From positions 62,001 to 126,000 of the forward strand of contig NZ_AZEY01000029.1 in NCBI RefSeq assembly GCF_001434255.1: a stretch of DNA of 64,000 nucleotides. Reading direction: 5' to 3'. This document shows, piece after piece, positions 1 to 64,000 of this stretch. Numbering within the stretch: position 1 is the stretch's first letter; every line of letters starts with the position of its first letter. The notes beneath the pieces are model-generated. The model worked only from the letters and a program-made list of their open reading frames with translations, ran no database searches and was not told the origin of the DNA. This DNA is from Lentilactobacillus diolivorans DSM 14421 (GTDB lineage Bacteria > Bacillota > Bacilli > Lactobacillales > Lactobacillaceae). The translations under genes were made by a program, and so were the position numbers.

Positions 1-1010
1 AAGACATAGAAGAATTGTTTCTTACCAATTTTCTTTCGAATGATTGGCCACAGAAATACCAAGAAAATTCCTGGAATTGAACCAATCAGGTTAATGGAAG
101 CCATCCATTCCGGGTGACCAACGTTGTATTGCATGTAGAACGGCCAAACGGTATTGCCAAAGAACATAAACGTGAACCCGATCAGGAAGAACATGCCAAG
201 GACTTGAAGCGGCTTGTTACGTTTGATTTCGGCAAATAAATCTGAATATTTAACGGAAGCCGTTTCTTCTTTAGTGGGTAAAACCCGTTCTTTAACACCA
301 AAGTAGGTAACCATCAATAAAATAAAGCCGATAATCATGTAAATCGACATGACTAAGAAGTAGGCACCACCGGCATGAGGAGATGTATAGTCACCTAAAT
401 TTAGTTTTAGACCAAACAACCCAACGTCCTTCATTTGTTTATCAGGAGAAGCAAGTTGAACAAATAAGGGTAGGAATGTATAAACCATTAAGTTACCAAT
501 ATTTGCTTCAGTCATTCGAACCGTTGTTAAAGTAGAAACCTCATCGTTATCGCGGGTTAAGGAAGCGTTCAAGGCCCCATATGGAATGTTCACAAATGAG
601 TAAATTAACGCAGTTGCCAAGTATGAAATAAACGCATAGATGACATTTCCCCGAACGGCTTCCATTGGGAAGAAGAGTAAGGCCGCACAGACGGTTAACG
701 GAATTCCGAAGTAAAGTAAGAATGGTCGGTATTTTCCTCGTTTTAAATTACTTTTATCAACGACCGCACCAACCCATGGATCCCAAAAAACATTCACCCA
801 ACGAACAACTAAGAAGATTGTTGCTCCAACTGCTGCTGAAATACCAAATACAGTTGTTAAATAAAATAATAGCATTGAGCCAACTGTACCAAAAATCAGG
901 TTTTGAGCCAGATCACCGGCGCCATAGCTGATTCGTTCGCCCCAAGAGAGTTTTGCGAACTCTTTTTCGGCAACGTGTTTGGTACCGGCGTCTTTCACAT
1001 TATCTGCCAT
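1..1010 (-). CDS. GPH-family sugar:cation symporter, partial (C-terminus beyond window)
   Basis: This reading frame is open from the window edge to an ATG at 1010, preceded by an AAAAGGGG ribosome site 8 nt upstream. The protein begins MADNVKDAGTKH and continues with the family's N-terminal pattern (RISYGAGDLAQNL, then WDPWVGAVVDKS around residue 80, then KRGKYRPF). These are hallmarks of the glycoside-pentoside-hexuronide:cation symporters (MelB, XynP, XylP), which import glycosides with H+ or Na+. About 336 of an expected 450-480 residues are visible, with several hydrophobic membrane segments. It lies beside an AraC regulator and a xyloside/isoprimeverose locus, so a plant-oligosaccharide substrate is likely, but the exact sugar is unknown. 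Confidence 0.9.
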   Translation of the reverse strand, partial: MADNVKDAGTKHVAEKEFAKLSWGERISYGAGDLAQNLIFGTVGSMLLFYLTTVFGISAAVGATIFLVVRWVNVFWDPWVGAVVDKSNLKRGKYRPFLLYFGIPLTVCAALLFFPMEAVRGNVIYAFISYLATALIYSFVNIPYGALNASLTRDNDEVSTLTTVRMTEANIGNLMVYTFLPLFVQLASPDKQMKDVGLFGLKLNLGDYTSPHAGGAYFLVMSIYMIIGFILLMVTYFGVKERVLPTKEETASVKYSDLFAEIKRNKPLQVLGMFFLIGFTFMFFGNTVWPFYMQYNVGHPEWMASINLIGSIPGIFLVFLWPIIRKKIGKKQFFYV

Positions 1011-1074
1011 TTTCTGTACCCCTTTTTTATTAGTTTTGCTAACGCTGATTCATCCCCAACGCTAACTACAACTC

Positions 1075-1096
1075 GTATTGTATCCGCTTACAATAC
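1075..1096. promoter_or_regulatory. 22-bp palindromic operator (cre / LacI-type)
   Basis: The sequence is a perfect 8-bp inverted repeat, GTATTGTA and TACAATAC, separated by TCCGCT. The centre (TGTATCCGCTTACA) resembles a CcpA cre site with an imperfect core. It lies 65 bp upstream of the symporter start on the minus strand, a position suited to control by CcpA or a LacI-type repressor. No promoter hexamers could be assigned with certainty. Confidence 0.5.
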
Positions 1097-1216
1097 GGCG
1101 GATTAACTTCGTTGTTAACTAGTTTTTGTCAAATCGTGATCTTGAACTGACAGAGGATCCAGATAATTTTATTGGTGAACTAACTTTTTAGAACAATCTT
1201 TCCCGTTCTTTTGCAT

Positions 1217-1276
1217 AAAAAAAGAGACAAATTCAATTCCACCTGTTTCAACAGATTAAATTGGATTTGTCTCTTT
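1217..1276 (-). terminator. Rho-independent terminator of the AraC gene
   Basis: An 18-bp inverted repeat (1221-1238 with 1259-1276, one mismatch) carries a T-run on the minus strand. It lies just 3' of the araC-type gene. Confidence 0.8.
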
Positions 1277-1296
1277 CTGACGTATAGTTTAATTGT

Positions 1297-2202
1297 TTAT
1301 TCAAAGTAGCCGCTTTGAGAAACTGATCGGACGGTTCGTTTGTGGCTAATTTGTTTCCGATAAGCACTTGGCGTGGTCCCAGACCATTTCTTGAACTGCT
1401 TACTAAAATTGGAAATGGTACTTGAGCCTAGCATGAAGGCAACATCCTCAACGGAATATTCAGCGTATCCGAGTAATAATTTTGCCTTTCTAAACTTTTT
1501 TTCCTCGATAAAGTGGAGTGGGGTAACGCCATACACTTTACGAAAAGTGCGATGCCCGTAACCGTTACTGATCGCCATTTGTTTGCAGATTGTATTAAAC
1601 GAAAGGGGTGTATTTTCAATATTTTCGACGCCCTCTTCGATTAAAGTGGCCATTTTTCGGGCAGCCTTTGCTTCTCGTTCAGTGAAATGCGGATGTTTCG
1701 TATTATCAAAATCGACAACTTGCTCAGTTAAGTCATACAAATAGGTGAGGAGGGCAATTTGAATCTTTAAATTAGTTTGTTCCGTGCTCAAACTAACATT
1801 CTTACTAAATTTAATAATATCAAGGGCAACCTGCTTCGACAATTTTGCGATCGGTTGTTCTGAAGGAATGACAGTATTGGCAAGATTAGTAATGATCGCT
1901 GACTTTAGCTTCAAACTTTCAAAATTAAAATGGAAACAAATGTAAGTGAGCTCTTTATCTTTATTAGCATTGCGATTGGTATGCAAAGACCCGGGTGAGA
2001 TAATAATGACACTGCCAGGGCCATAGGTCATTGGTGCCAACCCTCTAATTTCTGTGGTTTGCTGTCCTTTTAAGATGCACATTAATTCAAAGGCTTGATG
2101 CTTTTGCTCAAAGAAACTCCAACCGCCGGGAACAGTGTGCATGTGACCGCCAAAAACATATAGTCCAGATTCAATAACCGGAATTGAGACAAATTTTTTC
2201 AT
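1297..2202 (-). CDS. AraC/XylS-family transcriptional regulator
   Basis: This 301-residue protein has the usual two-part AraC layout. The N-terminal half (about 1-150) fits a cupin-like ligand-binding domain, including a GPGSVIIISPGSLH stretch. The C-terminal ~100 residues hold the paired helix-turn-helix: NTICKQMAISNGYGHRTFRK is the first, and VEDVAFMLGSSTISNFSKQF is the second, followed by the family's W-G-T-P-S-A-Y-R-K signature. It lies downstream of the divergent operator region of the truncated GPH symporter, on the same strand, and probably senses a sugar and activates nearby glycoside genes. The target is inference; the family call is firm. Confidence 0.9.
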   Translation of the reverse strand: MKKFVSIPVIESGLYVFGGHMHTVPGGWSFFEQKHQAFELMCILKGQQTTEIRGLAPMTYGPGSVIIISPGSLHTNRNANKDKELTYICFHFNFESLKLKSAIITNLANTVIPSEQPIAKLSKQVALDIIKFSKNVSLSTEQTNLKIQIALLTYLYDLTEQVVDFDNTKHPHFTEREAKAARKMATLIEEGVENIENTPLSFNTICKQMAISNGYGHRTFRKVYGVTPLHFIEEKKFRKAKLLLGYAEYSVEDVAFMLGSSTISNFSKQFKKWSGTTPSAYRKQISHKRTVRSVSQSGYFE

Positions 2203-2707
2203 GATATCATGACTTCACTTTCGGATAAATTAGGAATGACAGTTTACTCCTGTATCATATTAGATTAGGATTAGGTAGTCAATGGAAAGGGTTACAAACT
2301 TTGTCAAAATGGACATTGAATTTGTCATTTTGTGACCTGTGATGCCGAAAAATGAATTGTTATTTATCAACTTACTTTCCGAATTATAAAAATCATTGCT
2401 TGGGGGATTGATTCTTAAAACAATAGACGTAACAAATCACAGTTTGAAATCAAGATATGATTGGTCGATTTTTAGATTGAGATAAATTGAATGGAATTGG
2501 GTAAGGTTACGGGCTTTTATGGTAAAGGTAATCATCCAGATATGAAGTGGAAATAACTTTCGGTCATATAGGCAACATAGTCCCACATTTTAGACTTTAG
2601 GTATTTTTGTGGATTACCGAACCGAAATGTGGTTTAAAGGACTGATTCCAAAACATAGGACAAGTATCCCGATATTTTAAGGTTAGGAATGTTTGCCGAG
2701 CCAAAAC
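2203..2707. other. Intergenic stretch, no gene seen
   Basis: No convincing coding frame is present. It contains the upstream region of the AraC gene and, at its right side, the tail of repeat copy A (the minus-strand reading carries CACGTTTTGGCT and ATTCCTAA, shared with the other copies). Confidence 0.6.
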
Positions 2708-2821
2708 GTGCGAAAACCCGCAGCTTCCGGCCATATAAACCCTCCAAGCCAGCATCCCCGAAACAGGGATGCTGGCTTGGAGGGTTTATATTCTGGAGGC
2801 TAAACGCGGGTTTTCACACTC
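2708..2821 (-). repeat. Bulged-hairpin repeat, copy A
   Basis: Read on the minus strand, the outer arm is 2819-2806, followed by the unpaired GTTT (2805-2802), the AGCCTCC stem, unpaired AGA (2794-2792), a 26-nt inner arm starting ATATAAAC, and a 7-nt loop. The return arm carries GGCC (2732-2729) opposite AGA. The hairpin starts 2 nt after the TGA stop of the GH3 gene (2824-2822), in the same orientation. There is one U.G pair in the outer stem and no T-run follows, so it is not a typical Rho-independent terminator. Confidence 0.85.
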
Positions 2822-5041
2822 TCACGAATTGCTCAACTCCAAAAATCTTTGAATCTGCTCCGGGGTCACGCCCACCGTCGTTGCTGCCCGCAACGGCATG
2901 TTTAGAAACATCTTGGCGGTTGCCGGATCACTTGTCATCACCTTATCGAATATTTCGCCGATTCCTGATTCATCCAAAGCGGATTTTAATTCAGGGTGAT
3001 CAACCAAGACATTAATATAAGTGTTCATATTAACAATCAGTGGTTGGACAGGGGTCCAATCCAGCGAAATATCTTGATGGAGTCGGATATTCTGACTACT
3101 GGAGCCAATCAAAATTTCATATGAACCATTATCAACCTGCCAATTTTCGGTTGCTGGATTAAACCAACTAAATGCCCGCAATCCAAGTGTGAATGACAGT
3201 TGGGCTTCTTCGCCTGGATTAAGCCCAACCTTGCCGAAATCAACCAATTGTTTAGCTGCCATTTCAACGTGACTGGCATGATTGCCAACATAGATCTGGA
3301 CGGTTTCTTCGCCCTGACGCTGCCCGGTGTTCCTGACCTTTAGGGAAACTAAGACTTGTTTGTCTTCAACACTAACCGTTAAGTTATGATAATCAAAATT
3401 AGTATAACTAAGCCCGAAACCAAACGGAAATTGAACCGGCAATTGTTTTTTATCGTAGTAGCGATAGCCCACAAAGCCGCCCTCACGATAATTTTCAATT
3501 TTGGGATCGGCATTGAAGGTGAGGTAACTTGGCGTATCTTCTAGTCGTTGTGGAAAACTTTCTGCTAGTTTGCCGGATGGCGTTACTTTGCCACTTAAGA
3601 TATCCCAAGTCGCTTCGCCAACCGCCTCGCCAGCTAAGTACGTTTCCAGGATTCCAGCAACTTGATGGACCCATGGCATTAACAAAACAGAGCCGTTTTG
3701 AAGAATTACTACGGTATTGGGATTGACCTTTGCTACTGCCTCGATCAACTGGTTTTGAGATTGAGGCAGGTTAAGGTTATCTTTGTCAAAGCCTTCAGAT
3801 TCTTGTTGTTCAGGGTACCCGGCAAATAACAGGACTTTATCAGCCCGCTTGGCAATGGTTACTGCCTGATCAATTAATTGATGATCGACTTCATCTTGGC
3901 TGAGTGAATATCCTGCTGCATAGGGTGTTTCGGGTCGGGCTTGGTCAATGGCTTGGAAAGGAGTGACAAGGTGATGTGCATTGACATGTGAGCTGCCACT
4001 TCCTTGATAGCGTGGCTTTTTGGCAAGTTCACCAATGACCGCGATTGAATCGACGGCACTAATTGGTAAAATATCATGATCGTTTTTCATAAGAACTATG
4101 CTCTTGGCCGCCAACTTTCTCGCAAATTGGTGTTGCGCATCCATATCGTATTTTTGCGGATCCCCTGATTGTTGTTGCCAATGGTCAATCATTGCCAGAA
4201 CTCGGCTCACGGCTCGATCGAGAGTCGTTTCGGATAATTGTTTTTTCTTGACGGCAGTGACAATTTCGTCAGTTGACAGATCACCCTTGCCGGGCATTTC
4301 CAGATCCAGTCCAGCTTTGATTGCGGCCGTGTGATCGGCAACGGCGCCCCAGTCTGACATCACGAGCCCCTTAAATCCCCATTCGTTTCGAAGAATATCG
4401 GTGAGTAATCTGTGATTTTGTGAGTTTAGTGTGCCATTAATTTGATTGTAGGAACACATAATTGTTGCGGGATGAGCGTTTTTGACAACCTTTTCAAATG
4501 CAGATAAATAGAGTTCTCGTAATGTTCGTTCGTCGATATTGGAAGACATAGTGAACCGTTCGTTTTCCCGATTGTTGGCAGCGAAATGTTTAACACTAAC
4601 GCCGACACCCTCATTTTGAACACCATTAACGTAGGCAGTGGCTAGTTCGCCCGTTAAATAGGGATCTTCTGAGAAATATTCGAAATTTCGACCAGCTAAC
4701 GGACTGCGTTTTAAATTAATGCCGGGTCCAAGTAACACGCCGACGCGCTCTGCTTGAGCGGCTTTACCGAGATAATGACCAAGTTGGTTCATCTCCTGCC
4801 GGTCAAATGAACAGGCGGTTAACGCTGATGCCGGGAAGCAAACAGCTTCAATACTTTCTTTTAATCCCAAACCGCTCATAGAAGCATCCTGTTTCCGTAA
4901 ACCTGAGGGACCGTCCGACATCATGAGTGGTGAAAGATTTAATCGGTCAATCGTTGCGGTATACCAAAAGTCTTTGCCAGAAACGAGAGCAGCTTTTTCT
5001 TCGAGCGTTAATTGGTTAATCAGTTGTGGATCAATTGCCAT
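2822..5041 (-). CDS. GH3 family beta-glycosidase (beta-glucosidase/beta-xylosidase)
   Basis: This 739-residue cytoplasmic enzyme (no signal peptide) shows the GH3 layout. A TIM-barrel-like domain holds KHFAANNRE (about 151-159) and the nucleophile motif MSDWG (Asp about 230). The alpha/beta sandwich domain contains GSGSSHVN and GYPEQQESEGFD. A fibronectin-III-like region lies near 560-660, followed by an extra ~75-residue C-terminal segment. The ATG at 5041 is preferred because GAAAGG lies 11 nt upstream; a GTG at 5053 is possible. It starts 24 nt after the ROK repressor stop, so it is in its operon. It probably hydrolyses beta-linked gluco- or xylo-oligosaccharides delivered by the symporter; GH3 specificity cannot be read from sequence alone. 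Confidence 0.93.
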   Translation of the reverse strand: MAIDPQLINQLTLEEKAALVSGKDFWYTATIDRLNLSPLMMSDGPSGLRKQDASMSGLGLKESIEAVCFPASALTACSFDRQEMNQLGHYLGKAAQAERVGVLLGPGINLKRSPLAGRNFEYFSEDPYLTGELATAYVNGVQNEGVGVSVKHFAANNRENERFTMSSNIDERTLRELYLSAFEKVVKNAHPATIMCSYNQINGTLNSQNHRLLTDILRNEWGFKGLVMSDWGAVADHTAAIKAGLDLEMPGKGDLSTDEIVTAVKKKQLSETTLDRAVSRVLAMIDHWQQQSGDPQKYDMDAQHQFARKLAAKSIVLMKNDHDILPISAVDSIAVIGELAKKPRYQGSGSSHVNAHHLVTPFQAIDQARPETPYAAGYSLSQDEVDHQLIDQAVTIAKRADKVLLFAGYPEQQESEGFDKDNLNLPQSQNQLIEAVAKVNPNTVVILQNGSVLLMPWVHQVAGILETYLAGEAVGEATWDILSGKVTPSGKLAESFPQRLEDTPSYLTFNADPKIENYREGGFVGYRYYDKKQLPVQFPFGFGLSYTNFDYHNLTVSVEDKQVLVSLKVRNTGQRQGEETVQIYVGNHASHVEMAAKQLVDFGKVGLNPGEEAQLSFTLGLRAFSWFNPATENWQVDNGSYEILIGSSSQNIRLHQDISLDWTPVQPLIVNMNTYINVLVDHPELKSALDESGIGEIFDKVMTSDPATAKMFLNMPLRAATTVGVTPEQIQRFLELSNS

Positions 5042-5064
5042 AATGAACGACACCTTTCTTGTGA

Positions 5065-6243
5065 TTAGTGATGAAAAATTAAGCGGGTTCCTTCCATATC
5101 TAAAACCCGATGGATCGCCATTGAGGCGCCACCAAGTAATGTCGCATATTTAACGTCCTTTGACATGACCAGTGGTGGGACTAGTGGCATAAAGCCTAAT
5201 TTCATTTGAACGTTTTTGAGAATTTCAGGGAGCTCTTCAATCAATGGTGAATTAAAAAAGATCATTTGTGGATCATAGGCGGCAATTAAGTCGGCAGTGA
5301 CGATTGCAAGGTGGTAACAGAATTGCTCAATAATTTCAGTTACTTGAGGATCGTTTAAATTAAAATCACGAAGTAATTCATTCAACTGATAATGTTTCTT
5401 ATTCTTTAATTTAGCGATTTTAGTCAGAATCTTGGTTTGTGACCACTCTGAATCAAAGTTAGGTAACTGAGCAAGCCGTCGTTTTTTCTGACCATTGTCT
5501 TGAATCATAATCCGGCCAATTTCACCGGCTTGGCCGTAATTTCCAGTGTATAGGTGGGTATTAATGATAATTCCGGCACCAATTCCTTCATGGATACTGA
5601 TTGAAACAATATTTTCCAATTCTTGCTTACTAAAGTCCTGTTCAAAAATTGCGGAGAGGTTAGCTTCATTTTCAACTATTACGGGAACGTCGTATTTTTT
5701 CTTGAAATGACCAATAAGATCATATTCTTCAAAGTCAATAAACGGTGAAGTAACGACTTCACCGTTATAGACCACACCAAAGATTGCGATTGAGATGGCC
5801 CGCAAGCCATTAACCGTATCAAAATTTGGTAGTTGACTAATTTGATCTTCCATCATTGCAACAATGTTTGTGATTGATTGATTATCAATGTTTCGGGTGT
5901 TGTATTCCAACGTTCGGCCGTCGAGTTTGGCGGCTAACATTTCCAGTTCATGACCGGAAATACTAAAGTTGACCACGTAGCCATAAGCCGCGTTATACTC
6001 AACCAACTCAGGCTTACGACCACTCGTACCGGTTGATTTATCTTCCCCTAAACTTTTGACGAGTTTTCGATCAATGAATGTGCCAACGATGTCTGAGACC
6101 GTCATTTTATTTAGGCCTAATAATTTAGAAATATCATTTCTTGAAATCGGGCCGTTATTGATAATTGCCTGGAGGACAGACCGTTCATTGAAATCCCGCA
6201 TCACGTCTTTATTAATAATCACTTTTTCTCTCTCACTTTTCAT
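5065..6243 (-). CDS. xylR: ROK-family xylose/xyloside repressor (XylR-like)
   Basis: The 392-residue protein has an N-terminal winged helix (about 15-75: FNERSVLQAIINNGPISRNDISKLLGLNKMTVSDIV in short segments) followed by a ROK sugar-kinase-like domain (EGIGAGIIIN, then GQAGEIGRIMI). In Lactobacillus pentosus the repressor of the xylPQ genes is of this class. ROK proteins normally carry a CxCGxxGCxE zinc motif after the GHxxI/L position; here no cysteine cluster is present (the segment reads GRIMIQDNGQKKRRL). Zinc binding therefore appears lost, as in some XylR-type members. It is between the symporter and the GH3 gene in one minus-strand operon. Confidence 0.88.
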   Translation of the reverse strand: MKSEREKVIINKDVMRDFNERSVLQAIINNGPISRNDISKLLGLNKMTVSDIVGTFIDRKLVKSLGEDKSTGTSGRKPELVEYNAAYGYVVNFSISGHELEMLAAKLDGRTLEYNTRNIDNQSITNIVAMMEDQISQLPNFDTVNGLRAISIAIFGVVYNGEVVTSPFIDFEEYDLIGHFKKKYDVPVIVENEANLSAIFEQDFSKQELENIVSISIHEGIGAGIIINTHLYTGNYGQAGEIGRIMIQDNGQKKRRLAQLPNFDSEWSQTKILTKIAKLKNKKHYQLNELLRDFNLNDPQVTEIIEQFCYHLAIVTADLIAAYDPQMIFFNSPLIEELPEILKNVQMKLGFMPLVPPLVMSKDVKYATLLGGASMAIHRVLDMEGTRLIFHH

Positions 6244-6248
6244 TGAAA

Positions 6249-7661
6249 TTAGTCATCTGCATTCTCTTTTGCGTGTTTAGCAGCCAGATCACTTTGCATT
6301 TTCTTTTCGATACCATCAACATGATAGAACAATAAGGCGATGGCGGAAAGACCAAATCCAAGTAACGGCACCCAAATATAGTTTAATTCAATACCGTGCA
6401 GTGCAGCGGCTGACTGGTTTTGGTTGGCAACATAATGAGTGATTGAAAGAATCCATCCGGTAATGACACCGCCGATTCCCATTCCCAACTTAGCACTGAA
6501 GCTTGAGAATGAAGTCACGATTCCTTCAGCTCGAACACCATTTTTCCATTCACCATAATCAACAGCATCGGCTAGCATGACGGCGATCAAGCCAGATACA
6601 TAACCAGTTCCAAGGTAACCAACAATTGTTGCAAAAATAATCATTGGGACACTTAAGTGGGTTGCACCAACGCTTAACAATAATTGGCCGGCGATTGCCA
6701 TGACCATGCCCAAAAGCATTGTATTTCGTTTACCAATTAGTTTGGAAGTTAATGGGGTTAACACAACGGCAATCAATGAGACAAATTGTAGGCTTAGAAC
6801 AAATGAAGCTAAACCAGCGTTATGCATATTGTATTTAAAGAAGTAAACGGTGACTTGAGAACGTGTTTGCATCCCCAACCAATAGATAAAGTTAATGAAG
6901 ATAATAATTGCCCAAGGCCAGTTCCGTCGAAGCGCTTTTAGCGACTCTTTGATCGGAATTGATTGACGGGAACTCTTAGTCTGAACACGTTCCTTTGTAT
7001 TTTTAAAGACAATTCCGAAAATAATCACAACGACGATTCCGACAATTAATGCCCAGATAAACCAGCCGTGGGCACTGGTCGTTGAGCCACCACCGAAGAA
7101 CGCGACCATGCCTAATGTAATTCCGGTAATAATGGCTGCACCGGCAGTTCCCATAAACTGACGAATGGTTGAAAGTGTCACTCGTTCTTGGGGGTTGCTT
7201 GTTAATGATGGCAAAATCGAAGTAATTGGAATATTAACAGCTGAATACAAGACATCAACCCCAATATAGGTGACGTAAGCCCAAACCAACTTTCCGGTCA
7301 GGCTTAGATTGGGAGTGGTAAAGACCAAAACACAGAAGACTGCAAATGGAATTGAGAACCATAACCAATAAGGCCGGCTCTTTCCCCACTTCGTATGGGT
7401 ATGATCGATCATAATTCCCCAGAAGGGACCATCAAAAGCGTCAACAATTCGGGCAACCAAGAATAAGGTTCCAACGGCGGCCGCACTGATACCAAATGTA
7501 TCGGTATAAAAAATCATCAAGTAAGTTCCGACCATTTGAAATGACAGGTTGCACGCGAAGTCACTTAAACTATAGGCAAACCGTTCGTTCCAAGGGACCA
7601 TATTCTTTAAGATTGTGGCCGGCTTGGCAATTGCTTTTTTCTCTGAAACAGGTTCATGCAT
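6249..7661 (-). CDS. xylP: GPH-family isoprimeverose/xyloside symporter (XylP-like)
   Basis: This 470-residue, twelve-segment membrane protein has the GPH signatures: NERFAYSLSDFACNLSFQ at the N-terminus, FDGPFWGIMIDHTHTKWGKSRPY near residue 80, and a conserved YLGTGYVSGLIAVMLADAVDYG region near 370. It ends in a cytoplasmic polar tail. The ATG at 7661 is chosen over the GTG at 7670 because AAGAGGTG lies at the right distance. It heads an operon symporter-ROK-GH3 (5-bp gap to the repressor) and is divergent from the alpha-xylosidase. XylP/XylQ pairs import and split isoprimeverose (alpha-xylosyl-1,6-glucose) in L. pentosus, and the same role is inferred here. Confidence 0.88.
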   Translation of the reverse strand: MHEPVSEKKAIAKPATILKNMVPWNERFAYSLSDFACNLSFQMVGTYLMIFYTDTFGISAAAVGTLFLVARIVDAFDGPFWGIMIDHTHTKWGKSRPYWLWFSIPFAVFCVLVFTTPNLSLTGKLVWAYVTYIGVDVLYSAVNIPITSILPSLTSNPQERVTLSTIRQFMGTAGAAIITGITLGMVAFFGGGSTTSAHGWFIWALIVGIVVVIIFGIVFKNTKERVQTKSSRQSIPIKESLKALRRNWPWAIIIFINFIYWLGMQTRSQVTVYFFKYNMHNAGLASFVLSLQFVSLIAVVLTPLTSKLIGKRNTMLLGMVMAIAGQLLLSVGATHLSVPMIIFATIVGYLGTGYVSGLIAVMLADAVDYGEWKNGVRAEGIVTSFSSFSAKLGMGIGGVITGWILSITHYVANQNQSAAALHGIELNYIWVPLLGFGLSAIALLFYHVDGIEKKMQSDLAAKHAKENADD

Positions 7662-7714
7662 AGTGAACACCTCTTAAATAGTTTTTGACGTTAATAAATT
7701 CAATTTACAAACAA

Positions 7715-7743
7715 ATTGTATTGTAACCGGTTTCAAATGTCAA
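7715..7743 (-). promoter_or_regulatory. Promoter of symporter operon with overlapping cre
   Basis: On the minus strand TTGACA (7743-7738) and TACAAT (7720-7715) are 17 bp apart. The spacer holds TTGAAACCGGTTACA, which fits the cre consensus WTGNAANCGNWNNCW at every position. Carbon catabolite repression by CcpA is expected. Confidence 0.8.
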
Positions 7744-7828
7744 CAAAAAATTAACGGTTACTTTTATATTATGAATACATTCTATATAAGCCAGCTAAAC
7801 AGAGAGGACTAAGTTGATCATTAATTTA

Positions 7829-7866
7829 TTGAAAGCGTTGACAATCTTTTGAATCATAGTTACACT
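7829..7866 (+). promoter_or_regulatory. Promoter of alpha-xylosidase with overlapping cre
   Basis: TTGACA at 7838-7843 and TACACT at 7861-7866 are 17 bp apart. TTGAAAGCGTTGACA (7829-7843), a perfect cre, covers the -35 hexamer. CcpA bound here would block polymerase. Confidence 0.8.
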
Positions 7867-7920
7867 ATCGGTGACAATTAATAAATTCAACTTTCAAAAA
7901 CAAAGTAGAGGTGTTTCTTA

Positions 7921-10203
7921 ATGAAATTTACAGATGGATACTGGTTAACCCGGCCACAATATGAAATTGAATCACCAATGGAAGTGTTTGATTACCGAAA
8001 AACGGTTGATTCACTGACATTGTATGCACCCTTTAAGAAAATCAAGGATCGTAATGATGAACTAAACTTGGGAATGTCGACCATTAAGCTGACGTCACCG
8101 GTTGAAGGCGTCATCGGTGTTAAAATGACTCACTTTGACCAACCGACACACGGACCGTCATTTCAATTAACTGATGAGCATCCCAAGATTGAAATCGAAG
8201 CGGATGATCACCAAATTTCCTTTAAATCAGGTGAATTAACTGCTCAAATGCCTTATAAATCTGACTTTGAGATTGATTTCCAACATAATGGTAAAACGAT
8301 TACAAAATCAATGGAAAAGGCTCAAGGCAGCATTACCGATAAAGTTGCTCACAAACACTACATGCGTGAGCAACTGTCAATGGGAATCGACGAGTTGATC
8401 TATGGTCTTGGCGAACGATTTACGTCATTTGTTAAAAATGGTCAATCCGTTGATATTTGGAACCAAGATGGTGGAACGGGTAGTGAACAAGCCTATAAGA
8501 ATATTCCGTTTTATCTAAGTAGTGAAGGTTACGGTGTGTTTGTCAATCAGCCGGAAAAAGTCTCGTTTGAAATTGCTTCGGAAAATGTTGATCGAACTCA
8601 GTTCAGCGTTGAAGGCGAGTCACTTCAGTATTATGTGATTGATGGGCCAACACCCAAGGATGTCCTTAATAAATACACCCGGTTGACCGGCCAAGTTTCA
8701 TTGCCGCCAGCTTGGTCATTCGGCTTGTGGTTGTCAACATCCTTTACGACGGATTACCGTGAAGAAACAGTCATGAAGTTTATTGATGGCATGCGTGATC
8801 GCCATATTCCACTTGATGTCTTTCATTTTGATTGTTTTTGGCAAAAGGGATTTGAGTGGTGTAATTTCCTATGGGATTCAGAACAGTTTCCTGATCCAGA
8901 GGGGTTAATTAAAAAAATCCATGACCGCGGCATTAAAGTTTGTGTTTGGCTGAATCCATACATTGCCCAGAAGTCACCTTTATTTGAAGAAGGGCGAGAC
9001 AAAGGCTATTTTATTAAGCGTGAAGATGGGAATGTTTGGCAATGGGATCTCTGGCAGGCTGGTAATGGTTTCGTTGATTTTACAAATCCAGATGCTGTTA
9101 AGTGGTACCAAGGTAAGTTAAAGACGTTACTGGATATGGGTGTTGATTGTTTTAAAACAGATTTTGGTGAGCGGATTCCGGTTGAGGATGCCGTCTTCTT
9201 TGATGGATCTGATCCTAAACGTGAGCATAATTATTATACCTATCAATATAATGACGCTGTTTATGATCTTTTGAAGCAGGAAAAAGGAGAAGATCAGGCG
9301 GTTGTTTTTGCCAGATCGGCCACAGTCGGTTCCCAGAAGTTCCCCGTCCATTGGGGTGGTGATAACTTATCTCGCTATAAATCAATGGCGGATTCATTGC
9401 GGGGTGGTCTGTCGTTCCTACTTTCCGGCTTTGGCTTTTGGAGCCATGATATTAGTGGCTTTGAAGAGCATGCAACTCCGGATCTCTATAAACGTTGGAC
9501 GCAATTTGGTTTACTATCTTCTCATTCCAGATATCATGGTAGTGTTCAATATAAGGTGCCATGGTTATTTGACGAAGAAGCGGTTGCCAACACCAAGAAG
9601 TTTGTGGACCTGAAATTATCGCTCATGCCGTACCTATTTAATGAAGCTGTTAATACTCATGAGACTGGCACACCATTAATGCGGCCAACCTTCTTGGAAT
9701 ATACCCATGATCGCAACACTTATTTCTTGGAACATGAATATATGTTTGGTAGTCGATTATTGGTTGCCCCAATTTTTAACGCGGAAGGAAACGTTAAATA
9801 CTACTTACCAGCTGGGAAGTGGACGAATATTTTGACTGAGAAAGTCTACGATGTTTCTAAAGGCGGTCAATGGTTATCTGAACAGTATGACAACTTAACG
9901 TTGCCGCTGCTGGCTCGTGAAAACAGCATTATTTTGCGAAAACCAGGTGCTGAACATGCTGAATACGACTACACAGATCGTCCGGATATTCATTTGTATG
10001 AAATTGAGGGTGGCGCAGCAATTTCAACCCGAGTCGTTGATGAAAAAGGAAACGCGGCGGGTGCCGTGAAAGTGGTCCGCAATGGTAACCAGTTGACGGT
10101 TACGGCCACCGGCTTGAAAGGGACGCCCAAGATTCTGGTTCATGAGAATGGCGAGGTTAAGACTTTTGAGTTGCAAGGGGATCAGGTGACGATTCAAATT
10201 TAA
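7921..10203 (+). CDS. xylQ: GH31 alpha-xylosidase (XylQ/YicI type)
   Basis: The 760-residue enzyme matches the YicI-type layout: an N-terminal beta-sandwich (MKFTDGYWL start), the GH31 barrel, and C-terminal beta domains. The nucleophile is Asp414 in KTDFGERIP, the YicI-specific form of the GH31 motif, and the acid/base is Asp481 in WGGDN. It releases xylose from the non-reducing end of alpha-1,6-xylosides such as isoprimeverose and xyloglucan fragments. There is no signal peptide, so it acts in the cytoplasm on imported sugar. The gene has its own promoter and is divergent from the symporter-ROK-GH3 operon. The ATG is preceded by GTAGAGGTG. Confidence 0.95.
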   Translation: MKFTDGYWLTRPQYEIESPMEVFDYRKTVDSLTLYAPFKKIKDRNDELNLGMSTIKLTSPVEGVIGVKMTHFDQPTHGPSFQLTDEHPKIEIEADDHQISFKSGELTAQMPYKSDFEIDFQHNGKTITKSMEKAQGSITDKVAHKHYMREQLSMGIDELIYGLGERFTSFVKNGQSVDIWNQDGGTGSEQAYKNIPFYLSSEGYGVFVNQPEKVSFEIASENVDRTQFSVEGESLQYYVIDGPTPKDVLNKYTRLTGQVSLPPAWSFGLWLSTSFTTDYREETVMKFIDGMRDRHIPLDVFHFDCFWQKGFEWCNFLWDSEQFPDPEGLIKKIHDRGIKVCVWLNPYIAQKSPLFEEGRDKGYFIKREDGNVWQWDLWQAGNGFVDFTNPDAVKWYQGKLKTLLDMGVDCFKTDFGERIPVEDAVFFDGSDPKREHNYYTYQYNDAVYDLLKQEKGEDQAVVFARSATVGSQKFPVHWGGDNLSRYKSMADSLRGGLSFLLSGFGFWSHDISGFEEHATPDLYKRWTQFGLLSSHSRYHGSVQYKVPWLFDEEAVANTKKFVDLKLSLMPYLFNEAVNTHETGTPLMRPTFLEYTHDRNTYFLEHEYMFGSRLLVAPIFNAEGNVKYYLPAGKWTNILTEKVYDVSKGGQWLSEQYDNLTLPLLARENSIILRKPGAEHAEYDYTDRPDIHLYEIEGGAAISTRVVDEKGNAAGAVKVVRNGNQLTVTATGLKGTPKILVHENGEVKTFELQGDQVTIQI

Positions 10204-10220
10204 AATTCAGTAATAAATAG

Positions 10221-10273
10221 AGGCTGCCAAAGTTACTCTTGAGAAATTCAAGATTAGCGTTGGCAGCCTTTTT
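10221..10273 (+). terminator. Terminator of alpha-xylosidase gene
   Basis: AGGCTGCCAA pairs with TTGGCAGCCT across a ~29-nt loop and is followed by T5. Confidence 0.85.
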
Positions 10274-10339
10274 ACAATTGAATTTATCATTAAAAAGTTT
10301 ATAATTAAATTCTAATCTAATGGGATGGAGAGTGAGAAT

Positions 10340-11071
10340 ATGATACCAACAATTGGAATGGTCGCGGATGTGACAATGCGAAAAAATTCATTTGCAGATT
10401 ACATTACAGATGATGTTTCGGAGGCAATTAAGAAAGCTGGCGGACTGCCAATTATTTTTCCAACCTCGGATTCTAAGTATGCAGAAGATTTTTTAAGCAA
10501 ATGCGATGGGATGGCGTTTCTGGGAGGACCTGATGTTGATCCAATTTTATATGATGAAGAACCAATTCCCGAACTGGGGTATACATATCGACAGAAAGAT
10601 GAATTAGAGCTTGAACTGGTGCGCCAAGCATATGCAGCAGGCAAAGCGATCTTTGGAATTTGCCGCGGCATTCAAGTGATCAATGTCGGGCTCGGAGGAA
10701 CCGTCTATCAAGATTTTCCAAGTCAAAGCGACCGGAAAGTTTTGAAACATTTTCAAGCAGCACCGCTTTCGGTAACGAGCCACCATGTCAATGTCATGGC
10801 AGGTAGTCATTTAGAGAAAATAATGGGTGATTACCCCATGGTCAATTCACATCATCACGAAGCCGTTAAGGATCTTGGCAATGATTTGAAAGTGACCGCA
10901 AGAGCTGCCGATGACTGTGTTGAAGCAATTGAGAGTATGAATTCGGATCAGTTGCTTGCCGTTCAGTGGCACCCGGAATGTTTATACACGAAGTATCCTG
11001 AACACGATGCGTTGTTTACTGACTTTGTTAACCGAGTAAAAAAACGGATGCAAAATGTCGATGCTGTTTAA
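10340..11071 (+). CDS. Class-I GATase-like hydrolase, peptidase C26 (gamma-glutamyl-GABA hydrolase PuuD type)
   Basis: The 243-residue protein has the PuuD-type triad: FLGGPDVDP near 65, the nucleophile Cys in GICRGIQ near 110, and HxE in QWHPE near 217. Such enzymes cleave gamma-glutamyl bonds of gamma-glutamyl-GABA or related gamma-glutamyl amines and peptides. The ATG at 10340 is chosen because GGAGAGTGAG lies directly upstream; an in-frame ATG at 10325 would overlap that ribosome site. No polyamine genes are adjacent, so the true substrate is open. It is followed by an M42 peptidase gene on the same strand after 120 bp. Confidence 0.9.
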   Translation: MIPTIGMVADVTMRKNSFADYITDDVSEAIKKAGGLPIIFPTSDSKYAEDFLSKCDGMAFLGGPDVDPILYDEEPIPELGYTYRQKDELELELVRQAYAAGKAIFGICRGIQVINVGLGGTVYQDFPSQSDRKVLKHFQAAPLSVTSHHVNVMAGSHLEKIMGDYPMVNSHHHEAVKDLGNDLKVTARAADDCVEAIESMNSDQLLAVQWHPECLYTKYPEHDALFTDFVNRVKKRMQNVDAV

Positions 11072-11191
11072 AATGAAAACTATTACAAATAGATTTGAAT
11101 ATTTATTTAGCTGAAATAAAAGTTAATTGAGTTTTAACGTTGAGCGAATTTGTATCATTCTTTCAAATGAGCAAAAAGGAAGTGGTTTGTT

Positions 11192-12283
11192 GTGGATAAA
11201 ACCCAACGATTGCAATTAATTGAGACGCTCTCAAATGCGAACGGTGCACCCGGGTATGAAGATGAAGTCACCAATCTGGCACTGAAATGGGGCGGCCATT
11301 TTGCCAATGCCAAACGTGATCCAATGGGAAACGTTTATTTGTCTCATCGTGGCAACGACGATAAAAAGCCAACACTGATGGTGGATGCCCATTTGGACGC
11401 GGTTGGATTTGTTGTCCAAGCAGTCGATGATAATGGGATGATCAAATTCGTTCCTAACGGTGGTTGGGTACCAAGTAATGTTGCTGCCCAAAAAATGCGG
11501 GTTCGGGATAAGAACGGTGATTATATTCCGGCGTTAGTCGTTTCTAAACCTCCTCACTTTATGATGGCCGCGGAGAAGAAGCAGCCGATTAGTATTGATC
11601 ACATGCGGCTGGATGTAGGTTCAACGTCCAGAGAAGAAACGCTCAATGACTTTGGTATTCAGACCGGAGCGCCAATTGTTCCGGATACGACTTGGAGCTA
11701 TAACCCCAAACATGATTTCATGATGGGCAAAGCGTTTGATAATCGAATGGGAACGGCAGCGGCCATTACCAGTTTAGCTGAACTAGCCGATACAGAATTG
11801 CCCGTTAATTTGGTGGTCGCATTGTCAACTCAAGAAGAAATTGGTTGTCGTGGTGCGCGGGTGACTTCAAGAAACGTTCATCCCGATATTGGAATTTGTT
11901 TAGAGGGTTGTCCAGCTGATGATACCTTCACACCGGCTTGGCTGAGTCAAACCAAATTTAGAGGTGGCCCAATGCTACGTGATCAAGATACCAGCTTTAT
12001 TGCGAGTCATGATTTCCAGGCATTTGTTGCTCAAACAGCTGACGAATTGAAGATGCCATATACCAGAGCGGTTCGAACGGGTGGTGGCGTTGATGCGTCA
12101 GAAATGCTATTGGAAACAGGCGCCCCAACCGTTTGTATTGGGATTCCGGTTCGTTATGAGCATACCAATTATGCGCTGTGTGCTTATCCAGATTTTGAGA
12201 AGACGGTTCAATTAGTGACGAATCTGATTCCTAAATTAACCGTTGATCAGTTGAAAAAGTGGTATGTGGCAGTATCAAAATAA
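11192..12283 (+). CDS. M42 family metallo-aminopeptidase (PepA/FrvX/YsdC type)
   Basis: The 363-residue cytoplasmic enzyme carries the M42 metal ligands in order: His67 and Asp69 in DAHLD, the bridging Asp in KAFDNRMG, Glu-Glu in STQEEIGCRGA, an acidic ligand in EGCPADD, and a late His in RYEHTN. These dinuclear zinc/cobalt peptidases remove N-terminal residues (often Glu/Asp or hydrophobic) from short peptides as large oligomers. Translation starts at GTG (11192), with AAGGAAG 9 nt upstream. Substrate preference cannot be read from sequence. Confidence 0.92.
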   Translation: MDKTQRLQLIETLSNANGAPGYEDEVTNLALKWGGHFANAKRDPMGNVYLSHRGNDDKKPTLMVDAHLDAVGFVVQAVDDNGMIKFVPNGGWVPSNVAAQKMRVRDKNGDYIPALVVSKPPHFMMAAEKKQPISIDHMRLDVGSTSREETLNDFGIQTGAPIVPDTTWSYNPKHDFMMGKAFDNRMGTAAAITSLAELADTELPVNLVVALSTQEEIGCRGARVTSRNVHPDIGICLEGCPADDTFTPAWLSQTKFRGGPMLRDQDTSFIASHDFQAFVAQTADELKMPYTRAVRTGGGVDASEMLLETGAPTVCIGIPVRYEHTNYALCAYPDFEKTVQLVTNLIPKLTVDQLKKWYVAVSK

Positions 12284-12410
12284 ATGGTGTTGGAATAGCG
12301 GCTAGTTCTTGGAATTTACTTAAAAGGAAGGCCGTTCTAATCTTTAATTTGATAGCCTTTAAAAAAGCGATATGGTCATAAGCTAAATTGAAGTCTGATA
12401 AGCCTGATTA

Positions 12411-12483
12411 AAAAAAGATCCCGTGAAACCAGTATTTGTAGGTTATTCATTATCTACAAATACTGGTTTCACGGGATCTTTTT
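12411..12483. terminator. Bidirectional terminator between M42 and ade genes
   Basis: A perfect 24-26-bp stem (A6-GATCCCGTGAAACC and its complement) with A-run and T-run on opposite sides serves both converging transcripts. Confidence 0.9.
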
Positions 12484-12531
12484 GATGGTTGATTATTTTG
12501 GTAGAGATCTTGGGATAAACGAGGGGTGTAC

Positions 12532-14325
12532 CTAAACAGTTTGGCCGGCTTCACTTAATTTTAAAATCGGATCAAATAATTCCAGTTTAATACAATCAAC
12601 GTTTCCCATATCGGTGATTGCTAAATCCGGAATTGCAGTGATTGGCAAAAATGACAGATAGAATAAAGGATCAGGTAATTTACTGCCGAGTTCACGAGTT
12701 GCTTGTTTCAGGTCACGTTCTCTTTGTGCTAATTTATCAGGTACAAGGTCAGTTGCAATTCCGCCAATTGGTAATTCAAGAAGATCAATGACTTTACCAT
12801 CGACAACAACAATCTGACCACCACCATGTTCGATTAGCTGATTGGCTGCGATCGCCATATCATTAGTATTAGTGCCCAAAACAACCAGGTTATTGTCATC
12901 CGGAGAAGCTGATGTTGCGACAGCCCCTTGTTTGAGGGACCATCCCGAGACAAATCCTAATGATTGATTACCATTTTTGCCGTAGCGTTCAATCACGGAT
13001 ACGAGGGCAACATCTTTGTTGGGATCGGGTTGCACAATGCCATCCTTAACATCTAGGATAACGTCCCGTCGTTTTCGAACAAATGGGCCGACACTTTTAA
13101 TTGTTTCAACATTGGCTTGCCCATTTTTTAAATCAACATGGTAGTCAAAATCTTGTGGTTGTAACCTCTGATGTTTTAGTCGGCCCTGTAGTTTGGAACT
13201 ACGTTTTGGAGCGGCTAAATTAACCACCATTTGATTATCTTGGGCAACAAGCTGCCCTTTACTGATAACTGACTGAATATTAAAAGTGCCTGGCTGGTCA
13301 ACTAATAAAATATCAGCATCTTTTCCTGGTGCAATCATCCCAATGTGATCATCAATTCGATAGGCTTCGGCGCTATTAATAGTTGCCATCTGAATTGCTG
13401 TCATGGGTGCGATACCAGCATTGATTGCCAAGCGAACCATATGATCAACGTGACCATGATCCAAAATATCGGTTGCGTTGACATCATCTGTACAGAAACT
13501 GGTATTTCGGGCAATTCCTGGGGCGACTTCCGTAATTGCCCGAATGTTTTCTTTCAAAAACTTTGTAACGGTTGATTCACGGATGATGACATGCAACCCT
13601 TTACGAGCCTTTTCGACGAATTCTTCGTGGCTATAGCTTTCATGATCCAATCGAACGCCGCTCATTAAGAACTGATTAAGTGCTTTGCCACGGGCCATTG
13701 GGGAACAACCAAAAATCGGTTGATGATATTTCTGAGCTAATGTGAGCGTTTTTAAAGTATCCTCATCACGAGTCTGAACGGCTTCACGAACGGTTTCCCA
13801 GACCCCAAAACAATTTTCCTGTTGTAAGAGTCCGGCTTGATCGTCCGAGTCAATGTCATAAGCAATGGTTGATTTAGGAAATGTATAAGGAGTTTTGTAT
13901 GGGGCACCCCAAAATACTTTTAATGGCAGCTGATTGATTTCTGCAAAGATTTCTTCCAGGCCGTCTAAACCAATTGATGAAATATATTCATCAAGACCGG
14001 AGATGATACTGGTTGTTCCATGGGGAAGAACTGCTTGAGAAAAACTAGTCATACTCATTTTTGAGCATTCAACGTGAATGTGACCATCAATTAAGCCGGG
14101 AACCAAATACTGATTAGTTGCATCAATGTGTTTGGTGTTCGGACCAATGTAGTTTGTGATATCTTGGTCGACTGCAACAATTCGTCCCTGATAGATTGCG
14201 ACATTGGTTGGATAATATTCACCTGTCATAACATTGACTAAGGTGCCGTGTTCGATAACGGTGTCAGCAGGAATCTCGGCTGCACCAGCTTTAATATAGT
14301 TACCTAATTCGTTTGTAGATAGCAA
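12532..14325 (-). CDS. ade: Adenine deaminase, amidohydrolase type
   Basis: The 597-residue enzyme has the type-1 adenine deaminase form. The metal motif DGHIHVE (His82 and His84) follows LVPGLI, TSIISGLDEYIS is further on, FCTDDVNATDILDHGHVDHMVR carries later active-site residues, and the C-terminal domain has the family's GGQIVVVDGK and LPIGGI motifs. It converts adenine to hypoxanthine and ammonia with Mn or Fe. The start is TTG (14325) with GGAGG 7 nt upstream. It follows a purine permease by only 19 bp, giving a two-gene uptake-and-deamination operon. Confidence 0.95.
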   Translation of the reverse strand: MLSTNELGNYIKAGAAEIPADTVIEHGTLVNVMTGEYYPTNVAIYQGRIVAVDQDITNYIGPNTKHIDATNQYLVPGLIDGHIHVECSKMSMTSFSQAVLPHGTTSIISGLDEYISSIGLDGLEEIFAEINQLPLKVFWGAPYKTPYTFPKSTIAYDIDSDDQAGLLQQENCFGVWETVREAVQTRDEDTLKTLTLAQKYHQPIFGCSPMARGKALNQFLMSGVRLDHESYSHEEFVEKARKGLHVIIRESTVTKFLKENIRAITEVAPGIARNTSFCTDDVNATDILDHGHVDHMVRLAINAGIAPMTAIQMATINSAEAYRIDDHIGMIAPGKDADILLVDQPGTFNIQSVISKGQLVAQDNQMVVNLAAPKRSSKLQGRLKHQRLQPQDFDYHVDLKNGQANVETIKSVGPFVRKRRDVILDVKDGIVQPDPNKDVALVSVIERYGKNGNQSLGFVSGWSLKQGAVATSASPDDNNLVVLGTNTNDMAIAANQLIEHGGGQIVVVDGKVIDLLELPIGGIATDLVPDKLAQRERDLKQATRELGSKLPDPLFYLSFLPITAIPDLAITDMGNVDCIKLELFDPILKLSEAGQTV

Positions 14326-14344
14326 AATTTTTCCTCCATTACTT

Positions 14345-15679
14345 TTACAGAATGTTTAAAACATACAGCAACAGCACAAATACAAAGAACAGCGCGATCA
14401 TAATCGGGTTGATTTCCTTGCGTCGGCCAGCAGCGATCATTGTGATCGGATAGATGAGAAAGCCAAATGCAATCCCGTATGAAATATTGTAGGTGAGTGG
14501 CATCCCGACAACTGTCAAAAAGACAGGTAGGGCAATTTCAAAGTGGCCCCAGTCAACCTGTTTTAACGATTGGGCCATTAACACGCCGACAATAATTAAT
14601 GCTGGGGCAGTTACCTGCGAGGTGACCACTGTTAATAGTGGTGAGAAGAATAAGCTAAGTGTGAAGAAGCCGGCAGTGACCAAGGCGGTCAATCCAGTCC
14701 GGCCGCCAAGGGCAATTCCGGCTGAAGATTCAACGTAGGCGGCAGTTGGGGTGGTTCCCATGACTGAACCGGCGAGCATGGAAAAGGAGTCAGCCATCAG
14801 TGCCCGGCCGATTCGGGGCATCTTGTTATTCTTAATGAAACCAGCTTGTTGGGCCAGGCCAATTAACGTACCGGCCGTGTCAAAGAAGGCCACTAATAAG
14901 AAGATTAAAATAACAGCCCATAGCTTTGGTGAATTAAGCTGAGGTAAATGGGTAATGCCGACAGCAAAGGTTGGGCCAAGACTTGGCACTGACGAAATTA
15001 AATGGGTTGGTAAATGAATGAGACCTGTAAATAGGCCTAACAGCGTCGTTGCGATCATCCCAATAAAGATTGAACCCGGAATTTTTTTAGCCATTAGAAT
15101 TGCGATGACAAAGAGGCCAAAGATACTTAGCCAAGTCGTCGGCACAGTTAGTGAACCGATTTGGACCAGTGATGGTTTACTACCAACGATTAAGCCGCTT
15201 TCCTGTAGGCCGACAAAGGCAATAAAAATGCCAATTCCCGCGGCCATTGCGAGCTTTAGATCATTAGGAATGGCATTAATTACAATCTCTCGGATTTTAA
15301 AAATTGAAATAATGGTAAAAATAACTGATGCAATCACAATTCCTGCCATTGCTGTTTGCCAAGAGATGCCCATTCCTAATACAACCGAATATGTAAAGAA
15401 GGCATTGTCTCCAAGCCCCGGTGCAATTGCAATGGGGTAGTTGGCTAAAAAGGCCATTAATAGGCAGCCGATAATAGCGGATAATGCAGTAGCCGTAAAA
15501 ACAGCGCCTTTATCCATTCCAGCGGCCCCTAAGATACTTGGATTAACAAATAAAATATAAGCCATTGAAACAAAGGTGGTTGTTCCAGCCACTGTTTCGG
15601 TTCGGGCATTGGTATTTAGTTCACTTAAATGGAATCGTCGATCTAGCCATCCGTGACGTTCCTTTGTAGCAGTTTCCAT
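14345..15679 (-). CDS. pbuG: NCS2/AzgA-type purine permease (guanine/hypoxanthine/adenine)
   Basis: This 444-residue membrane protein with about 12-14 helices shows the AzgA-like signatures: TTFVSMAYILFVNPSIL near 35, PGLGDNAFFTY near 88, and FFDTAGTLIGLAQQAG near 265, followed by MGTTPTAAYVESSAG. The PbuG/PbuO group imports nucleobases with protons. Cotranscription with adenine deaminase suggests adenine or hypoxanthine uptake. The ATG lies after a plausible but weak ribosome site. It is divergent from a second deaminase gene at 15880. Confidence 0.92.
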   Translation of the reverse strand: METATKERHGWLDRRFHLSELNTNARTETVAGTTTFVSMAYILFVNPSILGAAGMDKGAVFTATALSAIIGCLLMAFLANYPIAIAPGLGDNAFFTYSVVLGMGISWQTAMAGIVIASVIFTIISIFKIREIVINAIPNDLKLAMAAGIGIFIAFVGLQESGLIVGSKPSLVQIGSLTVPTTWLSIFGLFVIAILMAKKIPGSIFIGMIATTLLGLFTGLIHLPTHLISSVPSLGPTFAVGITHLPQLNSPKLWAVILIFLLVAFFDTAGTLIGLAQQAGFIKNNKMPRIGRALMADSFSMLAGSVMGTTPTAAYVESSAGIALGGRTGLTALVTAGFFTLSLFFSPLLTVVTSQVTAPALIIVGVLMAQSLKQVDWGHFEIALPVFLTVVGMPLTYNISYGIAFGFLIYPITMIAAGRRKEINPIMIALFFVFVLLLYVLNIL

Positions 15680-15850
15680 ACTTTAATCCACCATCCTAAT
15701 ATAAAGTTCGTGTTTATCTAGAATTATGGCATAGATAATTGATAAAAGCAACGCCTAATCGTTAAGCAATGAAATGATATATTTAAGGAAATAACTATTT
15801 ACGAGGTTGAAATTACGTGTTATTCTAACAATATAATAAAATTAAAAGCG

Positions 15851-15864
15851 AATGTTCGTATTTT
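15851..15864. promoter_or_regulatory. PurBox-like sequence
   Basis: The complement reads AAAATACGAACATT, one mismatch from the PurR consensus AWWWCCGAACWWT. It sits between a TATAAT (15832-15837) and the ribosome site of the deaminase gene, in the divergent region shared with the pbuG-type operon. Only one clear half-site is seen, and functional PurR sites are usually paired. Confidence 0.35.
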
Positions 15865-15879
15865 AGGAGGAAGATCACT

Positions 15880-16923
15880 TTGACAGATGTAACCCGAGAA
15901 TTTCTTCAACAATTACCAAAAGCCGAACTACATATTCATCTTGAAGGAACTTTGGAACCAGATCTTAAATTAAAGCTGGCCCAAAAAAATCACATTAATA
16001 TTGGTCAGAATACAATTGAGGAAGTCAAGAAAAGTTATCAGTTTGATGATTTGGCTTCGTTTTTGGCAGTTTATTATCCAGCACTGGCTGTGTTACAAAC
16101 TGAACAGGATTTTTATGATTTGGCCTATGCCTACCTATTGAAAGCAAAAGATAATCATGTTCGTCACGTTGAATTATTCTTTGATCCACAGGCGCATACC
16201 AGTCGTGGGATCAGCTTTGAAACGGTTATTAATGGATTTTATCGGGCAACTCAGGATGCCAAGAGTTTCGGTGTTGATGCGCAATTAATTATGTGCTTTT
16301 TGCGGGACTTTTCTAAAGAATCTGCCCGGCAAACGTTGTTGGAAGCCAAGAAACATCGTGATAAGATTCTTGGAATCGGGTTGGATTCTGACGAGCATCA
16401 TAATCCACAAATGAAATTTGCGACTCATTTTGAAAACGCCGTGTCTCAGGGATATCATATTACGATGCATTGTGATATTGACCAGGTTGACTCAATTGAT
16501 CATATTAAGCAGGCCTTGGAAGTCATTGGGGTTGAGCGACTGGATCACGGGACTAATATTGTTGAAAATCCCGATCTGGTTGACTTTGTTAATCAAAAAC
16601 AGATTGGTATGACCACTTGTCCGAAGTCGAACAGTTTCGTCAGTGCTGATATGAAGGGTAAAGAAATTACCGATTTGTTGGCCAAAGGAATTGAAGTTAG
16701 CGTCAATTCCGATGATCCGGCATACTTTGGTGGCTATATTTCCGAAAATTATTGGGCCCTTGCTGAAGCATATGATCTATCAGTCGACCAAGTTGTTCAA
16801 ATTGCCAAAAATTCATTTAACAGCTCGTGGATCAGTGATCAACAAAAGCGGAATTATGTTCAAGAAATTGATGATTTTGTTGCTAACTATGATTTTGAGA
16901 AAACAACAGACTTAGTTCAATAG
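15880..16923 (+). CDS. Adenosine/adenine deaminase family protein (AAH1-like) with altered HxxE motif
   Basis: The 347-residue protein aligns along its length with type-3 adenine deaminases: KAELHIHLEGTLEPDL (zinc ligands His18 and His20), FFDPQAHTSRG, LGIGLDSDE, ERLDHG, TTCPKSN, and VNSDDPAYFGG (Asp278/Asp279). In the family the proton-donating Glu lies in HAGE, three residues after the third His. Here His197 is followed by C-D-I, so the Glu position is Ile200. The enzyme may use another residue or another substrate. The start is TTG at 15880, with AGGAGG 8 nt upstream. It is divergent from the permease-ade operon, which supports a purine role. Confidence 0.85.
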   Translation: MTDVTREFLQQLPKAELHIHLEGTLEPDLKLKLAQKNHINIGQNTIEEVKKSYQFDDLASFLAVYYPALAVLQTEQDFYDLAYAYLLKAKDNHVRHVELFFDPQAHTSRGISFETVINGFYRATQDAKSFGVDAQLIMCFLRDFSKESARQTLLEAKKHRDKILGIGLDSDEHHNPQMKFATHFENAVSQGYHITMHCDIDQVDSIDHIKQALEVIGVERLDHGTNIVENPDLVDFVNQKQIGMTTCPKSNSFVSADMKGKEITDLLAKGIEVSVNSDDPAYFGGYISENYWALAEAYDLSVDQVVQIAKNSFNSSWISDQQKRNYVQEIDDFVANYDFEKTTDLVQ

Positions 16924-16936
16924 TCATTTGATTTAT

Positions 16937-16982
16937 AAAAGGAGCTTCTAGTAGACATTTTTGTCTACTAGAAGCTCCTTTG
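16937..16982. terminator. Bidirectional terminator
   Basis: A 19-bp perfect stem with AAAGGAGCTTCTAGTAGACA on the left arm and a T5 loop lies between the deaminase gene and the converging YczE-like gene. Confidence 0.85.
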
Positions 16983-17023
16983 TTAGATGTTGGATCATAA
17001 TCACTGCTTGGGATGAGTTACGG

Positions 17024-17704
17024 TTAATGCGCCATCGAGCCTCGTTTTTTCGTTCGAAAATTATGTTTTAAGCGCGGCCACACGTACTTATCTGCTGTTT
17101 GAATAATTAATCCATTGCAGATAATTGAAAAGAAGGTGCCAATATTAACCGCAAATAAGTTTTGGGTGACTGCGAATGAAATCATCATCGCCACAATTGG
17201 TGGGATAAAATCAATTAACTGGGCAGCCACTGCACTTTTACGAAGGTAAAAGAATCGCAAAATGTTGGTTGTATCGTCATTGGGATGCATTAAAATGTTG
17301 GCTCGCTGATATAACGAAATGGCTGTGCAGAAGAAGATAATTCCTAAACAGGACAAAATGGCACGAACGATAATTGGTAGATTACCGATACCGGCTGAAT
17401 CAAATAAATTTACGAAGAGATTGACGAAGTAACTAAAGAAACAAACATAACCGATTTCGCCAACAAATCGCGGCCAATCCCAACGTTTAATCAAAATTTG
17501 ATTAGTGACCGTATTCAAAAAGCCGATGATGAATAAAATGGCACCAACGTTGATGTTAAACCAACGGCTATAATTGACGGCTGATGCAGTCCAAACGGCA
17601 CTTCCCATGTTGGCCGAAATCGTTAGCGCGTTACCGAACGCATTTAGAATTAAACCGGAAATTAATCCAATCAAGCGTTGTTTAAATGTATTTTTGATGA
17701 CCAA
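17024..17704 (-). CDS. YczE/YyaS/YitT-family membrane protein
   Basis: The 226-residue protein has about five or six hydrophobic segments and the typical opening of the YczE family (GLILNAFGNALTISANMGSAVWTA), plus LYQRANILMHPNDDTTNILR in the middle. The family has no established biochemical role. Translation appears to start at TTG (17704), behind GGAGAGAGAGGG. It lies 26 bp after the GH31 alpha-glucosidase, so it is cotranscribed. A link to sugar use is only positional. Confidence 0.8.
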   Translation of the reverse strand: MVIKNTFKQRLIGLISGLILNAFGNALTISANMGSAVWTASAVNYSRWFNINVGAILFIIGFLNTVTNQILIKRWDWPRFVGEIGYVCFFSYFVNLFVNLFDSAGIGNLPIIVRAILSCLGIIFFCTAISLYQRANILMHPNDDTTNILRFFYLRKSAVAAQLIDFIPPIVAMMISFAVTQNLFAVNIGTFFSIICNGLIIQTADKYVWPRLKHNFRTKKRGSMAH

Positions 17705-17730
17705 GTCCCTCTCTCTCCAAACTAATCGTG

Positions 17731-20034
17731 TTAAAGATACCGGCTGGTTCGTGGCTCGTAGGTCAAAGTCACGGTCTTTTCAGGTAGGACAACTTTAATT
17801 TTCCGATAGACGCTTTTGAAACCTTGGTGCAGAAGTTTAACACTGACCTGATTGCGATTAACAGAGATGGCGTAGCGATTGAACTCACCTTTTTGGTAGT
17901 TGAAGTCCATACCATTATCCTGGTAATGATCATAGTGCCCCTCATCACCCCAAACATGGAAGGTCATTTCGTCATCGGGGTCTTCTGAAATGTGGTCGAC
18001 TTGTTGGCCCCATGGTAGGATTGCGTTTTTCTGGACGAACAAAGGCAACTTATCTAGTGGTGCGTTGACAACGATATCTTTGCCGCCGGTATATTCACGG
18101 TGATTCCAGAAGTCAATCCATTGACCAGCAGGTAAATAGACCAGTCGCTTGGTTTGTGACTTTTCAACAATTGGTGCTACTAACAGACTGTTGCCAACCA
18201 TGAACTCATTATCAATATCTGTCACGCGTGGATCATCATCGTAATTGAGAACCAGTGGGCGCATGATCGGCAAGCCGGTTTTGGTTTCTTGGGCAAACAG
18301 ATCGTACATATAAGGAATTAAGTGATAGCGCAGTTGTAAATAACGTCGATAAATGGAGAGGGTGGGTTCGCCAAAACTCCAAGGTTCTTGGTGACGGGTA
18401 CCCATGGCACTATGATTCCGTAATAACGGACTAAAGATCGCTGCTTCAATCCAGCGAGTTAATAATTCAGGCGTTGTGTCGGAACCAAAGCCACCGATAT
18501 CGGTTCCGGCAAAGGCAAACCCACTCAAACCAAGATTGCATAGTTGGGGAATCATCATTTGAATGTGAGCCCAAAGACTGCGGTTATCGCCTGTCCAGAC
18601 CGTTGAATATTTCTGAGTGCCGGCGTAGGCAGCTCTTGTAATGATATATGGTCGTTTGCCTTGATGGGTTTTAAGTCCTTCATAAGTCGCTTTTGCCATA
18701 TTATGACCATAAACATTATGCATTTTCTGGTGGGCTGATTTAAGCTCTTGATCACTAAAGACAATATTGTCAGGGATGTCACCATCAAATGAAGCCGGTT
18801 CATTCATATCGTTCCAAATGCCGGCAACCCCAATATCGGTTAAAAATTTGGTGTTTTGAGCCCACCAATTACGAACTTCGGGACGACCAAAGTCAGGGAA
18901 AGCGGAATCACCTGGCCAAACTTTGTTGATATAGACTTGACCATCGGGTGTCTTTACAAAATAGCCTTTTTTAACACCTTCTGAATAAACTGAATAGTCA
19001 GGGTCCTTTTTAACCCCGGGGTCAATAATGGTCACAATTTTTATCCCACGTTGTTTCAGATTTTGAAGAAAGGCCTTGGGATCATTTTGGTAAGCCTCAT
19101 TATTCCAAGTAAAGACCCGGTAGCCACGCATGTAATCAATATCAAAATGAATGGCGTCGCAGGGGAGTTTGGATTTCTTTAGATGATCGGCAATGGTTTC
19201 AACTTCCTGTTGGCTGATGCTGTATCCCCAGCGTGATTGCTGATAACCCAGCGTCCATTTTTGTGGTAACGGCACCCGACCGGTCAAGTAGGTGTAATTA
19301 GTGACGACATCCTTGAAGGTTTGACCCCCAAGGATGTAGTAATCCAAGTTGCCGGCAACGGCAGAGTAAAAATAATAGTTGGAATTTTCCTTGCCCATGT
19401 CAAAGTGACTGCGATAAGGGTTATCAAAGAATAGCCCATACGGATAGCCATTTTTTAAACCGTACATGACCGGAATGGATTTATATAGTTTAGTGAAATT
19501 TTCCATTTGAGGTGCGGGATTATCGGTGTTCCAATTGTCATACTCATAGCCGCGTTTATCCAAGTAGCCGGTTTTATCACCCAAGCCGTAGAGATGTTCG
19601 TTAGCCGCTAATGATTTAACGACTTCGTAATAACCGTTGTCATCCCCGTTAACGGATTGTGAAACGGTGTGGCCCTCCGCTTCAACCAACTGTTTATGAG
19701 CTTCATCGATTCCTCGGTCTAGCGGTGATCGGCTGCCCCGATAGTCGGTGATTAGCTGATGGTCTGCCTGGTCGTAAACATCGATATGCTGATCGGCATC
19801 GATTTTTAGAAGCAATGAATCAGTTTTTAATTCATAGTGATTATCATTCTTATTTAAGGTGAAAGTTGTTGGTTGTTGTTTATTGCCCTCGACGGCGTAA
19901 GACTGACCCTTATCACCACGGAATTCGAAAACGCGGATAATTTCGGGGGTTAGAACTGAAATTTGAAGATGACGATTTGGATAATTAAATGTCATTGTTT
20001 GATTAGCTTGCGTGACTGACGGTAATGTTTCCAT
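17731..20034 (-). CDS. GH31 alpha-glucosidase
   Basis: The 767-residue enzyme shows a GH31 N-terminal beta-domain (about 10-240), then the barrel with the nucleophile Asp409 in WNDMNEP and acid/base Asp482 in WTGDN, and a C-terminal DUF5110-like domain. The WNDMNEP form is typical of alpha-glucosidases, distinct from the alpha-xylosidase KTDFGER form at 7921. The ATG at 20034 is preferred to the one at 20076 because AAAGGGAAG lies 7 nt upstream. It lacks a signal peptide and probably hydrolyses maltose- or isomaltose-type oligosaccharides in the cytoplasm. Confidence 0.92.
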   Translation of the reverse strand: METLPSVTQANQTMTFNYPNRHLQISVLTPEIIRVFEFRGDKGQSYAVEGNKQQPTTFTLNKNDNHYELKTDSLLLKIDADQHIDVYDQADHQLITDYRGSRSPLDRGIDEAHKQLVEAEGHTVSQSVNGDDNGYYEVVKSLAANEHLYGLGDKTGYLDKRGYEYDNWNTDNPAPQMENFTKLYKSIPVMYGLKNGYPYGLFFDNPYRSHFDMGKENSNYYFYSAVAGNLDYYILGGQTFKDVVTNYTYLTGRVPLPQKWTLGYQQSRWGYSISQQEVETIADHLKKSKLPCDAIHFDIDYMRGYRVFTWNNEAYQNDPKAFLQNLKQRGIKIVTIIDPGVKKDPDYSVYSEGVKKGYFVKTPDGQVYINKVWPGDSAFPDFGRPEVRNWWAQNTKFLTDIGVAGIWNDMNEPASFDGDIPDNIVFSDQELKSAHQKMHNVYGHNMAKATYEGLKTHQGKRPYIITRAAYAGTQKYSTVWTGDNRSLWAHIQMMIPQLCNLGLSGFAFAGTDIGGFGSDTTPELLTRWIEAAIFSPLLRNHSAMGTRHQEPWSFGEPTLSIYRRYLQLRYHLIPYMYDLFAQETKTGLPIMRPLVLNYDDDPRVTDIDNEFMVGNSLLVAPIVEKSQTKRLVYLPAGQWIDFWNHREYTGGKDIVVNAPLDKLPLFVQKNAILPWGQQVDHISEDPDDEMTFHVWGDEGHYDHYQDNGMDFNYQKGEFNRYAISVNRNQVSVKLLHQGFKSVYRKIKVVLPEKTVTLTYEPRTSRYL

Positions 20035-20330
20035 ATCAAGACTTCCCTTTAAGTTTAATTCAATATTGATTTTCAAACGTAGGTATACATCTATCGTAAC
20101 AGTTTCAGGGAGGTAATTGATTAATGAACTTTTAAGTTGTTCATAAAAATTGGTGGGTGAACGTTCAAAAACAAATCATTGCATTTTAACATCGCCGTTG
20201 ATAACGGGACGTCTTCAAAAACAAGAAAATTTTCTTAGCCCATTTATCATACATGCCCTAACCGATTAAACGATTTACTTTCTGTTAAATTAGGCTTGTG
20301 GTTTGCATTTCTCAATGGTAAACTTTCTAT

Positions 20331-20343
20331 GTAAGCGCTTTAC
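20331..20343. promoter_or_regulatory. cre-like site upstream of 5'-nucleotidase gene
   Basis: GTAAGCGCTTTAC is a near-palindrome close to the cre consensus but one base longer between half-sites. It lies 25 bp before the ATG, so CcpA bound here would block expression. Confidence 0.4.
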
Positions 20344-20367
20344 TATATTGATAATGGGGGGCAATTT

Positions 20368-22110
20368 ATGTTCAAGGGGCGGTTTTTCAAGGGAGCAGTT
20401 TTGCTGGGATTGTTTTTAGCATCGTTTTTGGCATTTAAGCAGGAAGTGCTTGCAAAGTCAAATTCAAATCAAGAAATACCCGTTCAACTATTAGGTGTCA
20501 ATGATCTCCATGGTGGTTTGCAGACGAACGGTAAATTTGTGATGGATCAGGTAACTGTGAATAATGCTGGTGGCCTCGCCAGACTTGGTGGTTACCTGGA
20601 TCAAGAGGAACAAAATTTTAAAATCCTTCATCCCGGTGGCGTGACGCTAAGGGTTCAAAGCGGTGATATGGTTGGTGCGAGTCCTGCCAATTCAGCATTA
20701 CTAGATGATGGCCCAACGCTTGCAGCATTACACGCGATGCGGATTAAGGTGGGAGTTCTTGGTAATCATGAGTTTGACCATGGCATTGATCAATATTTGC
20801 GTGAAGTTGATGGCGTGACTCCGTCAACTGATTATTTGAATAATCCTTTACAGATTCAAGCTATTCAGCAATATCCATTTGTTAATACGGGAATGAAGAT
20901 GCTAATTGCAAATGTTCTGGATAAACGAACTCATCAAATTCCTGTAGGCTATCGTCCTTATACCATTCAAAAAGTCACGGATCCCAAAACCAACCAATCT
21001 GTTCGAGTGGGATACATTGGTATATTAAATACGAATTTACCTGGAATTGCTAAAAAATATCAATTTTTAGACGAGGCTCAAACGATCGCCAAGTATGACA
21101 ATTTGTTACGGGGGAAAGGAGTTAAAGCCATCGTTGTTTTGGGACATACAGGTGCAGTCACTCAAGATGGCCAAACAACCGGGGATGCTGTTAACGATTT
21201 AAAAAAGTTAAAACAGATTGATCCAAATAATAGTGTCGATATTTTCTTTGCCGGTCATAGTCATCAGTATGCGGATGGTTGGGTAGACGGGATTCCTGTT
21301 TTACAGGCAGGATTTCAAGGTAAGGGATTTTCTGAAGTAACGGGCAGCCTTAACTTTCAAACGCAAGATTTTGATCATCGGACGTTGAATGCAACCGTGA
21401 AGCCAGTTTACTCAGCTGCAAATGATCCGGCATCGTTTAAAAAGAGTCTGGCCTTTTATGAAATCACTAATATTATCAACGATGCTAATCAAAGAGTGGC
21501 ACCAATTATTAATACAAAAGTTGGTTCAATTGCTGGTGGTCAAACAATCAGTAATGAACTTTCGAATAATAAGGAATCACAAGCAGCCTATGTTGTTGTC
21601 GATGCGCAGAGAAAGATTGCCAACCAACAGGGTCATTCAACCGATATTGCCATTACGAGCAACGACTCAATCAGAAGTGATATGACAGCTCAGGGGGATG
21701 GCAGTGTCACACTGGGGACGTTATATAATATGCAGCCGTATGGCAACAGTCAGCCAATTGTAGAATTGACCGGCCAAGATATCATTGAGTTGTTAAATGA
21801 ACAGTATACAAAGTCGCAATTATATTTCTTGCAACTTTCTGGGCTGACCTATCATTTTAAAGCAGCAAGTGAAGGCGGGCAATTGGCAACCGTTTCAAAT
21901 GTTCAGGTTGATGGTAAGCCAATTGATCAGAATGCGAAATATCACGTTCTGACAAATGATTATTTATCAACTGGCGGCGATGGCTACCTTGCATTTACAA
22001 AAGGAAAGATTGTTGATAACGCTGGCCAGGATATTGACTTATTAACTGCATATTTGCAAGCAAATAGTCCAATCCAAGTACCACAATTAAACCGAAAAAT
22101 TCAGGATTAA
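20368..22110 (+). CDS. Secreted 5'-nucleotidase / 2',3'-cyclic phosphodiesterase family protein
   Basis: This 580-residue protein starts with a signal peptide (KGRFFKGAVLLGLFLASFLAF, cleavage likely after VLA near 29). The calcineurin-like metallophosphatase domain has the metal motifs NDLHGG (46-50), SGDMVG (99-103), GNHEFDHG (132-139), GHTG and GHSHQY. The C-terminal 5'-nucleotidase domain follows, with TSNDSIRSDM and NMQPYGNS. No LPXTG motif or membrane anchor is present, so it is released or held non-covalently. Extracellular nucleotides would be dephosphorylated for uptake. It is followed after 16 bp by the secreted histidine phosphatase. A paralogue lies at 28146. Confidence 0.92.
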   Translation: MFKGRFFKGAVLLGLFLASFLAFKQEVLAKSNSNQEIPVQLLGVNDLHGGLQTNGKFVMDQVTVNNAGGLARLGGYLDQEEQNFKILHPGGVTLRVQSGDMVGASPANSALLDDGPTLAALHAMRIKVGVLGNHEFDHGIDQYLREVDGVTPSTDYLNNPLQIQAIQQYPFVNTGMKMLIANVLDKRTHQIPVGYRPYTIQKVTDPKTNQSVRVGYIGILNTNLPGIAKKYQFLDEAQTIAKYDNLLRGKGVKAIVVLGHTGAVTQDGQTTGDAVNDLKKLKQIDPNNSVDIFFAGHSHQYADGWVDGIPVLQAGFQGKGFSEVTGSLNFQTQDFDHRTLNATVKPVYSAANDPASFKKSLAFYEITNIINDANQRVAPIINTKVGSIAGGQTISNELSNNKESQAAYVVVDAQRKIANQQGHSTDIAITSNDSIRSDMTAQGDGSVTLGTLYNMQPYGNSQPIVELTGQDIIELLNEQYTKSQLYFLQLSGLTYHFKAASEGGQLATVSNVQVDGKPIDQNAKYHVLTNDYLSTGGDGYLAFTKGKIVDNAGQDIDLLTAYLQANSPIQVPQLNRKIQD

Positions 22111-22126
22111 TAAGGGGAAGATAAAG

Positions 22127-22993
22127 ATGAAGTTTTCAACAAAATTAATGACAGTATTATGCGCAATGGGATTAGTGGGTGCAATCAGTGTGGTGACACC
22201 GATGGCTAACTCAGAGGCTGCGTCAGTAAAAAAAGCGACAAAGAAGGTCACTAAAACAGTTAGGAAGACCGCACCAGTAACCATTTATTTAACTCGTCAC
22301 GGGGAAACAACCGGAAATGTCATGGGGCGCGTCCAAGGATGGAGTGACTTTCCGTTAACTGAAAACGGCATTAAAGTTGCTGATCAGCTAGGTTATGGAT
22401 TAAAGGGCATTAAATTTAAGTATGCGTATGCCGGCAATTTAACCCGTCAAGAAGTTACTGCTAAACATGCACTGAAGTATTCAGGAAATTCAAAAGTCAA
22501 AGTAAATATTTCCCAATTCTTGCGTGAAGGTGGTTACGGAAGCTTTGAGGGTGATAGTATTGCCGCCGATAACAATAAAATTGCGGCGGTTTATGGTTAC
22601 CAAAGTGGTGATGACTTCATGAAGAGTACCGGCAAAGATTATTGGAACATGTTGCAGAACGCTTATTATCGACTTGATCAACAAAATTCACAACAAACAA
22701 AATTAGTTGCCGGCGACCGTGCAGAAAGTGCGACGATGGTTCAGGATCGGATGACTAAAGAGCTAAATACAATTGCCAAAAGAACGACGAACAATGGTGG
22801 GGGTAACGTATTGGTTGTGAGTTCAGGTATGTCAATCAATGAATACTTGTCGACCATGGCAGCTAATTATACAGGTGCTGCAATTCCCAACGCCGCCGTT
22901 ACTAAGCTGGTCTATCAAAATGGGAAGCTATCGGTAACTGGTCCCATTGCCTCCTTGGATTATGTTAATAAAGGTGCATCTTTAATGAAATAA
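22127..22993 (+). CDS. Secreted histidine-phosphatase-superfamily protein, second catalytic His missing
   Basis: The 288-residue protein carries a signal peptide (about 1-32, cleavage near SEAAS) and a Lys-rich linker, then a branch-1 histidine phosphatase fold: LTRHGETTGN (His58 is the phospho-acceptor), GWSDFPLTENG and LREGGYGSFEG. The second conserved His, normally in V-S-H-G near the C-terminus, is replaced: the sequence is VVSSGMS with Ser233 at that position. Activity is therefore doubtful or altered. It is cotranscribed with the secreted 5'-nucleotidase-like enzyme, which suggests phosphate-ester scavenging outside the cell. Confidence 0.87.
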   Translation: MKFSTKLMTVLCAMGLVGAISVVTPMANSEAASVKKATKKVTKTVRKTAPVTIYLTRHGETTGNVMGRVQGWSDFPLTENGIKVADQLGYGLKGIKFKYAYAGNLTRQEVTAKHALKYSGNSKVKVNISQFLREGGYGSFEGDSIAADNNKIAAVYGYQSGDDFMKSTGKDYWNMLQNAYYRLDQQNSQQTKLVAGDRAESATMVQDRMTKELNTIAKRTTNNGGGNVLVVSSGMSINEYLSTMAANYTGAAIPNAAVTKLVYQNGKLSVTGPIASLDYVNKGASLMK

Positions 22994-23040
22994 AATAGGA
23001 AGTTGATTGTTGTGTTTAGAAATGATCATCAATAGATACT

Positions 23041-23090
23041 AAAACAGCAGGAGTTGGGAAGGCATTTAATCCCCAACTTCTGCTGCTTTT
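23041..23090. terminator. Bidirectional terminator
   Basis: An inverted repeat (CAGCAGGAGTTGGG / CCCCAACTTCTGCTG) with flanking A4 and T4 runs lies between converging genes. Confidence 0.8.
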
Positions 23091-23099
23091 GTTAGATCA

Positions 23100-24251
23100 T
23101 TATTCTTTTTTGGTGGTTCTTTTAATCAACCGACCAATATTTTCGGCTGTTTGAGCAACATCATGAGTTGCAGAATGCAATGCTTCGGCCAATGTTTTGA
23201 CGCCGGCAACACTGGTGAAGATGGCGTCAATTGTTTTCTTCGAATACAATTCTTCGATGCGGTCACCAATACTGCCAGCGATTGCAATCACCGGCGCGTC
23301 TGGGGCAACTTCTTTTGTTGCCAAGGCAACGCCATATGGGGTCTTGCCAAATTTGGTTTGGAAGTCAATGCCACCCTCACCGGTAAAGACAAAATCAGAT
23401 CCCTTGGCTTTTCGTTTTAAATCGCTATATTCAACGACAATGTCGACACCCTTTTTCATGGTTGAATTAGTAAAGGCCAATAAACCGGCACCGAGCCCGC
23501 CGGCAGCTCCGGCGCCAGGATAGTCCGCTAATGATTTACCGGTTTGCTTTTGGATCACGTCAGCATAATGACGTAAATTTTGGTCCAGTGTTTGCACCAT
23601 TTCTGGTGTTGCACCCTTTTGGGGACCAAAAACAGCTGACGCACCATTTTTTCCGACCAGTGGATTGGTGACGTCTGAGGCAATTAGGATGGTTAAATGG
23701 TTAATTCGTGGATCAACCTCACTTGTGTCAATTTCAGCGAGTCGATCCAAGGCACCACCGCCAAATTTAACTTCCTGATGGTTCTGGTTGCGCAGTCGAA
23801 CACCAATTGCTTGTGCCATTCCAGCACCACCATCGTTAGTTGCACTGCCACCGATCCCCAAAATGAGTTTGGAAATGCCATGGTCCAGTGCTTTCAGGAT
23901 TAATTCACCCGTTCCATAGGTGGTCGTAATGAGCCGATTGCGGGTTTTCCGATTAATAAATTGAATGCCACTGGCTTGGGCCATTTCAATTACGCCGGTC
24001 TTACCATCACCTAAAAGGCCAAATTGAGCCTGAACAGGGGTACCAAGTGGACCGGTAACCGTTTCGGTGATTAGTTTGCCAGCTGTTGCATCGACAAGTG
24101 ATTGAACCGTCCCTTCGCCGCCATCAGCCATTGGAATCAATGCATAATCAGCCTGTGGATATACACGGCTGAGACCGACTTTGATTGCTTCGGCAGCTTC
24201 TTTTGCTGTTAAGCCGCCTTTGAAAGAATCAGGCGCAATGACAAATTTCAT
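23100..24251 (-). CDS. glxK: Glycerate kinase (GarK/GlxK family)
   Basis: The 383-residue enzyme matches the bacterial glycerate kinase family along its length: KFVIAPDSFKGGLTAKEAAEAI at the N-terminus (quoted in part), PMADGGEGT near 42, GIGGSATNDGG near 133, GAGAAGGLGAGLLAF near 265 and FTGEGGIDFQT near 300. It phosphorylates D-glycerate with ATP, feeding glycolysis. The ATG at 24251 is preferred over the GTG at 24272 because AAGGAG lies 9 nt upstream. It stands alone; no glycerate or glyoxylate genes are adjacent. Confidence 0.94.
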   Translation of the reverse strand: MKFVIAPDSFKGGLTAKEAAEAIKVGLSRVYPQADYALIPMADGGEGTVQSLVDATAGKLITETVTGPLGTPVQAQFGLLGDGKTGVIEMAQASGIQFINRKTRNRLITTTYGTGELILKALDHGISKLILGIGGSATNDGGAGMAQAIGVRLRNQNHQEVKFGGGALDRLAEIDTSEVDPRINHLTILIASDVTNPLVGKNGASAVFGPQKGATPEMVQTLDQNLRHYADVIQKQTGKSLADYPGAGAAGGLGAGLLAFTNSTMKKGVDIVVEYSDLKRKAKGSDFVFTGEGGIDFQTKFGKTPYGVALATKEVAPDAPVIAIAGSIGDRIEELYSKKTIDAIFTSVAGVKTLAEALHSATHDVAQTAENIGRLIKRTTKKE

Positions 24252-24849
24252 GATTTGAGTCTCCTTAGACACCCCTGTAGTGATTGCGCTTTAGTTAACG
24301 CGCTTTATTTACAGTGGGGTAATCATTATCGTGTGGGGATAAACAACAGTGAATAATCATCTTGCTACTAAATTTCATTTTTACATATTATTAATTATGA
24401 CACGTAAATGGCCACGTTTATATAGTGAAGCTGTCAAAAAAATCTGATTTTTCCTCATTACTAAAGATGAAGAAGGTGACTACGGAGTAATATTATCATT
24501 TAAAAGTTTGCCTTTCGATGAAGTGAGCTAATCTATTTATGATTATTAAATCCTTTTGTGAAAAAACAATGTAATTGCTGGAAGAAAAATTTCAACAATG
24601 AGTGACGACTTTTCTGTAGAAGAGACGTTAAAAACGGCTAAAATTGTTAGATGTTGCTTAAAGTTAATTATTTTGTCACCAGTGAATCGCTTGATTTAGG
24701 CTGGTTTCACCCGTTAATGATTAAAATGATGCCATTTTTATCAAAAACCATAAATTCTTATTTATTTTTCGTTGCCCCACGACCAAATAAAGCATAGAAT
24801 GGTATTGAGCAGGATTTCACAAATACGTTGACATAAGGGGGTAATTTGA
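24252..24849. other. Intergenic region between glycerate kinase and transhydrogenase genes
   Basis: This is an AT-rich 598-bp stretch between divergent genes. It must hold both promoters, but no convincing hexamer pair, RNA structure or small gene was recognised. The pntAA ribosome site (AAGGGGG) lies at its right end. Confidence 0.5.
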
Positions 24850-26073
24850 ATGTCAATTGTGCTATCAACGCTTAAAGAGGCTGATCACGAAAACCGGGTT
24901 GCACTTAGCCCAGCAGTTGTCAGTCGAATGGTTAAAGATGGTTATCAAGTATTGGTGGAGAAGTCTAGTGGGGAAGCTGCCTACTTTTCTGATCAAGCAT
25001 ATACTGATGCTGGTGCCAAAGTTGTTGACAGAGATACGGCCATTAGCGACGCAAATGTAATCGCTGTCATCGACCGACCGGATGATGCGACGCTTGCTAA
25101 GCTGAAGTCTGGCCAAGTTTTGATTGGATTGCTGAGTTCACTTATCGATCCGGATAAGATGGAGCAGTTAGCAAAACAAAAGGTAACGGCTTTATCATTT
25201 GAGTTGTTGCCACGAACAATTTCACGAGCTCAAAGCATGGATGTTTTGAGTTCACAAGCATCTGTTGCCGGATACAAAGCAGCCTTGGTTGCCGCTGATG
25301 ATTTCACACGGTATATGCCGATGATGATCACCGCTGCCGGAACTGCCAAACCTGCAAAGGTATTAGTATTAGGTACTGGTGTTGCTGGGCTTCAAGCAAT
25401 TGGAACGGCAAAACGTCTCGGTGCTGAAGTCTCCGGCTACGATGTCCGACCAGCTTCAAAAGGCGAGGTTGAATCATTAGGTGCCAAGTTCCTAACCAGC
25501 TCAGTTAGTGCTGCTGGCGCCGGTGGTTATGCACGTCAATTGTCAGCTGAAGAACAGCAAAAGCAACAAGAGGAACTTGCGGGATTCATTAAGCAAAACG
25601 ATATTATTATTACAACTGCCCAAGTTCCTGGGAGAAAGCCACCATTGTTGGTTCCTGAAACATCTGTTAAGGAAGCCTCCGCGGGGACAATCTTCGTTGA
25701 TTTGGCCGCAAGTGATCTTGGCGGTAACGTTGCCGGATCCAAGCCAAGTGAAATTATCACCACTGATAACGGTGCCCGAATTATCGGTGCTCAAGATATG
25801 GCGAGTCAATTACCAACCGCTGCTTCGGAAATGTATGCCAAAAACGTCCAAACAGTCATTAAGTCAATCGTTAAGGATGATGCATTAAACATTGATACTG
25901 ACGATGATGTCCTTAGTGAATTAGTTGCGACCCATGATGGTGAAATCATTTCTGATCGACTGCGCAAAGCGCTCAATCTGCCAGTGAAACCTAAGGCAGA
26001 TGAATCGACTGATACTAAGGAAGACTCTTCGGATGATACTAAAGATCAATCGGACAAAAAGGAGGGTGCTTAA
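24850..26073 (+). CDS. pntAA: NAD(P) transhydrogenase alpha subunit, part 1 (domain I)
   Basis: The 407-residue protein is the NAD(H)-binding subunit. It has LKEADHENRVALSP at the start, the RAQSMDVLSSQA signature near 130, and the nucleotide-binding loop GTGVAGLQAIGTAKRLGA near 178. The final ~25 residues are a Asp/Ser/Lys-rich tail (KADESTDTKEDSSDD), replacing the fusion seen in E. coli PntA. With the next two genes it forms the split, proton-translocating form that exchanges hydride between NADH and NADP+ at the membrane. The ribosome site AAGGGGG precedes the ATG. Confidence 0.94.
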   Translation: MSIVLSTLKEADHENRVALSPAVVSRMVKDGYQVLVEKSSGEAAYFSDQAYTDAGAKVVDRDTAISDANVIAVIDRPDDATLAKLKSGQVLIGLLSSLIDPDKMEQLAKQKVTALSFELLPRTISRAQSMDVLSSQASVAGYKAALVAADDFTRYMPMMITAAGTAKPAKVLVLGTGVAGLQAIGTAKRLGAEVSGYDVRPASKGEVESLGAKFLTSSVSAAGAGGYARQLSAEEQQKQQEELAGFIKQNDIIITTAQVPGRKPPLLVPETSVKEASAGTIFVDLAASDLGGNVAGSKPSEIITTDNGARIIGAQDMASQLPTAASEMYAKNVQTVIKSIVKDDALNIDTDDDVLSELVATHDGEIISDRLRKALNLPVKPKADESTDTKEDSSDDTKDQSDKKEGA

Positions 26074-26074
26074 A

Positions 26075-26398
26075 ATGAATGAGGAACTATACGCTAACTT
26101 AGCAATTTTCGTGTTAAGTCTGTTAGTTGGTTTTGAAGTTATGAGTAAAATTCCAGCAACCTTGCAAACACCAATGATGTCTGGTGCCAATGCCATTCAT
26201 GGGGTTGTTGTCGTTGGTGCATTTGTCATTGCCGCTGAAGCTGATAATATGTACTTCTATATTTTAGCGTTCTTGGCTGCTTTCTTTGCGGCAGTCAACG
26301 TTGCTGGTGGTTATACGGTTACCGACCGGATGTTGGGGATGTTTGATCGTCCGACTGGCGGATCCAAGAAAGATGATAAAAGTGGAGGCGAGAAATAA
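26075..26398 (+). CDS. pntAB: NAD(P) transhydrogenase alpha subunit, part 2 (membrane)
   Basis: The 107-residue protein has three hydrophobic helices and the PntAB pattern (KIPATLQTPMMSGANAIHG and a C-terminal membrane segment ending YTVTDRMLGMFD). The start is the ATG at 26075, one base after the pntAA stop, with GGAGGG overlapping the pntAA end; the longer upstream frame is not used. It supplies part of the proton channel and its last base overlaps pntB. Confidence 0.94.
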   Translation: MNEELYANLAIFVLSLLVGFEVMSKIPATLQTPMMSGANAIHGVVVVGAFVIAAEADNMYFYILAFLAAFFAAVNVAGGYTVTDRMLGMFDRPTGGSKKDDKSGGEK

Positions 26399-27813
26399 TG
26401 AGTTTACTTGAAACTTGCGCTTCATTAATTTATTTAATTTCTGCTGTCTGCTACGTCATTGGTGTTCACATGATGCGTTCACCAAAGACCGCTAAAAATG
26501 GTAACTTGTTATCTGGTTTAGGTATGATTATGGCCGTTGTCATGATTTTGATTGAAATCATTGCTGACGGTAAAATCAGTTTCCCAGGCTGGATCGCGTT
26601 AGCAGCCGGATTGATTTTAGGAATTGGTTATGGGGTTATTAAAGCCCGTAAAGTTCCAATGACTGATGTCCCACAATTGGTTTCACTATTTAACGCCGTT
26701 GGTGGTGGTGCTGCTGCTACGATTGGTATCTTTGATTATACCCGGTTGGCTGCCGGTTCCGGATTGGCTTTAGCCTTTTCAATCCCAGTCTTCCTAGATG
26801 TTGTCATTGGTGGAACGACTTTCTCAGGGTCACTCATTGCGACTGGAAAATTGTCGGGTCACGTTCCCGGTAAACCAATTATTTTCCCTGGTAGTAAGCT
26901 GTTAAACGGTTTGGTTGTGATTGCTATTATTGTTGCTGCTGTGATGATGATTGGTTTTCCAACTAATATCTGGTACATTGTTTTAGGATTAGTTGCTAGT
27001 TTGATCTTTGGTTTATTGATGACATTGCCAATTGGTGGTGCTGATATGCCGGTTGTCGTTTCACTTTTGAACGCGTTTACTGGTTTGGCAGTTTCCTTCG
27101 CCGGCTTTGTTATTAATAACCAAATCTTGATTATCGCCGGTGCTTTAGTTGGTGCTGCTGGGACAATTTTGACCCTGCAAATGGCCGAAGCAATGAACCG
27201 TTCAGTTGCCAATATTATTGCTGGTGGTTTTGGTGGCGGCGACGAGGCTTCTTCTGGTGCCGCTACTGATGTCCCAGCTAATATTACCGAAACAAGCGCT
27301 GACGATGTGGGTCTGCAATTAGCATATGCCCATAATGTCATGATTGTTCCAGGTTATGGATTAGCTGCTGCTCAGGCGCAACACGAAGTTGCCGAGTTGG
27401 CTAAATTATTGACCGACCATGACATCAATGTTGATTATGCCATTCACCCGGTTGCCGGCCGGATGCCTGGTCATATGAACGTTTTGTTAGCCGATGTTAA
27501 TGTGCCTTACGATCAGATGAAACAATTGGATGAAGCTAATTCAATGTTTGAGAATACCGATGTTTCATTGGTTATCGGTGCTAATGATGTTACCAACCCA
27601 CTTGCTCGTGAGTCTGGTAATGCGATTTCCGGAATGCCGATTTTGGATGTTGACAAATCGAAATCCATCGTTGTGATCAAACGTTCAATGAGTACGGGTT
27701 ATGCTGGTGTTCAAAACCCATTGTTTAGTGATGATAAGACAAATATGTTCTTCTCAGATGCTAAAAAGGGATTGCAGGATATTATCGCATCAACTAAGAC
27801 GTATTTGAGTTAG
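26398..27813 (+). CDS. pntB: NAD(P) transhydrogenase beta subunit
   Basis: The 471-residue protein has about nine N-terminal membrane helices (domain II), followed after residue 300 by the NADP(H)-binding domain III, with IVPGYGLAAAQAQHEV, HPVAGRMPGHMNVLLAD and VIGANDVTNP. These are the diagnostic PntB motifs. The start ATG overlaps the pntAB stop (TAATG), which indicates translational coupling. Proton-driven NADPH production is unusual for organisms often lacking a respiratory chain; here the ATP synthase-generated gradient would power it. Confidence 0.95.
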   Translation: MSLLETCASLIYLISAVCYVIGVHMMRSPKTAKNGNLLSGLGMIMAVVMILIEIIADGKISFPGWIALAAGLILGIGYGVIKARKVPMTDVPQLVSLFNAVGGGAAATIGIFDYTRLAAGSGLALAFSIPVFLDVVIGGTTFSGSLIATGKLSGHVPGKPIIFPGSKLLNGLVVIAIIVAAVMMIGFPTNIWYIVLGLVASLIFGLLMTLPIGGADMPVVVSLLNAFTGLAVSFAGFVINNQILIIAGALVGAAGTILTLQMAEAMNRSVANIIAGGFGGGDEASSGAATDVPANITETSADDVGLQLAYAHNVMIVPGYGLAAAQAQHEVAELAKLLTDHDINVDYAIHPVAGRMPGHMNVLLADVNVPYDQMKQLDEANSMFENTDVSLVIGANDVTNPLARESGNAISGMPILDVDKSKSIVVIKRSMSTGYAGVQNPLFSDDKTNMFFSDAKKGLQDIIASTKTYLS

Positions 27814-27841
27814 TTGGTTGAAGTTTACTTTAGAATGAAGA

Positions 27842-27889
27842 AGAGCTAATTATCTGCCTGTATGGGGTGGATAGTTAGCTCTTTTTATT
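27842..27889 (+). terminator. Terminator of pnt operon
   Basis: AGAGCTAATTATC pairs with GATAGTTAGCTCT, followed by T5. Confidence 0.85.
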
Positions 27890-27894
27890 TCGAC

Positions 27895-27923
27895 TTGACA
27901 GTAAGCGTTTTCATTGATATCTT
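27895..27923 (+). promoter_or_regulatory. Promoter with near-cre, upstream of second 5'-nucleotidase
   Basis: TTGACA (27895-27900) and TATCTT (27918-27923) are 17 bp apart. The spacer starts GTAAGCGTTTTCA, one mismatch from cre. It lies about 220 bp upstream of the gene, giving a long 5' leader in which no known riboswitch was recognised. Confidence 0.55.
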
Positions 27924-28145
27924 TAAGATGTTTAAAATAGTTAAAAGGTTTTAATCAGAGATGTATCCAGTGTTATTTATAATTGATGAGGGAAGTTAGC
28001 ACTAATTGTTGGTCATTATCGGGTCATCTCTGAAAAGTCTGAAACTGTTTTAAATCATTTAAGTTTTGTATGAATAAGAGTGATTGCAATCAGATAAAGC
28101 TGTTAGTCGCTTATTGTCATACATGTTACAAAAGGGGAAGATTCT

Positions 28146-30044
28146 ATGAGGACACATCATCATTTATTATCGAAGATTTTGGTATCTGGATTAGTCGTTC
28201 CAGCACTTGGTTTAATTGGCGTAGGGGCTAATCAACCTAACACTGTTCAAGCTGCTGGCGTTAATGTTGTTACGAAAACGGACAATTATCGATCGCCCAC
28301 TCAGCAGCCGGAATACAAGGCGGTACCGAAAAAGTATCGATCTGCCATTCCAGTTCAATTTTTAGGAATCAATGATTTACACGGTGGCTTGTCGACGACC
28401 GGTGATGTTCAAATTGGCAGCAAAACATATAAGGATGCCGGAACAGTTGCCAGGATGGCAAGTTATTTAAACATTGCCCAGAATCATTTTAAGAAAGTCA
28501 ATAAATCCAACAATACATTTCGAGTTGAAGCTGGTGATATGGTTGGTGCCGCACCAGCCAATTCGAGCCTTTTGGCACATGAATCCACCATGCATGTTTT
28601 ACGCGCGATGAACTTTAAGATTGGAACTCTGGGAAATCATGAGTTTGATCGTGGGTTGGCTGAATTCAATCGGATTTTAACGGGCGCCAAACCCGCAGCG
28701 ACTGCTGACAAGTTGGTTAAAAATTATCCGCACCAAGCTTCAAAAATTGATTTGATTGATGCCAACGTGATTCGAAAAACAACTAATAAACCGCCGTATG
28801 GTTATCAACCCTATACGATCCGAACAGTCAAAGCCCACGGGCAAAAAGCTAAAGTTGGCTTTATCGGAATTGACACAACTGATTTACCGCATTTGACACT
28901 GTATAACAATTACAAGGCCTTTAAGCTGCTGGATGAGGCCAAAACAATTGTCAAATATGATAAAGTTTTAAACAAAAAAGGGGTTAAGGCTGTTGTTGTG
29001 CTTGCCCATACGGGAGTTGCTTCCGAAAATGGTAAGACAACTGGGGATGTTGTTGATATTTTAAAGAAAGTTAACCAGATTGATCCGAAAAACAACGTTG
29101 GTTTGTACGTTGCCGGTCATTCTCATCAGTATGCCAACGCGGTGATTGGTAAGACCCGAGTTGTTCAGGCCGTCTATACAGGCAAAGCTTATGACGATAC
29201 GCAAGGCTACATTAATCCTAAAACCGGCAAGTTTGTTGGGCTGACATCTCATGTTTACCCAGTCCTATCGAAAAAAGCTGATAAAAAAGTAAAGTCGAAT
29301 GCCAAGGTAGCAGCGATCGTCAAAGATGCTGATAAACGCGTCGCACCAAAAGTTAATGAAGTTATTGGAAAAGCTGGGACTAATAAGCCAATTACAGGTC
29401 GTCTACACAATACCAGTACAATGGAAAATGCTGCTGGTGAATTAGTTGTCGATGGTCAATTATATGAAGCCAAAAAGGCAGGGACAAATCCTGACTTTGC
29501 GATGACCAATACTGGTGGTATCCGGGCAGATCTTGACGTGAAGTCAAATGGTGATATCACGTGGGGAGCTGCAACGGCTGTCCAACCATTTGGAAATATC
29601 CTCCAAGTGGTAACGATGACTGGTAAGCAAATTGAAGCTGCTTTGAATCAACAATATGATGAAAATCAACATTATTATCTTCAAATTTCTGGATTGAAAT
29701 ATACTTATACCGATACCGGAAATAAAGATCAGCCTTACAAGGTTGTTAAAATGACCAAGGAAAATGGTGAACCAATTAGTTCAACGGGAACCTATCGAGT
29801 TGTAATCAACGACTTCCTGCATGGTGGCGGTGATAATTTCTTTGCCTTCAAGAATACACCGATTGTGGGCTCAATTGGTTCTGATACAGATGTCTTTGTT
29901 AACTACATTAAGGATATGAAGGCTGCAAACACGTTAATTACAGCACCAAAATTGGATCGAAAAGTTTACCAAAAGGCTGGATCGGCTAAGCAGGCGATTA
30001 TTGTTGCTTTACCCATTCAAAATGTCTTCACGGTGAATGAATAG
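28146..30044 (+). CDS. Secreted 5'-nucleotidase family protein (paralogue)
   Basis: The 632-residue protein has a signal peptide (about 1-37, cleavage near VQAAG), then the same metallophosphatase-plus-5'-nucleotidase_C arrangement as the gene at 20368: NDLHGG near 76-81, AGDMVG, GNHEFDRG, AHTG, GHSHQY, and TNTGGIRADLD in the C-terminal domain. The C-terminal domain here keeps the usual N-x-G-G-I-R motif, whereas the 20368 paralogue reads SNDSIRSD. No wall anchor is seen. It likely hydrolyses nucleotides outside the cell so that the nucleosides or bases can be salvaged. Confidence 0.92.
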   Translation: MRTHHHLLSKILVSGLVVPALGLIGVGANQPNTVQAAGVNVVTKTDNYRSPTQQPEYKAVPKKYRSAIPVQFLGINDLHGGLSTTGDVQIGSKTYKDAGTVARMASYLNIAQNHFKKVNKSNNTFRVEAGDMVGAAPANSSLLAHESTMHVLRAMNFKIGTLGNHEFDRGLAEFNRILTGAKPAATADKLVKNYPHQASKIDLIDANVIRKTTNKPPYGYQPYTIRTVKAHGQKAKVGFIGIDTTDLPHLTLYNNYKAFKLLDEAKTIVKYDKVLNKKGVKAVVVLAHTGVASENGKTTGDVVDILKKVNQIDPKNNVGLYVAGHSHQYANAVIGKTRVVQAVYTGKAYDDTQGYINPKTGKFVGLTSHVYPVLSKKADKKVKSNAKVAAIVKDADKRVAPKVNEVIGKAGTNKPITGRLHNTSTMENAAGELVVDGQLYEAKKAGTNPDFAMTNTGGIRADLDVKSNGDITWGAATAVQPFGNILQVVTMTGKQIEAALNQQYDENQHYYLQISGLKYTYTDTGNKDQPYKVVKMTKENGEPISSTGTYRVVINDFLHGGGDNFFAFKNTPIVGSIGSDTDVFVNYIKDMKAANTLITAPKLDRKVYQKAGSAKQAIIVALPIQNVFTVNE

Positions 30045-30104
30045 CAACTGATTTATCAAAGAAATAAAGATAAAGGTAATTGGGTTTCAAATGAAAATAT
30101 TGTC

Positions 30105-30143
30105 AAAAAAAGTTAGGGCAGTTCTTCTGCTTTAACTTTTTTT
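30105..30143 (+). terminator. Terminator
   Basis: A7-GTTA...GCAG stem with CTGC...TAAC-T7 lies 60 bp after the nucleotidase stop. Confidence 0.8.
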
Positions 30144-30297
30144 GTGTCAAAAACCCAGGTTTCTATTTACTTAAAACGAATGTGTAATCATAATGCTAAA
30201 TTTCTTGCGGTTTTCTTCATACATAATTCATAAGTACTTGCTAATATTTCACCTATAGATAGAACTTATACATGCAATTATAACGGAGGTCCTAATT

Positions 30298-33200
30298 ATG
30301 AAGAGCATTAAACATAGAATTTTATTGACTACTGGATTATTGGTTGGTATTACTGCAACCGGTATTAAGGTAAATGCTAACGATGATTTAACGCCAGTCA
30401 ATCAATCTTCGGAAAGTTCAACAACGACAACTGCTAATTCAACTGTTACGACAGAAGCTGTTTCAACAACAGCCACTCCGGCAACCGCTGATAAACAAGT
30501 AAGCTGGCAGACACCACAAGCAGTTGACAGTTCAACGGGTACCAGCCAAACGAACAGTGGTTATGGCGATCAGAACGCAACTGCGAGTGGCACACAAACA
30601 ACAGGTTCGACAGGGCAAGCATCAACTGTTAATTCGACCCAGCCATCGAGTAGCCAGAATTCTCAAACAGTTCAGGAATCTACTGATCAATCGACATCAA
30701 GTCAAGCATCACAAACGCAAACGACAGCGACTCAGTCTCAAACCTCATCATCAAGTAATATGAGTAATGATCAAACAGAAACGACCAATAACCAACAAGC
30801 AACATCCCAACAAGTACAGACGCCAACCAGCACTGCAACAACTCATGAAACAAATCAGGCTAGTTCGATTACCCACAATCAATCAACAAGTCAAAGTACA
30901 ACGCGGACTGCCAGTAATACGCCAAATAATGGGCAAACGAATGTTGGACAGGGTCAATCAGCGAGCCCACAGAAAGCCACAGTTCAAGTGGCAAAAAAAT
31001 CAAATGCCGAGTCAGCCAGTCAATCAAAAGACAATTCTAAGCGTGTGACCGCGACAAAAGCAACTCATCAAGCTAAGAGTAAGGCTAATGATAATCAGCG
31101 GGCAACGCAGAAAACGTATATTTATTACGAAGAGGTTAATCCTAATAATCCGAATGAGTATGGCCGGATTATTTACTCAGAAGTCAAAGACGGCCAAACT
31201 AAATATTATGGGTATAACACACAAGAGAAGAAGTATAGCTTGATTACCGATGCATCGATGCTTGATGAAATAAAAGGGGCATTTGATGATCATAAAGTAA
31301 AGAAATATCACATGGAGGATCTTGAGGAACTTCAGGAGGCCTTACAAGTTGATCCAGATGTTGAGAATGTTGGTGAATACCGGATTATTAAATCTACCGT
31401 TAATCCAGGTAATGACATCAAATCAATTTATGAAGTGGTTCGCAATTATTATGAACTAGGTAAGGGGACGGACGATCGATATGTGATTAATATCGGGAAC
31501 GACTATTATGAATATAATGGAGAAACTGGTGAATTTAATATCGAAAATCCAGTAACCGATGACGTTAAGAAAGCCAAAGAGGCTCAAGTCGTTAAACACC
31601 AATATGCCGATCCTGAAACTTTGGCGGAAATTAAGAAGGCTCTTGAACTGAATCCTGACCTGTCTACCTATAAGAATTATGATGTTAAGACTGTCACGGA
31701 ACTACCGGAAGGCATCACACCAGGTCTATATTTTGTCATTCATGATGGACATATAAATGAATATTCGAAGCCAAACCAGTCAGCAGATGGTGCAACCGTT
31801 GTACCAGTCTATTTCGATGGATACGACTATCATAAGTTTGATAGTGGTAAGTTTGAAATGTTAAATGAAGCAGAGCTCGAAGAACTTAGTGCTGCTCGAG
31901 GAAAAAAGGTCGTAGAGAAACAACTTTTAACTAATGGATCAGACTATACTGAAGCACTTAAAAAGGCTGTAGAGAATGGACACAATTATGTAACTGTTAA
32001 TGGTCAAACTTACATGATATATAGTGTTGCTGATCAAAAAGATGTCCCAGAAGGAACGCCGTCCTATACAATGTTGATTCCACATGCATTGCCAAAAACG
32101 GATTTGAAAGAGGGAGAAAAACTGACGGCTCTTGAAACTGTCAATCCTGGGGCTAAAATAACTGTTACGGATTATTGGCTAACGACTGCTGATGGAGATG
32201 AGGAACCCGAGAACATTGGTATGCAAGGAATCAATAATGGTAAAGTACTGAAATTTGGTAGTGGTCAAAGTGGTCCCGGGGGGATTAACACTGGGGCACC
32301 GACAATCAAGAAAGGGATTGTGAAGGACACGCTTGGACTAGATGGCTATCCGGTTCTCAGCGCGAACGATGAGTCACTAAACTACCTTTTTGACGGGAAA
32401 CCTGGGGACTTTAAAAAGGTTCATAGTAATAATGCTGAATTGAAAATGTTTATTAGCGATGGTAAAGGAGGGTATCATTTTGATAGTGGCTATAACCATG
32501 CATTAATGGATGACGAGGGTAATATGATTGTTTATAACTTACCAAATCAACCAATAGACGAGCAGGGGAAGAGACCAGGAAGCCAATTTTTCCCATTTGA
32601 CGATAAAGACATATTCTTTAATGCTAATGGCACTGCGAAAGATTACAACCCTAGAACAACAAGTGGATCGGGAACTCCAGGAGGCATTAATCACTATTTT
32701 GGTGTCAAAATGGCACTTACGTATATCCATCCAGAAGGTGGTCAGATTTCAGATGACACAAATACTAAGACTGATATGATATTCAGCTTCACTGGTGATG
32801 ATGATTTTTGGCTATTTATTGATGGAAAATTAGTAATTGATATTGGTGGTATTCATGATGCAAAGTCTGGGTCAATTAACTTTGCAACTGGTAAAGCGGT
32901 GACACAAGATGGAATTCCTAATACAGTGGATCTTAAAGAGGTATTGGGTGAAAATTGGAATGCAACTGATTCCCAGCACGAAATGACAATTTTTTATCTG
33001 GAACGTGGAAAAGGTTTGTCTCATTTCAAAATGGACTATAATCTTAAGATTCCATCTCATAGTTATGCTGAACGGGAAGCATATGCTGTCAAAAAGGTTC
33101 CAATTGTAACTGGATATGTGTATGGTGATCATGAAAATTATGCAACAACCGACACCCCACAATGGACATATGGGGTCAACGAGAAATATGGTGTTCGGCT

Positions 33201-33798
33201 TACACCGGATGGACCTGGACCCAACCCAGATCCTGACCCTAAGCCTGATCCCGATCCAACACCGGATCCAGACCCAATCATTCCGACACCTAATCCTGAT
33301 CCAACACCAGATCCGGATCCAATCATTCCGACACCGGATCCTATTCCAACTCCTGACCCGGAACTAGATCCAATCCTACCGGGAAAGCCGGATAAAGAAA
33401 CGGCCTCTAAACCAGATATGGGTTCATCGGGATCTCAAACGGGTAAGAAGCGTTCAGGCAAGTCAACCTCTTCAGCAGTTGGCAAAGCCGGTGTCATGGG
33501 ATTACCGGGACGCGCCAATCAATCAGGTACTTCGACAGGTTCTTCCGGAAAGGCAGTCGATGGGACCTTGTATCTTGCAAAAAATGCAACTCGACCAACT
33601 TCTGATTCACAATTTAAATATGATTTAACTAATGACGGCAAGAAAGCTCGGGTTGGCGAGGATGCAACTAGTATTCAAACAGCATCGGTATTACCACAAA
33701 CCGGCGATAGCCACAATTCAATCTTGAGTATCATCGGAATGGCATTGTTAACAATGCTAGGAGCAGGATTGTGGAAACGGACACGAAAAAAGAGTTAA
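30298..33798 (+). CDS. LPXTG-anchored surface adhesin with fibro-slime domain
   Basis: This 1166-residue surface protein begins with a signal peptide (1-28), followed by a Ser/Thr/Gln-rich low-complexity stalk (about 30-270). Next come three imperfect ~125-residue repeats (about 275-610) with motifs such as EELQEALQVDPD, AEIKKALELNPD and TEALKKAVENG. A fibro-slime/PA14-like domain follows (about 780-930; SFTGDDDFWLFIDGKLVIDIGG in parts). A Pro-Asp repeat region spans about 975-1035, and the C-terminus has LPQTG, a hydrophobic helix and KRTRKKS. Sortase A would link it to the cell wall. Fibro-slime domains occur in extracellular adhesins and may bind carbohydrate; ligand unknown. The ATG follows CGGAGGT. 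Confidence 0.92.
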   Translation: MKSIKHRILLTTGLLVGITATGIKVNANDDLTPVNQSSESSTTTTANSTVTTEAVSTTATPATADKQVSWQTPQAVDSSTGTSQTNSGYGDQNATASGTQTTGSTGQASTVNSTQPSSSQNSQTVQESTDQSTSSQASQTQTTATQSQTSSSSNMSNDQTETTNNQQATSQQVQTPTSTATTHETNQASSITHNQSTSQSTTRTASNTPNNGQTNVGQGQSASPQKATVQVAKKSNAESASQSKDNSKRVTATKATHQAKSKANDNQRATQKTYIYYEEVNPNNPNEYGRIIYSEVKDGQTKYYGYNTQEKKYSLITDASMLDEIKGAFDDHKVKKYHMEDLEELQEALQVDPDVENVGEYRIIKSTVNPGNDIKSIYEVVRNYYELGKGTDDRYVINIGNDYYEYNGETGEFNIENPVTDDVKKAKEAQVVKHQYADPETLAEIKKALELNPDLSTYKNYDVKTVTELPEGITPGLYFVIHDGHINEYSKPNQSADGATVVPVYFDGYDYHKFDSGKFEMLNEAELEELSAARGKKVVEKQLLTNGSDYTEALKKAVENGHNYVTVNGQTYMIYSVADQKDVPEGTPSYTMLIPHALPKTDLKEGEKLTALETVNPGAKITVTDYWLTTADGDEEPENIGMQGINNGKVLKFGSGQSGPGGINTGAPTIKKGIVKDTLGLDGYPVLSANDESLNYLFDGKPGDFKKVHSNNAELKMFISDGKGGYHFDSGYNHALMDDEGNMIVYNLPNQPIDEQGKRPGSQFFPFDDKDIFFNANGTAKDYNPRTTSGSGTPGGINHYFGVKMALTYIHPEGGQISDDTNTKTDMIFSFTGDDDFWLFIDGKLVIDIGGIHDAKSGSINFATGKAVTQDGIPNTVDLKEVLGENWNATDSQHEMTIFYLERGKGLSHFKMDYNLKIPSHSYAEREAYAVKKVPIVTGYVYGDHENYATTDTPQWTYGVNEKYGVRLTPDGPGPNPDPDPKPDPDPTPDPDPIIPTPNPDPTPDPDPIIPTPDPIPTPDPELDPILPGKPDKETASKPDMGSSGSQTGKKRSGKSTSSAVGKAGVMGLPGRANQSGTSTGSSGKAVDGTLYLAKNATRPTSDSQFKYDLTNDGKKARVGEDATSIQTASVLPQTGDSHNSILSIIGMALLTMLGAGLWKRTRKKS
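33225..33368 (+). repeat. Tandem repeat encoding Pro-Asp spacer
   Basis: Imperfect copies of a CCAGATCCTGACCC-type unit encode PDPDPTPDPDP blocks, with two occurrences of IIPTP. It forms the wall-spanning spacer of the adhesin and is prone to length variation. Confidence 0.8.
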
Positions 33799-33849
33799 TG
33801 ATTATTGAAAGACCGTTAAGGAAACAGACTAAATAAACTCAAGGCTATA

Positions 33850-33894
33850 AGCAAGAAGCTAGAACGTACGTGCGTATCTACTCCTTGCTTTTTG
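33850..33894 (+). terminator. Terminator of the adhesin gene
   Basis: AGCAAGAAG and CTCCTTGCT form an imperfect stem with an inner hairpin at GTACGT, followed by T5. Confidence 0.7.
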
Positions 33895-34006
33895 TTATGT
33901 CATTACCGGATGTCATAATCAATCAGTAAGAAACGATTGTCAGAAACTAAACGTGTGCGGTATTATTTATTAATAGAAGGGGGAAATTTATTTAAGGAGA
34001 ATATGA

Positions 34007-34093
34007 ATGCAATTGTTATCAACGTCAAGAAGATACCTGAGAATTTCCCAAAAGAGCGCCTTAGCTGATCGGAGGGCACCCGGTCATGGCTAA
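34007..34093 (+). CDS. Possible 28-residue leader ORF coupled to the coiled-coil gene
   Basis: ATG at 34007 has AAGGAG at 33994-33999, 7 nt upstream, a better-spaced site than many real genes here. The frame encodes MQLLSTSRRYLRISQKSAL and nine further residues and ends at TAA 34091-34093. That stop overlaps the start of the 34086 gene, so ribosomes could re-initiate. An alternative ATG at 34003 gives a different 21-residue frame. There is no similarity to known peptides; it may be a real coupled leader or chance. Confidence 0.35.
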   Translation: MQLLSTSRRYLRISQKSALADRRAPGHG

Positions 34094-34577
34094 CAAACTA
34101 ATCAAATCAAACCTAATTGGTCGTCGTGATTCGTCTGGAAGTGGAGGTGGACCTTTGGATCCTGAAAAATACGCAACTAAACAGGAGCTTCATGATTCAG
34201 AAACCAGGCTTTCTAATCAAATCGCGTTACTTGAGGCTCATTTAGATACGAAGTTTGAAAAGACAAACGCTGATTTGAATCAAAAAATGGATAATATGGA
34301 CGCTAAATTTAATCACAGATTTGATCTTATGGATGCAAAATTTGATCAAAGGATGAATCAAATGGACGCGAAGTTTGATCAAAAGATGGCTCATATGGAT
34401 GCTGAATTCAATAAAAAGTTTGATCAAAATGATATTCGGTTCGAAAAAGTAAATACGCACTTTGCAAATATTGAAGCTGAAATTCAGATGGCCCGAAATT
34501 CAATGATTAGGTGGTATTTGGGCTCATCAATTGCGTTGGTCGGACTAGTCATTGCAGCAATTCATTATTTGATGTAA
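34086..34577 (+). CDS. Tail-anchored coiled-coil protein with hendecad repeats
   Basis: The 163-residue protein has a short polar N-terminus with a Gly/Ser patch (SGSGGG), then a long coiled coil (about 35-138). It includes four exact 11-residue units of the form MDAKFDQRMNQ at about 71-114. It ends with one hydrophobic helix (WYLGSSIALVGLVIAAIHYLM) and no further tail. Eleven-residue periodicity favours a nearly straight or right-handed coiled coil. The topology is probably cytoplasmic rod, C-terminal membrane anchor. The function is unknown. GGAGGG lies 7 nt before the ATG. Confidence 0.8.
   Translation: MANKLIKSNLIGRRDSSGSGGGPLDPEKYATKQELHDSETRLSNQIALLEAHLDTKFEKTNADLNQKMDNMDAKFNHRFDLMDAKFDQRMNQMDAKFDQKMAHMDAEFNKKFDQNDIRFEKVNTHFANIEAEIQMARNSMIRWYLGSSIALVGLVIAAIHYLM
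34296..34427 (+). repeat. Four 33-bp tandem repeats in coiled-coil gene
   Basis: Each unit begins ATGGAtGC.AAaTTtgAtCA and codes for one MDAKF-type hendecad. The copies differ at third positions and a few residues, so the array is not very recent. Confidence 0.8.
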
Positions 34578-34733
34578 TCATGAAATTAAGTATGGTTTGA
34601 CTCAAAGATCGAGGCAAAAATATCTTGCCTTGAAGGACTGAGTCTAAGCATGCAGGGGAGAGTGCTCCGGTCATATAGGTTCCTTAGCTGATCGTTTCAA
34701 AATCAGGAATGCTGCGGCAACCTAGTCAAAACG

Positions 34734-34846
34734 TGCAAAGGAGCCGCAACTCCCGGCCATATAAGCCACTTGATCCCATATTCCCAAACCTGGAATATGG
34801 GAACGAGTGGCTTATATTCTGGGAGTTAACCGCGTCTCTTTGCACT
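34734..34846 (-). repeat. Bulged-hairpin repeat, copy B (reverse orientation)
   Basis: On the minus strand: outer arm GTGCAAAGAGACGC, bulge GGTT, AACTCCC stem, AGA (34821-34819) opposite GGCC (34759-34756), and inner arm ATATAAGCCACT... It has two mismatches in the inner stem. Unlike the other copies it points away from its upstream + strand gene (150 bp off). Its outer 40 nt nearly match copy C, with which it flanks the oppA gene as an inverted pair. Confidence 0.85.
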
Positions 34847-35011
34847 CTCCACAAATTTCAATCAACTTAATTGAACCCGTCGCGATATTATGGGAAAATG
34901 ATTGTCGGACTTAATCCTAAGCAATTATTAGCGTAATCAAAAGGGTTAGCATCACCTGATTATTCAAGCAAATGATGTGATTAAGAAATTATTTAGAAGG
35001 GTGATTTTTAA

Positions 35012-36664
35012 ATGTTCAATAAGCAGGGAAAATTTGGCCGCTCGTTTAAACGAGTGACGGCACTATTACTCGTAACAGCCGTGACATTAGTTTTGGCTGC
35101 CTGTGGTAAATCATCAAATTCCGGGAAAACACAGCAAGTGCTGAAATTAAGTACACCATCTGAATTGGCAACACTGGACAATTCTAAAGCTTCGGAATCT
35201 GTTAGCTTAACGCAACTCTATCATACTGGTGAGGGGCTCTATCGGTTGGGAAAAAACTCGAAGATTGAGAATGCGCTGGCAACTAGTACCAAGGTTTCTA
35301 AAGATGGTCTGCAATATACGTTTAAATTACGAACCAACGATAAATGGAGCAATGGCAAACCGGTTACTGCTAAAGACTTTGTCTATTCCTGGCGACGGAC
35401 GGCGGATCCAAAGACAGCTTCCGAATATTCATATTTATTTGAAGGCATCAAGAATTTTGACGCAATTCAAAAGAAACAGCTTTCACCAGATAAATTAGGA
35501 GTAAAAGCAATTGGCAACAACAAGCTGGTTGTGACACTCAGCAAGCCGGTTCCATATTTTAAACTCTTGGTTGCTTTCCCAGTCTTTTTCCCAGAACAAG
35601 CATCAGTTGTTAATAAGTATGGTAGTGACTATGGCACTTCCAGCAGCAAAACAAGTTATAATGGGCCGTTTAAACTTGTTGGTTGGAACGGGACCAACGA
35701 AACGTGGAAATTGGTTAAGAATCCGAATTATTGGGATAAGAAAAATGTTCATCTCAAACAAATTGATCTGAATGTCGTTAAAAGCCCAGCAACTGGTTTG
35801 AACTTGTATCAGCAAGGTAAACTGGATGCCGTTACGCTGAGTGGCACTCAAGTTGCCAACTACCGCAAAAATAAAGATTTCAAGAATTTCGTCGGTGGGT
35901 CAATGATTTACCTGCAGCTTAATCAAAAACGGGTTAAGGCATTACGAAATCTAAAGGTCCGCCAAGCCTTATCGCAAATTGTCGATAAGCAGGCGTTGGC
36001 AACCAAAGTCTTAAGGGATGGCTCAACTAAACCGTTGGGATTTGTCTCACAAAACCTATTCCGAAATCCGAAGACTAAGGCTGACTTTGCAAAAGACGCT
36101 TATGTTAAATCCGGGGTTGCTTATGATCCAACAAATGCTAAAAAACTCTGGCAGCAGGGGATGAAAGCCGTTGGTCAGAACAAATTGCATTTGACAATTC
36201 TGAGTGATGATACTGATCAGACAAGATCGGCCGCGGAATACTTACAAAGTCAGTTTGAAAAGTTACCCGGCTTAAGCATCAGTATTCAAACGGTACCGAA
36301 ACTGACCCGGATGTCACGATCTGAGAAGGGAAACTTTGACGTTGTTATCTCAACGTGGGGAGCTGATTTTGCCGATCCAATTAACTTCCTGAGCTTAATG
36401 ACAAAAGGTAATTCGTCCAATAACGGTGGTTTTGTGAATACAAAGTACGATCAGTTAATTGCAAAATCTGGTTCAACGGATGCCAACGACCCACAAAAAC
36501 GATACAACGATATGGTAAGTGCTGAAAAAGTATTAATGCAGCAGCAGGGCCTTATTCCGCTGTATCAACCGGCAACAGCTCAATTGTGGAAATCAGATGT
36601 CAAAGGATATGTTTGGAACCCAGCTGGAATGAGCCAGGGGTGGAAGGATATTTCGATTAAGTGA
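35012..36664 (+). CDS. oppA: Oligopeptide ABC transporter substrate-binding lipoprotein (OppA)
   Basis: The 550-residue protein has a lipoprotein signal ending LAACG (Cys at about residue 31), then an SBP_bac_5 fold: NKWSNGKPVTAKDFVYSWRRT (typical R-x-x-x-K-W-S-N-G motif), YNGPFKLVGWNG, then the C-terminal lobe. It binds extracellular oligopeptides and passes them to an OppBCDF permease. No permease genes are adjacent, so it must serve a transporter encoded elsewhere. The gene is flanked by repeat copies B and C in inverted orientation, and copy C starts 6 nt after its stop codon. The ribosome site is AGAAGGG. Confidence 0.93.
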   Translation: MFNKQGKFGRSFKRVTALLLVTAVTLVLAACGKSSNSGKTQQVLKLSTPSELATLDNSKASESVSLTQLYHTGEGLYRLGKNSKIENALATSTKVSKDGLQYTFKLRTNDKWSNGKPVTAKDFVYSWRRTADPKTASEYSYLFEGIKNFDAIQKKQLSPDKLGVKAIGNNKLVVTLSKPVPYFKLLVAFPVFFPEQASVVNKYGSDYGTSSSKTSYNGPFKLVGWNGTNETWKLVKNPNYWDKKNVHLKQIDLNVVKSPATGLNLYQQGKLDAVTLSGTQVANYRKNKDFKNFVGGSMIYLQLNQKRVKALRNLKVRQALSQIVDKQALATKVLRDGSTKPLGFVSQNLFRNPKTKADFAKDAYVKSGVAYDPTNAKKLWQQGMKAVGQNKLHLTILSDDTDQTRSAAEYLQSQFEKLPGLSISIQTVPKLTRMSRSEKGNFDVVISTWGADFADPINFLSLMTKGNSSNNGGFVNTKYDQLIAKSGSTDANDPQKRYNDMVSAEKVLMQQQGLIPLYQPATAQLWKSDVKGYVWNPAGMSQGWKDISIK

Positions 36665-36670
36665 GTGCGA

Positions 36671-36783
36671 GTGCAAAGAGACGCGGTTAGCTCCCAGAAT
36701 ATAAGCCACTAAAGCCCAGATTCCCGGTTTTGGAATCTGGGCTTTAGTGGCTTATATGGCCGGGAGCTGCGTCTGCTTTGCAC
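36671..36783 (+). repeat. Bulged-hairpin repeat, copy C
   Basis: Outer arm GTGCAAAGAGACGC, bulge GGTT, stem AGCTCCC, AGA opposite GGCC, 26-nt inner arm starting ATATAAGCCACT with its full complement, and a 7-nt loop (CGGTTTT). It begins 6 nt after the oppA TGA (36662-36664), in the gene's orientation. A tail CACGTTATAACTAAGAAGCC follows. No T-run. Confidence 0.88.
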
Positions 36784-37020
36784 GTTATAACTAAGAAGCC
36801 GACAACATTTCTTAAAAATTTGTGCTTGGAAGTTTTACCCGGTAGTCCAGATAATATCAGCATGTTGTAGATAATCAATTAAGATTTGGAACTCATCCGA
36901 ATCAATTTATATTTTCGACATCACACCTTGACATCGATCAATTAGAGGTATAAATTAGATAACATTAAATATTGATGAGTAAATGACAAAACACTTTGAA
37001 AGGAAAAGTAGATTTGCCTA

Positions 37021-37274
37021 TTTTTTAAAGAGAGCTTTCGGCTGGTGTGAGAAGGTAGAAATAGTGAATCGAAAATCATCCTTGAGTGGCAGGGACGACC
37101 CATTTAGTCCCTGATGGCAGCCAGCCATTATGATGGACGTGTATCGAAAGGGAATGTGACTCATTCTTTCTTTCCGTACATTGAGGTTTAGTCGATTTTG
37201 ATTAGACAATTAATAGGTGGTACCGCGGAGACGCCCTATGTAAGTGACAGAACTTGCATAGGGCGTCTTTTTTG
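37021..37274 (+). ncRNA. T-box leader controlling pepI-oppA, likely tRNA-Ile
   Basis: The leader has the stem-I AGAGAG plus GGCTGGTGTGAG apical element, a specifier region GAAA-ATC-A-TCC-TTGAGT, and the antiterminator T-box AATAGGTGGTACCGCGG (37212-37228). A terminator hairpin follows (37230-37240 with 37257-37267) and T6. Aligned on the family pattern GAA(A)-NNN-A-YCY, the specifier is AUC (37075-37077), Ile. Uncharged tRNA would stabilise the antiterminator and turn on the peptidase and peptide-binding protein. The specifier call is from pattern alone. Confidence 0.9.
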
Positions 37275-37311
37275 CTTATCAAGTTATTAACATTAAAAAA
37301 GGAGTGGTTTT

Positions 37312-38211
37312 ATGCAGCAGGGAAGTAAAATTTTAACATTGAATAATGGATTTCATTTGTTTACCAGAACAGTTGGGGAGGGTGACGTTAAGCTTCTATG
37401 TGTTCATGGTGGCCCTGGGAGTAATCACGAAGAATTTGAAAATTTTGGCGAAAAATTGGCTAAGTATCACGTTCAAGTCTCGATGTATGATCAACTGGGC
37501 TCGTTTTATTCCGATCAACCTGATTTTAGTGATCCGGCAAACCAAAAATATTTAACGTTGGACTATTACTTGAGTGAATTAGAGGAAGTTCGGCAAAAAC
37601 TTGGATTAGAGAACTTTTACTTGTTGGGACATTCTTGGGGTGGCCTACTTGCTCAAGAATATGCGTTGAAATATGGTCAGCATCTAAAAGGCGTGATTAT
37701 CATGAGCATGATTGATAATATCGCTGAATATACTGTTCATATCAATCAATTACGTGACCAAACATTTTCTCCATTTGAGGTGGCTTATATGAAGACGGTC
37801 GAACACGATGAGCGCTTTGATGATCCTAAGTATCAGGAATTGGTTGCAAAATTATATAAGCTTTATGTTAATCGTCATCCTGAAAGAATGCCACGTCACT
37901 TAGTCGAGACAATGGCTACACCGGTTTACAATCATTTCCAAGGAAATAACGAGTTCGTGATGGTCGGGACGTTAAATGGCTGGGACCGTCGAGCCGATAT
38001 TCATAATATTACGAATCCAACGTTATTGACGTTTGGTGATCACGACACAATGCCACTGGCGACTGCTAAACGGATGAATGAGGAGATCCCATCGTCGCGG
38101 TTGGTGTTAACACCGGATGGCGGTCATTGTCATAGTGTTGATAACCCGAAAGCATTTTTTAAAACATTAGGCGGATTTATTGAAGACGTTGAAACGGGAA
38201 ACTTCAAGTGA
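37312..38211 (+). CDS. pepI: Proline iminopeptidase / alpha-beta hydrolase (S33)
   Basis: The 299-residue enzyme has the S33 family pattern: HGGPGSNHEEF (oxyanion region, about 32-42), the nucleophile Ser108 in GHSWGG, and a C-terminal GDHD and GGHC that supply Asp and His. PepI releases N-terminal proline and related residues from short peptides, completing peptide breakdown. It is cytoplasmic. It follows a T-box leader and precedes oppA by 52 bp, so peptide hydrolysis and binding respond together to amino-acid starvation. The ATG follows AAAAAGGAG. A proline-specific S33 call is likely, but related aminopeptidases look similar. Confidence 0.9.
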   Translation: MQQGSKILTLNNGFHLFTRTVGEGDVKLLCVHGGPGSNHEEFENFGEKLAKYHVQVSMYDQLGSFYSDQPDFSDPANQKYLTLDYYLSELEEVRQKLGLENFYLLGHSWGGLLAQEYALKYGQHLKGVIIMSMIDNIAEYTVHINQLRDQTFSPFEVAYMKTVEHDERFDDPKYQELVAKLYKLYVNRHPERMPRHLVETMATPVYNHFQGNNEFVMVGTLNGWDRRADIHNITNPTLLTFGDHDTMPLATAKRMNEEIPSSRLVLTPDGGHCHSVDNPKAFFKTLGGFIEDVETGNFK

Positions 38212-38263
38212 GGGGCAAATGAGACTAAGTTATTTTAAATAAAATCGTTGGAGGCTTGTTAGT

Positions 38264-39892
38264 ATGAAAAAACAATTGGTAACAGCAGCAGTTTGTTTAT
38301 CCGCGTTGCTTTTGGCAGCGTGTGGTAGTAAAAGTAGTTCTAAATCAGTTGGTTCCACAAAATCAATTTCATTGATGCAAAACGCGGAACTATTATCGTT
38401 GGATACATCCAATCACGCCGACCTGACGCAATGGAACGTCTTGGAAAATAGTATGGAGGGCTTGTACCGGGCGAATCGTCACAACAATCCATCCCCCGCA
38501 ATGGCAACTTCAGTAGTTAAACCTACCGATCATGGTAAAACATATACGTTCCACCTACGCAAAAACGCCAAGTGGAGTAATGGCGATGCCCTTGTTGCCC
38601 AAGACTTTGTCGGTGCTTGGCGGCGGTCAGTATCACCAACCGCAAGATCAGGATACAATTACATATTCTCCGGCATTAAAAATGCGGATGCCATTACAGC
38701 CGGAAAAAAATCACCCAAAATGTTGGGGGTTAAGGCAGTCAACAAACATACGCTTCAGGTTCAACTCGACCATCCAATGCCGTATTTTAATAAAATGATG
38801 GTGCTGCCAGCGTTCTTCCCTCAGAATCAAAAGGCAGTTCAAAAGTTCGGTAAAGCCTATGGAACCAAGTCTCAAGATATGGACTATAACGGCGCTTTCC
38901 AAGTGACTGGTTGGAATGGGACAAACGATAATTGGACGTTAAAGCGGAACCACTATTATTACGATCCCTCGGCAATTAAGCTTCAACAAATCAAGATGAG
39001 TGTTGTGAAGGATCCAAATACTGCTCATAACTTGTTTACTCAAGGGAAGTTGGACGATGCCACCATATCTGGTGTGACTGCTAAGGGACTGCAAAAGAAT
39101 AAAGATCTGGTCCATGTTCGAAAGGCCGGGACGTATTATGTCCGTCTAAATTTGAGAAATGGTCGGCCGTTAAATAATCAAAAGATGCGTCAAGCATTAA
39201 GTTTAGTCGTTGATCGCCAGAAACTCACCAAAGATGTTTTGTCGGATGGTTCCAAGCCAGCTTATACCTACACATCAAAAGATTTGACCAAAGATCCGAC
39301 AACTGGTAAAGACTTTGCGACCGAGACAACCCCTAAGCTGAAATATAATGTTGCTAAGGCCAAACAACTTTGGCAGCAGGGAATGAAGGAAGCTCATTTA
39401 AGCGGCACCGTAAAATTGCAGCTTAACGGTGATGATCAAACAGTGACTAAGAATGTCGCCCAATTACTGCAGTCCGAAATCCAGCAATCCTTACCAAAGG
39501 TGAAAGTAGCAATTAATTCACTTCCTGCCAAAGGGTTTCAGGATCGTGAAGCAGCCGGTAAGTTCGATATGGAGCAGACATTGTGGTTGGCTGACTTTGC
39601 TGATCCAATCAGCTTTATGGGGATTCTCGAAAGTACCAATCCCCAAGACTATGGCAAATATAAAGATGCCCAGTTTGACAAATTGTTCAAACAAGCTGGC
39701 GGTGCCAATGCAAATAATCCGAAAAAATACTGGGCAGATTTACGAGCAGCCCAAGAGCGCTTAAATCAGACCATGCCTGTATTGCCACTCTATCAAATGG
39801 TTGAAAGTCATTTGGTCAATCCGCATTTGAAAGGTGTTTTACATCATCCAGTCGGCGAAGATGATTATACACGGGCTTATTTAACAAAATAG
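38264..39892 (+). CDS. oppA: Oligopeptide-binding lipoprotein (OppA), T-box operon
   Basis: The 542-residue protein has a signal peptide ending LAACG (Cys about 21) and the SBP_bac_5 motif KNAKWSNGDALVAQDFVGAW. It is clearly paralogous to the protein at 35012 (shared YNGAFQVTGWNGTND and LWQQGMKEA segments). It sits 52 bp behind pepI within the T-box-controlled transcript, so its synthesis should rise when the sensed aminoacyl-tRNA is uncharged. No permease genes accompany it. Confidence 0.93.
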   Translation: MKKQLVTAAVCLSALLLAACGSKSSSKSVGSTKSISLMQNAELLSLDTSNHADLTQWNVLENSMEGLYRANRHNNPSPAMATSVVKPTDHGKTYTFHLRKNAKWSNGDALVAQDFVGAWRRSVSPTARSGYNYIFSGIKNADAITAGKKSPKMLGVKAVNKHTLQVQLDHPMPYFNKMMVLPAFFPQNQKAVQKFGKAYGTKSQDMDYNGAFQVTGWNGTNDNWTLKRNHYYYDPSAIKLQQIKMSVVKDPNTAHNLFTQGKLDDATISGVTAKGLQKNKDLVHVRKAGTYYVRLNLRNGRPLNNQKMRQALSLVVDRQKLTKDVLSDGSKPAYTYTSKDLTKDPTTGKDFATETTPKLKYNVAKAKQLWQQGMKEAHLSGTVKLQLNGDDQTVTKNVAQLLQSEIQQSLPKVKVAINSLPAKGFQDREAAGKFDMEQTLWLADFADPISFMGILESTNPQDYGKYKDAQFDKLFKQAGGANANNPKKYWADLRAAQERLNQTMPVLPLYQMVESHLVNPHLKGVLHHPVGEDDYTRAYLTK

Positions 39893-39920
39893 TGTGATAA
39901 CTTTTATTAAATTTTGCGCA

Positions 39921-39978
39921 AAAAAGAACCTTGTTAATCAATACTTTAGCGAGCAATTGGTTAATAAGGTTCTTTTAT
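39921..39978. terminator. Bidirectional terminator
   Basis: A 20-bp stem (AAAAGAACCTTGTTAA and its complement with two wobble positions) ends in T4 and lies between converging oppA-type genes. Confidence 0.85.
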
Positions 39979-39999
39979 TGTGGCTTAAAACAAAAGTGA

Positions 40000-41796
40000 T
40001 TATTTTTGATCAGCCGACGTCAGTTGAAGATTTTGCCAGAACTGAGGGATCATATAGTTATTATAGGCGGCTTGTTTAAAGTTCTTCACCCGATGATTAA
40101 CCGGGGTGTAGTTTAAGATAAAGCTTTGAGGCGTATAAGCAGCTTCGTCATTCATATAGCGTTGCCATTTCTTGAACTGCTGAACTCGGTACTTCTGATT
40201 CCAAGCTTTGTTATTATTTAAGCTATTTAGCAATTGGGTATTTTTCTTGGAAACAAAGTGACCCATATTATAGGAAGCATCTTTACTATAAAATTGAGTT
40301 GGGGTTGGTTCACTCGTCAATGACCAGCCACCACTGAAGACGTCAATCTTGTTCTGCTTGGGTTGTGATAAGACAGAATAGAAACTATTCATTTCCATTG
40401 GTCGACCATTGGTAAACTTGACGTTTAGTCCCAATTTTCGCCACTGCTGAACCTGATATTGATCAATTGATTCAGCGGCTGTGGATGCCTGCATGACGCC
40501 ATACGAAATGGTGAGCTTTTTGCCATTAGGTTGCACGTACCATTTTCCTTTTTTCTTATACCCGGCGCTCTTTAACAGCTGCTTAGCTTTTTTCATGTTA
40601 TAAGGAAAACCGGGATTCTTCGTGTCGGCGTAGGCTTTGAAAATTGGCGGAATTAGCGTGTTGGCCCGCCACTGAACACCATTGAGCATCTTTTGATTGA
40701 CTTTATCAAGATCCAACGCGTACATCATGGCCTTCCGTAAGTTTTTATTGCCCATCTTACTGTGTTTATACATGACATTTTGATTGGTTTTTGTGTCAAA
40801 GTAACCGAGATTAAAGCCAAAGTACCCGTAGCTTAGACTTGGTGCACCAACCAGTGAATAGCCACTAACCTTTTTAACAGATTTGTATTGACTGGCAGGC
40901 AGGCCGCCTAAGGCAAAGTCATATTTTTTGGCCTTAAAGGCTGCCGCAGCATTGGTAGTTGAAACGACTTGAATATTAACGTGTTTTACTTTTGGTTGCT
41001 TGCCCCAATAATATTGATTAGGGATCCAGTTGGTCGATTCACCATCTACTTGATGATAAAGTTTGTAAGGACCGACAAAGACGGGATGCTTACGAATTGC
41101 AGGCGAAGAAGATAATTTAGAAATTTTAACGTTTTTGATGTGTGCATATGGAACGACGGTGCCCCAAATAAACGTATTTCCTGAGTACTGCATGGCAGGT
41201 GATAACCGTTTAAAATGCAGCACCACTTGTTTACCATTTTGCCCATTAGGATAGGTAATCCCGGAAATTGTTTTCGCTTTACCCGTGTGATAGGCTGCTA
41301 ATCCTTTAAGATTAGTAGAATCAGAGGAATATTGTTGGGCAGAGGTGTTTTTATTGGCAATAATTTCATAAGCATATTCCACGTCTTTGGCAGTGACCTG
41401 ATTGCCGTTTGACCAACGAGCGTTCTTTCGAATTGTGATCGTGGCCGTTTTGGCTGATCGATCCAATTTTAAATTGGCCAGGCCACCATTGACGATCTTA
41501 AAGTTCTTATTACTCTTAAACAGTGCATCACCACCACCTGGTGAATAAACGTCGGAGTCCTCAACGTTATCTTGTAAAACTGCTAACGTAATTCCCTCAA
41601 ATGGTGCGTCAGTCACCTCGGCGGCATCCACAGTACTGTCGTTACCGGACTTGGTTGCTTTACCGGTGGCACTGTAGGTTGTCGGCATTGAAATTGACTT
41701 TGGTGCAGCGGTATTTTTGCTGCTGGAGCAGGCTGCCAGAGTTAGAGCAGAAATCCCGATGGCACATAACGCTGACCACTTCTTCACTTTTAACAT
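40000..41796 (-). CDS. oppA: Oligopeptide-binding lipoprotein (OppA), divergent paralogue
   Basis: The 598-residue protein has a signal peptide ending LAACS and an SBP_bac_5 domain with NARWSNGNQVTAKDVEYAYEI. It is more distant from the two + strand OppA proteins and carries a longer N-terminal segment (PTTYSATGKATKSG). The ATG at 41796 is preferred because GGAGGG lies 8 nt upstream; the TTG at 41811 overlaps that site. It is the third solute-binding protein within 7 kb without any permease gene. Confidence 0.92.
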   Translation of the reverse strand: MLKVKKWSALCAIGISALTLAACSSSKNTAAPKSISMPTTYSATGKATKSGNDSTVDAAEVTDAPFEGITLAVLQDNVEDSDVYSPGGGDALFKSNKNFKIVNGGLANLKLDRSAKTATITIRKNARWSNGNQVTAKDVEYAYEIIANKNTSAQQYSSDSTNLKGLAAYHTGKAKTISGITYPNGQNGKQVVLHFKRLSPAMQYSGNTFIWGTVVPYAHIKNVKISKLSSSPAIRKHPVFVGPYKLYHQVDGESTNWIPNQYYWGKQPKVKHVNIQVVSTTNAAAAFKAKKYDFALGGLPASQYKSVKKVSGYSLVGAPSLSYGYFGFNLGYFDTKTNQNVMYKHSKMGNKNLRKAMMYALDLDKVNQKMLNGVQWRANTLIPPIFKAYADTKNPGFPYNMKKAKQLLKSAGYKKKGKWYVQPNGKKLTISYGVMQASTAAESIDQYQVQQWRKLGLNVKFTNGRPMEMNSFYSVLSQPKQNKIDVFSGGWSLTSEPTPTQFYSKDASYNMGHFVSKKNTQLLNSLNNNKAWNQKYRVQQFKKWQRYMNDEAAYTPQSFILNYTPVNHRVKNFKQAAYNNYMIPQFWQNLQLTSADQK

Positions 41797-41945
41797 AAAT
41801 GATCCCTCCAAGTAAATCTGATCCCCAACTAAGATTAGTTTAGGATGAGATTATGATTAGCAAATCTCCCATAAATTGTTTCTAGTTTAGTCTTAGACGA
41901 GATAATTTGCAATGATTGAATGGATATTTATGCATTAATGGGTAA

Positions 41946-41987
41946 ATAAAAAAGGAAGCAAGGTGGCGATACTTCTACCTTGTCCTC
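41946..41987 (-). terminator. Terminator of the 41989 gene
   Basis: An imperfect stem GGAGGACAAGGT / ACCTTGCTTCC with T6 on the minus strand. Confidence 0.7.
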
Positions 41988-41988
41988 C

Positions 41989-42483
41989 CTAATCAAAATC
42001 GGTTTTGTCATCCCCGTCACTGAATTCTTTAACATCTGCTACAGTTTGTCGATGCAATTCCCGTTCAAGTGATGATTGATTCAAGGAATCATAAACTGGC
42101 CAAGTCCCCACTAAATCAATGTTGGCCAGCTCAATTTTATTTTTTACTACAAATTTAGTTTGAATTGTATGCTTTACGTTTTTAACTATCAAATTTAGCT
42201 GTCTCAGACTCTCGAAACGATCAGATGGTTCATTAAATGACCTATCAATAGTTAAATAATCATTTTCATAAATCTGATGTTTGACTTTGTTGAATCTTTC
42301 TTGATAGTCACGGACAAACTGAAATTTACCATTTTCTGATATTAAATAGTACGGACTTCTTACGACAAAACGAACTTGAAAAACAGGTGGATTATCAAAC
42401 ACGTCAACGGGAAGTCCGTACTCTGCAAGACTCAAATTATCTTCAGAAATGCTGAAACGTTCCGTTACTATTCTGATTTCCAT
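41989..42483 (-). CDS. Hypothetical protein, SecB-like size
   Basis: The 164-residue protein begins MEIRIVTERFSISEDN and is rich in beta-prone stretches (VFQVRFVVRSPYYLI, TIQTKFVVKNKIEL), ending in an acidic tail (DGDDKTDFD). It has no signal peptide or membrane helix. GGAGG lies 8 nt before the ATG, and a terminator follows, so it is a real single-gene unit. No family was recognised; a SecB-like or phage-related fold is only a thought based on size and beta pattern. Confidence 0.75.
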   Translation of the reverse strand: MEIRIVTERFSISEDNLSLAEYGLPVDVFDNPPVFQVRFVVRSPYYLISENGKFQFVRDYQERFNKVKHQIYENDYLTIDRSFNEPSDRFESLRQLNLIVKNVKHTIQTKFVVKNKIELANIDLVGTWPVYDSLNQSSLERELHRQTVADVKEFSDGDDKTDFD

Positions 42484-42712
42484 ATTTATGCCTCCATTGA
42501 CCTGTTTCTAAATGGTACTTTAATTATTCTACTAAGGCTATTCTACCTAACATTTTATCGTTTTACAAAAGCATATCTCAAATTTTTGGGGTTTTAGATG
42601 ACTTATAGAATGAATTTGGGAAAGGTGAGTTCCTACGTTAAATTCATTATTGGGTATCTTACTGATTTAGTGGTAATCTAATTCTAAAATAAGTTTTGAA
42701 GGGATGATTTAA

Positions 42713-43345
42713 ATGCTCGATTATCAGCAGCAGTCAACTTGGTCAAATGGGTTTGGCCAGCAGCAATCGCCAATTAACATTGAAACGCCCCAGGCAGCCC
42801 AACAGGATCAACCATTATCGTTAACGACTGACAGTGATTATCAGCTCACCGAGGAGTTGGATGATCAAACAACGATCAAATTACTGGGAACAGGACAAGC
42901 AACCATTTTTAAGCGGTCGTTTGACTTTCAGCAGGTTCATTTTCATGCAGGGGCAGAACATTTAGTGGATGGTAATCAGAAGCCCTTTGAGATTCATTTA
43001 GTTCATCAAAATGCGATTGGTCAGTTGGTTGTGGTCGCTTTATTGGTTTCATTGGGTGATCAGGATGCTGCCTTTCAACAGATTATCGACCAGTTTCAGC
43101 AGGGCGCGTCAACACCGGTAAAAATCGAAATTGATCAGTGGCTGCCCAAATTAGCGGAAGGCTATCATTACCTTGGTTCACTAACAACGCCACCATTGAC
43201 CGAAGGGGTTGAATGGTTGGTGATTACTAATCCCAATGTCACAATTAGTCAGGATCAGTTAAAGCGGTTTCAACAATTGTTTAAGCCAAATAATCGAGTG
43301 ACTCAGCCGGTAAATGGGCGGTTAGTTGAAAAATATTTGTTGTAA
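42713..43345 (+). CDS. cah: Alpha-class carbonic anhydrase, cytoplasmic
   Basis: The 210-residue enzyme keeps the alpha-CA core: QSPINIET (18-25), zinc ligands His76 and His78 in VHFHAGAEH, His95 in FEIHLVHQN, and YLGSLTTPPLTEGVEW near 155-170 (active-site Thr). It hydrates CO2 to bicarbonate. Bacterial alpha-CAs are usually periplasmic or secreted; this one has no signal peptide (MLDYQQQSTWSNG directly enters the domain). It may supply bicarbonate for carboxylations. Confidence 0.94.
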   Translation: MLDYQQQSTWSNGFGQQQSPINIETPQAAQQDQPLSLTTDSDYQLTEELDDQTTIKLLGTGQATIFKRSFDFQQVHFHAGAEHLVDGNQKPFEIHLVHQNAIGQLVVVALLVSLGDQDAAFQQIIDQFQQGASTPVKIEIDQWLPKLAEGYHYLGSLTTPPLTEGVEWLVITNPNVTISQDQLKRFQQLFKPNNRVTQPVNGRLVEKYLL

Positions 43346-43399
43346 GCTGTTTTTCCTCTTGACACGAATGGAATTTGGCCGTAAGATTTTGACAATTAA

Positions 43400-43667
43400 A
43401 AAGTTATTAGATGTTGATGAGAAGAGAGCTGACGATGGGCTACCCAAAGAGAACGCTGCTTGCTGAGATGGCGTGGTAGACAGTTGGTGAGAATGAGCTC
43501 GGAGTCGTGTCGTCGCTGGATAATCAGTTGATGGCCGGTTTGGAAACCGATATTTTCCCGAATACATGTGATATGTATTTGAGGTAGCTGATTTTCGCTA
43601 TAAAAATGGGTGGTACCACGGCAAAGCTCGTCCCTGGACAAAGTTAATTTGTTCAGGGATTTTTTTG
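43400..43667 (+). ncRNA. T-box leader upstream of YbaK-type gene
   Basis: The T-box AAAATGGGTGGTACCACGG (43602-43620) is followed by terminator arms TCCCTGGACAAA (43631-43642) and TTTGTTCAGGGA (43648-43659) and T7. Stem I begins at AGAGAGCTGACG. The best-aligned specifier (GAGA-ATG-AGCTC-GGAGT) reads AUG at 43493-43495, which would be Met, but the fit is weaker than in the leader at 37021, and GAG is the alternative. A T-box before a lone editing-domain gene is unusual. Confidence 0.85.
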
Positions 43668-43687
43668 TGGATTCGGAGGCGATCAAT

Positions 43688-44155
43688 TTGAGTACAGTCC
43701 AAATGAAAAATCTGTTACATCACTATGGATTAAGTGACAGGTATTTTAAGTTGTCAGAAACGGGTGCAACGGTTGAAGAGGCAGCAGAAACAATTCATGT
43801 GTCACCAGACGCGATTGCAAAATCACTGGTTTTAACTGTTAACCAACAACCGATTGTCGTTGTGTTGAGTGGGACGGCAAGATTAGGCAATCATCAATTT
43901 AAAGAGGAATTTGAAGTCCGACCGAGATTACTTGCGCCGGATAAGGTGAAGGAAGTAACGGGCTTTCCAGTTGGTGGTGTGAATCCAATCGGACTGGATA
44001 ATGCGTTACCGGTATATTTAGATAATTCATTGCGGGATATCCCGTGGCTCTACCCGGCGGCGGGAGATCCGTTTCACGCCCTAAAGCTAAGTTTGGATGA
44101 GTTGATTGAGCTGAGTAGGCCGGTAAGGTGGGTAAAGGTAAGCAGAGTGGGCTAG
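43688..44155 (+). CDS. ybaK: YbaK/EbsC-family aminoacyl-tRNA deacylase
   Basis: The 155-residue protein is a single YbaK/ProX-type editing domain with the features DAIAKSLVLTVNQQPIVVVL, FPVGGVNPIGLDNALPVYLDNSL and PAAGDPFHALKLS. Such domains hydrolyse mischarged aminoacyl-tRNAs in trans, often Cys- or Ala-tRNA(Pro). The start is TTG at 43688 with GGAGG 8 nt upstream; the longer frame back to 43610 lies inside the T-box leader and cannot be the real start. The last codons and TAG stop (44147-44155) lie inside repeat copy D. Confidence 0.9.
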   Translation: MSTVQMKNLLHHYGLSDRYFKLSETGATVEEAAETIHVSPDAIAKSLVLTVNQQPIVVVLSGTARLGNHQFKEEFEVRPRLLAPDKVKEVTGFPVGGVNPIGLDNALPVYLDNSLRDIPWLYPAAGDPFHALKLSLDELIELSRPVRWVKVSRVG

Positions 44156-44258
44156 CAAGCGTTTAGATTCCAGAATATAAGCCCTTAAATCCCCTATTCC
44201 TGATTTGGGAATAGGGGATTTAAGGGCTTATATGGCCGGAATCTGCTTGCTAGGCCAC
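44147..44258 (+). repeat. Bulged-hairpin repeat, copy D, overlapping a stop codon
   Basis: Outer arm GTGGGCTAGCAAGC, bulge GTTT, stem AGATTCC, AGA opposite GGCC, inner arm ATATAAGCCCTT... with a perfect complement. The upstream gene's last codons GTG-GGC-TAG form part of the outer arm. The tail CACGTTTTAGCTAGGTAGC follows. No T-run. Confidence 0.88.
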
Positions 44259-44317
44259 GTTTTAGCTAGGTAGCTAAAAAATAATCTCAAAGTTGAACTA
44301 TCGGGTTATTTGCTTAC

Positions 44318-44410
44318 ATGGCCGGGAACTGCTTGCTAGACCACGTTTCGGCTAGGTAGCCAGTAAGTGTCTCGAACTTCCTAATTTTGAAATATGGGGT
44401 TATATAGCCG
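44318..44410 (+). repeat. Partial second copy of the repeat (right arm and tail)
   Basis: ATGGCCGGGAACTGCTTGCT and ACCACGTTTCGGCTAGGTAGCC repeat the right arm and tail of copy D with few changes. CTAATTTTGAAATATGGGG and TTATATAGCCG follow. The left arm is missing, which points to a partial duplication or decay. Confidence 0.7.
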
Positions 44411-44493
44411 CAATTTATTTTTCTCAACCTGCAAACTAAAGATAATTTGTAGTCAAAATTAAAAAATAATGCCCGACATCAATGAATTCAACT

Positions 44494-44937
44494 CTAGTTG
44501 TCAAAAATTTTCCGATAATAATCCTTCATATCCTGATCGGCAAGTACCTGTTTACTGGCTTTGTAATAGGATAATCCCTTGCGAGTATTCTGCCATGGCA
44601 TTTCAGATTTACTGAGTGATTCTAATTGGTGATCTCGTTTGTCGCCGTAAGTTGCCCAGACTTGTTCCAGCAGGCCTTCAATTTGTGGCTTGAAGGTTGG
44701 CCGGTCACCTTGTGGATTAATCGGATTCCAGCCGGCATTTTTATATTTGTGATAAAGCTTGGGTGATGCGGGACCATCTTTCCAAGCTTCAAATTTAGTA
44801 TCGTTAAAAATGGGTTTGTCTAAAATAACCAAGCTCCAGGCGTAAGCGTAATAACACATTTTTTGAAGCTTTTTGGCGGTCATGGGTTCCTTGGCGAGAA
44901 ACCAATTTGCAACGTCTAAAATACTGATAAATGACAT
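44494..44937 (-). CDS. Panacea-domain (DUF4065) protein, SocA-like
   Basis: The 147-residue protein carries the DUF4065 pattern: ILDVANWFLAKEPMTAKKLQKMCYYAYAW and KFEAWKDGPASPKLYHKYK (quoted in part). Panacea domains act as neutralising antitoxins of many toxin pairs, and in prophages (GepA) they are common. No small toxin gene is adjacent, so it is an orphan in this window. The ATG at 44937 is preferred because AGGA lies 8 nt upstream. Its neighbour on the same strand is the secreted nuclease gene. Confidence 0.85.
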   Translation of the reverse strand: MSFISILDVANWFLAKEPMTAKKLQKMCYYAYAWSLVILDKPIFNDTKFEAWKDGPASPKLYHKYKNAGWNPINPQGDRPTFKPQIEGLLEQVWATYGDKRDHQLESLSKSEMPWQNTRKGLSYYKASKQVLADQDMKDYYRKIFDN

Positions 44938-45019
44938 AAGCCACATCCTGACATAATAAAAATTAGTGTTACGTTATCTTGTATGACCATTGTACTTCAA
45001 GTTGAAACACTATGGGATG

Positions 45020-45090
45020 ATAAAAACGCAAAACAAACGACCCTCAAAGTTAGATTGTTGGCTAACCTCGGGAGTCGTTTATCTTTGTGG
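45020..45090 (-). terminator. Possible terminator of the nuclease gene
   Basis: On the minus strand AAACGACTCCC pairs loosely with GAGGGTCGTTT across ~20 nt, ending in a broken T-run (GTTTTGCGTTTTT). Confidence 0.5.
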
Positions 45091-45093
45091 CGA

Positions 45094-45975
45094 CTAATTA
45101 ATCACCCGACTAGTTCCGGTTCGGTAATTCAACTTCACGCCGGGTTGAACATTTCGAATGTAGACATTGAAATGAATCCGGTTGCTGCCGACTGATTTGC
45201 CTTGCATGTGGACACCACTGGCTAATAAGTTATGAGCTTTGAAAACCGGTTTGACCTGATAACGCAGATAGTGTTTTCGACTGCTGCGTAAATAATAGGC
45301 AACAGTATTTTCGTAGCGCTCCATGCCAGGTGTATTCAGCGAACGGGTCCCGGTAATTAAGTTTCGTAAATTATTGTTTTGGCCGGTCAACTGATACCCA
45401 ATTAGATGGCAGCGGTTAAACAACCAGGTGCCATGGGCCTTCTTATTATGCCAGCCGGTTGGGTCAACATAAAGCGGTTCCCGTTGCCTGGTTGGCATTA
45501 ACCGTTTATTGAGTAACGCATTGGCGGTGGTTGCCCGGTTTAGAAAGTCGAGCTGACCATATCTTTGCCAAGCACCGTGTTTTCGAGTCAACGTTGTTTT
45601 TGAAAATTTAGGCCGGTTGTGGTTGACGATAATCACCTGCTTACCAACATTGTATCGTTGATTATGAATGCGGCTGGTTTTCCTACGAACGGTATTGGCA
45701 CGTTTTCGGATCGTTTTTCGAACGGTTTGGCGGTTAACTGATCTGTAATCGGTTTTGGCCAACGTTAACCCACGCCGTTTAGCAGTTGATAATTTAACGC
45801 GATAGACCTTTTTGGCGTTATTTAAACCACGATTATGCCGATGGTAAAAATAATGTTTGCCGGTCTTCGTTACATAAACGTAGGTCGCCGCACTCGGCGT
45901 TTTAATTGGTGCTGAATAGCTGATTCCGCCAATCATTAAAATGGTTAGCAGAAATGTATAAATAAATTTCTTGAT
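45094..45975 (-). CDS. Secreted DNA/RNA non-specific endonuclease with possible AUC start
   Basis: The 293-residue protein has the EndA-type nuclease core in its C-terminal half: WLFNRCHLIGYQLTGQNNN (catalytic His about 180) and LITGTRSLNTPGM. Before it is an N-terminal module YVTKTGKHYFYHRHNRGL, resembling the small protein at 46034. The first ATG is at 45936, inside the predicted h-region. In-frame upstream codons give IKKFIYTFLLTILMIGGISYSA, a good signal peptide, beginning at ATC 45975 with GAGGGTG 7 nt upstream and an in-frame TGA two codons further upstream. An AUC start (or a mutated ATG) is therefore the best reading. The enzyme would degrade extracellular nucleic acids. Confidence 0.85.
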   Translation of the reverse strand: MKKFIYTFLLTILMIGGISYSAPIKTPSAATYVYVTKTGKHYFYHRHNRGLNNAKKVYRVKLSTAKRRGLTLAKTDYRSVNRQTVRKTIRKRANTVRRKTSRIHNQRYNVGKQVIIVNHNRPKFSKTTLTRKHGAWQRYGQLDFLNRATTANALLNKRLMPTRQREPLYVDPTGWHNKKAHGTWLFNRCHLIGYQLTGQNNNLRNLITGTRSLNTPGMERYENTVAYYLRSSRKHYLRYQVKPVFKAHNLLASGVHMQGKSVGSNRIHFNVYIRNVQPGVKLNYRTGTSRVIN

Positions 45976-46033
45976 GTTATTTCACCCTCAAAATAATGAT
46001 GATTGCAAAATTAAAAGAAAGATGGTGTCAGTC

Positions 46034-46279
46034 TTATTTTTCCAAATGGCATAAGCGGTAGTGATGCGCTCTAGCCCAGTGGACAGTTACATGGCGGAGA
46101 CGGCCAGCATTTGATAGTCCTCGGCAATTTCTACTATAGTGGTAACGTTTGCCGTGGTTGGGTGCAATCCAGACATACCCGGTTCGGGCAGATGCGGATT
46201 GTGGTGGCAATGTTGCGTATGCGCCACCCATAGTAAAGGTAGCGACAAGGACCAACGATACTTTCTTTAACTTGTTCAT
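46034..46279 (-). CDS. Small secreted Cys-containing protein, companion of the nuclease
   Basis: The 81-residue protein has a signal peptide (MNKLKKVSLVLVATFTMGG, cleavage near SASA) and a ~45-residue domain VWIAPNHGKRYHYSRNCRG ... RLCHLEK. The two cysteines (NC and LC) and several His suggest a small metal-binding or disulfide fold like those fused to DNA-entry nucleases in Firmicutes. The adjacent nuclease has the same module with both Cys lost. GGGGGAAT precedes the ATG. Role unknown. Confidence 0.75.
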   Translation of the reverse strand: MNKLKKVSLVLVATFTMGGAYATLPPQSASARTGYVWIAPNHGKRYHYSRNCRGLSNAGRLRHVTVHWARAHHYRLCHLEK

Positions 46280-46541
46280 GATGAAATTCCCCCTAAAATA
46301 AGTGTTTGAATCTCCCTTGACTGGTTACAAATGAAAATTGGCGATTCGATAGTGTTGTGATAATGATCACAATTAAATTTTAGCACTTATTTTCGTTAAA
46401 AAACATAGTGAAATACGTATTATGACACTGATTAATGCCACTCATTAGTTAATTAAATAGGCCTTTTTAATTAACTTTTGTAATGGAAGCGTTATAATTA
46501 TGGTGTTCCGTGAGTATAAATATATTAGGGGAGGGGTTTAT

Positions 46542-48719
46542 ATGAAGTTTGATCTTAAGAGGTCATTGTTTCTTTCAATGGCTGCTTTAGGATTTGTCGC
46601 TGTTGCTGGTACATATACTGCAACAAATGCCAGCGCAAAGACTTACGCAAAAGTAACATCAAACCGTAAGATGTCGACAGATCCGACAACTAGGAATATT
46701 ACCTTTAATGGTAGTAATGCGCTTTATACCAAAGCTGGCACACTTCGAGGAGCTAGAATAGTTGCTCGTAAGGGAACTTTGAGTGCTTTAGCTAATTCGA
46801 AATCATCATCGGATAATTTCCGTGTCTATCGGATAGCGACGACAAACAGAAAATCTGTTTACTACAAGATCGTTTCGTTTGACCGTCAATATCGCGGCTG
46901 GATTTACGGTGGTAAAACTCAAGGCGCATTTAATGGCGGTATTCAGCAGTTCGCCACGTTCCAGAGTAGTAATTTAACTGATGCCCAAAAGAATTCAACT
47001 TATAAGTTTGCGAATACCGGGGTCGCCAATGATGGCAAGACGGTAACATACGTTCAACCAGCTTGGACGCAATATAAAGTTGGTCGGGCAATCATTGATT
47101 CATCACCTTATGCCAACGCAACCTTTAAGATTGACCAGGTTGGTACCCGAACTCGTGAGGGCGATCAATGGGTTCACATTATCGCAACTGATAATAGCAA
47201 CTCACAAGCTAATGGTTGGATTCTCTTCAGTGGATTAACACAAGCTCAAACACCAATTGCTGATTATGCAATCCGAATTAATTTAGTCGATCCAAGCAAT
47301 AATAACGCGGTTGTTAAGTCATTTGATTGGCAGAAGTCCGGTGCTACTAAGGGAACACCACTTGGCAACCAAAACAATAACAATTGGTCAATTAATTCAA
47401 ATGATCAACGTTCAATTCAATCATCAATTCGAAACGCACTAAATGGAACCGGCTTTAACTTGGATACATTAACCAGCAGCCAGTTAACCGCTTTAGCCCA
47501 AACCAAGTTCGGCGATTCAATTAATTTGAATGTTAATAAGGCAACCAATATTGCTGACAACGCTGTTCGAATCAATATTATGGATGGTAATGGCAACGTT
47601 GTGAAATCCCTTGATTGGAATCGAAATGGCGCAACCAAAGGAAACAATGTCGGTTCTCAAATTAATGGTAACTGGACATTGAACAATAATGATCAGCAAT
47701 CCATTCAAAATCAAATCAACAACACTTTGAGTAATTCAGGCTATTACTTGAACTTGTCGAATGATCAAGCTGCCCAAATTGCTCAAGCAACCTTTGGCGG
47801 ATCCGTTTACTTGTATGCTAACAGTAATGTGATTGCCAGCCAGGCCCTTCGAATCAATTTGTATAGTCAAAGCGGTCGTTATATTGGCTACACTGACTTT
47901 ACCCGTTCTGGTGCAACTAATGGTACCAACGTTGGTAACTACAGCAATGGCACATGGAATATTTCCGATGCTGATGCCAATACCATTTTGAATCAAATCA
48001 ATAACGTGTTGAGCGCAAATGGTTATCAAACCGTCGGTAATACGTTGACAGCTGCTCAACGGGCACAGATTGCTCAAGGTGTCTTTGGTGGTAGTATTAG
48101 TTTGACTGGTTATAATAGTCAGACACAGAACAATTACAGCACAATTGTTCCCAATACAAGTTATACAACAAATGGTAATACGTTATATAAAGCTATGCAG
48201 CAAACTACTGATTCTTATGCTAATGGGCCGATTATCTTTCCTAATGTACAAGATCCCACCCAGAACTTTAATGTAAGTGCTCAAGCAGTTTATGAAAATA
48301 CAAATAATGCGCGTACAAATTTAGTTGCATCTCTTAAAGCATCTAAAGATGGAACTTCCTTGATTTCTAATGCTCAGTTAGCTGTTATGAATAGCAAGAT
48401 ACTAAACTCTGTTAAAGATAATTATTACTACAAGAAACCTAATACAAGTTTGAGCTTTACAACTGGGCCCCAGGGAACGCCATTTAGTGGATCTCAATTG
48501 ACAAACTATATAACGGCTACAGGTTCTGACCTTGCAACACTCAATTCACCAGTATATCCTGTAATTACTCGTGATCCTGATGCTACTAAGATTACTATCG
48601 AGTGGCACCATTTTAAATATGATTACGACCAAACAAATCCACAAAATGGTACTAATGGATATCCTGTAAATGCATATTGGACGAATACAGATGTTAAGGG
48701 TGAAACTAACACTTATTAG
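46542..48719 (+). CDS. S-layer-type secreted protein 1 (three C-terminal modules)
   Basis: This 725-residue protein starts at the ATG at 46542 after a strong AGGGGAGGGG site. A signal peptide with the SLF-AALGF-VAVAG pattern is cleaved near NASAK (about residue 32). The N-terminal ~230 residues contain the family signature (SNALYTKAGTLRGAR, YRGWIYGGKT, TREGDQWVHI), matching L. brevis-type S-layer wall-binding regions. About residues 240-540 hold three modules of ~95 residues starting IAD/IAS-x-A-x-R-I-N, each with NW(T/S)-DQ-x-x-IQ-x-x-I and a closing A-x-x-x-FGGS. A C-terminal domain of unknown fold (YPV, PVNAYW) follows. Secreted, wall-bound by non-covalent contacts, probably surface protein. 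Confidence 0.87.
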   Translation: MKFDLKRSLFLSMAALGFVAVAGTYTATNASAKTYAKVTSNRKMSTDPTTRNITFNGSNALYTKAGTLRGARIVARKGTLSALANSKSSSDNFRVYRIATTNRKSVYYKIVSFDRQYRGWIYGGKTQGAFNGGIQQFATFQSSNLTDAQKNSTYKFANTGVANDGKTVTYVQPAWTQYKVGRAIIDSSPYANATFKIDQVGTRTREGDQWVHIIATDNSNSQANGWILFSGLTQAQTPIADYAIRINLVDPSNNNAVVKSFDWQKSGATKGTPLGNQNNNNWSINSNDQRSIQSSIRNALNGTGFNLDTLTSSQLTALAQTKFGDSINLNVNKATNIADNAVRINIMDGNGNVVKSLDWNRNGATKGNNVGSQINGNWTLNNNDQQSIQNQINNTLSNSGYYLNLSNDQAAQIAQATFGGSVYLYANSNVIASQALRINLYSQSGRYIGYTDFTRSGATNGTNVGNYSNGTWNISDADANTILNQINNVLSANGYQTVGNTLTAAQRAQIAQGVFGGSISLTGYNSQTQNNYSTIVPNTSYTTNGNTLYKAMQQTTDSYANGPIIFPNVQDPTQNFNVSAQAVYENTNNARTNLVASLKASKDGTSLISNAQLAVMNSKILNSVKDNYYYKKPNTSLSFTTGPQGTPFSGSQLTNYITATGSDLATLNSPVYPVITRDPDATKITIEWHHFKYDYDQTNPQNGTNGYPVNAYWTNTDVKGETNTY

Positions 48720-48760
48720 AACGCCTTCACTTTGAAAATATAATTGCACTGTTGTTTTAG

Positions 48761-48801
48761 AACTCTTTGTTCACGATTATTGTTGAACGAAGAGTTTTTT
48801 G
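48761..48801 (+). terminator. Terminator of S-layer paralogue 1
   Basis: AACTCTTTGTTCA pairs with TGAACGAAGAGTT, followed by T6. Confidence 0.85.
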
Positions 48802-48918
48802 TTTATAAAGTAAGTTTACAAATTATGAAAACGCGTGTTATGAAATGTAACATCCACTCTTTACAAAATTAAAATTAGGTTATAAACTAATGGCAATTTA
48901 ATAAAGAGGGCTAGAGAT

Positions 48919-50340
48919 ATGACAGTATTTCGGAAAAAAGACGTTTCAGAATTAATTGCTCATGCCACGCCGCTTAAACGGACACTTCGAACTTGGGACC
49001 TGACGTTTCTGGGAATTGGCGCGATTATTGGAACTGGAATCTTTGTGTTAACCGGTAAGGGTGCTTTAACAGCCGGGCCAGGACTGTCATTATCCTTCTT
49101 AATTGCTGCAGTTTGTTGCGGCTTTGCTGGTTTATGCTATGCAGAATTTGCGTCCATGGCACCAGTTGCCGGATCCGCGTATACATATTCTTACATCGCA
49201 TTCGGTGAAATCGTGGCATTTATTATTGGCTGGGATTTGATCTTGGAATATGCACTGGGAGCTGCAACGGTTTCAGTTGGCTGGTCAGGCTACTTTGTCA
49301 ATTTGTTGGCTAACTTAGGAATTCATCTTCCGGCAGCTATTACCGCGGCAGTTGGCACAACACCGGGTGTAACGAGTTATTTTAATTTACCTGCGTTCTT
49401 AATTGTGATTCTAATTACCTGGATTATTTCAATCGGAATTACTCAAACTAAGCGAGTCAATGACACTATGGTTTTGATTAAATTGACTGTCATCATCCTC
49501 TTCATTGTTTGCACTGTTTGGTATGTCCACCCGGGCAATTGGCATCCCTTTAACCCATATGGTTGGTACTCGTTTCATAACGGCACAGCTTCAGGAATTA
49601 TTCCGGCTGCATCGATCGTTTTCTTCTCGTTCATTGGGTTTGATGCCGTCTCATCCAGTGCTGAGGAGACAATTAACCCCAGTAAAACATTACCTCGTGG
49701 TATCCTGATGTCACTTCTTATCTCAACGGTCTTGTATATTACGATGACCCTTATCATGACTGGAGTAGTTAAATATAAAGTCTTTGCAAAATATTTAAAT
49801 GCGCCAATTCTAGCAGTCTTGGCTCAAACAGGTCAAACTTGGTTGTCAATCATTGTTAGTATTGGGGCAATCCTTGGGATGACCACTGTCATTTTGGTTC
49901 AATTATATGGTCAGTCACGAATCAGCTATTCCATGTCCCGAGATGGTCTTTTTCCAAAAATGTTTGGCGAAGTGAAGCCGAAGTACCAGACACCATTTAA
50001 GGGAACCTGGTTCTTTGGTATCATTACGGCACTTGCGGCGGGGCTGGTTAACTTAAATATCCTTTCAGAATTGGTGAATATCGGAACATTAACCGCTTTT
50101 ATCCTCGTGTCAGCTGGGGTTCTTTGGATGCGCCACGCTCAACCCGACTTACACCGTGGCTTCCGGGCACCAGGTGTCCCCGTTACTCCAATCGTTGCGA
50201 TCGCGTTTTGTGTCATGCTGGTTGCCGGTTTGAATTGGGAAACGTGGGTTCGATTTGTTGTTTGGTTGATTATCAGTATGTTCATTTATTTTGGCTATAG
50301 TAAACGACATTCTAAACTAGATCGGGAAGGGGAAAAGTAA
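48919..50340 (+). CDS. APC-family amino-acid permease (CAT/YfnA type)
   Basis: The 473-residue protein has about 12 helices and the APC signatures: LGIGAIIGTGIFVLTG near residue 33, GLCYAEFASMAPVAGSAYTYSY near 70-90, and the motif FIGFDAVSSSAEETINPSKTLP near 235. It is typical of cationic or broad amino-acid proton symporters. It is followed after 1 bp by a universal stress protein, so the pair is an operon. The pair separates S-layer paralogues 1 and 2. Confidence 0.92.
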   Translation: MTVFRKKDVSELIAHATPLKRTLRTWDLTFLGIGAIIGTGIFVLTGKGALTAGPGLSLSFLIAAVCCGFAGLCYAEFASMAPVAGSAYTYSYIAFGEIVAFIIGWDLILEYALGAATVSVGWSGYFVNLLANLGIHLPAAITAAVGTTPGVTSYFNLPAFLIVILITWIISIGITQTKRVNDTMVLIKLTVIILFIVCTVWYVHPGNWHPFNPYGWYSFHNGTASGIIPAASIVFFSFIGFDAVSSSAEETINPSKTLPRGILMSLLISTVLYITMTLIMTGVVKYKVFAKYLNAPILAVLAQTGQTWLSIIVSIGAILGMTTVILVQLYGQSRISYSMSRDGLFPKMFGEVKPKYQTPFKGTWFFGIITALAAGLVNLNILSELVNIGTLTAFILVSAGVLWMRHAQPDLHRGFRAPGVPVTPIVAIAFCVMLVAGLNWETWVRFVVWLIISMFIYFGYSKRHSKLDREGEK

Positions 50341-50341
50341 C

Positions 50342-50770
50342 ATGAAATACAAACGAATTTTAGTTGGTGTTGACGGTTCCCCACAAGCTGATCGGGCATT
50401 CAACGTTGGTTGTAGTTTAGCGAAGGTATTAGCTGCCAAACTGTATATTGTCTGGGTGGTTAATCGAGATCGTGGCATGGAGTCTTCATTTGGTGTAAAT
50501 GAAGACTTTTATCGGGATCAGTACGCCCAGGTTAAGGATAAATTGGCACCATATACCAAGAAAGCAGCCGACCAGGGGATTGATGCGGAAACGCAGGCAC
50601 TAGTCGGTAATGTAAAAGTCCTTTTATCAAAGAGTTTTCCGGCAGAAAATAAAATTGATTTGATTATTTTGGGCCAGACCGGAAGAAATGTGATTGGTAA
50701 GCTGTCAATTGGCTCCCATAGTACTTACGTTTTGCAGAACTCGGATGTGGATGTGTTGATAGTAAAGTAA
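50342..50770 (+). CDS. Universal stress protein UspA family
   Basis: The 142-residue protein has the Usp fold with the ATP-binding motif G-x2-G-x9-G-S visible as GQTGRNVIGKLSIGSHS and a start KRILVGVDGSPQA. The function is probably nucleotide-dependent regulation; pairing with the permease suggests control of amino-acid uptake or acid stress. It is cotranscribed with the permease. Repeat copy E begins 2 nt after its stop. Confidence 0.92.
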   Translation: MKYKRILVGVDGSPQADRAFNVGCSLAKVLAAKLYIVWVVNRDRGMESSFGVNEDFYRDQYAQVKDKLAPYTKKAADQGIDAETQALVGNVKVLLSKSFPAENKIDLIILGQTGRNVIGKLSIGSHSTYVLQNSDVDVLIVK

Positions 50771-50772
50771 GA

Positions 50773-50885
50773 GTGGCAAGACAAGCGGTTAGTCTCCAGA
50801 ATATAAGTCTCTTAAACCAATATCCCTGGGCTTGGGGATGTTGGTTTAAGAGGCTTATATGGCCGGAGACTGCTGGTCTTGCCAC
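50773..50885 (+). repeat. Bulged-hairpin repeat, copy E
   Basis: Outer arm GTGGCAAGACAAGC (one mismatch), bulge GGTT, stem AGTCTCC, AGA opposite GGCC, inner arm ATATAAGTCTCTT... The stem contains two U.G pairs. It starts 2 nt after the TAA of the usp gene (50768-50770), in its orientation. The tail is more diverged (CACATTTCAGC). A real T-run terminator lies ~200 bp further on. Confidence 0.88.
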
Positions 50886-51179
50886 ATTTCAGCAACGAAG
50901 CCAATATTCTTGGATTCCTAATTCGGAAATATTGTATCTGATGTGAAATGAACAAAAACTACTTGTCTGCGCGTTTGGTGATGAAACTAACCAAAAATCG
51001 CCTGCAATTTTGAAGTGGATTCAATGTCAGTGTTTCTTAATTTTCCAATCAAAAGATGAACCATAAAGTTAAAAAAATAGAAAAAATAAAAGGCATCCCA
51101 GATCACGTATTCATTACTGATTAGGGATGCTTTTTGTGATTTTTATAGACGACTTGGTTCTTAATCACAAGCTCATTTC
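50886..51179. other. Intergenic region with a distal terminator
   Basis: The region holds the repeat tail and a hairpin AAGGCATCCC (51090-51099) / GGGATGCTTTT (51124-51134) with T5. The latter may be the original terminator of the permease-usp operon, displaced from the gene end by repeat E. No coding frame was found. Confidence 0.6.
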
Positions 51180-51209
51180 TTGGAAAGGATATGTCACCTA
51201 CGTTATACT
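51180..51209 (+). promoter_or_regulatory. Promoter of S-layer paralogue 2
   Basis: TTGGAA (51180-51185) and TATACT (51204-51209) are 18 bp apart. They lie ~200 bp upstream of the start, which would give a long leader as is common for slp genes. CGTTATACTAAA recurs upstream of the paralogue at 56076. Confidence 0.5.
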
Positions 51210-51407
51210 AAAGACGTAGCAGAAGAAGATACATTGCACGAAACGTGGGCGATGGTAACGTTCTTTTAAATAATTGATCGACCATATTTCGGACTAGGAG
51301 AACGTGAATAAATCGTCATTTGATGAAGGATTGTCTTTAAACTAAGTTGACTGTTAACTATATTGTGATGGTTTGTTCATACTTATAAATTAGGGGAGGT
51401 TTCATTC

Positions 51408-53522
51408 ATGAAGTTTGATCTTAAGAAGTCGCTATTTGTTTCAATGGCTGCTCTTGGATTAATTGCAGCGGCCGGCGTTGCTAATGCGCAACCAGCAAGT
51501 GCCAAGACTTATGCTCGAGTGACAATGAACCGAAAGATGTCAACCGATCCAACAACCCGTAACGTTACCTTTACTGGTAATAATGCACTATATACCAAGG
51601 CGGGGACCTTGCGAGGCGCTCGAGTTGTTGCCCGAACCGGTACGTTAAACAGTTTAGCCAAATCGGGTTCGTCATCCGATAACTTTAGAGCTTACCGGGT
51701 TGCCACAACGAACCGAAATTCTGTTTACTACAAGATTGTTTCTTATGATGGTAATTATCGTGGTTGGATTTATGGTGGTAAAAGTACCGGTACGTTTGGT
51801 GGTGGGATTACCCAATTTAACACTTTCCAAACGGGGACCATCACTGATGCGATGAAGAACAGTACGTATAAATTCGCCAATACCGGGGTTGCCAATGATG
51901 GTAAGACGGTGACCTATGTTCAACCAGCTTGGACACAGTATAAAGTTGGTCGGGCAATTCTTGATTCATCACCATACACCAATGCAACCTTTAAGATTGA
52001 CCAAACAGGTACTAGAACCCGTGAAGGCGATCAGTGGGTTCACATTACAGCCGTTGATACGAATAATTCTGCTGCCAATGGTTGGATTTTATTTAGTGGA
52101 TTAACTCAGGCTCAAACACCGATTGCGGATAACGCCATTCGAATTAATTTGGTTGATCCAAGTAACAATAACAATGTTGTTAAATCATTTGACTGGTCCA
52201 AGACGGGAGTTACCAAAGATAGCCTGTTAGGAACGCAATCGAATGGTAACTGGACGATTGCTTCTGGTGATCAGAGTGCCATTCAAAGCAGTATCCGGAA
52301 CGCCTTAAACGGAACCGGCTTTAACTTGGATACATTAACCAATGCGCAGTTAAGTGCGTTGGCACAGGCTAAATTTGGTGGTTCCATCAACTTAAATGTT
52401 AACAAGGCAACGGCAATTGCTGATAATGCCGTTCGAATTAACATTATGGATAGCAACGGTAATGTGATCAAATCATTTGATTATAACAAGTCCGGCGCTA
52501 CCAAGGGGACACCATTAGGTTCACAAGTTAATGGTAATTGGACTCTCGCAGGTAATGACCAGACTCAAATTCAAAATCAAATTAATAGTACGTTGAATGG
52601 AACTGGTTATAACTTGACATTGACATCAGCCCAGATTTCTCAAATTGCCCAAGCAACATTTGGAAATGGTGTTTATATCAGTGCGAATAGTAATGCTCAG
52701 ATTGCTGATACGGTTGCTCGGATTAACTTTGTAAATCCATCTGGAACCACGGTTGGTCATATTGACTTTACGAAGAGTGGCGCCGCTAAGGGTAATCCAG
52801 TTGGTACTTGGAATGGTTCTGCATGGGTTCTTTCCGATACGGATGCCAACTCAATTAACAACTCTGCCAGAAATGTCTTGAATGCATTGGGATACGCATT
52901 ACCAAATAATGGTAATATGTCAGATGCTCAAAGGGCGATTGTAGCTTCAACGAGATTTGGAACTTCGACTAACTTGAATGTGCTGCCAACCAGTTCGGCG
53001 TACAGTACAATTCAACCGCGTGGCTACGATCCTAGCAACTTCCTTGGAAGCAAATGGACATCATCTGCGTTGAGAGTAGCGCCATCTAACCATGTTGCAG
53101 TTACACAACCCTTCCCTGGCACGGAAAAGGGAAGTTATAGTGCAACAGATCTTTACAATTTAAGTGATGCTGATAAAACTGCTTTTAATAATATTGTTAA
53201 GAACTATTCAGCACAGGATATTAACAGTTTGAATAAAGCGTTCAAGGCCGATGCTCTGGGTGCATACGTGATACCATCTGCTCGACTTAGCTTTACGACT
53301 GGTCCTCAGGGAACGTCGTTTACTGCGGCTAGCTTAAACAGTTATTTAACCACTAATGGTTTGACGACCTTGAAGTCGGCTGATTACCCAGTCTTTGTTC
53401 AGGGAACTGGTTTGTCAAGCTTCGGGAACATTACCTATACGCTCCAAACCAGTGATACTGACGGTGGGACAAACGGTTCACCGGTAAATGCCTACTATTC
53501 CTATAACTCTAGTAACAACTAA
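51408..53522 (+). CDS. S-layer-type secreted protein 2 (three C-terminal modules)
   Basis: The 704-residue protein is very similar to paralogue 1 over the first ~330 residues. It has signal peptide KKSLFVSMAALGLIAAAG, cleavage near PASAK, TREGDQWVHITA near 210, and the wall-binding motif YRGWIYGGK. Three modules follow (IADNAIRINLVDPS, IADNAVRINIMDS, and a variant IADTVARINFVNPS), then a C-terminal domain with SFTTGPQGTSF and GGTNGSPVNAYYSY shared with paralogue 1. The two are probably a recent duplication separated by the permease-usp pair. Confidence 0.87.
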   Translation: MKFDLKKSLFVSMAALGLIAAAGVANAQPASAKTYARVTMNRKMSTDPTTRNVTFTGNNALYTKAGTLRGARVVARTGTLNSLAKSGSSSDNFRAYRVATTNRNSVYYKIVSYDGNYRGWIYGGKSTGTFGGGITQFNTFQTGTITDAMKNSTYKFANTGVANDGKTVTYVQPAWTQYKVGRAILDSSPYTNATFKIDQTGTRTREGDQWVHITAVDTNNSAANGWILFSGLTQAQTPIADNAIRINLVDPSNNNNVVKSFDWSKTGVTKDSLLGTQSNGNWTIASGDQSAIQSSIRNALNGTGFNLDTLTNAQLSALAQAKFGGSINLNVNKATAIADNAVRINIMDSNGNVIKSFDYNKSGATKGTPLGSQVNGNWTLAGNDQTQIQNQINSTLNGTGYNLTLTSAQISQIAQATFGNGVYISANSNAQIADTVARINFVNPSGTTVGHIDFTKSGAAKGNPVGTWNGSAWVLSDTDANSINNSARNVLNALGYALPNNGNMSDAQRAIVASTRFGTSTNLNVLPTSSAYSTIQPRGYDPSNFLGSKWTSSALRVAPSNHVAVTQPFPGTEKGSYSATDLYNLSDADKTAFNNIVKNYSAQDINSLNKAFKADALGAYVIPSARLSFTTGPQGTSFTAASLNSYLTTNGLTTLKSADYPVFVQGTGLSSFGNITYTLQTSDTDGGTNGSPVNAYYSYNSSNN

Positions 53523-53540
53523 TGATTAGTAACCATTAAG

Positions 53541-53582
53541 AGAAAGTCTTTCTATCATGATTTTGATGGAAGGGCTTTTTCT
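53541..53582 (+). terminator. Terminator of S-layer paralogue 2
   Basis: Imperfect stem around CTATCA / TTGATGG with a T5 end. Confidence 0.7.
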
Positions 53583-53791
53583 GTATTACAGCTAAATTAA
53601 GAATATAAGACAAAAATAATGAAATGTAGAGCAAAATATATATCGGTGTTATGATCAAGACATGGGGATGATTAGGACAATTTGAACAACTGTCCATTAT
53701 TCTTAGATGCCTAATTATTGTATGGCAAATCATGTTGTTGCAGTTTATAATAAACACGTGGTTAACAAATATGTATCGGGGGATGAATCGA

Positions 53792-55654
53792 ATGAGAATG
53801 GATCTTAAGAAGTCACTTTTTGTTTCAGCGACTGCTTTGGGATTATTTACTGCTATCGGGGCGGTAAATAGTACGACAGCAAATGCAAAAACAAGAGTGC
53901 GGGTAACATCTAATCGCGCAATGACGAGCGATGCAAGTTCGCGGAACGTTAATTTTACAGGTAGCTCTGCCTTATATAACAAGGCTGGTACTTTGAAAGG
54001 CGCTCGTAAAGTTGCGTCAACCAGTCGATTAAGTCGTTTGGCGGGAACTCAATCGTCAACAGATAACGTTCGGGCATATCGAGTTGCCAGAACTAATCGT
54101 GGTTCTATCTATTATAAGGTTGTTACTTTTAATGGTAACTATCGTGGCTGGATTTATGGTGGTAAGAGTACTGCTGATTTTGGTGGTGGCGTTCGTCAAT
54201 ATGACACTTTCCAAACGGGTGCATTAAGTGATGCCCAGAAGAATGGCACATTTACGATTGCAAATCCGGGAACGACAAATGATGGTAAGACGGTTACATA
54301 TAAACAGCCAGCATGGACCCAATATAAGGTTGGCCGTCAGATTACTGATTCCAGCCCATTAAAGGGTGCCACCTTTAAGATTGACCAGGTAGGAACCCGA
54401 ACTCGTGAGAATGATCAATGGGTTCACATTACGGCAACTGATACTTCTAAGTCAGCTGCAAATGGCTGGATTTTGTTCTCTGGGTTAACTTCAGCTACGA
54501 ATTCCGGTAGTGGGTCGACGACTACTGATACGGTTGCGGATAATGCTATCAAGATTAATGTGGTTGATTCATCAAATAGTCAACCAATTACATCAATTAC
54601 GTACACCAAGAATGGTGTCAAGAAGGATGACACGTTAGGGCTGTTAACTAACGGTGTTTGGACGTTACAAACGGCTGATCAAAATGCCTTGCAAACACAA
54701 TTGGCAGCAGCTTTGAAGACCGCCGCTCCAAATAGCTACTATCCATCAACACTTACCGCCGCTCAAATTCAAACATTGGCACAAGGAAAATTCGGCTCGA
54801 CAATTACGTTAGTTGTTACTAAGGGCACGGCACCAATCGCGGATAAGGCTGTTCGTGTATACTTGGTAGATCCAAATGGTAACAACATCAAGTATATCGA
54901 TTACACGAATACTTCTGCGGTTAACGGTAACACCTTGGGGACTCAGAATGGTTCAACGTGGACATTAGCTGCCAGTGATGCTACAGCCCTTCAGGATCAA
55001 ATTAATAAGGCATTGGTTGGGACTGGCTATGCGCTTCCTAATGGTGCATTAACGGCTGCTAATCAAACAACATTGGCTCAGGCAACGTTTGGGGGAACAT
55101 CTAAGATTTACACTGTTGCAAATAATGTGCCCGAAGCAGGGTATTCAGCAATGTTACCTTATACCAACGATGCCACACCTGGAGTTCTTACTGTGAAGGC
55201 AGGGCCAACAATTGACGCTTCATATAACGGTCATTCTGTTAGCGATATTCGTTCTTGGGATCAATCATGGGCGATTGATTGGTCATCCAAAGACAAACTT
55301 AATACATCCGTGAAAGATGAAGCAGATGCTGAGGCTGCAAATAAACTCTTTTTAGGGGCTGCGAGAAGTCAGTACATTGCTAATGGTAATATGCAAATTG
55401 GTAGTGGTAATGGTACATTTAAGGGTGCAGATGTTTTGAAGACACTAACCTCTAGCAATGGTGGGACTTTGAATTCGCCAATCTATCCTGTTCTTACTTA
55501 CAACTCTGGGTGGTTTGGTTCTGGGGTTAATAGAACAGTGACCGTAAAATGGTATCATCTCGTATATACTGCGGCTAAAGTGGATGACGGCACATATGGT
55601 ACACCGGTTAAAGTTTATTACGATGTTTCAAGTCAACCAGTTCAAGATAATTAA
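53792..55654 (+). CDS. S-layer-type secreted protein 3 (two modules)
   Basis: The 620-residue protein starts at the ATG at 53792, 9 nt behind GGGGG; the longer frame from 53732 lacks a ribosome site. Signal peptide KKSLFVSATALGLFTAIG is cleaved near ANAKT. The N-terminal wall-binding region has YRGWIYGGKS and TRENDQWVHITA. A Gly/Ser/Thr linker (NSGSGSTTTD) precedes two modules (IADKAVRVYLVDPNG type), then a C-terminal domain with NSPIYPV and YGTPVKVYYD as in paralogues 1 and 2. Its own terminator follows. Confidence 0.87.
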   Translation: MRMDLKKSLFVSATALGLFTAIGAVNSTTANAKTRVRVTSNRAMTSDASSRNVNFTGSSALYNKAGTLKGARKVASTSRLSRLAGTQSSTDNVRAYRVARTNRGSIYYKVVTFNGNYRGWIYGGKSTADFGGGVRQYDTFQTGALSDAQKNGTFTIANPGTTNDGKTVTYKQPAWTQYKVGRQITDSSPLKGATFKIDQVGTRTRENDQWVHITATDTSKSAANGWILFSGLTSATNSGSGSTTTDTVADNAIKINVVDSSNSQPITSITYTKNGVKKDDTLGLLTNGVWTLQTADQNALQTQLAAALKTAAPNSYYPSTLTAAQIQTLAQGKFGSTITLVVTKGTAPIADKAVRVYLVDPNGNNIKYIDYTNTSAVNGNTLGTQNGSTWTLAASDATALQDQINKALVGTGYALPNGALTAANQTTLAQATFGGTSKIYTVANNVPEAGYSAMLPYTNDATPGVLTVKAGPTIDASYNGHSVSDIRSWDQSWAIDWSSKDKLNTSVKDEADAEAANKLFLGAARSQYIANGNMQIGSGNGTFKGADVLKTLTSSNGGTLNSPIYPVLTYNSGWFGSGVNRTVTVKWYHLVYTAAKVDDGTYGTPVKVYYDVSSQPVQDN

Positions 55655-55667
55655 TAATTTGAATTTA

Positions 55668-55707
55668 AAGAGTCCGAAAACCACATTTCCGGTTTTCAGA
55701 CTTTTTA
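55668..55707 (+). terminator. Terminator of S-layer paralogue 3
   Basis: AAAGAGTC-CGAAAACC pairs with GGTTTTC-AGACTTTTT. Confidence 0.85.
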
Positions 55708-56075
55708 ATACATAGAATCACTACTCTTTTAGTAAAAAAGCATAGCATAATTATATCTAATGACTTCATCTTTATATTCACAAAACGTTCATATTTTGGT
55801 CACATTTGGAAATCGTCTTTTAGGCCTTGATCCACGTGTGTGCAACCGGTTTAACAATTATTTATGGATTTATTAAACTATGAAGATTTGACTATTCTGT
55901 GAATTCTTAGGAAATTTATGCATTTATTTTGCTTTTTGTTAGATTGTTTTACTACTGTAATTTTAGTGTAATAAATCTGTGAAATTGTCTAATTTTAGTA
56001 ATGTCATTCTTTTTTTCCCGCGTTATACTAAATATATTCTTTGCGGAGACGCAAGAAAAATTGGAGGAATTTATT
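55708..56075. other. Intergenic leader region of S-layer paralogue 4
   Basis: An AT-rich region containing TATACT at 56024-56029, within CGTTATACTAAA-like sequence as upstream of paralogue 2. A good -35 was not seen. No coding frame. Confidence 0.5.
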
Positions 56076-57605
56076 TTGAAGAAAAATCTCAAAAAGTCAC
56101 TGTTTGTTGGCTTAGCAGCATTGAGCTTCGTTGCCGTTGCTGGTACTGCCACTCAAGCAAGTGCTAAGAGTTATGCCAAGGCTACCTCAAACACAGCTTT
56201 GACTTCAGACGCTACAAAACGTAACGTTACTTTCACCGGAACAAGTGCTTTATATACTAAAGCCGGTACTTTAAAGGGTGCCCGCGTAGTTGCTGGAAAA
56301 TCAACTTTAAGTAATTTAGCTGCATCAAAGGATTCAAAAGATAATTTCCGTGCTTATCGTGTTGCGACAACTAACCGTGGTTCAGTTTACTACAAAGTTG
56401 CTTCATTTGATGGTAACTATCGTGGCTGGATTTATGGTGGTAAAGACAAGACAACCATTGCTGGTGGCATCAAGTCATACGACACATTCACAGCCGGAAC
56501 TTTAACTGACGATCAAAAGAATTCAACTTACAAGATCGGCCAAACCGGTACTGCAAATGACTTCAAGACCGTTACTTATACTTATCCTGCATGGACACAA
56601 TACAAACAGGGTCGTGTTATCACCGACTCAACACCATATAAGGAAGCAACATTTAAGATTGACCAAACCGGTACTCGTACCCGTGAAGGCGATCAATGGG
56701 TTCACATTACCGCAACTGACACTAAGAACTCGGCTGCAAATGGTTGGATTTTAGCTTCTGGTTTACAAAAGGCCGGTGACACAACTCCTGGCGATACTTT
56801 TGATGCCAACAAGAGCGTTAAGGTTCAATATCGTGACACAACCACTGGCAAGACATTGGACAAGACCAACACTTGGACAACTGCCGGTTCAGATTCTAAG
56901 CAGGGTGCAGCTGTTAACGCTAACTACGTTGATAATAGCGGTCGAACATTAGGTGCCTTCATTACCAACACTAAAGCACCTTCCGGCTATGCATTCAAGA
57001 CTAACGATGGCAGGGACGTTGCTGCTGATGGTTCTAACTTAACTTCAGCACCAGCTCTTTCGAACGCCACTTTTGGTGCAACCCTGACTCTTGATGTGAC
57101 ACCTGTTGCTGGTTCAACCAAGGTTTCCTTCTACCAAGACGGAACTAACGGTTCATCAATCACTGCTTTGAAGGCCAGTGACTTTGCATTAGGCTTCCCA
57201 GGATTGACTGATTCAGCTCAATCAACTGCTTTGCCTGCTGGTGGCGATAAGACTGGTACATTTACATTTGCCAAGTACTTTGCTGCTGATGGTCCATTTG
57301 CCAAGGCGCTTGAGGGTTCAAACACTGCATACAAGGCCAAGGCTGGTTCATTAATTGATCCTGACAATGGTAACAAAGCTACTGGTTTTGACAAAGTTGG
57401 CTTCTTCGGTCAAAACGTACCTGGTGATAACGGTGCATCGCGTTACTTCTATGTATATGATGCAGCTGCTTCTGATGCTAACAATGCCGCAACGTTGAGC
57501 AATGGTTCAACTGTTAAGGTGGCATTCCAACGTTTCGTAACCAAGGATGCTGTTAACACTAAAGATGCTAACCAAAATGCTAATACAAACTACATTGCAC
57601 AATAA
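56076..57605 (+). CDS. S-layer-type secreted protein 4, probably highly expressed
   Basis: The 509-residue protein starts at TTG (56076), 8 nt behind GGAGG. It has signal peptide KKSLFVGLAALSFVAVAG, cleavage near ASAKS, and the wall-binding region with YRGWIYGGK and TREGDQWVHITA. The C-terminal half is distinct: one module-like region VKVQYRDTTTGKTLDKTN, then NATFGATLTLDVTP and an acidic, Ala-rich end. Codons are strongly biased to GGT, AAC, AAG, TTC, TAC and ACT/ACC, unlike the neighbouring paralogues, which indicates high expression. This and paralogue 6 are candidates for the main S-layer protein. Confidence 0.88.
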   Translation: MKKNLKKSLFVGLAALSFVAVAGTATQASAKSYAKATSNTALTSDATKRNVTFTGTSALYTKAGTLKGARVVAGKSTLSNLAASKDSKDNFRAYRVATTNRGSVYYKVASFDGNYRGWIYGGKDKTTIAGGIKSYDTFTAGTLTDDQKNSTYKIGQTGTANDFKTVTYTYPAWTQYKQGRVITDSTPYKEATFKIDQTGTRTREGDQWVHITATDTKNSAANGWILASGLQKAGDTTPGDTFDANKSVKVQYRDTTTGKTLDKTNTWTTAGSDSKQGAAVNANYVDNSGRTLGAFITNTKAPSGYAFKTNDGRDVAADGSNLTSAPALSNATFGATLTLDVTPVAGSTKVSFYQDGTNGSSITALKASDFALGFPGLTDSAQSTALPAGGDKTGTFTFAKYFAADGPFAKALEGSNTAYKAKAGSLIDPDNGNKATGFDKVGFFGQNVPGDNGASRYFYVYDAAASDANNAATLSNGSTVKVAFQRFVTKDAVNTKDANQNANTNYIAQ

Positions 57606-58141
57606 TTTAGTTTGCAATTAGTTTGCTGGCTAATACCAGGAAATTAAATAAGGGGGCTCGGGCAATGTATTTTGCTCGGCCTTCTTTTTTACATAAAGCA
57701 CTGATTATAAAGGTTGCTTTATATTGAATTGATAATTGATAACACCACAATGCATCATTTTAACTTTACAAAATATATGATTTGTTCAAGATGCAACTTT
57801 TCAAGCAGGTTGCATTACTGACAAGGGTTGTTCAAGCCATTCCTTGTTGGTTCACTAGAAAGAAAGCCAAGACGAGATTTTGTCTTGGCTTTTTTGGTGC
57901 AAATGTCGAGGAGAGTCCCGTGGATTACTAATGTATGATTATAGAAAGAAGGTTTTAAAAATACAGAATTTAAATGGTTGCTAATTGATCAGAAATGTCA
58001 CTGGGTGAGTAACAGATATTCAAAGAATAGGGGTTATATTAATGTCTCTTATTTTTGGTCATTTACAAAATAGCCTTTATTCCTTATCATTCAAGGTAGT
58101 ATAATAAATTTGTAGTTATCATCATTGAGGAGGAACGGGTC
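57606..58141. other. Intergenic region with two successive terminators
   Basis: A hairpin at about 57650-57690 (GGGCTCGGGCAA / TTGCTCGGCC, T6) ends paralogue 4. A second, cleaner hairpin at 57863-57895 (AAAGCCAAGAC / GTCTTGGCTTT, T6) follows ~175 bp later. The stretch between has no coding frame; a small RNA ending there is possible. TATAAT at 58101-58106 may be the -10 of paralogue 5. Confidence 0.5.
57863..57895 (+). terminator. Strong isolated terminator
   Basis: A perfect 11-bp stem with T6, without an obvious gene in front of it (see region note). Confidence 0.8.
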
Positions 58142-59191
58142 ATGAATAAAATGTTACATAAATCACTTTTTATTGGGATTACGGCTTTAGGGCTATTTGC
58201 TGCTGCGGGGGTGGCCAGCTCACAAACTGTTAGTGCTAAGAGTAAGGCTGTTAAAGTTACCAAAAATTACGCGACAAAGAGTGCCGGAGCCGATCGAAAC
58301 GTCATTCCAACTGGCAATTATGCGATTTATACCAAGCCTGGAACTGTAAAGGGTGCACGAATGGTTGCAAGTAAAGGAACGTTGCGAGGATTAGCCGGTT
58401 CACAAAATTCCAAAGATTACTTCCGGGCTTACCGGGTCGCTAAAACGAATAAGGGATCGTGGTACGCAAAAGTTGTTACTTTTGATTATAAAAATCGCGG
58501 CTGGATTTACGTTGGCAAGACAAATCCAGATGATGATTGGGCATCAGTAGGCTTTGGCTTGAAGCATACCGAAACGACTCATACTGCGGCAATGCCGGGA
58601 ACGACAACTGTTAAATTAACTAACCCCGGCATTACCAATGTGCTTTGGAATGCCCCTTATCGTTCACAATATCGGGCCGAAAAAACTATTGACGATACAG
58701 AGCCCTATGGTGGCGAAAACTTTACGGTTACTAAATCTGTTGAAATGACTCGTGAAGGCACGCCTTACTATTATATTGTTAACCAAGATCGACCTTCTAT
58801 TCGTGGCTGGATTTATGCTGGTGCCGTGATCGAACAGGTTCCGGTTCCAACAGACCCGGTCCCAAATAACGTTGTTTTTGCAAAAATTATTGACGCTGAT
58901 TCTGGCTATGAAGTTGGAACACCAACACTTACCAATACCAATACAAGCTTGACTAATGCCGCTGCTTTTTTGACAACTGAATTAGGAAATGGTTCAACTG
59001 ACGAGGCTAAATTAGGAGCTTATGCCCCCGGCTACACGTACAGCACATTAAGCGCGGCTGACAAAAGTGCAAATTATAGTGCAATTGCGAATGCAGCTTA
59101 CGGAAGTACTGTAACCGTTAAAGCACGTTTAGCTTCTAAAGCTCCTGCCGATACGCTAGTGGATGCAACGTTGGCTAATGCAACTAAATAA
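58142..59191 (+). CDS. S-layer-type secreted protein 5 (short form)
   Basis: This is the smallest paralogue, 349 residues. Signal peptide HKSLFIGITALGLFAAAG is cleaved near SAKSK; the N-terminal region has YAIYTKPGTVKGARM, NRGWIYVGKTNPDD, then TREGTPYYYI and IRGWIYAGAV. After a Pro-rich hinge (VPVPTDPVPN) there is one ~95-residue module (FAKIIDADSGYEVG ... YGSTVTVKA). It lacks the C-terminal domain of the larger members. GGAGGAAC precedes the ATG. A minimal form of the family, complete in itself. Confidence 0.85.
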   Translation: MNKMLHKSLFIGITALGLFAAAGVASSQTVSAKSKAVKVTKNYATKSAGADRNVIPTGNYAIYTKPGTVKGARMVASKGTLRGLAGSQNSKDYFRAYRVAKTNKGSWYAKVVTFDYKNRGWIYVGKTNPDDDWASVGFGLKHTETTHTAAMPGTTTVKLTNPGITNVLWNAPYRSQYRAEKTIDDTEPYGGENFTVTKSVEMTREGTPYYYIVNQDRPSIRGWIYAGAVIEQVPVPTDPVPNNVVFAKIIDADSGYEVGTPTLTNTNTSLTNAAAFLTTELGNGSTDEAKLGAYAPGYTYSTLSAADKSANYSAIANAAYGSTVTVKARLASKAPADTLVDATLANATK

Positions 59192-59256
59192 TTACGACTT
59201 AACACAGAAATCCAATCCATGTGACTGGGACATCATTCGATAAATAGTTATTTTTC

Positions 59257-59310
59257 AAAAATCCCGTAAGATCAGTTTGTAAAACGCTGATTTTACGGGA
59301 TTTTCGTTTT
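59257..59310 (+). terminator. Terminator of S-layer paralogue 5
   Basis: AAAATCCCGTAA pairs with TTACGGGATTTT across an inner stem (ATCAG / CTGAT). Confidence 0.85.
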
Positions 59311-59439
59311 GTAAGGTATTACGATATAGATTTTTGACTATTGTCCCGCTTGGACCTGATCTTAGATTGTGTGATTATTTAGAATTAGTGCTTGCTTAAA
59401 TGTTTCATGGGAAGATTTTTTCAAATGGGGAACACCGTG

Positions 59440-59589
59440 ATGATTTGGATGAAAATATGGGCACTACTTTTTTGCCTTTTGTATTTGTTTTCTTATGAGT
59501 TAGGGTATCACACTGAGAAGAAGCCAAAATGGAATTGTGACGATATAATGAACGTGTCATGGTTTGAATTTATTGCGGTTAAAGTGTGA
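59440..59589 (+). CDS. Possible small single-helix membrane protein
   Basis: The frame encodes 49 residues, MIWMKIWALLFCLLYLF then a polar tail with CDDIMNVSW. GGGGAA lies 9 nt before the ATG. One hydrophobic helix is plausible, but there is no homology to guide and the codons are not biased; it could be chance. Confidence 0.3.
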   Translation: MIWMKIWALLFCLLYLFSYELGYHTEKKPKWNCDDIMNVSWFEFIAVKV

Positions 59590-59882
59590 ATTTTCTTTGA
59601 CGTTACAATTAAATTTTGATGAGATTATGAGAATGATGGGCCTGATATTCTTATCGAAAATCCTAATAATTAAATATTTATCGAGAATAAGTATTGATAT
59701 AAAAGGGTTTTAGCGTTTATGGAAACGTTAAAGTTTGTTGGACAATAAATGAGATAATAGTAAATGGGGTTCAACATAATAGTACCTTTCGGTTTACATT
59801 AGTTACGAGGGGTGATAGTATACTTTCTAGAGGGGCGAGAGTTACATATCGCGTCTAATATCTTTACAGGGGGAATTCAAAC
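59590..59882. other. Leader region of S-layer paralogue 6
   Basis: A long, AT-rich leader with TATACT at 59819-59824, GATAAT at 59753-59758, and the ribosome site AGGGGG near the start. L. brevis slp genes have long, stable leaders with several promoters, and the same could apply here. No paired -35 was certain. Confidence 0.45.
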
Positions 59883-61448
59883 ATGAAGAATACTATGAAG
59901 CGTTCATTGTTTGCAGGTTTAGCTGCATTATCATTTGTAGCTGTTGCCGGTGCATCAACCAACGCTAGTGCTGCTAAGAAGAGCTATAAGATTGATTTTA
60001 ATCAAGCTTCTAGTTCATCGACAGCAACAAGTCGTAACTATGTACCAACTGGCTCAAATGCATTATACACAAAGGCCGGAGTTTTAAAGAGTGCTCGTAA
60101 GGTTGCTGATACATCAACATTACAAAACCTTGCTAACTCAAAGAAAGGTAACGATTACTTCCGTGGCTACCGTGTTGCTAAGTTAAGCAACGGTTCATAC
60201 TACATGAAAGTGGTTACCTTTGATAAAGCATACCGTGGCTGGATCTACGTTGGTAAGACTGATCCTCGTACCAATTATCAAAGTGTTTCAACTGGCTTGA
60301 AATACACTGATACGACCCAAGACACAACTTCATCACTTACTGATGCTCAAAAGAAAGCAACTTACCAAATCCAAAACCCAGGAACAACTTTTGAAGCTCA
60401 AACCTTCAAAGCTCCTGCATACACTCAATACAAGATCGGCCGTAACACAACTGATACCACTAACTACAAGGAAGATACATTTACTATTACCCAAGCAGCT
60501 AAGCGGACTCGTGAGGGTGACCAATGGGTTTACGTTAACGATGCTAAGAACCCTAGCGTAAATGGCTGGATTCTTCAATCATCATTGAAGGAAGCAACTC
60601 CTTCAACTGATACCATCGCTGACAATGCTATTCGCATCAACTTAACTGATGCAACTGGCAAGGCTATCAAGTCTGTTGACTACACTAAGACTGGTGCTAC
60701 TAAAGGTACTACTTTAGCAACTGATGGTAAGACATTGGCTGACACTGATACTAGTGCAATCAACACTTTGATTACTAATGCTTTAGCTGGTACTGCTAAT
60801 GCTTCAGCCTTCACTTCATTGAGTGATACGCAAAAAGCTACTTTAGCTGCAGCTAAGTTTGGTTCAGCTGTTACCTTACAACTTGGTGCTACCAAGTCAG
60901 TTGGTAATGATCAAACAACGGTTAGTCAAGTTTGGAACGCAACTGTTTATGACTCATTGAGTGGAAGCAAATCAGCACGTGCTGCTGGTAAGATTGCTAC
61001 TATGATTCCGTTCTTCAACAGTAACGTTAACTTTACTAACGCTATGAACAAGTTCAATGCTGATCCTGATGTTAAGGGTAGCAAGAATGATGTCATTTCT
61101 AAAGCAACCTTACAAGCTGCCTTCAAGAAGGATGGTTTGGATACTGTCTACTTGAAGATTACCCCAACCATTCTTCCACGTATCGGTGGTGGTTTCTTGG
61201 ATAACATTGACCCAACCGGACTTTATATGAAGGCTGATCTTGACTATGATGCACTTCCTGCTACCATTCATTATGGTGACAAGATCCAACTTTCATATCA
61301 ATATGAAGGCGGTGCATTGTATCACAAGGCATTCAACCAGACTATCTTCCCTAACATTACTCAAAATGCTGATGGATATTATGAATTACCAATCAATGAT
61401 GATATCTTGAATGCCATTCTTGATGCAATTGTTCGTTACGGAATCTAA
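59883..61448 (+). CDS. S-layer-type secreted protein 6, probably highly expressed
   Basis: The 521-residue protein has signal peptide KRSLFAGLAALSFVAVAG cleaved near SAAK, the wall-binding region with SNALYTKAGVLKSAR and YRGWIYVGKT, then TREGDQWVYV. One module follows (IADNAIRINLTDATGK ... KFGSAVTLQL). The C-terminal part (about 345-521) is unlike paralogues 1-3, with beta-prone and Tyr-rich segments (QLSYQYEGGALYHK). Codon use is strongly optimised (AAC, TAC, TTC, AAG, GGT, ACT), as in paralogue 4. It lacks cysteine. Confidence 0.88.
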   Translation: MKNTMKRSLFAGLAALSFVAVAGASTNASAAKKSYKIDFNQASSSSTATSRNYVPTGSNALYTKAGVLKSARKVADTSTLQNLANSKKGNDYFRGYRVAKLSNGSYYMKVVTFDKAYRGWIYVGKTDPRTNYQSVSTGLKYTDTTQDTTSSLTDAQKKATYQIQNPGTTFEAQTFKAPAYTQYKIGRNTTDTTNYKEDTFTITQAAKRTREGDQWVYVNDAKNPSVNGWILQSSLKEATPSTDTIADNAIRINLTDATGKAIKSVDYTKTGATKGTTLATDGKTLADTDTSAINTLITNALAGTANASAFTSLSDTQKATLAAAKFGSAVTLQLGATKSVGNDQTTVSQVWNATVYDSLSGSKSARAAGKIATMIPFFNSNVNFTNAMNKFNADPDVKGSKNDVISKATLQAAFKKDGLDTVYLKITPTILPRIGGGFLDNIDPTGLYMKADLDYDALPATIHYGDKIQLSYQYEGGALYHKAFNQTIFPNITQNADGYYELPINDDILNAILDAIVRYGI

Positions 61449-61467
61449 TCTGATTATAGTTAGAATT

Positions 61468-61504
61468 GAAAAGAACCAACCACTTGGCTGGCTCTTTTCT
61501 TTTA
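61468..61504 (+). terminator. Terminator of S-layer paralogue 6
   Basis: GAAAAGAACCAACCA pairs with TGGCTGGCTCTTTTC and is followed by a T-run. Confidence 0.8.
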
Positions 61505-61657
61505 CCTAATTTTAGTAACATTACAAGCTGCATAGGTTAATGATACGCAATTGTAACCTTTGATAAGTGGAAGTAATGACTAAATAGTTTATAATGATAG
61601 GTAGTTAACAATTACTGTTAGCTACTTATCTTACATAAAGATATAGGAGGGGAGTTC

Positions 61658-63490
61658 ATGAACAAAAAGTTTTTTAAGGTTGCGTTTGCGGGTGCCGCAG
61701 TTTTTGGCTTTGCTGTCGCCGCATTTGCAACTAACACACCTAACGCAAGTGCTAAGAGTTACGCGAAAGTTAAGTCCAATTCAGCGCTTAGTTACAATGT
61801 GGAAGAACGAAATTATTTGCCAAATGGTTCAGCTGCTTTATACTCAAAAGCCGGAACACTAAAGGGTGCCCGAATGGTTGCCGGAAAATCGACAATGGGT
61901 GGCTTGAATGGTAAGACTGATGCAGGTCAAAGCTATTTCCGGGCTTATCGAAGTGCAAGAACTAATCGTGGTTCTTACTATTTAAAGGTTGTTTCATTTG
62001 ATAAGCAATACCGCGGCTGGATTTACGCTGGAAAAGCTAATCCAACTAAAGGAACAGGAACCGTTGGTGGATTGAAGAATACGGCTACCTTTACTCGTGG
62101 CAGTGTCACAACTGATATCGCCAACGCAACTTATTACTTTAAGGGGTCATCCCAGACTTACGTTCAGCCTGACTGGACGCAATATAAAGTTGGTCGAAAT
62201 TTGAAATCAACTCAGGGTAACTACTCTAAAGACGCTCTAAAAGTTACTGGGGTTGGCGCAAAAACCAATGGCCGTGACAACAATGCAGTTTATTATTACG
62301 TTGAAGATTCAAGCAATCCATCAGTTAATGGTTGGATTAAATCTGATAATTTGACATCCAGTGCAACTGGAAGTACAAGTTCGTCGTCCAGCTCCAGCGC
62401 AACAATTGGACAAAATCAGGTTGCCGTTAATTATGTTGACTCTAAGACCAACAATACAATTACTTCGAAGACCTTGACGAATACCAACTCGGCAAGTCAA
62501 ACTGCTGCTGCCTTCTTAGGCAACAATACGGCTGGTCAAGCAGTTTCGAATATTCCAAGTGGCTATCAAGCACCAGCTACTGGAACCGCAAATGAAACGG
62601 CTAACAACGCTGCGTTGACTGCTGCTCAATATGGTAAGTCAGTCAACTTTATCGTGGATGTTAAGTCAGCTGGTAATTTATTTGCCACGACACCGAAGTT
62701 CACAACGATGGCAAACAACCGACCATATAGTGGATTGCCTGGTGACGCGATTGGCAAGAACGCCTTTGTTTCACCTGGACAGGATCAGATTAATAATTTA
62801 ATTACCAAATTAGCGTCTGATACTAACACAAGTACTAATAACGGTGTTCGTGATACGTTTACAGCTCAAAATGTTGCAAAGGCCCTATATGATGCGCATC
62901 TGGAGGACGTTTATTACTTGACATACTGTGATCCGCTAAGTGGTAGTAAAACAATTATGACTGCTTCCTCAACTGCTGAACCAAGTGTAACTGGACTGTT
63001 TAGTTCAAGTGGTTCGGCAAGTTCAACTGGCGATATTAGTTCGATCCTTGCTGGAACTGGATTAAGTGGAATTGGTTCAATTATTGGTGGTGTCGGTAAT
63101 ATTATTGGAAATGGTATCTCAAGCGTTGTTAATTGGTTTGGATGGGTTCTTAATTATCGGATCGTTCATTTACACACAGATGCAGATGCCATTATGGCTG
63201 CCAATGGTGATGCTATTAAAATTGGGAAGCAAGTCACTATTCCATATACTGCCACCGCTTCCGGAGTTATGAAGGATTCTGAAATCAATAAAGCTAACAA
63301 TCGATTAGATACTATTTATACAGATGGTAGTGACCAAGGAGATGCTTTTAAAGATAGTTCATTTGCGAACTCTACAACAACGTTGAATAATTTATTAAAT
63401 AGTTCGAGTACAAGTACCACAGCTAGCCAAGCTGCAAGTACCGGTTCGACATCAGCAACTAATTGGTTTTCAACATTCGGATTAGGTTAA
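61658..63490 (+). CDS. S-layer-type secreted protein 7, with Gly-rich hydrophobic insert
   Basis: This 610-residue protein has signal peptide KKFFKVAFAGAAVFGFAVAA, cleavage near NASAK, and the wall-binding region with AALYSKAGTLKGARM, YRGWIYAGKA and TNGRDNNAVYYYV. A Ser-rich linker (STSSSSSSA) is followed by a module NQVAVNYVDSKTNN and then a distinct C-terminal part. It contains a long Gly/Ile/Ser-rich hydrophobic stretch (about residues 445-505) and a cysteine (LTYCDPLSG), both atypical for S-layer proteins. It ends in a Ser/Thr-rich tail. AGGAGGGGAG precedes the ATG. Confidence 0.85.
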   Translation: MNKKFFKVAFAGAAVFGFAVAAFATNTPNASAKSYAKVKSNSALSYNVEERNYLPNGSAALYSKAGTLKGARMVAGKSTMGGLNGKTDAGQSYFRAYRSARTNRGSYYLKVVSFDKQYRGWIYAGKANPTKGTGTVGGLKNTATFTRGSVTTDIANATYYFKGSSQTYVQPDWTQYKVGRNLKSTQGNYSKDALKVTGVGAKTNGRDNNAVYYYVEDSSNPSVNGWIKSDNLTSSATGSTSSSSSSSATIGQNQVAVNYVDSKTNNTITSKTLTNTNSASQTAAAFLGNNTAGQAVSNIPSGYQAPATGTANETANNAALTAAQYGKSVNFIVDVKSAGNLFATTPKFTTMANNRPYSGLPGDAIGKNAFVSPGQDQINNLITKLASDTNTSTNNGVRDTFTAQNVAKALYDAHLEDVYYLTYCDPLSGSKTIMTASSTAEPSVTGLFSSSGSASSTGDISSILAGTGLSGIGSIIGGVGNIIGNGISSVVNWFGWVLNYRIVHLHTDADAIMAANGDAIKIGKQVTIPYTATASGVMKDSEINKANNRLDTIYTDGSDQGDAFKDSSFANSTTTLNNLLNSSSTSTTASQAASTGSTSATNWFSTFGLG

Positions 63491-63567
63491 TGAGAGTTTT
63501 ATCATAAAATGGATTACGACATAAGCTCCAACGACAAAAGTGGGCCGTGATATGTAAGCTCTCAAGT

Positions 63568-63623
63568 AAAACAGACCTGAGTCAAAAATTCAGTTGAATT
63601 TTGGCTCAGGTCTGTTTTATTTT
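63568..63623. terminator. Bidirectional terminator
   Basis: AAAACAGACCTGAG(T/C)CAAAAATTC and its complement form a long stem with a T-rich end, between paralogue 7 and the converging SGNH gene. Confidence 0.85.
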
Positions 63624-63663
63624 AAGGACTTATGTCATGGTCCTTTTCTGGGTATGAAAATTA

Positions 63664-64000
63664 TTATTTTTTGACTGTCTTATGAGAAGCGACAGTCGGC
63701 GTTGTTATTTTATCTGTTGTGGTTTTCTTAGTGGTCGTCTTTTTCGTTGTTAGTTTACTGTTAATCGTCGTGGATTTCGTTGCTGATTTAATCCGATCTT
63801 TAGGATAGTTGTTAATCATGAATTGAGCAATTTCGCGGCCCATTAGTTGATAGGTTTTAGCACATGGATGTAGTCGTTCATCGTACAGCCGGTCTTCATG
63901 GTTGGCATCTGTAATAATTGGATTGGTATCGTTTCGCCAATCCAACACTGGAATTTTATAGGCTTTATAAACGGCTGCTTCAGCGTCTCTTAACTCGTCC
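63664..64000 (-). CDS. SGNH/GDSL-type hydrolase, C-terminal part (start beyond window)
   Basis: The frame is open through the window edge; the residues before the first GTG (ELRDAEAAVYKAYKIPVLDW) continue upstream. The visible ~110 residues hold the Asp-x-x-His pattern of SGNH hydrolases in YDERLHPCAKTYQLMGREIA, the usual final block carrying catalytic Asp/His. A Thr/Lys-rich tail follows (TTKKTTTKKTTTDK), suggesting wall contact. It probably deacylates a cell-surface or secreted ester; the N-terminus, including the GDSL Ser, is outside. Confidence 0.75.
   Translation of the reverse strand, partial: DELRDAEAAVYKAYKIPVLDWRNDTNPIITDANHEDRLYDERLHPCAKTYQLMGREIAQFMINNYPKDRIKSATKSTTINSKLTTKKTTTKKTTTDKITTPTVASHKTVKK

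What the first reader, a model, noticed from the sequence alone, without database searches (positions are those of the whole stretch)
2708..50885. A dispersed bulged-hairpin repeat family with constant loops and changing stems
Five full copies (2708-2821, 34734-34846, 36671-36783, 44147-44258, 50773-50885) and one partial copy (44318-44410) share a plan: a ~14-bp outer stem, an unpaired GGTT/GTTT on one side only, a 7-bp stem ending TCC or CCC, an asymmetric loop AGA opposite GGCC, the collar ATATAAR/YTTATAT, a ~19-bp inner stem and a 6-7-nt loop. The stem sequences are largely different between copies but remain paired, while the unpaired bases are constant. That is the reverse of what simple insertion and decay of one sequence would leave, and it is the signature of selection on structure or of a template-copied palindrome. 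I know of no named lactobacillar element with this form.
Basis: seen in the sequence. Interest (0 to 1): 0.85.

Follow-up and report, generated by a model that had tools for sequence, protein, structure and literature searches.

The report
Mobile hairpins that end bacterial genes
Lactic acid bacteria carry a large family of mobile hairpin sequences that often sit directly after gene stop codons and whose two arms keep changing together, which makes them a natural test case for how structured gene ends spread and stay paired.

Summary
The hairpins belong to a family with 108 strict copies in this Lentilactobacillus-type genome; a covariance model matches 19 of 24 genomes of the genus. Pairing is kept while sequence changes: 35 of 47 pairs show two-sided changes, covariation 0.667 against 0.172 shuffled. 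The 4-nt bulge and 3x4 internal loop stay nearly constant.

The hairpin is one end of a longer unit: hairpin, tail, often extra tandem 3' arms, then in many copies a terminator. Half of the copies start at a stop codon (50 of 99; chance about 2%). At one well-resolved site the element and its own terminator stand in place of an older terminator. In 19 L. parakefiri copies the collar-proximal stem shows 553 two-sided and 10 one-sided pairwise differences, and arm lengths change in pairs: arm-to-arm copying plus selection on the loops is my reading; stem P2 does not show it.

The closest named relative is EFAR of Enterococcus (recalled, not read); the model weakly finds an Enterococcus-type element of the same plan. 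No Rfam family matches. No mobilising enzyme was found; Y1 transposases and reverse transcriptases do not track the copies. Function is inferred.

The parts
2697..2822 (-). element copy 1 (hairpin plus start of tail); its first base is the last base of the stop of a glycoside hydrolase family 3 gene (ORF 2822-5053, -)
   Evidence: covariance model 129.8 bits; ORF; Pfam
34722..34848 (-). element copy 2; no same-strand ORF of 60 aa or more ends at it
   Evidence: 119.4 bits; stop-codon scan
36668..36794 (+). element copy 3, three bases after the stop of a solute-binding protein gene (ORF 35012-36664)
   Evidence: 127.2 bits
36671..36684 (+). copy 3: outer stem P1, 5' strand
   Evidence: fold; pair counts
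36685..36688 (+). copy 3: 4-nt bulge GGTT, 5' side only
36689..36695 (+). copy 3: stem P2, 5' strand
36696..36698 (+). copy 3: AGA side of the 3x4 internal loop
36699..36724 (+). copy 3: P3 5' arm, beginning with the collar ATATAAG
   Evidence: inverted repeat I4
36725..36731 (+). copy 3: apical loop
36732..36757 (+). copy 3: P3 3' arm, ending with the collar CTTATAT
36758..36761 (+). copy 3: GGCC side of the 3x4 internal loop
36762..36783 (+). copy 3: P2 and P1 3' strands, ending CAC
44144..44269 (+). element copy 4; the ORF 43610-44155 (aminoacyl-tRNA editing domain) ends inside its first 12 bases
   Evidence: 134.7 bits
50770..50896 (+). element copy 5; its first base is the last base of the stop of a universal stress protein gene (ORF 50342-50770)
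   Evidence: 120.5 bits

Best explanation
These are members of an EFAR-like superfamily of small mobile elements that act as replaceable gene ends. The unit is a bulged hairpin (P1, 4-nt bulge, P2, 3x4 loop, long P3), a tail, sometimes a tandem array of extra 3' arms, and in many copies an intrinsic terminator. SHOWN BY SEQUENCE: copies begin at stop codons far more often than chance, recent copies share a stretch from AGAGTG to a terminator, and at one polarised site the unit stands in place of an older terminator. INFERRED: (1) an unidentified machinery copies the unit into gene ends; (2) the arms stay complementary because one arm is rewritten from the other by template switching inside the hairpin, so changes and indels arrive in pairs, at least in P1 and collar-proximal P3; (3) purifying selection, acting mainly on the folded mRNA-sense strand, removes rewrites that destroy the bulge or loop. 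The likely effect on the host is to set the 3' end, stability or termination behaviour of the upstream mRNA.
For: Covariation: 44 sequences, 97.2% of cells paired against 72.0% shuffled, 35 of 47 pairs with two-sided change, score 0.667 against 0.172 shuffled and at most 0.142 when slid. Stop codons: end of a same-strand ORF of 60 aa or more within -8 to +2 of the element start in 50 of 99 own copies, 32 of 66 strict copies elsewhere and 41 of 73 model hits (partly overlapping sets), against 2.3% for a random intergenic position and strand of the window. In 3 of 4 plasmid loci opened, the element start extrapolates to within 2 bases of the end of an annotated CDS (not 81). Unit length: at least 10 of 19 parakefiri copies share the tail and a terminator, by eye; own copies L024 and L070 align over 287 nt (87%) from 9 bases before AGAGTG into the T tract. 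Replacement: at locus A, G001 and G022 (and G013, with diverged upstream sequence) share a terminator that parakefiri lacks; parakefiri has the element with a different terminator. Templated copying: in all 19 parakefiri copies at hand P3 positions 6-16 show 553 two-sided and 10 one-sided pairwise differences, 208 of 209 cells Watson-Crick, and P1 175 and 0, while P3 17-23 shows 127 and 104 with 15 G.U in 133 cells; 154 of 160 distinct cores have arms of equal length although length runs from 25 to 29; L135 has the exact complement of its bulge in the 3' arm, so the bulge is lost. Strand: at P3 17-20 G.T wobbles outnumber A.C 45 to 1 (own) and 44 to 1 (other genomes).
Against: No mobilising enzyme is identified. 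About half of the copies do not start at a stop codon under this test; some sit after a T tract (6 of 96 own, 9 of 64 others), and copy 2 is antisense to its flanking genes. Terminators turn over between species anyway: the gene end of locus B has different ones in G001, G007 and G012 (the last two with rearranged surroundings), and S3 likewise, so only locus A is cleanly polarised. P2 of parakefiri shows more one-sided than two-sided differences (72 to 32). In 48 copies from other genomes P3 6-16 has 3.4% G.U and 1.7% A.C, so intermediates are not rare everywhere. The wobble asymmetry is weak in P1 (18 G.U to 9 A.C in 61 own copies; 6 to 6 in 38 others; 66 further copies bulged or not parsed). 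Difference counts are pairwise over 14 alleles, not independent events. No transcript data were available.
Confidence: 0.6

Rival explanations
1. Pure stepwise selection on an RNA structure: single mutations are followed by compensating ones, with no templated copying.
For: Covariation is strong, the loops are nearly constant, and P3 17-23 carries the G.U intermediates that this predicts (7.4% own, 11.9% in 48 other copies; 15 of 133 cells in parakefiri). P3 6-16 of the 48 other copies also has some (3.4% G.U, 1.7% A.C), and parakefiri P2 changes mostly on one side. Copies at one gene in Secundilactobacillus keep their structure (6 loci and 3 loci).
Against: Collar-proximal P3 has almost no intermediates in 100 own copies (G.U 1.0%, A.C 0.5%) and one in 209 cells in parakefiri, while all four Watson-Crick types occur; indels are paired.
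Confidence: 0.25
2. A DNA element whose folded single strand is the substrate of a transposase (REP/RAYT, IS200/IS605 or another HUH-type enzyme); the constant bulge and loop are the recognition marks and the RNA plays no part.
For: Constant unpaired bases on a changing stem are what such an enzyme would read; one-strand wobble asymmetry also fits one folded DNA strand. Copies are dispersed, and also found on plasmids.
Against: Y1 transposases were found in only 7 of 24 genomes of the genus and in none of G001, G005 and G008, which have 115-142 model matches. No strict target sequence upstream. Position at stop codons in sense orientation is not explained. Other HUH families were not searched.
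Confidence: 0.3
3. The unit moves through an RNA copy: the 3' UTR released between stop codon and terminator is reverse-transcribed and replaces another gene end.
For: The unit's limits, stop codon to T tract, are those of a 3' UTR RNA.
Against: No RVT_1 match in G000, G015 or G001; RVT_1 in 8 of 24 genomes of the genus. A lost or unrelated enzyme cannot be excluded.
Confidence: 0.08
4. Integron-like gene cassettes: gene plus a folded recombination site (attC-like) move together.
For: Folded site with extrahelical bases just after a stop codon.
Against: At locus A the gene is native at the same place in G001 and G022 without the element. The 69 upstream proteins scanned hit 100 Pfam families; the 25 shown include housekeeping genes and no recombinase.
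Confidence: 0.02

Closest known systems
EFAR, Enterococcus faecalis repeats (recalled: FEMS Microbiol Lett 2007; only a one-line mention seen, PMC3733652)
   Same: As recalled: palindromic miniature elements, mostly about 170 bp, made of two stem-loops, which replace stem-loop target sites. An element from another family of the order (L327, 61.8 bits) has an AGAG start, a GTTT bulge and a CGTTT tail; 58 of the 69 plasmid records that match it are Enterococcus.
   Different: Sequence identity with published EFAR was not tested. Tandem 3' arms, strong covariation and the start at the stop codon are features of the lactobacillar branch that I do not recall for EFAR.
REP elements and RAYT transposases
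   Same: High-copy palindromes; in E. coli part of the REPs lie within 15 nt of a stop codon (446 of 4,072) and such REPs are reported to stall ribosomes (passages of PMC12306157).
   Different: REPs are 20-40 bp (abstract of PMC3733652 in the listing) with a GT(A/G)G head (passages of PMC2817692); here the hairpin alone is about 113 bp, and copies do not track Y1 transposases.
MITEs such as RUP
   Same: Small, dispersed, about 108 copies, stops in all frames (passages of PMC2229807).
   Different: No target duplication seen by eye at the opened sites; replacement rather than insertion at locus A; arms covary.

Membership tests
EFAR | same folded plan: bulged hairpin plus second stem-loop (recalled) | tested here: inconclusive
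   L327 shares start, bulge and tail with the window family by eye, but its 61.8 bits lie in the range that antisense strands reach (up to 72.8 bits), and the EFAR plan is recalled
EFAR | sequence identity with the published EFAR of E. faecalis | not tested
   published sequence not available here; 58 of 69 plasmid records matching L327 are Enterococcus
EFAR | integration replaces a stem-loop target (recalled) | tested here: met
   locus A only: terminator shared by G001, G022 and G013 replaced in parakefiri
REP/RAYT | fixed GTAG-type head | tested here: not met
   no fixed head in 96 own and 64 other copies
REP/RAYT | a dedicated Y1 transposase in genomes with copies | tested here: not met
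   no Y1_Tnp match in G001, G005 and G008
simple MITE | 2-8-bp target duplications | tested here: inconclusive
   none seen by eye at loci A, B and S1-S3, but the species compared are diverged
Rfam RNA family | match above gathering score | tested here: not met
   window: only an unrelated T-box; 8 further loci: none; low-threshold hits on copy 3 only generic hairpins
intrinsic terminator | hairpin directly followed by a U run | tested here: not met
   hairpin is followed by GTTTC or similar; a separate terminator follows in many copies
integron attC cassette | gene and site move together | tested here: not met
   locus A gene native without element in G001 and G022

The most novel reading that the evidence does not exclude
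A class of transposable 3' UTRs, spread over a whole genus and beyond: the moving unit is the whole stretch from stop codon to terminator, it replaces the resident gene end, and one arm of its hairpin is regenerated from the other at or after each move, so that structure is inherited while sequence is not.
Probability: 0.35. Interest if true: 0.8.

Novelty: new variant of a known kind. Interest (0 to 1): 0.62.

Why it matters
If right, around a hundred gene neighbourhoods in one lactobacillar genome have had their 3' ends shaped by a mobile cassette, so gene ends evolve by module replacement. The two zones of one helix, one with G.U intermediates and one nearly without, offer a natural experiment that separates selection on RNA structure from template-driven compensation, a confounder for every covariation test.

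Tried and rejected
Rfam at gathering threshold on the window and on 8 loci, and at low threshold on 301 bases: no family. REP/RAYT: Y1 transposase does not track the copies. Reverse transcriptase: no RVT_1 match in G000, G015 and G001. Gene cassettes: rejected by locus A. Functional theme of upstream genes: 69 of the 70 proteins listed were scanned; 100 Pfam families, none in more than 3 members, 25 of the 100 shown. A fixed target sequence: none, only A/T-rich flanks. Literature: the listings show no paper on this family in lactobacilli; papers seen only as found passages: PMC12306157, PMC11109978, PMC2267715, PMC2229807, PMC2817692, PMC3733652. The library lacks most subscription journals.

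Dropped rows: 17 of the 60 loci, chance matches in unrelated organisms; 1 of 100 own copies without a recognisable start; 2 of 75 model hits with too little upstream sequence; 2 of 19 parakefiri copies (L145, L170, other subfamilies), restored, which brought the one G.T cell and 10 one-sided differences. The model alignment: 45 picked from 59 of equal length, minus L025 and L091, plus the 36671 copy. Match counts of the genome search include antisense matches of the same element: in G001 116 matches are 93 distinct places by my count, 61 of them at 73 bits or more.

Full report
OBSERVATION. The five hairpins exist at the stated places and fold as described. A covariance model built from 44 copies, four of the window's five among them, finds these five as its best window hits; its other five hits are their antisense strands. 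The strict core pattern has 108 matches in the 3.26-Mb genome and none when read backwards. The sixth, partial copy is something else: extra 3' arms of a tandem array.

ANATOMY. From 5' to 3': AGAGYG, outer stem P1, a 4-nt bulge on the 5' side (GGTT, GTTT, GCTT, GATT, GGGT), stem P2 of 7 bp, an internal loop of AGA against GGCC, the collar ATATAAG/CTTATAT, a P3 of 25-29 bp in nearly all distinct cores, a loop of 7 nt in 111 of 160, and a tail mostly beginning GTTTC. In wider relatives collar and loop vary; many of the folds keep an asymmetric loop there, and some have GGA/GGA or GA/GA in P1. After the first hairpin, 65 of 100 own loci and 14 of 66 others have one to four extra 3' arms, mostly 80-107 bases apart, without 5' arms. 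The 5' arm matches its own first 3' arm best (mean 0.95), its own extra units less (0.49-0.67), and those of other loci least (0.46-0.53).

COVARIATION. On 44 sequences, 97.2% of cells pair against 72.0% in shuffles; 35 of 47 pairs show two-sided changes; the score is 0.667 against 0.172 shuffled and at most 0.142 slid. The collar was fixed by the search pattern and says nothing. At P3 17-20 G.T wobbles beat A.C 45 to 1 in 100 own copies and 44 to 1 in 66 others, which points to one strand, the mRNA-sense one; P1 shows little of this.

COPYING OR SELECTION. In all 19 parakefiri copies at hand (of 29 strict matches in that genome), with 14 alleles for P3 6-16, 208 of 209 cells are Watson-Crick; 553 pairwise differences are two-sided and 10 one-sided; P1 0-6 gives 175 and 0; P3 17-23 gives 127 and 104, with 15 G.U in 133 cells; P2 gives 32 and 72, against the pattern. 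In the 17 copies of the main subfamily P3 6-16 gives 368 and 0. In 100 own copies P3 6-16 and 17-23 have 1.0% and 7.4% G.U; in 48 other copies 3.4% and 11.9%. Arm lengths are equal in 154 of 160 distinct cores. In L135 the 3' arm holds the exact complement of the bulge, so the bulge is gone, while the near-identical L153 keeps it. I read this as templated arm-to-arm copying in P1 and collar-proximal P3, filtered by selection on bulge and loop. At one gene end shared by six Secundilactobacillus loci, 88 cells differ on both sides and 12 on one, counted by position from the collar.

POSITION AND MOBILITY. The element start lies at a stop codon in 50 of 99 own copies, 32 of 66 others and 41 of 73 model hits, against 2.3% by chance. 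Plasmid annotation agrees in 3 of 4 opened loci. Others follow a T tract. Recent copies share tail and terminator. At locus A the relatives G001, G022 and G013 share a terminator that parakefiri lacks; parakefiri has the element and its own terminator instead, and homology resumes after the T tract. At locus B identity with G001 resumes at the T tract too, but terminators of that gene differ between species, so that site proves less. At site S5, G001 has two different elements in tandem where G015 has one; the outer junction and the inner one both lie at AGAG.

DISTRIBUTION. Strict pattern: 8 of 24 genomes of the genus, 22 of 397 of the family. Model: 19 of 24 of the genus; eight genomes, the window's own among them, have over 100 matches, at most 146 candidates being scored per genome. 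These counts include antisense matches: in G001 116 matches are 93 places, 61 of them at 73 bits or more. Family sample: 105 of 251 genomes in 22 of 40 genera; order sample: 22 of 198, 17 of them outside the family. Many of these are weak, and the antisense strand of an element alone scores 47-73 bits, so single weak hits may be other palindromes. Names, which stopped at 60 rows: Lentilactobacillus, Secundilactobacillus, Levilactobacillus, Paucilactobacillus. Plasmids: 25 records. Viral contigs: one match, by its sequence a chance one.

KNOWN RELATIVES. No Rfam family. L327, from another family of the order, has the same plan; 58 of the 69 plasmid records that match it are Enterococcus. I recall EFAR of E. 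faecalis as miniature elements of two stem-loops that replace stem-loop targets; I saw only a one-line mention. I therefore call this a new variant of a known kind, not a proven member.

MECHANISM. Shown: structure kept under change, position, shared unit limits, one replacement. Inferred: templated arm rewriting, RNA-level role, the unknown mobiliser. Y1 transposases and RVT_1 proteins do not track the copies.

Noticed in passing
window 36987-37241 (+): A T-box leader (Rfam RF00230, 113 bits) follows copy 3 and precedes the ORF at 37312.
   Followed up: no
window 12412-12483: A 35-nt, 94% inverted repeat with a 2-nt loop between convergent ORFs, probably a bidirectional terminator.
   Followed up: no
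L133 about 7260-7415 and 7490-7665: Two further dispersed hairpin repeats with many matches across the genus; the second is a collar variant of this family, the first has a GCATAAGT collar and may be a sister family.
   Followed up: partly
L057, L141, L156, L172, L177: One gene end with its element is nearly identical in this genome and in contigs of other genera, which points to recent horizontal transfer.
   Followed up: no
L003, L017, L027, L081, L083: Tandem 3' arms in A-B-A order: units 1 and 3 alike, unit 2 different.
   Followed up: no
L008, L009, L015, L022, L023, L053, L086: A dispersed terminator CTGGGACAAAA...TTTTGTCCCAG (allowing mismatches) follows several own copies and in L023 and L053 seems to be shared by convergent elements.
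   Followed up: partly
G001:C1: Of the 34 best model matches in G001, 26 lie on the minus strand and 8 on the plus strand; the window's own genome shows less bias (61 and 47).
   Followed up: no
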